The translations under genes were made by a program, and so were the position numbers. 33,286 bases of DNA from Cladochytrium replicatum. Its lineage: Eukaryota; Chytridiomycota; Chytridiomycetes; Cladochytriales; Cladochytriaceae. Below, in pieces: positions 1 through 33,286 of the stretch (position 1 is the first letter of the stretch; every line of letters begins with the position of its first letter). The notes beneath the pieces are model-generated. The model was not told the origin of the DNA. It was given only the letters and a program-made list of their open reading frames with translations, and searched no databases. The stretch is taken from NCBI GenBank assembly GCA_025526935.1, contig JAHLKD010000164.1, positions 1-33,286 on the forward strand, read 5' to 3'.

Positions 1-1121
1 TGTACCTGATAGAGATCACTGAAGTACCGTCAATGAGTTGAGAAAGTGTCCGGGTGGACAGAATCTATTGCTAGTAACATTGATAGAGAGGTTAGTTGTA
101 TTGAGATCACTGAAGTACCGTCAATGAGTTGAGAAAGTGTCCGGGTGGACAGAATCCTATTGCTAGTAACATTGATAGAGAGGTTAGTTGTATTGATAGA
201 GATCACTGAAGTACCGTCAATGAGTTGAGAAAGTGTCCGGGTGGACAGAATCTATTGCTAGTAATTTTGGATAGAGAGGTTAGCTGTACCTTGAGAGATC
301 ACTGAAGTACCGTCAATGAGTTGAGAAAGTGTCCGGGTGGACAGAATCGTATTGCTAGTAACATTGATAGAGAGGTTAGTTGTATTGGATAGAGATCACT
401 GAAGTACCGTCAATGAGTTGAGAAAGTGTCCGGGTGGACAGAATCGTATTGCTAGTAACATTGATAGAGAGGTTAGTTGTATTGGATAGAGATCACTGAA
501 GTACCGTCAATGAGTTGAGAAAGTGTCCGGGTGGACAGAATCGTATTGCTAGTAACATTGATAGAGAGGTTAGTTGTATTGGATAGAGATCACTGAAGTA
601 CCGTCAATGAGTTGAGAAAGTGTCCGGGTGGACAGAATCGTATTGCTAGTAACATTGATAGAGAGGTTAGTTGTATTGGGTAGAGATCACTGAAGTACCG
701 TCAATGAGTTGAGAAAGTGTCCGGGTGGACAGAATCGTATTGCTAGTAACATTGATAGAGAGGTTAGTTGTATTGGATAGAGATCACTGAAGTACCGTCA
801 ATGAGTTGAGAAAGTGTCCGGGTGGACAGAATCGTATTGCTAGTAACATTGATAGAGAGGTTAGTTGTATTGGATAGAGATCACTGAAGTACCGTCAATG
901 AGTTGAGAAAGTGTCCGGGTGGACAGAATCGTATTGCTAGTAGCATTGATAGAGAGGTTAGTTGTACTTGATAGAGATCACTGAAGTACCGTCAATGAGT
1001 TGAGAAAGTGTCCGGGTGGACAGAATCCTATTGCTAGTAGTATTTGATAGAGAGGTTAGCTGTACTGATAGAGATCACTGAAGTACCGTCAATGAGTTGA
1101 GAAAGTGTCCGGGTGGACAGA
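1..1121 (+). repeat. Tandem array of ~12 copies of a 97-bp repeat
   Basis: The anchor gatcactgaagtaccgtc occurs about 12 times, starting near 14, 105, 201, 297, 394, 491, 588, 685, 782, 879, 976 and 1073. The period is 91 bp once, 96 bp twice and then a steady 97 bp. Middle copies are almost identical, while outer copies carry small differences, as expected for an array homogenised from its centre. Each unit contains the short palindrome tgtccgggtggaca (5-bp arms, 4-bp loop). No reading frame runs through the array. The window starts inside a unit, so the array probably extends to the left. It could be a satellite or one arm of a foldback-type element. Confidence 0.95.
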
Positions 1122-1160
1122 AATCTGGGAGACTGAGTGTCACTGTGTCTGTCTGGGTAG
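1122..1160. other. Spacer between the two arms of the inverted array
   Basis: About 39 bp of sequence unrelated to the 97-bp unit separates the direct copies from the inverted copies. It would be the loop if the two arms folded together. No coding potential is visible. Confidence 0.6.
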
Positions 1161-1404
1161 AATAGGATTCTGTCCCCCCGGACACTTTCTCAACTCATTG
1201 ACGGTACTTCAGTAATTTCTATCAGGTACAGCTAACCTCTCTATTAATGTTACTAGCAATAAGATTCTGTCCACCCGGACACTTTCTCAACTCATTGACG
1301 GTACTTCAGTGATCTCTATCAAGTACAGCTAACCTCTCTATCAATTTTACTAGCAATAAGATTCTGTCCACCCGGACAGAATCCTCTCTATCAATGTTAC
1401 TAGC
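1161..1404 (-). repeat. Inverted copies of the same 97-bp repeat (two plus a fragment)
   Basis: Reverse complements of the unit begin near 1165 (ggattctgtccccccggac) and 1263, followed by a truncated third copy ending near 1404. With the array at 1-1121 they form a large asymmetric inverted repeat of about twelve copies against a little over two. Arms built of short tandem repeats are a known property of foldback elements; that this is one is inference, since no transposase or target duplication is visible. Confidence 0.9.
1361..1382. repeat. Perfect 9-bp hairpin at a truncated repeat junction
   Basis: attctgtcc, then loop accc, then ggacagaat. The palindrome arises where the third inverted unit is truncated and rejoined, and it extends the shorter palindrome present in every unit. 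Confidence 0.8.
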
Positions 1405-1455
1405 CAGTTTCTTCCCTAGCTTATTATTATTTTCAGATCGGGTAGAAAACTATAG

Positions 1456-2009
1456 TGTCAGGGAAGTATTATAGCATACATTCCTGTAACATTCCGGCTA
1501 AGAACACCGGGCCAGTATCTTCCCACGACAAACAGTACAAACACCATCCCTCGAACTACAAAGAAGCGAGCGTTAAAACAATCCAGACCATCATCTGAAA
1601 GAGAATCAAGTGCAGAACCTGTGACTGCACCTGAAACATCTCTGGCATCGGGTTCTGAAGTGGAAGAAGCAGAAGTTGGCCTTGATGTCAAATCGACAGA
1701 TGTCAAATCGACAGATGTCAAATCGACAGATGTCAAATCGACAGCTCCTTCAAAGAAACCGGCGCGACGTGGTACTAAAGGGGATGCTGACTATTTGCTC
1801 ATCGACAGACTCTGTCCTGCTTCAGACATATGACTTTGGTATCGAAAATTCAAAGCGAGCAGCCACAGCTACGACTCGGAAGACTTCATCAGCAACTGTC
1901 AAACAAATCGTGATGAATGCGGCCCAAGATTTGTTCTTCAAGGGTTGATCGACCGACTTAACTCTGACAGCAAGCTAGTTCGTCAAGCCCTGAACGAAAT
2001 TCACGATGA
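1456..2009 (+). pseudogene. Broken or mis-spliced 5' part of the coiled-coil gene
   Basis: One forward frame is open from about 1456 to a TGA at 1830-1832, continues open after that stop, and leaves the frame of the downstream gene near 2090. It contains a polar segment with a fourfold five-residue repeat, then K/R-rich sequence. No ATG in this frame begins it. A second frame (1676-1948) is also open here. I could not find an intron joining these pieces to 2010-3257: a GTACTA...CTTCAG candidate (1772-1825, 54 nt, with an internal TGCTGAC) does not remove the TGA, and one ending at 1855 (84 nt) would remove it but leaves the later frame change. Either this is a decayed 5' end or the splicing is not obvious. 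The link to the downstream gene is inferred from adjacency and similar composition only. Confidence 0.4.
1684..1743 (+). repeat. 15-bp x 4 in-frame minisatellite
   Basis: Four perfect copies of gatgtcaaatcgaca lie head to tail. The period is a multiple of three, so in the likely coding frame it gives a DVKST pentapeptide four times. Exact identity of the copies points to recent slippage. Confidence 0.9.
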
Positions 2010-3257
2010 ATGCAGTGGACGAACGGAGTTCATAACAGCAGCAAACGCCTATCGTATGGAGTGCTTGAAAGCTCTTCCTTTCAGAAGGAAACAACATTTC
2101 TGGACTTTTACAGGCGGCAGGGACACAAGTACGGCATTTACAGAGGAATGCCCGTCACTGCAAAGGTTGACGAGTTCCAAGCGACCATCAAACGAGCAGA
2201 TGAGGACCGTGAAAGGACAAAACAGGTCCTCAAACAGTCAGAACGACTGTTGAACATGACAAAAGATCTTGAAGAGACTGCAATGAACGAGAGAAGGACC
2301 CGCATCGCAGCAGAAGTGCGAGAGAAGGCTCTCATTGATGAATTGGGCAGGGCGGGTGCATTGATTCAGCACGGCGAGCACGAAGAGCTAGCAAGATTCA
2401 GGGAGATCACCGCCGCAATGGAAAGGGAGAAGCAGGCAACTTCCCAGGAGATTTCACAATGGAAATCACGTGTGACCGCCCTGGAGGGAGAGCTTGCTGC
2501 TCTGAAACGACAGGCTGGTCATTCAGAAGCTGCAGCACCTGCGGCGCCAACATCAACAGGCGGCCTAATAAGCATATCGTCGGCTATCAAGGGGATTGGT
2601 AGAATTCCGAAGGTACATCGAACCAGTTCTCCAACGAGTTCCCTTGCATTGCTTAGCCTGCAGCAGCATCGTCGTACGGCTATCCTTTTGGTGAAAGAGG
2701 TCATCCAGGGTATCTGCTTCCAGATGCATAAGATCAATGAGGTTATTTATGACCTTAAATTGCCGTCTCTTCCACCATCAATCAAGTACGTCAATGTAAA
2801 CTACGAAGTCCTCTCCCGAAATGAGTTTTTACGGCCCATATTTGTTGAATCAGACGACCGCTCAAGCCGAATATCAACTTCAAGTAGCAGTTCTCAGAGC
2901 AGCCTTACTCTTCTTAGGGTGCACATTTTGCTCGGAAACTGGATACGGCACAATAATTCGCTAAGTACGTCTGCCACTATCTATCGCATGTTCAGGGCAT
3001 TAGTGGATGCATATCCTTCTGAGTGGCTAAGGTTCTGGACGGCATACATCGGGCATCTTTCGTCCATAACGCTCCCTGAGGTGGATTGGAAACCTTGGAA
3101 GATAGGTTTAGCCAAGGATTTCATGCTTTCAAATGACGACATTGATCGGTTCATCAGGACTGGGTTGGCGAAGGACGTAACCAGTGGTGGATGGGACTCT
3201 GACGATATGAACCAGATACAGAAGCTGATTTGGGCTGTTCCACCTATCAACTTGTGA
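2010..3257 (+). CDS. Hypothetical coiled-coil protein (host-like gene)
   Basis: I do not recognise the family. The frame is open for 415 codons from an ATG at 2010; another in-frame ATG at 2148 (MPVTAK, giving about 369 aa) may be the true start, because the first 46 residues overlap a different open frame. From about residue 46 to 170 the protein is highly charged, with heptad-like Leu/Ile/Ala spacing (KQVLKQSERLLNMTKDLEET; REKALIDELGRAGALI), typical of a long coiled coil. An Ala/Pro/Ser/Thr-rich linker follows (about 170-215). The C-terminal part (about 215-415) looks globular, with Trp- and Leu-rich segments near the end. I see no signal peptide, membrane segment or transposase motif. The stop is TGA at 3255-3257. 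Such a long frame is unlikely by chance, so I call it coding, but whether the gene works depends on its unclear 5' end. Confidence 0.65.
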   Translation: MQWTNGVHNSSKRLSYGVLESSSFQKETTFLDFYRRQGHKYGIYRGMPVTAKVDEFQATIKRADEDRERTKQVLKQSERLLNMTKDLEETAMNERRTRIAAEVREKALIDELGRAGALIQHGEHEELARFREITAAMEREKQATSQEISQWKSRVTALEGELAALKRQAGHSEAAAPAAPTSTGGLISISSAIKGIGRIPKVHRTSSPTSSLALLSLQQHRRTAILLVKEVIQGICFQMHKINEVIYDLKLPSLPPSIKYVNVNYEVLSRNEFLRPIFVESDDRSSRISTSSSSSQSSLTLLRVHILLGNWIRHNNSLSTSATIYRMFRALVDAYPSEWLRFWTAYIGHLSSITLPEVDWKPWKIGLAKDFMLSNDDIDRFIRTGLAKDVTSGGWDSDDMNQIQKLIWAVPPINL

Positions 3258-3573
3258 TTGCTCAGTGGAGTTTTGTTTCTTTTAACGATAGTGTTTCTAA
3301 AATACACACTGTCCACACAGACACAAAGTGTTCATGTAAATATCCGTGGTCTAACTCAAAATTCAATCAATCCTCTCCTGGGCAGCAAAAACCCGGCGGG
3401 TCAGGGTCGGGTACGGGTTTCAACCACTTCGGGTCCGGGTATTCCCTTTGTACCCGTCAGTGACCCGGCGGGTCCCCAGACAAACACGACCCGACCCAAA
3501 GGGTTTGGTGCGGGTCGCCACTGAAACCCAGACCCGACCCGGACCCGCCGAACCTTACTACACACTGATGCAA
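3258..3573. other. Non-coding gap with GGGTC-rich inverted repeat
   Basis: The DNA just after the coiled-coil gene is AT-rich and could hold its 3' end. From about 3390 to 3550 it is rich in GGGTC/GACCC words. Arms 3394-3421 and 3523-3550 are reverse complements over 28 bp with about three mismatches, leaving a loop of about 100 bp with further GGGTC words. Short ORFs here are low-complexity translations of these words and are not called. The A-family LTR begins at 3574 after the flank tgcaa. Confidence 0.7.
3394..3550. repeat. Imperfect 28-bp inverted repeat (GGGTC/GACCC)
   Basis: Left arm 3394-3421 begins cggcgggtc and ends cgggtttc; right arm 3523-3550 begins gaaaccca and ends gacccgccg. 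About 25 of 28 positions pair. It may be a small non-autonomous element or a structured satellite; no target duplication was identified. Confidence 0.7.
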
Positions 3574-4172
3574 TGTTAAGTATTTCGATTGATGGACTTG
3601 GCCAATCCAGTCATTGATAGTACAAAAACACAAACGCCCGATATACAGAAATGTCACTCTTCACTGAGCAACATTTCTAACTATTGAACTAAAGCATATA
3701 GATGATGATCTATTACGAGTTTGGATACCTCCGGTTATTTCTTCATGGGTTATATTTATTGCAGCCATAGGTATAGTAAACTGTCATTACTTTTCTATCA
3801 TCCACTTGTAGAAGTGAAGCCCGGATCAGATCACAGCAAAGGTTTACATATGATTAACGCGTTCGTGGGAATCATGTGTGAGAACAATCCTGTTGAGGAG
3901 AGCTAGATCTCACGCACAGCTTAGCATGATTATGCTTCGCTACGCCTGTGAGAAGAAGAGTCAAACCTTATCGCTTCAATCCAGATCTTCCGGAAGGAAA
4001 AGCCAAAACGACAGTACACTTATTTAAGGAGCCTGTGGCGATACACACAAGGAGCATTCTCTTGCGCTAGTACTTGTGACTCGCAATCTTCTTTATTCAT
4101 CTCTTAGAAACATTAACCCGTGAATTAGCAACACACACAACCTGAGGATCCAGACCACAGCTTTGTTCAACA
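3574..4172 (+). repeat. LTR-A copy a (5' LTR of A1; probable hybrid)
   Basis: 599 bp with TGTTAAG and TTCAACA ends. At LTR positions 161/162/190/322/405 it reads g/t/a/g/a. It differs from A1's 3' LTR at 162 and 322 but shares with it alone the a at 405 (caatcc; all other copies have cgatcc). This fits a recombinant with foreign left and A1-like right parts. The left flank is tgcaa. Confidence 0.95.
4001..4045 (+). promoter_or_regulatory. Putative LTR-A promoter block
   Basis: agccaaaacgacagta, then a TATA-like cttatttaagg, then gagcctgtggcgata. Both flanking words recur, slightly changed, in the unrelated-looking LTR of family B (12811-12867), suggesting functional constraint, perhaps a core promoter or transcript signal. 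Promoter role is inferred. Confidence 0.45.
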
Positions 4173-4223
4173 CAATAGTTACGAATCGTTGCTTAACACA
4201 TTTCTTTGGACAACAACGACAAG
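4173..4223 (+). promoter_or_regulatory. A1 leader / primer-binding region
   Basis: The 51 bp between the 5' LTR and the gag ATG is where the minus-strand primer site should lie. It starts caatagttacgaatcg directly after the LTR and lacks the TGG expected for pairing with a tRNA 3' CCA end. An internal tRNA fragment, as known for Drosophila copia, or another primer is possible; I could not assign a tRNA. Confidence 0.4.
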
Positions 4224-6089
4224 ATGGGTTCAGGATCGAATGACACCACATCTTCGCGGCCGAAGCCATTCACCGGTAAAACGCTGCAGGATTTCGATCT
4301 GTACATGGAACAAGTGCAGACTTACGCAAACTTACGTGGCGGCGCTGGCACTATGCTTCTCCAAGAACCAATGGCTCTTCCTGATAATCCGAATTACGAG
4401 GCGGAAGGAAATCGCCCACAGCGTCCGATAGTCATCGCCGGAGCTGCTGGCGGAGCTGCTAACGAAGCACGAGCACAATGGGAAGCAGAACTACGTGAAC
4501 ATTTGGCGATCGTCACACACAACAGTCACTTACGTACGCAATATCGTGCTGAGATGCAAGATTACCGTGCACAACAAGCGGACAATAACGTCGCAGTTGG
4601 AATTCTATGCGAATGTTTCCCAAAACGCGACATGAATCGAGTCAGAGCTTATGCGTCAGCAAAAGGCAAAGTCGATGGACTTCGCCGAATTTTCAGTGCT
4701 GGCGGTCAAGCTCCGATCGAATCGTCTATGTGGGAGCAACGGCTGGTAGATCTGAAATGTACGAACGGTCAGTCGGCAGAAAGCGTTCAGCAGTTTGTGA
4801 CCGACCTCACTGAGTTATTCGAACTCAAACTGAACTCTTTACCGGACGAACTCGTAATCAAGGATCTACTAAACCGGTTAGTCGCAAAAATCACGATGCA
4901 GACAATTGAACTACGGACCCTCGTACCTTTTCTCGGAAAAATGATCACTTCTGCGTATGCCGAATGGGAACCGGCGTTAATACAAGATCCAATTGATGCT
5001 GCAAACCCGAATGCTCCGCGACCATTCCACCAAAAGCCAACGCATTACTTCGAAACAGTGTCAAATATCTTGACCGACCTAAACCAATTGGTCCAACTCA
5101 ACGTCACCATGGATGCCGGTGGGCCGAATGGGACAAAGAAGGCCATGAAGGCAAAGGCGAAGAAAGCGAAGGCGAAAGCGAAAGCCAAGGTTGCGAAGTC
5201 GGAGGATATTTGTACCTTGCATCCGAACTCATCTCACACCAATGCTCAATGCCGTAAGCAGGGTGCCTCGGGTGGCTCAGGCAGTAGCGGTGGGAGTAGC
5301 AGTTCCACTCGGACCAGGCAGTCGCAGGACTCCAGGTCGTCCACATCTTCTTCTGCAAAGAAGACAGATCTCACATGCAATTTCTGTGGCAAACGAGGAC
5401 ACAAGCAGTCGGCGTGTAAACGCTATCTCACTGCAAAGAGTCTTTGTTTAGACACGGATTTTCGTGCATTCATTGCCAGCCGTGGCGATGCAGGTGATGA
5501 TTCGTCGGAGGACGAATCTACCGCCAAACCGGTGTTGACCAAGAAGGTAATCTTTGACCTTACCCAACCTACTTCTGTTGATAAAGATGCTGACACATAC
5601 ATCGGAAATATGTTTTCGATAGTGAACGCACACTCGGCACAGAAGGTTGTCCGTGTACATGTTCAAGCAAAGGATCGTGTGGGTTTGCTTGATACAGGCG
5701 CAACTGTTTGGATGACACCTAATCGTCATGCCTTTAGTTCGCTGACGTATACGAATGACGAGGACGTGGTGGAACTAGCGGATAGTCATACAATTCCAGT
5801 TTGTGGTTTTGGAGATGTATCTGTAGTTTTACCCAATGGGCGAATTAAGATAATACACAACGCACTTTATGTTCCTGATCTCGAAGACACACTTGCATCA
5901 GTGTGTAGTATCATTGGAGACTCCGGGGACATTGTGAGTTTCACCAAAGACAAGGTTATCCTCACGCATGGTGATACGGATGAACACGTTATTATTGGGC
6001 GACGGGAAAGAGATTTGTACTATCTCTATGCTGATGTTAGTACCGTCGGAACTCACCAACCGCGGCATGCGATTGCTCAACTGAGCTAA
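4224..6089 (+). CDS. gag-pol: A1 Gag plus aspartic protease (first part of gag-pol)
   Basis: The ATG at 4224 is the first in-frame ATG after the LTR. The Gag N-terminal region (about residues 1-300) should form the capsid-like shell. An AK-rich basic stretch follows (nt 5144-5198), then a CX2HX4HX4C motif (nt 5211-5252, about residues 330-343), a Ser/Gly-rich linker, and a CX2CX4HX4C zinc knuckle (nt 5376-5417, about 385-398) expected to bind element RNA. The protease active site LLDTGATVW has its catalytic Asp at nt 5691-5693 (about residue 490). The frame ends at TAA 6087-6089 because of one extra t at 6082 relative to copy A2, where the same region reads through into integrase. Gag-pol would be about 1,727 codons if continuous, as is usual for copia elements. 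Confidence 0.93.
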   Translation: MGSGSNDTTSSRPKPFTGKTLQDFDLYMEQVQTYANLRGGAGTMLLQEPMALPDNPNYEAEGNRPQRPIVIAGAAGGAANEARAQWEAELREHLAIVTHNSHLRTQYRAEMQDYRAQQADNNVAVGILCECFPKRDMNRVRAYASAKGKVDGLRRIFSAGGQAPIESSMWEQRLVDLKCTNGQSAESVQQFVTDLTELFELKLNSLPDELVIKDLLNRLVAKITMQTIELRTLVPFLGKMITSAYAEWEPALIQDPIDAANPNAPRPFHQKPTHYFETVSNILTDLNQLVQLNVTMDAGGPNGTKKAMKAKAKKAKAKAKAKVAKSEDICTLHPNSSHTNAQCRKQGASGGSGSSGGSSSSTRTRQSQDSRSSTSSSAKKTDLTCNFCGKRGHKQSACKRYLTAKSLCLDTDFRAFIASRGDAGDDSSEDESTAKPVLTKKVIFDLTQPTSVDKDADTYIGNMFSIVNAHSAQKVVRVHVQAKDRVGLLDTGATVWMTPNRHAFSSLTYTNDEDVVELADSHTIPVCGFGDVSVVLPNGRIKIIHNALYVPDLEDTLASVCSIIGDSGDIVSFTKDKVILTHGDTDEHVIIGRRERDLYYLYADVSTVGTHQPRHAIAQLS

Positions 6090-6126
6090 AGCAGTAGCGG
6101 TATCCGCAGAAGGTCTCGATCAGTCG

Positions 6127-9100
6127 ATGGACTTTACGTCCGGTGTACGATCTTCTCACGCGATGGGTCTCGATGTAATGTCAGACAACAACATTCGTCA
6201 AACGAACGATGATGAATGTCAACGAGCATCTCAAGATACAGTTGGAGTGAGCACCAACTTATCGCCAGTGACAGTACACGAACTTGCAAAGTTACACCAG
6301 CAGTTTGGTCACATCCACTTACGGACAATCTTTCGAACGGCAGAGAAGCTCAACATCAAAATGCCCAAGGTTGAACCGGATGCATTCAATCTTGTCAACA
6401 AATCAATTATGCAGAATTGTTTGGTCTGTAGTCGCACGAAGCTGAAGCAGAAGCCGATTTATTCAACAATAAGTCGAGCTCCGAGGAAACTTTTCCGTCT
6501 GTTTTCCGATGTCGTACGTTTAATCTACGACGGACAGAAGAAGAGATATTGGCAGATCATTGTCGACGAACAACCTCGTTTCATCACAATCTACTTCCTG
6601 AATCGAAAGAGTGATGCGGTGGATAGTATGATTCGACATATCGCTGATGTGGAAAATCGCAATCACCCATTACACGTTGCTGAACTACGTTCCGATTCAG
6701 GAGAATTGATTACTAAACGGTTGATCCAATGGTGCAATACCAAGATTCCTCGCATCCGCGTCCACCCAGCTCCTCCGTCAGTAAAGGAACTCGATGGTCT
6801 ATCAGAGCGGAATATACAATCGATCAAGTATATGTCGGACGCGATGCTGCTACAAGCTGGACTACCACGAACACTTCAATTCGTGCAACTCTCCATCCTA
6901 TACGCTGCGGTCGTCAAGAACGCTACTTTCCATTCAGCTGTGAATGCGATTCCGTACTGTGCTTACCTTGACAAGCGGATAGATTTGGCAACTATCCACG
7001 CCTTTGGAACACTCGTTAGTTTGTGGATCTCACACGAACAAAGGTTGGCGCGCAGAATCCGAGACAAGTCTGAACTAGGTCTGTTTCTCGGATACAAGGG
7101 TGAAGACCTGAAGATCGTCATAGCACTCAATTTTCGGACAAACACAATAGGCGAATACTTCCATGTTACGTTCCACGAGGGAGTTTTTGTTGGTTATAAT
7201 CCTACCCGACAGTTACTCGACGATCTTACGGTACAATATCCACTGAAGGCCGGGACATATTTCGATGTTGATCAAATACCAACCGGGGATCAGGGGGTGC
7301 AAGAGACGACTGTTGAGTTTGTCTCAGACAATTTCCCGATTTCTACCGTTGCAGACGAAGAAATCGATGAGGATATAAACGACGACCCCATATATTACCG
7401 CTTAGAAGAAGCCGGTGACATGCATGTTGTTGAACATTTACATGGACTAGACGATGATGACCCAGACGATGCTGATTATGATCCAAATGCTGATTTATCG
7501 ACTCCACAATCCATTACTGAAGAATCTCCGAATTTGTCTTCCGTATCTCCTGTAGAGGAATATGATGCACAACTCGAAAGTGATCTTCAATTCATTGGAG
7601 AAGATGTCGACGAAGCATATGCAGCAAGAAAACGAAAACGTCAAGCAAGTGCAAATTTGTCGAACGCCAAAAGGAAACAAAATTCCTTGTTTACCCGGTC
7701 CGTTCCTAATATCGATTGGACCCTGAAGGCCGATTCCTCATATCCAACACAACCAATTGCGAATGGAAATATACGGACTGCACCAAAGACTCTTCGTGAG
7801 GCTTTATCACGATCCGATGAGGCTCCATTCTGGTTAGCGGCGATGAAGGAGGAAGTCACACAACTAGTCGGCAACAATACTTGGGCCGAAACGTTTTTAC
7901 CTGATGGACGGAATTTATTATCGGGCAAATGGGTTTTCACATATAAGCTTGACGAACATGGCAATATTACTCGATTCAAAGCACGTTGGGTCGTACGAGG
8001 ATTTTCACAGATTGAAGGATTGGATTTCGATGAAACCTATTCTCCAGTTACGAAAACGTCCACGATCCGTTTTCTGATTGCATTAGCAGCATTAGTCGGC
8101 ATGATCATATTCCAGTTTGATATCAAGGGTGCATATCTCAATGCGATACTGGAAGAAGAGAACTACGTCGAACTCCCTCATGGTTTCGGACGAGTAGATT
8201 TCCAGAATCGACCCATCGTCTGCAGACTTATCAAAAGTCTGTACGGTCTACACCAGGCAGCTCGAGAATGGTACAAAACTCTTTGGAAACAATATCTCAG
8301 TGTTGGTTTCGTGCGGAATATTGCAGACATCTGTCATTTCTGGCGATACAATCCAACAAATAATACCCGCGAACACACTACCGTTCATGTCGATGATATA
8401 CTACATTTTTCCACAGATCCTAACGCATATCATCGGTTTCAGACCGATTTGGAAACTTCGTTCACAGTAGGCAGTACTTCGAAGGCGAAATGGATTCTGA
8501 AAATGGAGTTATTGCAGACAACGGAAGGATATTTCCTTAGCAATGCATTGTACGTAAAGAAGATTCTCGAAGAAGCGAATTTATGGGGTACCAACATCAA
8601 ACCGACCAAAACACCGATGTCAAAATCATATATCTTTGATGAGACCACACCAACACTGTCCGATGCCGAGGCAACACAATTTCGATCAATGTTAATGAAG
8701 ATATCGTACGTGGCGACTAAGACACGACCGGATATTTCATACGCAGTCAATATTTTGGCACAACATCAGATTGATCCTCGACAGTCAGAATCAAAGGCTC
8801 TCTATCGATTACAACGATATTTACTCAGTACTTGGGATTACGGTTTACACTATACACGGACTGGTATCACGTCTCCGATACTAAGACCCGACGGTCTCTA
8901 CATGTTTGATTCGGCTAACAACCCACAAGGTTATGCCGATGCAGACTGGGCGGGCGATGCAGATAGATACTCACGAACCGGTTACGTGGTAATGTTCGCT
9001 AATGCGGCAATCAGTTGGCAGTCGATTCGACAACAGACTATTGCAGCCTCGTCGTCGGAAGCCGAACTGTATGCGCTGAACGAACTATCGCGTGAGATGA

Positions 9101-9408
9101 AGTGGATGAAAAATCTTATGACGGGTATTGGAATTACGTCGTTCAATCCGCTCCGTTTATGGCAAGACAATCAATCCACCGAGTCTATCGCAAACAATCT
9201 GTTCAACAACAAACGGACCAAACACATGGACGTTCGCGAGAGATTTGTGAATCTCCAAGTTGAACAGAAACATCAGGAGTTACACCATATGGATACTTCT
9301 GATATGATCGCGGACATCTTAACTAAACCTCTTGGAAGTAAATTATACCTTAAACACAGGGGCTCGTTGGGGCTAGTCAGTCAGTCTTCACTTAATATAC
9401 TATCTTGA
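6127..9408 (+). CDS. gag-pol: A1 Pol: integrase, reverse transcriptase, RNase H
   Basis: The integrase zinc domain has LHQQFGHIH and CLVC (nt 6292-6429). The catalytic triad is Asp 6508-6510, Asp 6694-6696 (RSDSGE) and Glu 6805-6807 (LSERN), with 61 and 36 residues between, normal for copia. An acidic linker (DDDDPDDADYD) is followed by a bipartite basic motif (nt 7627-7678), a likely nuclear localisation signal. Reverse transcriptase has FDIKGAYLNA (Asp 8119-8121), KSLYGLHQAAREW and HVDD (8386-8397), His replacing the usual Tyr or Phe. RNase H has DADW (8938-8949), SSEAEL and WQDN. All 1,093 codons are open. The ATG at 6127 is only the first ATG after the frameshift; the real translation unit starts at 4224 and this part was made as a fusion. 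Confidence 0.95.
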   Translation: MDFTSGVRSSHAMGLDVMSDNNIRQTNDDECQRASQDTVGVSTNLSPVTVHELAKLHQQFGHIHLRTIFRTAEKLNIKMPKVEPDAFNLVNKSIMQNCLVCSRTKLKQKPIYSTISRAPRKLFRLFSDVVRLIYDGQKKRYWQIIVDEQPRFITIYFLNRKSDAVDSMIRHIADVENRNHPLHVAELRSDSGELITKRLIQWCNTKIPRIRVHPAPPSVKELDGLSERNIQSIKYMSDAMLLQAGLPRTLQFVQLSILYAAVVKNATFHSAVNAIPYCAYLDKRIDLATIHAFGTLVSLWISHEQRLARRIRDKSELGLFLGYKGEDLKIVIALNFRTNTIGEYFHVTFHEGVFVGYNPTRQLLDDLTVQYPLKAGTYFDVDQIPTGDQGVQETTVEFVSDNFPISTVADEEIDEDINDDPIYYRLEEAGDMHVVEHLHGLDDDDPDDADYDPNADLSTPQSITEESPNLSSVSPVEEYDAQLESDLQFIGEDVDEAYAARKRKRQASANLSNAKRKQNSLFTRSVPNIDWTLKADSSYPTQPIANGNIRTAPKTLREALSRSDEAPFWLAAMKEEVTQLVGNNTWAETFLPDGRNLLSGKWVFTYKLDEHGNITRFKARWVVRGFSQIEGLDFDETYSPVTKTSTIRFLIALAALVGMIIFQFDIKGAYLNAILEEENYVELPHGFGRVDFQNRPIVCRLIKSLYGLHQAAREWYKTLWKQYLSVGFVRNIADICHFWRYNPTNNTREHTTVHVDDILHFSTDPNAYHRFQTDLETSFTVGSTSKAKWILKMELLQTTEGYFLSNALYVKKILEEANLWGTNIKPTKTPMSKSYIFDETTPTLSDAEATQFRSMLMKISYVATKTRPDISYAVNILAQHQIDPRQSESKALYRLQRYLLSTWDYGLHYTRTGITSPILRPDGLYMFDSANNPQGYADADWAGDADRYSRTGYVVMFANAAISWQSIRQQTIAASSSEAELYALNELSREMKWMKNLMTGIGITSFNPLRLWQDNQSTESIANNLFNNKRTKHMDVRERFVNLQVEQKHQELHHMDTSDMIADILTKPLGSKLYLKHRGSLGLVSQSSLNILS

Positions 9409-9535
9409 ACGACCGGCTGGCGATGTCCATACAACTCACCTTTATTTCAATAGAATATCAACTTCAGCATTTACAGAAAGTTATGATCGGTTGAGTGATA
9501 CTCTCGGTTGTACCTATCTAATGACTGAGGGGGTG
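9409..9535 (+). promoter_or_regulatory. A1 3' untranslated region and polypurine tract
   Basis: 127 bp between the stop and the 3' LTR. It ends with gagggggtg (9527-9535) immediately before TGTTAAG, the expected place of the plus-strand primer for reverse transcription. The same tract precedes the A2 3' LTR and, reversed, follows the LTR of A4. Confidence 0.75.
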
Positions 9536-10134
9536 TGTTAAGTATTTCGATTGATGGACTTGGCCAATCCAGTCATTGATAGTACAAAAACACAAACGCC
9601 CGATATACAGAAATGTCACTCTTCACTGAGCAACATTTCTAACTATTGAACTAAAGCATATAGATGATGATCTATTACGAGTTTGGATACCTCCGGGTAT
9701 TTCTTCATGGGTTATATTTATTGCAGCCATAGGTATAGTAAACTGTCATTACTTTTCTATCATCCACTTGTAGAAGTGAAGCCCGGATCAGATCACAGCA
9801 AAGGTTTACATATGATTAACGCGTTCGTGGGAATCATGTGTGAGAACAATCCTGTTCAGGAGAGCTAGATCTCACGCACAGCTTAGCATGATTATGCTTC
9901 GCTACGCCTGTGAGAAGAAGAGTCAAACCTTATCGCTTCAATCCAGATCTTCCGGAAGGAAAAGCCAAAACGACAGTACACTTATTTAAGGAGCCTGTGG
10001 CGATACACACAAGGAGCATTCTCTTGCGCTAGTACTTGTGACTCGCAATCTTCTTTATTCATCTCTTAGAAACATTAACCCGTGAATTAGCAACACACAC
10101 AACCTGAGGATCCAGACCACAGCTTTGTTCAACA
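9536..10134 (+). repeat. LTR-A copy b (3' LTR of A1)
   Basis: 599 bp, haplotype g/g/a/c/a at LTR positions 161/162/190/322/405. It is followed by gatga, where the family B sequence resumes. The undisturbed B2 copy has gatga once at the same place (22405-22415 region), which identifies the insertion site. Confidence 0.95.
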
Positions 10135-12256
10135 GATGATAGTGCTAACACCTCATCTGATGAGGAGTTGGATCCCAATCAACGATTTTATCATCGAATG
10201 GATATCTCACAAATGCATGTTACTCCTATGTCCCAACATAATTCAAATGTTGATGACAAGCACGACACCACCAACGACTATAACCATTCGTTAAACATGA
10301 ACGATGACACTTATGTACCACTTTCTGTACAACACGTACAAGAACAAAATGAAGATGATTCCCAAAGTGATTTGGAAGATTTACAATGGATTGGTGAAGA
10401 AGATGACAACGATTATGGATTTGTTGCACACAAAGCCAAACGTCGCAAACTTAAAGGCAAACAACCTATGGTTACTCCAACAAACAGATTTCATCCCCAG
10501 CGAAGACATCCTTTGTTGAGACGTAATATCCCCAATGTCAATGTAAATGAGAAAGCAAAATCGAGTACACCCGACATTCCTATACCTCAAGGACACTTGA
10601 GAAGTATTCCCAAAACAGTCCAGGAAGCTATGTCGCGACCTGATGAATGGCCATACTGGCTTGCAGCCATGTGTGAAGAAAATCAACAACTTATCAATTT
10701 GGGAACATGGAACAAACGCATCTTGCCAAATGGGAACAACCTTCTCACTGGCAAATGGGTTTATTCATACAAACTTGATGAAGATGGCAACAGCATCCGA
10801 TTCAAGGCACGATGGGTAGTTAGAGGGTTCTCCCAGATACAGGGAATGGATTTCGACAAAACCTATTCTCCTGTGGCAAAAACCACTACAATTCGATTAC
10901 TAGTTGCTCTTGCTGCAATTGTCAAATTACACATCTATCAATTTGACATTACAGGAGCATATCTCAATGCATCACTTGAGCAAGATGTTTATGTTGAAAT
11001 GCCCCATGGATTTACAGAGACTGACGAATCTGGCAATCCATTAGTTTGTAATCTTGTCAAAAGCTTATTTGGTTTACATCAAGCTGCTAGAGAATGGTAC
11101 AAATGCCTCTGGGCAAAATATGAAGACATGGGATACATCCGTGATCTTTCAGATGCTTGTCATTTCTGGCAAATGAAACCATCTACTCACAGTTCCACTG
11201 TGAAAATACGTGAACACACTACTGTTCATGTAGATGATATTCTTCATTTCTCTCCAGACCCAAATGGCTACCAAGACTTCATGGATTGCTTGAATTCCTC
11301 ATTCAAGGTTGGAAGTCACTCTACAGGCAAATGGATTCTGAAAATGCAATTGATCAAAACTACTCACGGTTATTTCATAACCAATGCTCAATATGCAAAG
11401 GAAATATTGCAGAGATTGAAATTATGGGAATCCAATCTTAAACCAGCCAAAACACCTATTTCTTCTCACTACAAACATGACACAAGCTTGCCTATTTTAT
11501 CCAAAAATGATGCAACTATTTTCCGCTCGGAACTCATGAAAATCTCGTACCTAGCTACAAAGACCAGACCTGATTTATCTTATGCTGTCAATGTCTTGGC
11601 ACAACATCAGGTTGAACCACGAGTTTGCGAACAAAAGGCACTAGCTCGCCTGCATCGTTACTTATTGGGAACATGGGACTATGGTTTGCATTACACATGC
11701 AATAACATACCCACTCCCAACGTACACTCTGACGGTGTATATGAGTTTGCATCAAATGAACACATCCCTAATGGGATCTGCTGATGCAGACTGGGCAAAT
11801 GATCCTGCTCGCTATTCCAGGACAGGATATGTTGTAATGTTTGCCAATGCAGCTGTTTGCTGGCAGTCAACAAAGCAACAGGTTATAACTTGCTCTTCCA
11901 CTGAAGCAGAGTTATATGCATTGAATGAATTATCACGTGAGATGAAGTGGATGAAAAACCTCATGGCAACCATTGGTATTTCATCCAAAAGTAAGCCCAT
12001 GATCCTCTGGCAAGATAATACCTCTACGCAGTCTATTGCCAATGACCTGCTTAATGATCACAGAACTAAACACATGGATGTTCGAGAAAAGTTTGTGAAT
12101 CTTCAAATTGAGCAGAAGCAGCAGGAACTCAGAGATATTGATACTGAGAACCAAATTGCTGATATTTTCACAAAACCCTTGACATTCAAATTATTTTCAA
12201 AGTTCACACGCGCACTTGGTCTTACACGTCAATCTGATTTGACCCTTGTTGACTAA
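10135..12256 (+). pseudogene. gag-pol: B1 Pol fragment: linker, reverse transcriptase, RNase H
   Basis: The frame is open from the junction at 10135 to TGA 11782-11784. It carries the acidic LQWIGEE motif (10381-10416), a basic NLS-like KAKRRKLKGK (10428-10464), FDITGAYLNA, KSLFGLHQAAREW (Tyr to Phe relative to B2) and HVDD at 11227-11238. An extra a near 11770 (ccctaatggg, against ccctatggg in B2) shifts the frame at the start of RNase H. The remainder (DADW, SSTEAEL, WQDN) is open in the next frame to TAA 12254-12256. It lacks its N-terminal half and cannot encode a full polyprotein. Codons are more AT-rich than in family A. Confidence 0.9.
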
Positions 12257-12591
12257 TACATACATTACCAACAAACAGACGTGCGACTCAACGCTCATAC
12301 CAATATCCTCATTGTCTACCGCAGCTTTGACTGCGGGGGTGTATTGATGCATGCACATATATGGAACTAGCTACCCCAGTCTTCATCCACTACCGACACT
12401 GAGGGGAAATAGCCTTACCAGAGACGTCTGGGACAAGTTCATGCGTAATCATACATTACATGAAAGAACTGGCATTTCTAACTATTGGTCATGAAGACAT
12501 CCTCCTTTACTCATTGGAATCTAGTAGAGTTCTGCGAGTGATCACGCGTTTGAGAAAGAATGTGATGCTAATCAGTTTGCTGCTGACAGTT

Positions 12592-12720
12592 ATATCATAC
12601 TCGAGTACATCTCGTATGATATTAATGCAAGGTACTACATATTCATTTCTCATAGAGAACATGTCATTGTAGACAAGATTATAGCTAATCTTCATGTTCT
12701 GCTCACAATGGTTATTGTGA
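12592..12720 (+). repeat. Hairpins in LTR-B
   Basis: Perfect stems: atatcatac/gtatgatat (12592-12600 with 12614-12622) and tcacaat/attgtga (12703-12709 with 12714-12720, loop ggtt). A third, ctctc/gagag, follows at 12741-12755. All recur in the other two LTR-B copies. Confidence 0.7.
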
Positions 12721-12805
12721 ACGATCACTGGGATCTATATCTCTCTATTCGAGAGAATAATGTTTATATCAGATATTTCCATATATCTATAGCCACAGGT
12801 TAATT

Positions 12806-12867
12806 ATAAAAGCCGAAACGACAGTATATTTGAATTGTTTGCACAATTCAAAGAGCCTGTGGCGATA
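12806..12867 (+). promoter_or_regulatory. Putative LTR-B promoter block with hairpin
   Basis: A TATA-like ttataaaag leads into agccgaaacgacagta, then a perfect 9-bp hairpin tttgaattg/caattcaaa (12829-12837 with 12844-12852), then gagcctgtggcgata (12853-12867). The flanking words match LTR-A 4001-4045. Function is inferred from position and conservation between families. Confidence 0.45.
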
Positions 12868-13187
12868 TGAGATTTCGGGTGGCTGTGGCGCAAGAGCGTG
12901 ATTGGAGAAACACGAAACTCTGCACACTCACAGATCAACCTGAGGACTATCTCTAGCGCAAGTCCCAGATCAGCAGCACTAAAACTGATCAAATCACATC
13001 GCCCTCAAACCAAACTTCGACAGAGCACAATGGGAAGCAGAACTACGTGAACATTTGGCGATCGTCACACACAACAGTCACTTACGTACGCAATATCGTG
13101 CTGAGATGCAAGATTACCGTGCACAACAAGCGGACAATAACGTCGCAGTTGGAATTCTATGCGAATGTTTCCCAAAACGCGACATGA

Positions 13188-13786
13188 TGTTAAGTATTTC
13201 GATTGATGGACTTGGCCAATCCAGTCATTGATAGTACAAAAACACAAACGCCCGATATACAGAAATGTCACTCTTCACTGAGCAACATTTCTAACTATTG
13301 AACTAAAGCATATAGATGATGATCTATTACGAGTTTGGATACCTCCAGTTATTTCTTCATGGGTTATATTTATTGCGGCCATAGGTATAGTAAACTGTCA
13401 TTACTTTTCTATCATCCACTTGTAGAAGTGAAGCCCGGATCAGATCACAGCAAAGGTTTACATATGATTAACGCGTTCGTGGGAATCATGTGTGAGAACA
13501 ATCCTGTTGAGGAGAGCTAGATCTCACGCACAGCTTAGCATGATTATGCTTCGCTACGCCTGTGAGAAGAAGAGTCAAACCTTATCGCTTCGATCCAGAT
13601 CTTCCGGAAGGAAAAGCCAAAACGACAGTACACTTATTTAAGGAGCCTGTGGCGATACACACAAGGAGCATTCTCTTGCGCTAGTACTTGTGACTCGCAA
13701 TCTTCTTTATTCATCTCTTAGAAACATTAACCCGTGAATTAGCAACACACACAACCTGAGGATCCAGACCACAGCTTTGTTCAACA
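13188..13786 (+). repeat. Solo LTR-A copy c, target duplication catga
   Basis: 599 bp, forward. catga lies at 13183-13187 and 13787-13791; A1 has it once here (gcgacatgaatcg). A perfect duplication around one LTR shows an insertion later reduced by LTR-LTR recombination. Haplotype a/t/g/g/g, as in copy f. Confidence 0.96.
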
Positions 13787-14506
13787 CATGAATCGAGTCA
13801 GAGCTTATGCGTCAGCAAAAGGCAAAGTCGATGGACTTCGCCGAATTTTCAGTGCTGGCGGTCAAGCTCCGATCGAATCTTCTATGTGGGAGCAACGGCT
13901 GGTAGATCTGAAATGTACGAACGGTCAGTTGGCAGAAAGCGTTCAGCAGTTTGTGACCGACCTCACTGAGTTGTTCGAACTCAAACTGAACTCTTTACCG
14001 GACGAACTCGTAATCAAGGATCTACTAAACCGGTAAGTCGCAAAAATCACGATGCAGACAATTGAACTACGGACCCTCGTACCTTTTCTCGGAAAAATGA
14101 TCACTTCTGCGTATGCCGAATGGGAACCGGCGTTAATACAAGATCCAATTGATGCTGCAAATCCGAATGCTCCGCGACCATTCCACCAAAAGCCAACGCA
14201 TTACTTCGAAACAGTGTCAAATATCTTGACTGACCTCAACCAATTGGTCCAACTCAACGTCACCATGGATGCCGGTGGGCCTAATGGGACAAAGAAGGCC
14301 ATGAAGGCAAAGGCGAAGAAAGCGAAGGCGAAAGCGAAAGCCAAGGTTGCGAAGTCGGAGGATATTTGTACCTTGCATCCGAACTCGTCTCACACCAATG
14401 CTCAATGCCGTAAGCAAGGTGCCTCGGGTGGCTCAGGCAGTAGCGGTGGGAGTAGCAGTTCCACTTGGACCAGGCAGTCGCAGGACTCCAGGTCGTCCAC
14501 ATCTTC

Positions 14507-15105
14507 TGTTGAACAAAGCTGTGGTCTGGATCCTCAGGTTGTGTGTGTTGCTAATTCACGGGTTAATGTTTCTAAGAGATGAATAAAGAAGATTGCGAGT
14601 CACAAGTACTAGCGCAAGAGAATGCTCCTTGTGTGTATCGCCACAGGCTCCTTAAATAAGTGTACTGTCGTTTTGGCTTTTCCTTCCGGAAGATCTGGAT
14701 CGAAGCGATAAGGTTTGACTCTTCTTCTCACAGGCGTAGCGAAGCATAATCATGCTAAGCTGTGCGTGAGATCTAGCTCTCCTCAACAGGATTGTTCTCA
14801 CACATGATTCCCACGAACGCGTTAATCATATGTAAACCTTTGCTGTGATCTGATCCGGGCTTCACTTCTACAAGTGGATGATAGAAAAGTAATGACAGTT
14901 TACTATACCTATGGCCGCAATAAATATAACCCATGAAGAAATACCCGGAGGTATCCAAACTCGTAATAGATCATCATCTATATGCTTTAGTTCAATAGTT
15001 AGAAATGTTGCTCAGTGAAGAGTGACATTTCTGTATATCGGGCGTTTGTGTTTTTGTACTATCAATGACTGGATTGGCCAAGTCCATCAATCGAAATACT
15101 TAACA
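14507..15105 (-). repeat. Solo LTR-A copy d, reverse, target duplication tcttc
   Basis: 599 bp in reverse orientation. tcttc lies at 14502-14506 and 15106-15110, once in A1. Haplotype g/g/g/g/g, the same as the A2 3' LTR. With copy c it forms a 599-bp inverted repeat with a 720-bp spacer. Confidence 0.96.
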
Positions 15106-18100
15106 TCTTCTTCTGCAAAGAAGACAGATCTCACATGCAACTTCTGTGGCAAACGAGGACACAAGCAGTCGGCGTGTAAACGCTATCTCACTGCAAAGAG
15201 TCTTTGTTTAGACACGGATTTTCGTGCATTCATTGCCAGCCGTGGCGATGCAGGTGATGATTCGTCGGAGGACGAATCTACCGCCAAACCGGTGTTGACC
15301 AAGAAGGTAATCTTTGACCTTACCCAACCTACTTCTGTTGATAAAGATGCTGACACATACATCGGAAATATGTTTTCGATAGTGAACGCACACTCGGCAC
15401 AGAAGGTTGTCCATGTACATGTTCAAGCAAAGGATCGTGTGGGTTTGCTTGATACAGGCGCAACTGTTTGGATGACACCTAATCGTCATGCCTTTAGTTC
15501 GCTGACGTATACGAATGACGAGGACGTGGTGGAACTAGCGGATAGTCATACAATTCCAGTTTGTGGTTTTGGAGATGTATCTGTAGTTTTACCCAATGGG
15601 CGAATTAAGATAATACACAACGCACTTTATGTTCCTGATCTCGAAGACACACTTGCATCAGTGTGTAGTATCATTGGAGACTCCGGGGACATTGTGAGTT
15701 TCACCAAAGACAAGGTTATCCTCACGCATGGTGATACGGATGAACACGTTATTATTGGGCAACGGGAAAGAGATTTGTACTATCTCTATGCTGATGTTAG
15801 TACCGTCGGAACTCACCAACCGCGGCATGCGATTGCTCAACGAGCTAAAGCAGTAGCTGTATCCGCAGAAGGTCTCGATCAGTCGATGGACTTTACGTCC
15901 GGTGTACGATCTTCTCACGCGATGGGTCTCGATGTAATTTCAGACAACAACATTCGTCAAACGAACGATGATGAATGTCAACGAGCATCTCAAGATACAG
16001 TTGGAGTGAGCACCAACTTATCGCCAGTGACAGTACACGAACTTGCAAAGTTACACCAGCAGTTTGGTCACATCCACTTACGGACAATCTTTCGAACGGC
16101 AGAGAAGCTCAACATCAAAATGCCCAAGGTTGAACCGGATGCATTCAATCTTGTCAACAAATCAATTATGCAGAATTGTTTGGTCTGTAGTCGCACGAAG
16201 CTGAAGCAGAAGCCGATTTATTCTACAATAAGTCGAGCTCCGAGGAAACTTTTCCGTCTGTTTTCCGATGTCGTACGTTTAATCTACGACGGACAGAAGA
16301 AGAGATATTGGCAGATCATTGTCGACGAACAACCTCGTTTCATCACAATCTACTTCCTGAATCGAAAGAGTGATGCGGTGGATAGTATGATTCGACATAT
16401 CGCTGATGTGGAAAATCGCAATCACCCATTACACGTTGCTGAACTACGTTCCGATTCAGGAGAATTGATTACTAAACGGTTGATCCAATGGTGCAATACC
16501 AAGATTCCTCGCATCCGCGTCCACCCAGCTCCTCCGTCAGTAAAGGAACTCGATGGTCTATCAGAGCGGAATATACAATCGATCAAGTATATGTTGGACG
16601 CGATGCTGCTACAAGCTGGACTACCACGAACACTTCAATTCGTGCAACTCTCCATCCTATACGCTGCGGTCGTCAAGAACGCTACTTTCCATTCAGCTGT
16701 GAATGCGATTCCGTACTGTGCTTACCTTGACAAGCGGATAGATTTGGCAACTATCCACGCCTTTGGAACACTCGTTAGTTTGTGGATCTCACACGAACAA
16801 AGGTTGGCGCGCAGAATCCGAGACAAGTCTGAACTAGGTCTGTTTCTCGGATACAAGGGTGAAGACCTGAAGATCGTCATAGCACTCAATTTTCGGACAA
16901 ACACAATAGGCGAATACTTCCATGTTACGTTCCACGAGGGAGTTTTTGTTGGTTATAATCCTACCCGACAGTTACTCGACGATCTTACGGTACAATATCC
17001 ACTGAAGGCCAGGGACATATTTCGATGTTGATCAAATACCAACCGGGGATCAGGGGGTGCAAGAGACGACTGTTGAGTTTGTCTCAGACAATTTCCCGAT
17101 TTCTACCGTTGCAGACGAAGAAATCGATGAGGATATGAACGACGACCCCATATATTACCGCTTAGAAGAAGCCGGTGACATGCATGTTGTTGAACATTTA
17201 CATGGACTAGACGATGATGACCCAGACGATGCTGATTATGATCCAAATGCTGATTTATCGACTCCACAATCCATTACTGAAGAATCTCCGAATTTGTCTT
17301 CCGTATCTCCTGTAGAGGAATATGATGCACAACTCGAAAGTGATCTTCAATTCATTGGAGAAGATGTCGACGAAGCGTATGCAGCAAGAAAACGAAAACG
17401 TCAAGCAAGTGCAAATTTGTCGAACGCCAAAAGGAAACAAAATTCCTTGTTTACCCGATCCGTTCCTAATATCGATTGGACCCTGAAGGCCGATTCCTCA
17501 TATCCAACACAACCAATTGCGAATGGAAATATACAGACTGCACCAAAGACTCTTCGTGAGGCTTTATCACGATCCGATGAGGCTCCATTCTGGTTAGCGG
17601 CGATGAAGGAGGAAGTCACACAACTAGTCGGCAACAATACTTGGGCCGAAACGTTTTTACCTGATGGACGGAATTTATTATCGGGCAAATGGGTTTTCAC
17701 ATATAAGCTTGACGAACATGGCAATATTACTCGATTCAAAGCACGTTGGGTCGTACGAGGATTTTCACAGATTGAAGGATTGGATTTCGATGAAACCTAT
17801 TCTCCAGTTACGAAAACGTCCACGATCCGTTTTCTGATTGCATTAGCAGCATTAGTCGGCATGATCATATTCCAGTTTGATATCAAGGGTGCATATCTCA
17901 ATGCGATACTGGAAGGAAGAGAACTACGTCGAACTCCCTCATGGTTTCGGACGAGTAGATTTCCGGAATCGACCCATCGTCTGCAGACTTATCAAAAGTC
18001 TGTACGGTATACACCAGGCAGCTCGAGAATGGTACAAAACTCTTTGGAAACAATATCTCAGTGTTGGTTTCGTGAGGAATATTGCAGACATCTGTCATTT

Positions 18101-19169
18101 CTGGCGATACAATCCAACAAATAATACCCGCGAACACACTACCGTTCATGTCGATGATATACTACATTTTTCCACAGATCCAAACGCATATCATCGGTTT
18201 CAGACCGATTTGGAAACTTCGTTCACAGTAGGCAGTACTTCGAAGGCAAAATGGATTCTGAAAATGGAGTTATTGCAGACAACGGAAGGATATTTCCTTA
18301 GCAATGCATTGTACGTAAAGAAGATTCTCGAAGAAGCGAATTTATGGGGTACCAACATCAAACCGACCAAAACACCGATGTCAAAATCATATATCTTTGA
18401 TGAGACCACACCAACACTGTCCGATGCCGAGGCAACACAATTTCGATCAATGTTAATGAAGATATCGTACGTGGCGACTAAGACACGACCGGATATTTCA
18501 TACGCAGTCAATATTTTGGCACAACATCAGATTGATCCTCGACAGTCAGAATCAAAGGCTCTCTATCGATTACAACGATATTTACTCGGTACTTGGGATT
18601 ACGGTTTACACTATACACGGACTGGTATCACGTCTCCGATGCTAAGACCCGACGGTCTCTACATGTTTGATTCGGCTAACAACCCACAAGGTTATGCCGA
18701 TGCAGACTGGGCGGGCGATGCAGATAGATACTCACGAACCGGTTACGTGGTAATGTTCGCTAATGCGGCAATCAGTTGGCAGTCGATTCGACAACAGACT
18801 ATTGCAGCCTCGTCGTCGGAAGCCGAACTGTATGCGCTGAACGAACTATCGCGTGAGATGAAGTGGATGAAAAATCTTATGACGGGTATTGGAATTACGT
18901 CGTTCAATCCGCTCCGTTTATGGCAAGACAATCAATCCACCGAGTCTATCGCAAACAATCTGTTCAACAACAAACGGACCAAACACATGGACGTTCGCGA
19001 GAGATTTGTGAATCTCCAAGTTGAACAGAAACATCAGGAGTTACACCATATGGATACTTCTGATATGATCGCGGACATCTTAACTAAACCTCTTGGAAGT
19101 AAATTATACCTTAAACACAGGGGCTCGTTGGGGCTAGTCAGTCAGTCTTCACTTAATATACTATCTTGA
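15106..19169 (+). pseudogene. gag-pol: A2 zinc knuckle to RNase H, two frameshifts
   Basis: Continues from the zinc knuckle through protease (LLDTGATVW) into integrase without a break: where A1 has its extra t, A2 reads on (HAIAQRAKAVAV), showing that the ancestral gag-pol was one frame. An extra a at 17011 (ggccaggg, against ggccggg) ends the frame at TGA 17029-17031. The next frame is open until an extra g near 17914 (ctggaaggaag) inside RT just after FDIKGAYLNA. The third frame runs to TGA at 19167-19169 with HVDD, DADW and SSEAEL intact. KSLYGIHQAA replaces KSLYGLHQAA. Apparent starts inside the reverse LTR are not biological. Confidence 0.92.
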
Positions 19170-19296
19170 ACGACCGGCTGGCGATGTCCATACAACTCAC
19201 CTTTATTTCAATAGAATATCAACTTCAGCATTTACAGAAAGTTATGATCGGTTGAGTGATACTCTCGGTTGTACCTATCTAATGACTGAGGGGGTG

Positions 19297-19895
19297 TGTT
19301 AAGTATTTCGATTGATGGACTTGGCCAATCCAGTCATTGATAGTACAAAAACACAAACGCCCGATATACAGAAATGTCACTCTTCACTGAGCAACATTTC
19401 TAACTATTGAACTAAAGCATATAGATGATGATCTATTACGAGTTTGGATACCTCCGGGTATTTCTTCATGGGTTATATTTATTGCGGCCATAGGTATAGT
19501 AAACTGTCATTACTTTTCTATCATCCACTTGTAGAAGTGAAGCCCGGATCAGATCACAGCAAAGGTTTACATATGATTAACGCGTTCGTGGGAATCATGT
19601 GTGAGAACAATCCTGTTGAGGAGAGCTAGATCTCACGCACAGCTTAGCATGATTATGCTTCGCTACGCCTGTGAGAAGAAGAGTCAAACCTTATCGCTTC
19701 GATCCAGATCTTCCGGAAGGAAAAGCCAAAACGACAGTACACTTATTTAAGGAGCCTGTGGCGATACACACAAGGAGCATTCTCTTGCGCTAGTACTTGT
19801 GACTCGCAATCTTCTTTATTCATCTCTTAGAAACATTAACCCGTGAATTAGCAACACACACAACCTGAGGATCCAGACCACAGCTTTGTTCAACA
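19297..19895 (+). repeat. LTR-A copy e (3' LTR of A2)
   Basis: 599 bp after the G-rich tract gagggggtg. Haplotype g/g/g/g/g. The flank agaat belongs to family B gag. Confidence 0.95.
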
Positions 19896-20185
19896 AGAAT
19901 TTCTGTAGGAAACGCAAACTAGCCAAAAGTTTGAATGATGAGGAATGGAAACAGATAAAAGCAGCTCGTGCTTCCTCCTCAACATCCCAGAACATGGATA
20001 TCGATTCTCAGGAATCAGAACCTTCCAGCAAGCATTGAAGAGTACCAACTGCAATCTACACATAAATGCCAAACCTCTCGGTTTGATTGACTCTGGTGCT
20101 ACTGCTTGGATGACTCCAGACAGACATGCATTCAAGAATTTATTTTACGTTAATGATGCAGGAGATGTTTACTTGGCAGACAATC
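19896..20185 (+). pseudogene. gag-pol: B2 end of Gag and start of protease
   Basis: The first frame reads NFCRKRKLAKSLNDEEW, resembling sequence just after the first Cys of a zinc knuckle, and ends at a TGA near 20036. A second frame then gives the protease active site LIDSGATAWM (Asp-Ser-Gly) and DRHAF, aligning with LLDTGATVWM of family A. A single-base frame change lies between. The sequence stops at the target duplication caatc of the next solo LTR. Confidence 0.8.
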
Positions 20186-20784
20186 TGTTAAGTATTTCGA
20201 TTGATGGACTTGGCCAATCCAGTCATTGATAGTACAAAAACACAAACGCCCGATATACAGAAATGTCACTCTTCACTGAGCAACATTTCTAACTATTGAA
20301 CTAAAGCATATAGATGATGATCTATTACGAGTTTGGATACCTCCAGTTATTTCTTCATGGGTTATATTTATTGCGGCCATAGGTATAGTAAACTGTCATT
20401 ACTTTTCTATCATCCACTTGTAGAAGTGAAGCCCGGATCAGATCACAGCAAAGGTTTACATATGATTAACGCGTTCGTGGGAATCATGTGTGAGAACAAT
20501 CCTGTTGAGGAGAGCTAGATCTCACGCACAGCTTAGCATGATTATGCTTCGCTACGCCTGTGAGAAGAAGAGTCAAACCTTATCGCTTCGATCCAGATCT
20601 TCCGGAAGGAAAAGCCAAAACGACAGTACACTTATTTAAGGAGCCTGTGGCGATACACACAAGGAGCATTCTCTTGCGCTAGTACTTGTGACTCGCAATC
20701 TTCTTTATTCATCTCTTAGAAACATTAACCCGTGAATTAGCAACACACACAACCTGAGGATCCAGACCACAGCTTTGTTCAACA
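20186..20784 (+). repeat. Solo LTR-A copy f, target duplication caatc
   Basis: 599 bp forward. caatc lies at 20181-20185 and 20785-20789. It splits the protease of B2 between ...YLADN and HPIPIKGYGD. Haplotype a/t/g/g/g, the same as copy c. Confidence 0.96.
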
Positions 20785-22512
20785 CAATCATCCCATTCCT
20801 ATTAAAGGCTATGGAGATATTGCACTTGTTTTGTCAAATGGTTCAATAAAACACATTCAAAATGCACTTTTTGTTCCCGATTTAGAGGATACACTTATAT
20901 CTGTCTATAGCATCATCGGGGATGAAGGTGATATAGTCAGTTTTACCAAAGACAAAGTCTATTTGTCAAACAAAGGAACTGAACAATGTGTTACCATTGG
21001 TTTAAGACGTGGAGGTTTATATTATCTTCATGGAAGTTTGGATACTACTAATCCATTACTTAAACACTCTTCCAAAATAGGTGCAGCTATTTTGACGAAT
21101 CTTTCTAATTCTGCACTCTCTGTTGGCAAACAGAATGTTTTACCTGGTACCACTACAAACACTGCCCAAGAGCAGCAGACAACCACGTCGGGTGTAAGGT
21201 TTGACACAGTGAAGGACAACAATGTTTTCCCAAAAGATTCTAACAAAACTAGAAATTACGGGGGTGAAGTTTTAGACGGAGCTTCATCTGCAACATTAAG
21301 TCTATACTCCCAAACAATGGCTGATAATGGAGTAAACAACGTTTCAGCTGTGACCATCAACAAATTAGCTAGATTACACCAGCAATTTGGTCACATACAT
21401 TTGCGGAAAATCCTGCAAACTTTACATTCTCTGGGAAAGAAACTGCCCAAAGTCAGGAGTGATGCACTTGATTTTGTTAACTCGTCTATTTTACAGAACT
21501 GCATAATTTGCAATCAGACTAAGGCTGTACAAACTCCAATTTACTCGACGCTAAGTCCAGCACTGAGGAAATTATATCGCCTACATACTGATGCAGTACC
21601 AATTGTCAGAAATGGCAAAACAATAGGTCACTGGCAGATTATCGTAGATGAATACAGTTCTCACATCACAATCTACTTCTTGCAACGAAAGAGCGAAGCC
21701 TCTGATAGTATGCTAAGACACATCGCAGATGTTGAAAATAGATTTCTGCCACTTCACGTCTATGAAGTGAGATCCGATTCTGGAGAACTATTGTCAAACC
21801 AATTCTTGACTTGGTGTAGGAACAAGGTACCACACCACGCATACATGCGCATCCTTCACCTGCATCAGTCAAAGAGCTGAATGGTCTTGCTGAACGGAAT
21901 GTCCGTTCAATGAAAGAGATGTACAAGTCTATGCTGAAAACAGCTGGTCTCCCACATACTTTACAGTTCATTTGCCATCCTTTATGCTGCGACTGTCAAA
22001 AATGGTGTTTACCATTCTAGAACTAAGAATGTACCACATGCTGTTTACTTTGACAAGCTGATTGATCCGGCAATCATTCACACCTTTGGTACCCTGGTTA
22101 GTCTCTGGATCTCTCCAGAACAAAGGTCTAGTCGCAAAGTATCAGAGAAGTCAGAGCTAGGACTATTTCTGGGTTATAAGGGTGAAGATATGAAAATCAT
22201 TCATGCTTTGAATCTTAATACCAAACGCATAAGCGAATATTTTCATTTTACTTTTCATGAGGGAGTATTTGTTGGCTTAAACCCAACATCACAAACTTTA
22301 AATGACCTCACCAAACACTATCCTATTCCTCAGGGTCAACATTTTGATATTTCAAATTTACCTGATATGAATAGCGATAATGGCAATACTACAGACTCAG
22401 ATTCTGATGATAGCGCTAACACCTCATCTGATGAGGAGTTGGATCCCAACCAACGATTTTATCATCGAATGGATATCTCACAAATGCATGTTACTCCTAT
22501 GTCCCAACATGA
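20785..22512 (+). pseudogene. gag-pol: B2 protease end, integrase and acidic linker
   Basis: Open from 20786 to TGA at 21878-21880. It covers the protease C-terminus (ALFVPDLEDTL), a spacer, the integrase zinc domain (LHQQFGHIHL, CIIC), the first catalytic Asp (LHTDAV) and the second (RSDSGEL). A small rearrangement near 21835-21850 shifts the frame. The Glu motif (NGLAERN) is in the next frame, and near 21970 the original frame returns (LYAATVKNG, GLFLGYKGED, FHEGVFVG). It ends in the acidic linker at the catga of the next solo LTR. The gatga target used by A1 in B1 lies about 100 bp earlier and is undisturbed here. Confidence 0.87.
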
Positions 22513-23111
22513 TGTTGAACAAAGCTGTGGTCTGGATCCTCAGGTTGTGTGTGTTGCTAATTCACGGGTTAATGTTTCTAAGAGATGAATAAAGAAGATT
22601 GCGAGTCACAAGTACTAGCGCAAGAGAATGCTCCTTGTGTGTATCGCCACAGGCTCCTTAAATAAGTGTACTGTCGTTTTGGCTTTTCCTTCCGGAAGAT
22701 CTGGATCGAAGCGATAAGGTTTGACTCTTCTTCTCACAGGCGTAGCGAAGCATAATCATGCTAAGCTGTGCGTGAGATCTAGCTCTCCTGAACAGGATTG
22801 TTCTCACACATGATTCCCACGAACGCGTTAATCATATGTAAACCTTTGCTGTGATCTGATCCGGGCTTCACTTCTACAAGTGGATGATAGAAAAGTAATG
22901 ACAGTTTACTATACCTATGGCCGCAATAAATATAACCCATGAAGAAATAACTGGAGGTATCCAAACTCGTAATAGATCATCATCTATATGCTTTAGTTCA
23001 ATAGTTAGAAATGTTGCTCAGTGAAGAGTGACATTTCTGTATATCGGGCGTTTGTGTTTTTGTACTATCAATGACTGGATTGGCCAAGTCCATCAATCGA
23101 AATACTTAACA
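22513..23111 (-). repeat. Solo LTR-A copy g, reverse, target duplication catga
   Basis: 599 bp reverse. catga lies at 22508-22512 and 23112-23116. Haplotype a/t/g/c/g. It is one of the two LTRs whose misaligned recombination explains the downstream tandem duplication. Confidence 0.95.
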
Positions 23112-25221
23112 CATGATTCAAATGTTGATGACGAGCACGATACCACCAACGACTATAACCATTCGTTAAACATGAACGATGACACTTATGTACCACTTTC
23201 TGTACAACACGTACAAGAACAAAATGAAGATGATTCCCAAAGTGATTTGGAAGATTTACAATGGATTGGTGAAGATGATGACAACGATTATGGATTTGTT
23301 GCACACAAAGCCAAACGTCGCAAACTTAAAGGCAAACAACCTATGGTTACTCCAACAAACAGATTTCATCCCCAGCAAAGACATCCTTTGTTGAGACGTA
23401 ATATCCCCAATGTCAATGTAAATGAGAAAGCAAAATCGAGTACACCCGACATTACTATACCTCAAGGACACTTGAGAAGTATTCCCAAAACAGTCCAGGA
23501 AGCTATGTCGCGACCTGATGAATGGCCATACTGGCTTGCAGCCATGTGTGAAGAAAATCAACAACTTATCAATTTGGGAACATGGAACAAACGCATCTTG
23601 CCAAATGGGAACAACCTTCTCACTGGCAAATGGGTTTATTCATACAAACTTGATGAAGATGGCAACATCATCCGATTCAAGGCACGATGGGTAGTTAGAG
23701 GGTTCTCCCAGATACAGGGAATGGATTTCGACAAAACCTATTCTCCTGTGGCGAAAACCACTACAATTCGATTACTAGTTGCTCTTGCTGCAATTGTCAA
23801 ATTACACATCTATCAATTTGACATTACAGGAGCATATCTCAATGCATCACTTGAGGAAGATGTTTATGTTGAAATGCCTCATGGATTTACAGAGACTGAC
23901 GAATCTGGCAATCCATTAGTTTGTAATCTTGTCAAAAGCTTATATGGTTTACATCAAGCTGCTAGAGAATGGTACAAATGCCTCTGGGCAAAATATGAAG
24001 ACATGGGATACATCCGTGATCTTTCAGATGCTTGTCATTTCTGGCAAATGAAATCATCTACTCACAGTTCCACTGTGAAAATACGTGAACACACTACTAT
24101 TCATGTAGATGATATTCTTCATTTCTCTCCAGACCCAAATGGCTACCAAGACTTCATGGATGGCTTGAATTCCTCATTCAAGGTCGGAAGTCACTCTACA
24201 GCCAAATGGATTCTGAAAATGCAATTGATCAAAACTACTCAGGGCTATTTCATAACCAATGCTCAATATGCAAAGGAAATATTGCAGAGATTGAAATTAT
24301 GGGAATCCAATCTTAAACCAGCCAAAACACCTATTTCTTCTCACTACAAACATGACACAAGCTTGCCTATTTTATCCAAAAATGATGCAACTATTTTTCG
24401 CTCGGAACTCATGAAAATCTCGTACCTAGCTACAAAGACCAGACCTGATTTATCTTATGCTGTCAATGTCTTGGCACAGCATCAGGTTGAACCACGAGTT
24501 TGCGAACAAAAGGCACTAGCTCGCCTGCATCGTTACTTATTGGGAACATGGGACTATGGTTTGCATTACACATGCAATAACATACCCACTCCCCAACGTA
24601 CACTCTGACGGTGTATATGAGTTTGCATCAAATGAACACATCCCTATGGGATATGCTGATGCAGACTGGGCAAATGATCCTGCTCGCTATTCCAGGACAG
24701 GATATGTTGTAATGTTTGCCAATGAAGCTGTTTGCTGGCAGTCTACAAAGCAACAGGTTATAACTTGCTCTTCCACTGAAGCAGAGTTATATGCATTGAA
24801 TGAATTATCACGTGAGATGAAGTGGATGAAAAACGTCATGGCAACCATTGGTATTTCATCCAAAAGTAAGCCCATGATCCTCTGGCAAGATAATACCTCT
24901 ACACAGTCTATTGCCAATGACCTGCTTAATGATCACAGAACTAAACACATGGATGTTCGAGAAAAGTTTGTGAATCTTCAAATTGAGCAGAAGCAGCAGG
25001 AACTCAGAGATATTGATACTGAGAACCAAATTGCTGATATTTTCTCAAAACCCTTGACATTCAAATTATTTTCAAAATTCACACACGCACTTGGTCTTAC
25101 ACGTCAATCTGATTTGAACCTTGTTGACTATACATACATTACCAACAAACAGACGTGCGACTCAACGCTCATACCAATATCCTCATTGTCTACCGCAGCT
25201 TTGACTGCGGGGGTGTGTTGA
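23112..25221 (+). pseudogene. gag-pol: B2 linker, reverse transcriptase and RNase H
   Basis: Open from the target site to TGA at 24606-24608. It has the LQWIGED motif, NLS-like KAKRRKLKGK, FDITGAYLNA, KSLYGLHQAAREW and HVDDILHF. An extra c near 24592 (cactcccc, against cactccc in B1) shifts RNase H into another frame. A one-base deletion at the normal stop (gttgactatac; B1 and B3 have gttgactaatac) extends that frame a few bases into the LTR, to 25221. The apparent start inside the reverse LTR (a GTG at 23028) is an artefact of the insertion. Confidence 0.9.
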
Positions 25222-25896
25222 TGCATGCACATATATGGAACTAGCTACTCCAGTCTTCATCCACTACCGACACTGAGGGGAAATAGCCTTACCAGAGACG
25301 TCTGGGACAAGTTCATGCGTAATCATACATTACATGAAAGAACTGGCATTTCTAACTATTGGTCATGAAGACATCCTCCTTTACTCATTGGAATCTAGTA
25401 GAGTTCTGAGAGTGATCACGCGTTTGAGAAAGAATGTGATGCTAATCAGTTTGCTGCTGACAGTTATATCATACTCGAGTACATCTCGTATGATATTAAT
25501 GCAAGGTACTACATACTTATTTCTCATAGAGAACATGTCATTGTAGACAAGATTATAGCTAATCTTCATGTTCTGCTCACAATGGTTATTGTGAACGATC
25601 ACTGGGATCTATATCTCTCTATTCGAGAGAATAATGTTTATATTAGATATTTCCATATATCTATAGCCACAGGTTAATTATAAAAGCCGAAACGACAGTA
25701 TATTTGAATTGTTTGCACAATTCAAAGAGCCTGTGGCGATATGAGATTTCGGGTGGCTGTGGCGCAAGAGCGTGATTGGAGAAACACGAAACTCTGCACA
25801 TACACAGATCAACCTGAGGACTATCTCTAGCGCAAGTCCCAGATCAGCAGCACTAAAACTGATCAAATCACATCGCCCTCAAACCAAACTTCGACA
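25216..25896 (+). repeat. LTR-B copy 2 (3' LTR of B2)
   Basis: 681 bp, TGTTGATGC to TTCGACA, preceded by ctgcgggggtg. It contains the same promoter-like block and hairpins as copy 1. Confidence 0.95.
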
Positions 25897-26108
25897 TTTT
25901 TGTTGGTTATAATCCTACCCGACAGTTACTCGACGATCTTACGGTACAATATCCACTGAAGGCCGGGACATATTTCGATGTTGATCAAATACCAACCGGG
26001 GATCAGGGGGTGCAAGAGACGACTGTTGAGTTTGTCTCAGACAATTTCCCGATTTCTACTGTTGCAGATAAAGAAATCGATGAGGATATGAACGAGGACC
26101 CCATATAT
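25897..26108 (+). mobile_element. Fragment of Copia element A3 (integrase-RT linker)
   Basis: 212 bp matching A1 7184-7395 without length change: end of integrase to the acidic linker. It carries several substitutions against A1 and A2, more per base than those two show between themselves, so it looks older. It is bounded by LTR-B on the left and by a reverse LTR-A on the right at target tatat. In the nesting scheme A3 is the outermost host element. Confidence 0.88.
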
Positions 26109-26707
26109 TGTTGAACAAAGCTGTGGTCTGGATCCTCAGGTTGTGTGTGTTGCTAATTCACGGGTTAATGTTTCTAAGAGATGAATTAAGAAGATTGCGA
26201 GTCACAAGTACTAGCGCAAGAGAATGCTCCTTGTGTGTATCGCCACAGGCTCCTTAAATAAGTGTACTGTCGTTTTGGCTTTTCCTTCCGGAAGATCTGG
26301 ATCGAAGCGATAAGGTTTGACTCTTCTTCTCACAGGCGTAGCGAAGCATAATCATGCTAAGCTGTGCGTGAGATCTAGCTCTCCTCAACAGGATTGTTCT
26401 CACACATGATTCCCACGAACGCGTTAATCATATGTAAACCTTTGCTGTGATCTGATCCGGGCTTCACTTCTACAAGTGGATGATAGAAAAGTAATGACAG
26501 TTTACTATACCTATGGCTGCAATAAATATAACCCATGAAGAAATAACCGGAGGTATCCAAACTCGTAATAGATCATCATCTATATGCTTTAGTTCAATAG
26601 TTAGAAATGTTGCTCAGTGAAGAGTGACATTTCTGTATATCGGGCGTTTGTGTTTTTGTACTATCAATGACTGGATTGGCCAAGTCCATCAATCGAAATA
26701 CTTAACA
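26109..26707 (-). repeat. LTR-A copy h (duplication-joint hybrid)
   Basis: 599 bp reverse. Its left flank is tatat (A3), as for copy i, and its right flank is catga (family B), as for copy g, so it has no target duplication of its own. Haplotype g/t/a/g/g and the private aattaag match copy i, so the exchange lies in LTR positions 1-160 (26548-26707). Confidence 0.93.
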
Positions 26708-28727
26708 CATGATTCAAATGTTGATGACGAGAACGATACCACCAACGACTATAACCATTCGTTAAACATGAACGATGACACTTATGTACCACTTTCTGTA
26801 CAACACGTACAAGAACAAAATGAAGATGATTCCCAAAGTGATTTGGAAGATTTACAATGGATTGGTGAAGATGATGACAACGATTATGGATTTGTTGCAC
26901 ACAAAGCCAAACGTCGCAAACTTAAAGGCAAACAACCTATGGTTACTCCAACAAACAGATTTCATCCCCAGCAAAGACATCCTTTGTTGAGACGTAATAT
27001 CCCCAATGTCAATGTAAATGAGAAAGCAAAATCGAGTACACCCGACATTACTATACCTCAAGGACACTTGAGAAGTATTCCCAAAACAGTCCAGGAAGCT
27101 ATGTCGCGACCTGATGAATGGCCATACTGGCTTGCAGCCATGTGTGAAGAAAATCAACAACTTATCAATTTGGGAACATGGAACAAACGCATCTTGCCAA
27201 ATGGGAACAACCTTCTCACTGGCAAATGGGTTTATTCATACAAACTTGATGAAGATGGCAACATCATCCGATTCAAGGCACGATGGGTAGTTAGAGGGTT
27301 CTCCCAGATACAGGGAATGGATTTCGACAAAACCTATTCTCCTGTGGCGAAAACCACTACAATTCGATTACTAGTTGCTCTTGCTGCAATTGTCAAATTA
27401 CACATCTATCAATTTGACATTACAGGAGCATATCTCAATGCATCACTTGAGGAAGATGTTTATGTTGAAATGCCTCATGGATTTACAGAGACTGACGAAT
27501 CTGGCAATCCATTAGTTTGTAATCTTGTCAAAAGCTTATATGGTTTACATCAAGCTGCTAGAGAATGGTACAAATGCCTCTGGGCAAAATATGAAGACAT
27601 GGGATACATCCGTGATCTTTCAGATGCTTGTCATTTCTGGCAAATGAAATCATCTACTCACAGTTCCACTGTGAAAATACGTGAACACACTACTATTCAT
27701 GTAGATGATATTCTTCATTTCTCTCCAGACCCAAATGGCTACCAAGACTTCATGGATGGCTTGAATTCCTCATTCAAGGTCGGAAGTCACTCTACAGCCA
27801 AATGGATTCTGAAAATGCAATTGATCAAAACTACTCAGGGCTATTTCATAACCAATGCTCAATATGCAAAGGAAATATTGCAGAGATTGAAATTATGGGA
27901 ATCCAATCTTAAACCAGCCAAAACACCTATTTCTTCTCACTACAAACATGACACAAGCTTGCCTATTTTATCCAAAAATGATGCAACTATTTTTCGCTCG
28001 GAACTCATGAAAATCTCGTACCTAGCTACAAAGACCAGACCTGATTTATCTTATGCTGTCAATGTCTTGGCACAGCATCAGGTTGAACCACGAGTTTGCG
28101 AACAAAAGGCACTAGCTCGCCTGCATCGTTACTTATTGGGAACATGGGACTATGGTTTGCATTACACATGCAATAACATACCCACTCCCCAACGTACACT
28201 CTGACGGTGTATATGAGTTTGCATCAAATGAACACATCCCTATGGGATATGCTGATGCAGACTGGGCAAATGATCCTGCTCGCTATTCCAGGACAGGATA
28301 TGTTGTAATGTTTGCCAATGCAGCTGTTTGCTGGCAGTCTACAAAGCAACAGGTTATAACTTGCTCTTCCACTGAAGCAGAGTTATATGCATTGAATGAA
28401 TTATCACGTGAGATGAAGTGGATGAAAAACGTCATGGCAACCATTGGTATTTCATCCAAAAGTAAGCCCATGATCCTCTGGCAAGATAATACCTCTACAC
28501 AGTCTATTGCCAATGACCTGCTTAATGATCACAGAACTAAACACATGGATGTTCGAGAAAAGTTTGTGAATCTTCAAATTGAGCAGAAGCAGCAGGAACT
28601 CAGAGATATTGATACTGAGAACCAAATTGCTGATATTTTCTCAAAACCCTTGACATTCAAATTATTTTCAAAATTCACACACGCACTTGGTCTTACACGT
28701 CAATCTGATTTGAACCTTGTTGACTAA
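26708..28727 (+). pseudogene. gag-pol: B3 (duplicate) linker, reverse transcriptase and RNase H
   Basis: Second copy of the 23112 segment. Open to TGA 28202-28204, then shifted by the same extra c near 28188, so this mutation predates the duplication. RNase H (DADW, SSTEAEL, WQDN) ends at the normal TAA, 28725-28727, which unit 1 has lost by a one-base deletion. It lacks gag, protease and integrase. Confidence 0.9.
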
Positions 28728-28812
28728 TACATACATTACCAACAAACAGACGTGCGACTCAACGCTCATACCAATATCCTCATTGTCTACCGCAGCTTTG
28801 ACTGCGGGGGTG

Positions 28813-29493
28813 TGTTGATGCATGCACATATATGGAACTAGCTACTCCAGTCTTCATCCACTACCGACACTGAGGGGAAATAGCCTTACCAGAGACGTCT
28901 GGGACAAGTTCATGCGTAATCATACATTACATGAAAGAACTGGCATTTCTAACTATTGGTCATGAAGACATCCTCCTTTACTCATTGGAATCTAGTAGAG
29001 TTCTGAGAGTGATCACGCGTTTGAGAAAGAATGTGATGCTAATCAGTTTGCTGCTGACAGTTATATCATACTCGAGTACATCTCGTATGATATTAATGCA
29101 AGGTACTACATACTTATTTCTCATAGAGAACATGTCATTGTAGACAAGATTATAGCTAATCTTCATGTTCTGCTCACAATGGTTATTGTGAACGATCACT
29201 GGGATCTATATCTCTCTATTCGAGAGAATAATGTTTATATTAGATATTTCCATATATCTATAGCCACAGGTTAATTATAAAAGCCGAAACGACAGTATAT
29301 TTGAATTGTTTGCACAATTCAAAGAGCCTGTGGCGATATGAGATTTCGGGTGGCTGTGGCGCAAGAGCGTGATTGGAGAAACACGAAACTCTGCACATAC
29401 ACAGATCAACCTGAGGACTATCTCTAGCGCAAGTCCCAGATCAGCAGCACTAAAACTGATCAAATCACATCGCCCTCAAACCAAACTTCGACA
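28813..29493 (+). repeat. LTR-B copy 3 (duplicate)
   Basis: 681 bp; I saw no difference from copy 2. It is followed again by ttttt and the A3 fragment. Confidence 0.95.
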
Positions 29494-29705
29494 TTTTTGT
29501 TGGTTATAATCCTACCCGACAGTTACTCGACGATCTTACGGTACAATATCCACTGAAGGCCGGGACATATTTCGATGTTGATCAAATACCAACCGGGGAT
29601 CAGGGGGTGCAAGAGACGACTGTTGAGTTTGTCTCAGACAATTTCCCGATTTCTACTGTTGCAGATAAAGAAATCGATGAGGATATGAACGAGGACCCCA
29701 TATAT
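29494..29705 (+). mobile_element. A3 fragment, duplicate
   Basis: Same 212 bp as 25897-26108, ending at tatat before the reverse LTR-A. This copy keeps the original junction with A4. Confidence 0.88.
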
Positions 29706-30304
29706 TGTTGAACAAAGCTGTGGTCTGGATCCTCAGGTTGTGTGTGTTGCTAATTCACGGGTTAATGTTTCTAAGAGATGAATTAAGAAGATTGCGAGTC
29801 ACAAGTACTAGCGCAAGAGAATGCTCCTTGTGTGTATCGCCACAGGCTCCTTAAATAAGTGTACTGTCGTTTTGGCTTTTCCTTCCGGAAGATCTGGATC
29901 GAAGCGATAAGGTTTGACTCTTCTTCTCACAGGCGTAGCGAAGCATAATCATGCTAAGCTGTGCGTGAGATCTAGCTCTCCTCAACAGGATTGTTCTCAC
30001 ACATGATTCCCACGAACGCGTTAATCATATGTAAACCTTTGCTGTGATCTGATCCGGGCTTCACTTCTACAAGTGGATGATAGAAAAGTAATGACAGTTT
30101 ACTATACCTATGGCTGCAATAAATATAACCCATGAAGAAATAACCGGAGGTATCCAAACTCGTAATAGATCATCATCTATATGCTTTAGTTCAATAGTTA
30201 GAAATGTTGCTCAGTGAAGAGTGACATTTCTGTATATCGGGCGTTTGTGTTTTTGTACTATCAATGACTGGATTGGCCAAGTCCATCAATCGAAATACTT
30301 AACA
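29706..30304 (-). repeat. LTR-A copy i (3' LTR of A4)
   Basis: 599 bp reverse, haplotype g/t/a/g/g with the private aattaag. Its left flank tatat belongs to A3 and its right side is A4 interior, so it is an element end, not a solo LTR. Confidence 0.93.
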
Positions 30305-30431
30305 CACCCCCTCAGTCATTAGATAGGTACAACCGAGAGTATCACTCAACCGATCATAACTTTCTGTAAATGCTGAAGTTGATATTCTATTGAAATAAAG
30401 GTGAGTTGTATGGACATCGCCAGCCGGTCGT

Positions 30432-33286
30432 TCAAGATAGTATATTAAGTGAAGACTGACTGACTAGCCCCAACGAGCCCCTGTGTTTAAGGTATAATTT
30501 ACTTCCAAGAGGTTTAGTTAAGATGTCCGCGATCATATCAGAAGTATCCATATGGTGTAACTCCTGATGTTTCTGTTCAACTTGGAGATTCACAAATCTC
30601 TCGCGAACGTCCATGTGTTTGGTCCGTTTGTTGTTGAACAGATTGTTTGCGATAGACTCGGTGGATTGATTGTCTTGCCATAAACGGAGCGGATTGAACG
30701 ACGTAATTCCAATACCCGTCATAAGATTTTTCATCCACTTCATCTCACGCGATAGTTCGTTCAGCGCATACAGTTCGGCTTCCGACGACGAGGCTGCAAT
30801 AGTCTGTTGTCGAATCGACTGCCAACTGATTGCCGCATTAGCGAACATTACCACGTAACCGGTTCGTGAGTATCTATCTGCATCGCCCGCCCAGTCTGCA
30901 TCGGCATAACCTTGTGGGTTGTTAGCCGAATCAAACATGTAGAGACCGTCGGGTCTTAGTATCGGAGACGTGATACCAGTCCGTGTATAGTGTAAACCGT
31001 AATCCCAAGTACCGAGTAAATATCGTTGTAATCGATAGAGAGCCTTTGATTCTGACTGTCGAGGATCAATCTGATGTTGTGCCAAAATATTGACTGCGTA
31101 TGAAATATCCGGTTGTGTCTTAGTCGCCACGTACGATATCTTCATTAACATTGATCGAAATTGTGTTGCCTCGGCATCGGACAGTGTTGGTGTGGTCTCA
31201 TCAAAGATATATGATTTTGACATCGGTGTTTTGGTCGGTTTGATGTTGGTACCCCATAAATTCGCTTCTTCGAGAATCTTCTTTACGTACAATGCATTGC
31301 TAAGGAAATATCCTTCCGTTGTCTGCAATAACTCCATTTTCAGAATCCATTTCGCCTTCGAAGTACTGCCTACTGTGAACGAAGTTTCCAAATCGGTCTG
31401 AAACCGATGATATGCGTTTGGATCTGTGGAAAAATGTAGTATATCATCGACATGAACGGTAGTGTGTTCGCGGGTATTATTTGTTGGATTGTATCGCCAG
31501 AAATGACAGATGTCTGCAATATTCCGCACGAAACCAACACTGAGATATTGTTTCCAAAGAGTTTTGTACCATTCTCGAGCTGCCTGGTGTAGACCGTACA
31601 GACTTTTGATAAGTCTGCAGACGATGGGTCGATTCTGGAAATCTACTCGTCCGAAACCATGAGGGAGTTCGACGTAGTTCTCTTCTTCCAGTATCGCATT
31701 GAGATATGCACCCTTGATATCAAACTGGAATATGATCATGCCGACTAATGCTGCTAATGCAATCAGAAAACGGATCGTGGACGTTTTCGTAACTGGAGAA
31801 TAGGTTTCATCGAAATCCAATCCTTCAATCTGTGAAAATCCTCGTACGACCCAACGTGCTTTGAATCGAGTAATATTGCCATGTTCGTCAAGCTTATATG
31901 TGAAAACCCATTTGCCCGATAATAAATTCCGTCCATCAGGTAAAAACGTTTCGGCCCAAGTATTGTTGCCGACTAGTTGTGTGACTTCCTCCTTCATCGC
32001 CGCTAACCAGAATGGAGCCTCATCGGATCGTGATAAAGCCTCACGAAGAGTCTTTGGTGCAGTCCGTATATTTCCATTCGCAATTGGTTGTGTTGGATAT
32101 GAGGAATCGGCCTTCAGGGTCCAATCGATATTAGGAACGGACCGGGTAAACAAGGAATTTTGTTTCCTTTTGGCGTTCGACAAATTTGCACTTGCTTGAC
32201 GTTTTCGTTTTCTTGCTGCATATGCTTCGTCGACATCTTCTCCAATGAATTGAAGATCACTTTCGAGTTGTGCATCATATTCCTCTACAGGAGATACACA
32301 AGACAAATTCGGAGATTCTTCAGTAATGGATTGTGGAGTCGATAAATCAGCATTTGGATCATAATCAGCATCGTCTGGGTCATCATCGTCTAGTCCATGT
32401 AAATGTTCAACAACATGCATGTCACCGGCTTCTTCTAAGCGGTAATATATGGGGTCGTCGTTTATATCCTCATCGATTTCTTCGTCTGCAACGGTAGAAA
32501 TCGGGAAATTGTCCTGAGACAAACTCAACAGTCGTCTCTTGCACCCCCTGATCCCGGTTGGTATTTGATCAACATCGAAATATGTCCCGGCCTTCAGTGG
32601 ATATTGTACCGTAAGATCGTCGAGTAACTGTCGGGTAGGATTATAACCAACAAAAACTCCCTCGTGGAACGTAACATGGAAGTATTCGCCTATTGTGTTT
32701 GTCCGAAAATTGAGTGCTATGACGATCTTCAGGTCTTCACCCTTGTATCCGAGAAACAGACCTAGTTCAGACTTGTCTCGGATTCTGCGCGCCAACCTTT
32801 GTTCGTGTGAGATCCACAAACTAACGAGTGTTCCAAAGGCGTGGATAGTTGCCAAATCTATCCGCTTGTCAAGGTAAGCACAGTACGGAATCGCATTCAC
32901 AGCTGAATGGAAAGTAGCGTTCTTGACGACCGCAGCGTATAGGATGGAGAGTTGCACGAATTGAAGTGTTCGTGGTAGTCCAGCTTGTAGCAGCATCGCG
33001 TCCGACATATACTTGATCGATTGTATATTCCGCTCTGATAGACCATCGAGTTCCTTTACTGACGGAGGAGCTGGGTGGACGCGGATGCGAGGAATCTTGG
33101 TATTGCACCATTGGATCAACCGTTTAGTAATCAATTCTCCTGAATCGGAACGTAGTTCAGCAACGTGTAATGGGTGATTGCGATTTTCCACATCAGCGAT
33201 ATGTCGAATCATACTATCCACCGCATCACTCTTTCGATTCAGGAAGTAGATTGTGATGAACGGGGTTGTTCGTCGACAATATCTGC
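30432..33286 (-). pseudogene. gag-pol: A4 integrase (partial), reverse transcriptase, RNase H
   Basis: On the minus strand the frame is open from about 33221 to the stop at 30432. It includes the second and third integrase catalytic residues (RSDSGE, LSERN), acidic linker, bipartite basic motif, FDIKGAYLNA, KSLYGLHQAAREW, HVDD and RNase H motifs. Two opposite single-base changes (a base lost near 32553, one gained near 32513) leave a local shifted segment of about 14 residues and restore the frame. TRPD has become TQPD. Two further single-base losses near 33260 and 33281, at the window edge, break the frame upstream. The N-terminal half is not in the window. Confidence 0.9.

Follow-up and report, generated by a model that had tools for sequence, protein, structure and literature searches.

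A nest of Copia retrotransposons in Cladochytrium replicatum with every left half missing, and a probable switch between two copies inside its innermost element

How can a nest of retrotransposons, each inserted into the next, retain all of its right halves and none of its left? The question is posed by contig JAHLKD010000164.1 of the chytrid Cladochytrium replicatum (here C164; other contigs are likewise cited by number), the whole of which, 33,286 bp, forms the window analysed here, within an assembly (GCA_025526935.1) of 50.5 Mb in 198 contigs. The initial annotation placed an element called A3 outermost, at the target TGCAA, and proposed that recombination between its 5' LTR and that of the innermost element, A1, had deleted the four left halves lying between them. 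We find it more probable, at roughly 0.7, that A1 joins two copies of family A, through chimeric assembly or ectopic recombination, and that one switch accounts for the missing halves.

Self-comparison of the window revealed two Copia families, A and B, together with nine copies of the 599-bp LTR of A, of which the other eight differ from the one at 3574 at 2–4 positions. Reading rightwards, the order is A1, gatga, B1, gagca, A2, agaat, B2, ttttt, A3, tatat, A4 (Table 1). The first four switches fall exactly at LTR ends, as had been claimed together with their 5-mers: A1 gives way after 10134 to GATGA of B1, B1 after 13022 to GAGCA of A2, A2 after 19895 to AGAAT of B2 and B2 after 25896 to TTTTT of A3, and for each of these four a further copy of the family concerned has the target site intact. 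The nest, which runs from A1 at its core through B1, A2 and B2 to A3, is genuine and belongs to a known kind. With no left halves in the window, gagca and ttttt can be seen on one side only and are unproved as duplications. The two 5-mers flanking A1 are unlike (TGCAA on the left, GATGA on the right).

Table 1. Features of the window, with the evidence on which each assignment draws.
Feature	Position	Strand	Evidence
3' part of dispersed hAT-type DNA transposon	1..3557	+	genomic copies, hAT domain
97-bp tandem array within hAT repeat	~1-1122	.	97-bp spacing
415-aa ORF in hAT repeat	2010-3257	.	ORF
A0rev, 16 bases of reversed A element, ending in TGCAA	3558..3573	-	reverse complement of A1 5893-5908
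A1 LTR at TGCAA insertion (LTR-A)	3574..4172	+	self-comparison, flanks
A1 interior, Copia gag-pol	4173..9535	+	Pol_BBD and RVT_2 matches
Apparent interval of change from TGCAA copy (as on C196) to gatga copy	5082..5751	.	C196 comparison
A1 3' LTR, right flank GATGA in B1	9536..10134	+	flank reading
B1 right half and its 3' LTR, up to GAGCA of A2	10135..13022	+	self-comparison, flanks
A2 right part (A coordinates 4471-10134), right flank AGAAT	13023..19895	+	self-comparison, flanks
Solo LTR-A in A2	13188-13786	+	duplication CATGA/CATGA
Solo LTR-A in A2	14507-15105	reversed	duplication TCTTC/TCTTC
B2 right part, up to TTTTT of A3	19896..25896	+	self-comparison, flanks
Solo LTR-A in B2	20186-20784	+	duplication CAATC/CAATC
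Solo LTR-A in B2	22513-23111	reversed	duplication CATGA/CATGA
A3 fragment, A coordinates 7184-7396	25897..26108	+	5 differences from A1
Tandem duplicate of 22513-26108, 3,597 bp	26109..29705	.	self-alignment
A4 3' LTR and interior, cut by contig end	29706..33286	-	TATAT at 29701-29705

Both families carry a Copia-type reverse transcriptase (RVT_2; E = 3.9e-49 in A, 4e-44 in B). Upstream of it, A has a weak SH3_retrovirus match (24.6 bits, under the cut-off of 27), and a Pfam search of the two families returned no integrase core domain at E 0.01. Copies of A compared here are mostly 0.3–2% apart; their LTRs begin with TG and end with CA, and are bordered by matching 5-mers at five full-length copies and six solo LTRs and by unlike ones at 12 and four. 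The LTR of B, about 680 bp and likewise starting with TG and ending with CA, was found at both ends of one B copy on C113, the 5-bp flanks of which are unlike (GACCC/TGTGA).

Four solo LTRs of A and a 3,597-bp tandem duplication, none of them mentioned in the text of the initial annotation, lie within the right halves of the nest. Aligned over 4198 bp, so as to take in the next LTR, the tandem copies differ by 6 mismatches and 1 gap. As the middle LTR is flanked by TATAT and CATGA, the outcome expected had the solo LTR recombined unequally with the LTR of A4, the duplication was probably made by such LTR–LTR exchange.

To the left of A1, what had been called host-like DNA proved to be the end of a dispersed hAT-type transposon followed by 16 bases of a reversed A element. 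Unique host DNA is ruled out there, as window positions 2700-3557 match at least 40 places in the genome. Copies of the repeat end at ..CCGAACCTTA and have the termini TAAGG..CCTTA, ends of a type typical of hAT elements; a part of the repeat on C196 matches Dimer_Tnp_hAT (PF05699, 4.7e-20), and one copy on C113 has an 8-bp duplication, GTGGTAAT, on both sides. The 415-aa ORF gave no Pfam match at E 0.01. The particular copy shared by C196 and the window lacks an 8-bp duplication. Its flank on C196 is reversed B (94% across some 300 bases at the end of that contig), its flank in the window is reversed A, and so this transposon too has unlike flanks.

The place at which the window changes from one copy to another is suggested by C196, which repeats the window's left end and reaches further left. 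Against window positions 1543-5751, C196 has 1 difference in 4,209 bases; against 5752-7042 it has 20 in 1,291. Contig ends look error-rich on C113 and C154, so the count after 5752 is inflated and part of the 20 may be errors; with the last 450 bases left out there are still 8 differences in 841, compared with 1 in 4,209. Nine of the 20 also occur in other A copies. Moreover, C196 shares 6758A, 6837A, 6869A and a deletion at 6966, all four absent from the window, with the right-hand unit of an A dimer on C113, from which it differs elsewhere (e.g. at 4245, 4706, 5006, 6070 and 6082). Such abrupt divergence after 5751 indicates that either C196 or C164 changes copy at about 5082-5751, and the switch thus appears to lie inside A1 and not in an LTR. 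Given that the left flank pairs with C113, C196 would be the likelier continuation of the left end, and we infer that of the two contigs it is the window that is composite. Even their shared left end is not uniform, with 38 differences over positions 1-1249, in the terminal array of the window.

As the window is a whole contig, the flanks predicted to lie beyond it were sought on other contigs. An LTR end followed by TGCAA (GCTTTGTTCAACATGCAA) had been predicted to close A3, and it has one exact match in the 50.5-Mb assembly, on C113. The sequence that follows is not the host DNA that had been expected; it continues the same reversed A site as window positions 3558-3573; the window's 16-base flank and the C113 flank together make one site, which is uninterrupted in other A copies. 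To the left of TGCAA on C113 lies a dimer of two A units sharing an LTR. The window LTR at 3574-4172 is identical (599/599) to C113:7865-8463, which is weak evidence in itself, as a 627-base query (window 3574-4200) is identical at at least 12 further genomic places, C196 among them. The left unit of the dimer was compared beyond A coordinate 8120 only, past the noisy end of C113. In that region A3 on C154 departs from A1 at 16 places; 12 of these differences are absent from the left unit, and the four that it does have also occur in other A copies. C113 was rejected as the end of A3 for this reason; the element ended by TGCAA is a young A and, to judge by these differences, not A3. Within C113 (167 kb), the stretch 36030-39700 has no match to A, B or the hAT repeat.

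The second predicted partner, an LTR followed by TATAT and the remainder of A3 from A coordinate 7397, has a single match at up to 2 mismatches in the 50.5 Mb, at C154:8309-8333 with 1 mismatch. The predicted resumption of A3 beyond a second tatat therefore stands as far as it goes. On C154 the A sequence covers coordinates 7397 to 8558 and 8716 to 9278 and then stops short of the 3' LTR that had been expected, and from that point to the end of C154 (57,565 bp) no LTR-A match of at least 60 bp at 80% was found. The A piece on C154 is about as distant from A1 as is the A3 piece of the window, the A3 pieces being some 2% from A1, and the two, though non-overlapping, may be parts of one copy. Another A breaks into the element next to TATAT on C154, at GTTGG; in the window, A4 is continuous across the corresponding position, and so is not simply the element on C154.

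The missing left halves were themselves sought across the assembly. At up to 2 mismatches, the left junctions of gatga, ttttt and gagca gave no match, and that of agaat gave one: B, agaat and an LTR are joined exactly on C7, in older A and B elements. C7 was considered as the home of the missing halves but does not fit, as the A there and A2 (A 4471-7256) show 43 differences from A1 found only on C7 and 13 found only in A2, and the B element there lies in A at 5648 and not at ttttt. An LTR followed by gatga and B recurs on C20, again in older copies (34 mismatches in 1,521 columns between that B and B1), from which it follows that insertion sites can recur.

How unusual such unlike flanks are was judged from a survey of family A, which started from 40 complete 5' LTR matches, the 40 scored out of 587 candidates, and leans to young copies. 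At 28 of these 40 places the flanks were surveyed, with C80 and C26 among those that dropped out (the contig ended first), and 27 of the 28 5' flanks lie within A, B or hAT elements. Nine places lacked a 3' LTR at the distance where one was expected. The remaining 19 comprised five copies with matching flanks, 12 with mismatched flanks and two dimers running into another A interior, so that unlike flanks mark 12 of the 17 full-length copies that are not dimers; among the five matching copies, the one on C40 sits in a 97-bp array, where a match says less. Eleven solo-like LTRs were inspected in larger stretches (C79:122003 was left out, its left flank being cut), of which six match and five do not; one of those five is not judgeable and another is a product of the tandem duplication, giving 4 mismatched out of 10, one of them explained. 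LTRs shared by two A units number three in the larger stretches and two among the 19 surveyed copies, one of the two being the same dimer on C7. Composite-looking A copies are thus common, made either by cells or by the assembler.

Three of the 12 mismatched copies have their two flanks at most 400 bases apart within a single target family, where permutation gives 0.92 (P 0.04, with a threshold chosen after seeing the data and target families labelled by hand); this hints at real local exchange. Equal 5-mers were seen in six pairs of flanks on different contigs. Three of these, all involving the window, have an empty site elsewhere; the other three have none, lie in different targets and look like chance.

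Taken together, these results bear unequally on the possible histories of the locus. The deletion between the 5' LTRs of A3 and A1 would explain why the left junctions of gatga, ttttt and gagca were not found; partners for both TGCAA and TATAT do exist, and the 3,597-bp duplication suggests that LTRs have exchanged nearby. It must, however, contend with an A3 right half that lacks a 3' LTR on C154, with an element at TGCAA on C113 that is not A3, with a switch that appears to fall inside A1, and with an identical LTR pair at TGCAA, while A1 and the A3 pieces are some 2% apart; we regard it as very improbable. Independent insertions at preferred sites, which would make the partner flanks on other contigs coincidental, are unlikely in their turn. 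Apparent reuse of sites speaks for them: gatga in B on C164 and C20, a hAT site shared by C63 and C24, an A site shared by C17 and C3, and a 5' flank on C108 that ends at A 5896, inside the TGCAA site in the other orientation. Against coincidence stands the fact that the exact LTR–TGCAA end and the LTR–TATAT–A junction are each matched once in 50.5 Mb, both at the open sites of the window.

The composite reading of A1 remains, and it comprises two routes. By one, the contig would be chimeric: inside a nearly identical 6.5-kb A repeat, the assembly moved from the TGCAA locus to the nest. C196 and C164 would then present one left end with two continuations; the many full-length copies with mismatched flanks would be of a piece with this, as would the fitting flanks that three A ends of the window have on C113, C154 and C7, an empty site being present elsewhere in each case. 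An effect of read length on flank mismatch, for which one would compare full-length copies (12/17) with solo LTRs (4/10), was considered, but the contrast is not significant (P 0.22), and this tells against the assembler. Considered among all the explanations, this route is plausible at somewhat less than even odds. By the other, the TGCAA element and A1 underwent a real ectopic (inter-locus) or unequal crossover, the sequenced material containing both the product of the exchange (C164) and the forms that escaped it (C196, C113). Unlike flanks on short solo LTRs favour real recombination over misassembly, shared-LTR dimers occur, and the nearby flanks within one target family point the same way. 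A crossover would nonetheless need two forms of one locus that are 1 base apart in 4.2 kb, and a simple deletion from the C113 site to the nest would have to cross other DNA, such as C113:36030-39700; we hold this route to be possible but doubtful. Granted that A1 is a composite, a chimeric join is slightly favoured, with real recombination a little under an even chance.

On the composite reading, a reversed A element beside a hAT transposon would have received a young A at TGCAA, and A1 would link the left end of that insertion to the right halves of the nest, two A copies meeting within A1. The four left halves would then be missing because of one switch between elements and not because of a deletion between the LTRs of A3 and A1; mismatched flanks are so common in the assembly that a special deletion is not needed. 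The idea that one event was enough for all four losses is upheld in so far as one switch suffices: it was probably right in number and wrong in partner, place and product. A broader and rather speculative suggestion is that family A lives almost only in clusters of A, B and hAT elements, where exchange among the nearly identical copies would be so frequent that most full-length flanks have been swapped, the clusters acting as recombination hot zones that reshuffle nest halves between loci.

The wider lesson is that a tidy evolutionary story drawn from one contig can be tested by means of target duplications and empty sites across a whole assembly. It is also a warning that nested young retrotransposons may be wrongly joined; if the exchanges are real, this genome would be a good one in which to measure recombination between retrotransposon copies.

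Among known systems, the repeat of the left flank resembles hAT transposons in its 8-bp duplication, C-terminal dimerisation domain and TAAGG..CCTTA ends, and differs from them in its 97-bp tandem arrays and in an ORF without a Pfam match. The introduction of PMC7251063 describes how homologous unequal recombination yields solo LTRs with or without duplications and intact elements without them, as well as recombined elements whose LTRs have element interior on both sides. The unlike flanks of full-length copies and solo LTRs, and the shared-LTR dimers on C113 and C7, are alike to the products set out there; their frequency here is high by comparison, though some of them may stem from errors of assembly. 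With nested Ty1/copia clusters the likeness extends to TG..CA LTRs, 5-bp duplications, a Copia-type reverse transcriptase and mutual insertion, the nest of the window showing no substantial difference, and the case as a whole is an instance of an ordinary phenomenon.

Among the 28 copies surveyed of A, one of the two Copia families, a sample drawn from 40 complete LTR matches and leaning towards young copies, the 5' flank lay in A, B or hAT sequence in 27, and these copies were thus almost confined to clusters of A, B (the second Copia family) and hAT elements.

Two insertion sites in B that are used in the window recur elsewhere in the assembly in older copies. At C20:574300-574332, an older LTR of family A is joined through gatga to B at the position found at the right end of A1, with a reversed A as left flank; the B sequence there differs from B1 at 34 of 1,521 columns. 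The left junction at C7:763398-763423, also formed by older copies, runs from B through agaat into the A LTR, with the B position identical to that at the right end of A2.

Head-to-tail A units with one LTR in common occupy C113:1-8463 and C7:781930-790671, and at C154:1-8318 one A is inserted within another at GTTGG; the other part of this outer A was absent from the C154 stretch preceding that copy. The B element on C113 has differing 5-bp flanks (GACCC/TGTGA).

Coordinates of the repeat features
Feature	Location	Strand	Content or context
B element, both LTRs present	C113:12582-19327	reverse	
Tandem duplication, 3,597 bp	window 22513-29705		LTR, B2 end and A3 piece
97-bp tandem array	window 1-1378		within hAT-type transposon

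The array's unit also occurs inverted, at 1161-1378. In the tandem duplication, the middle LTR carries TATAT on one side and CATGA on the other, the pattern that unequal LTR-LTR exchange would leave.
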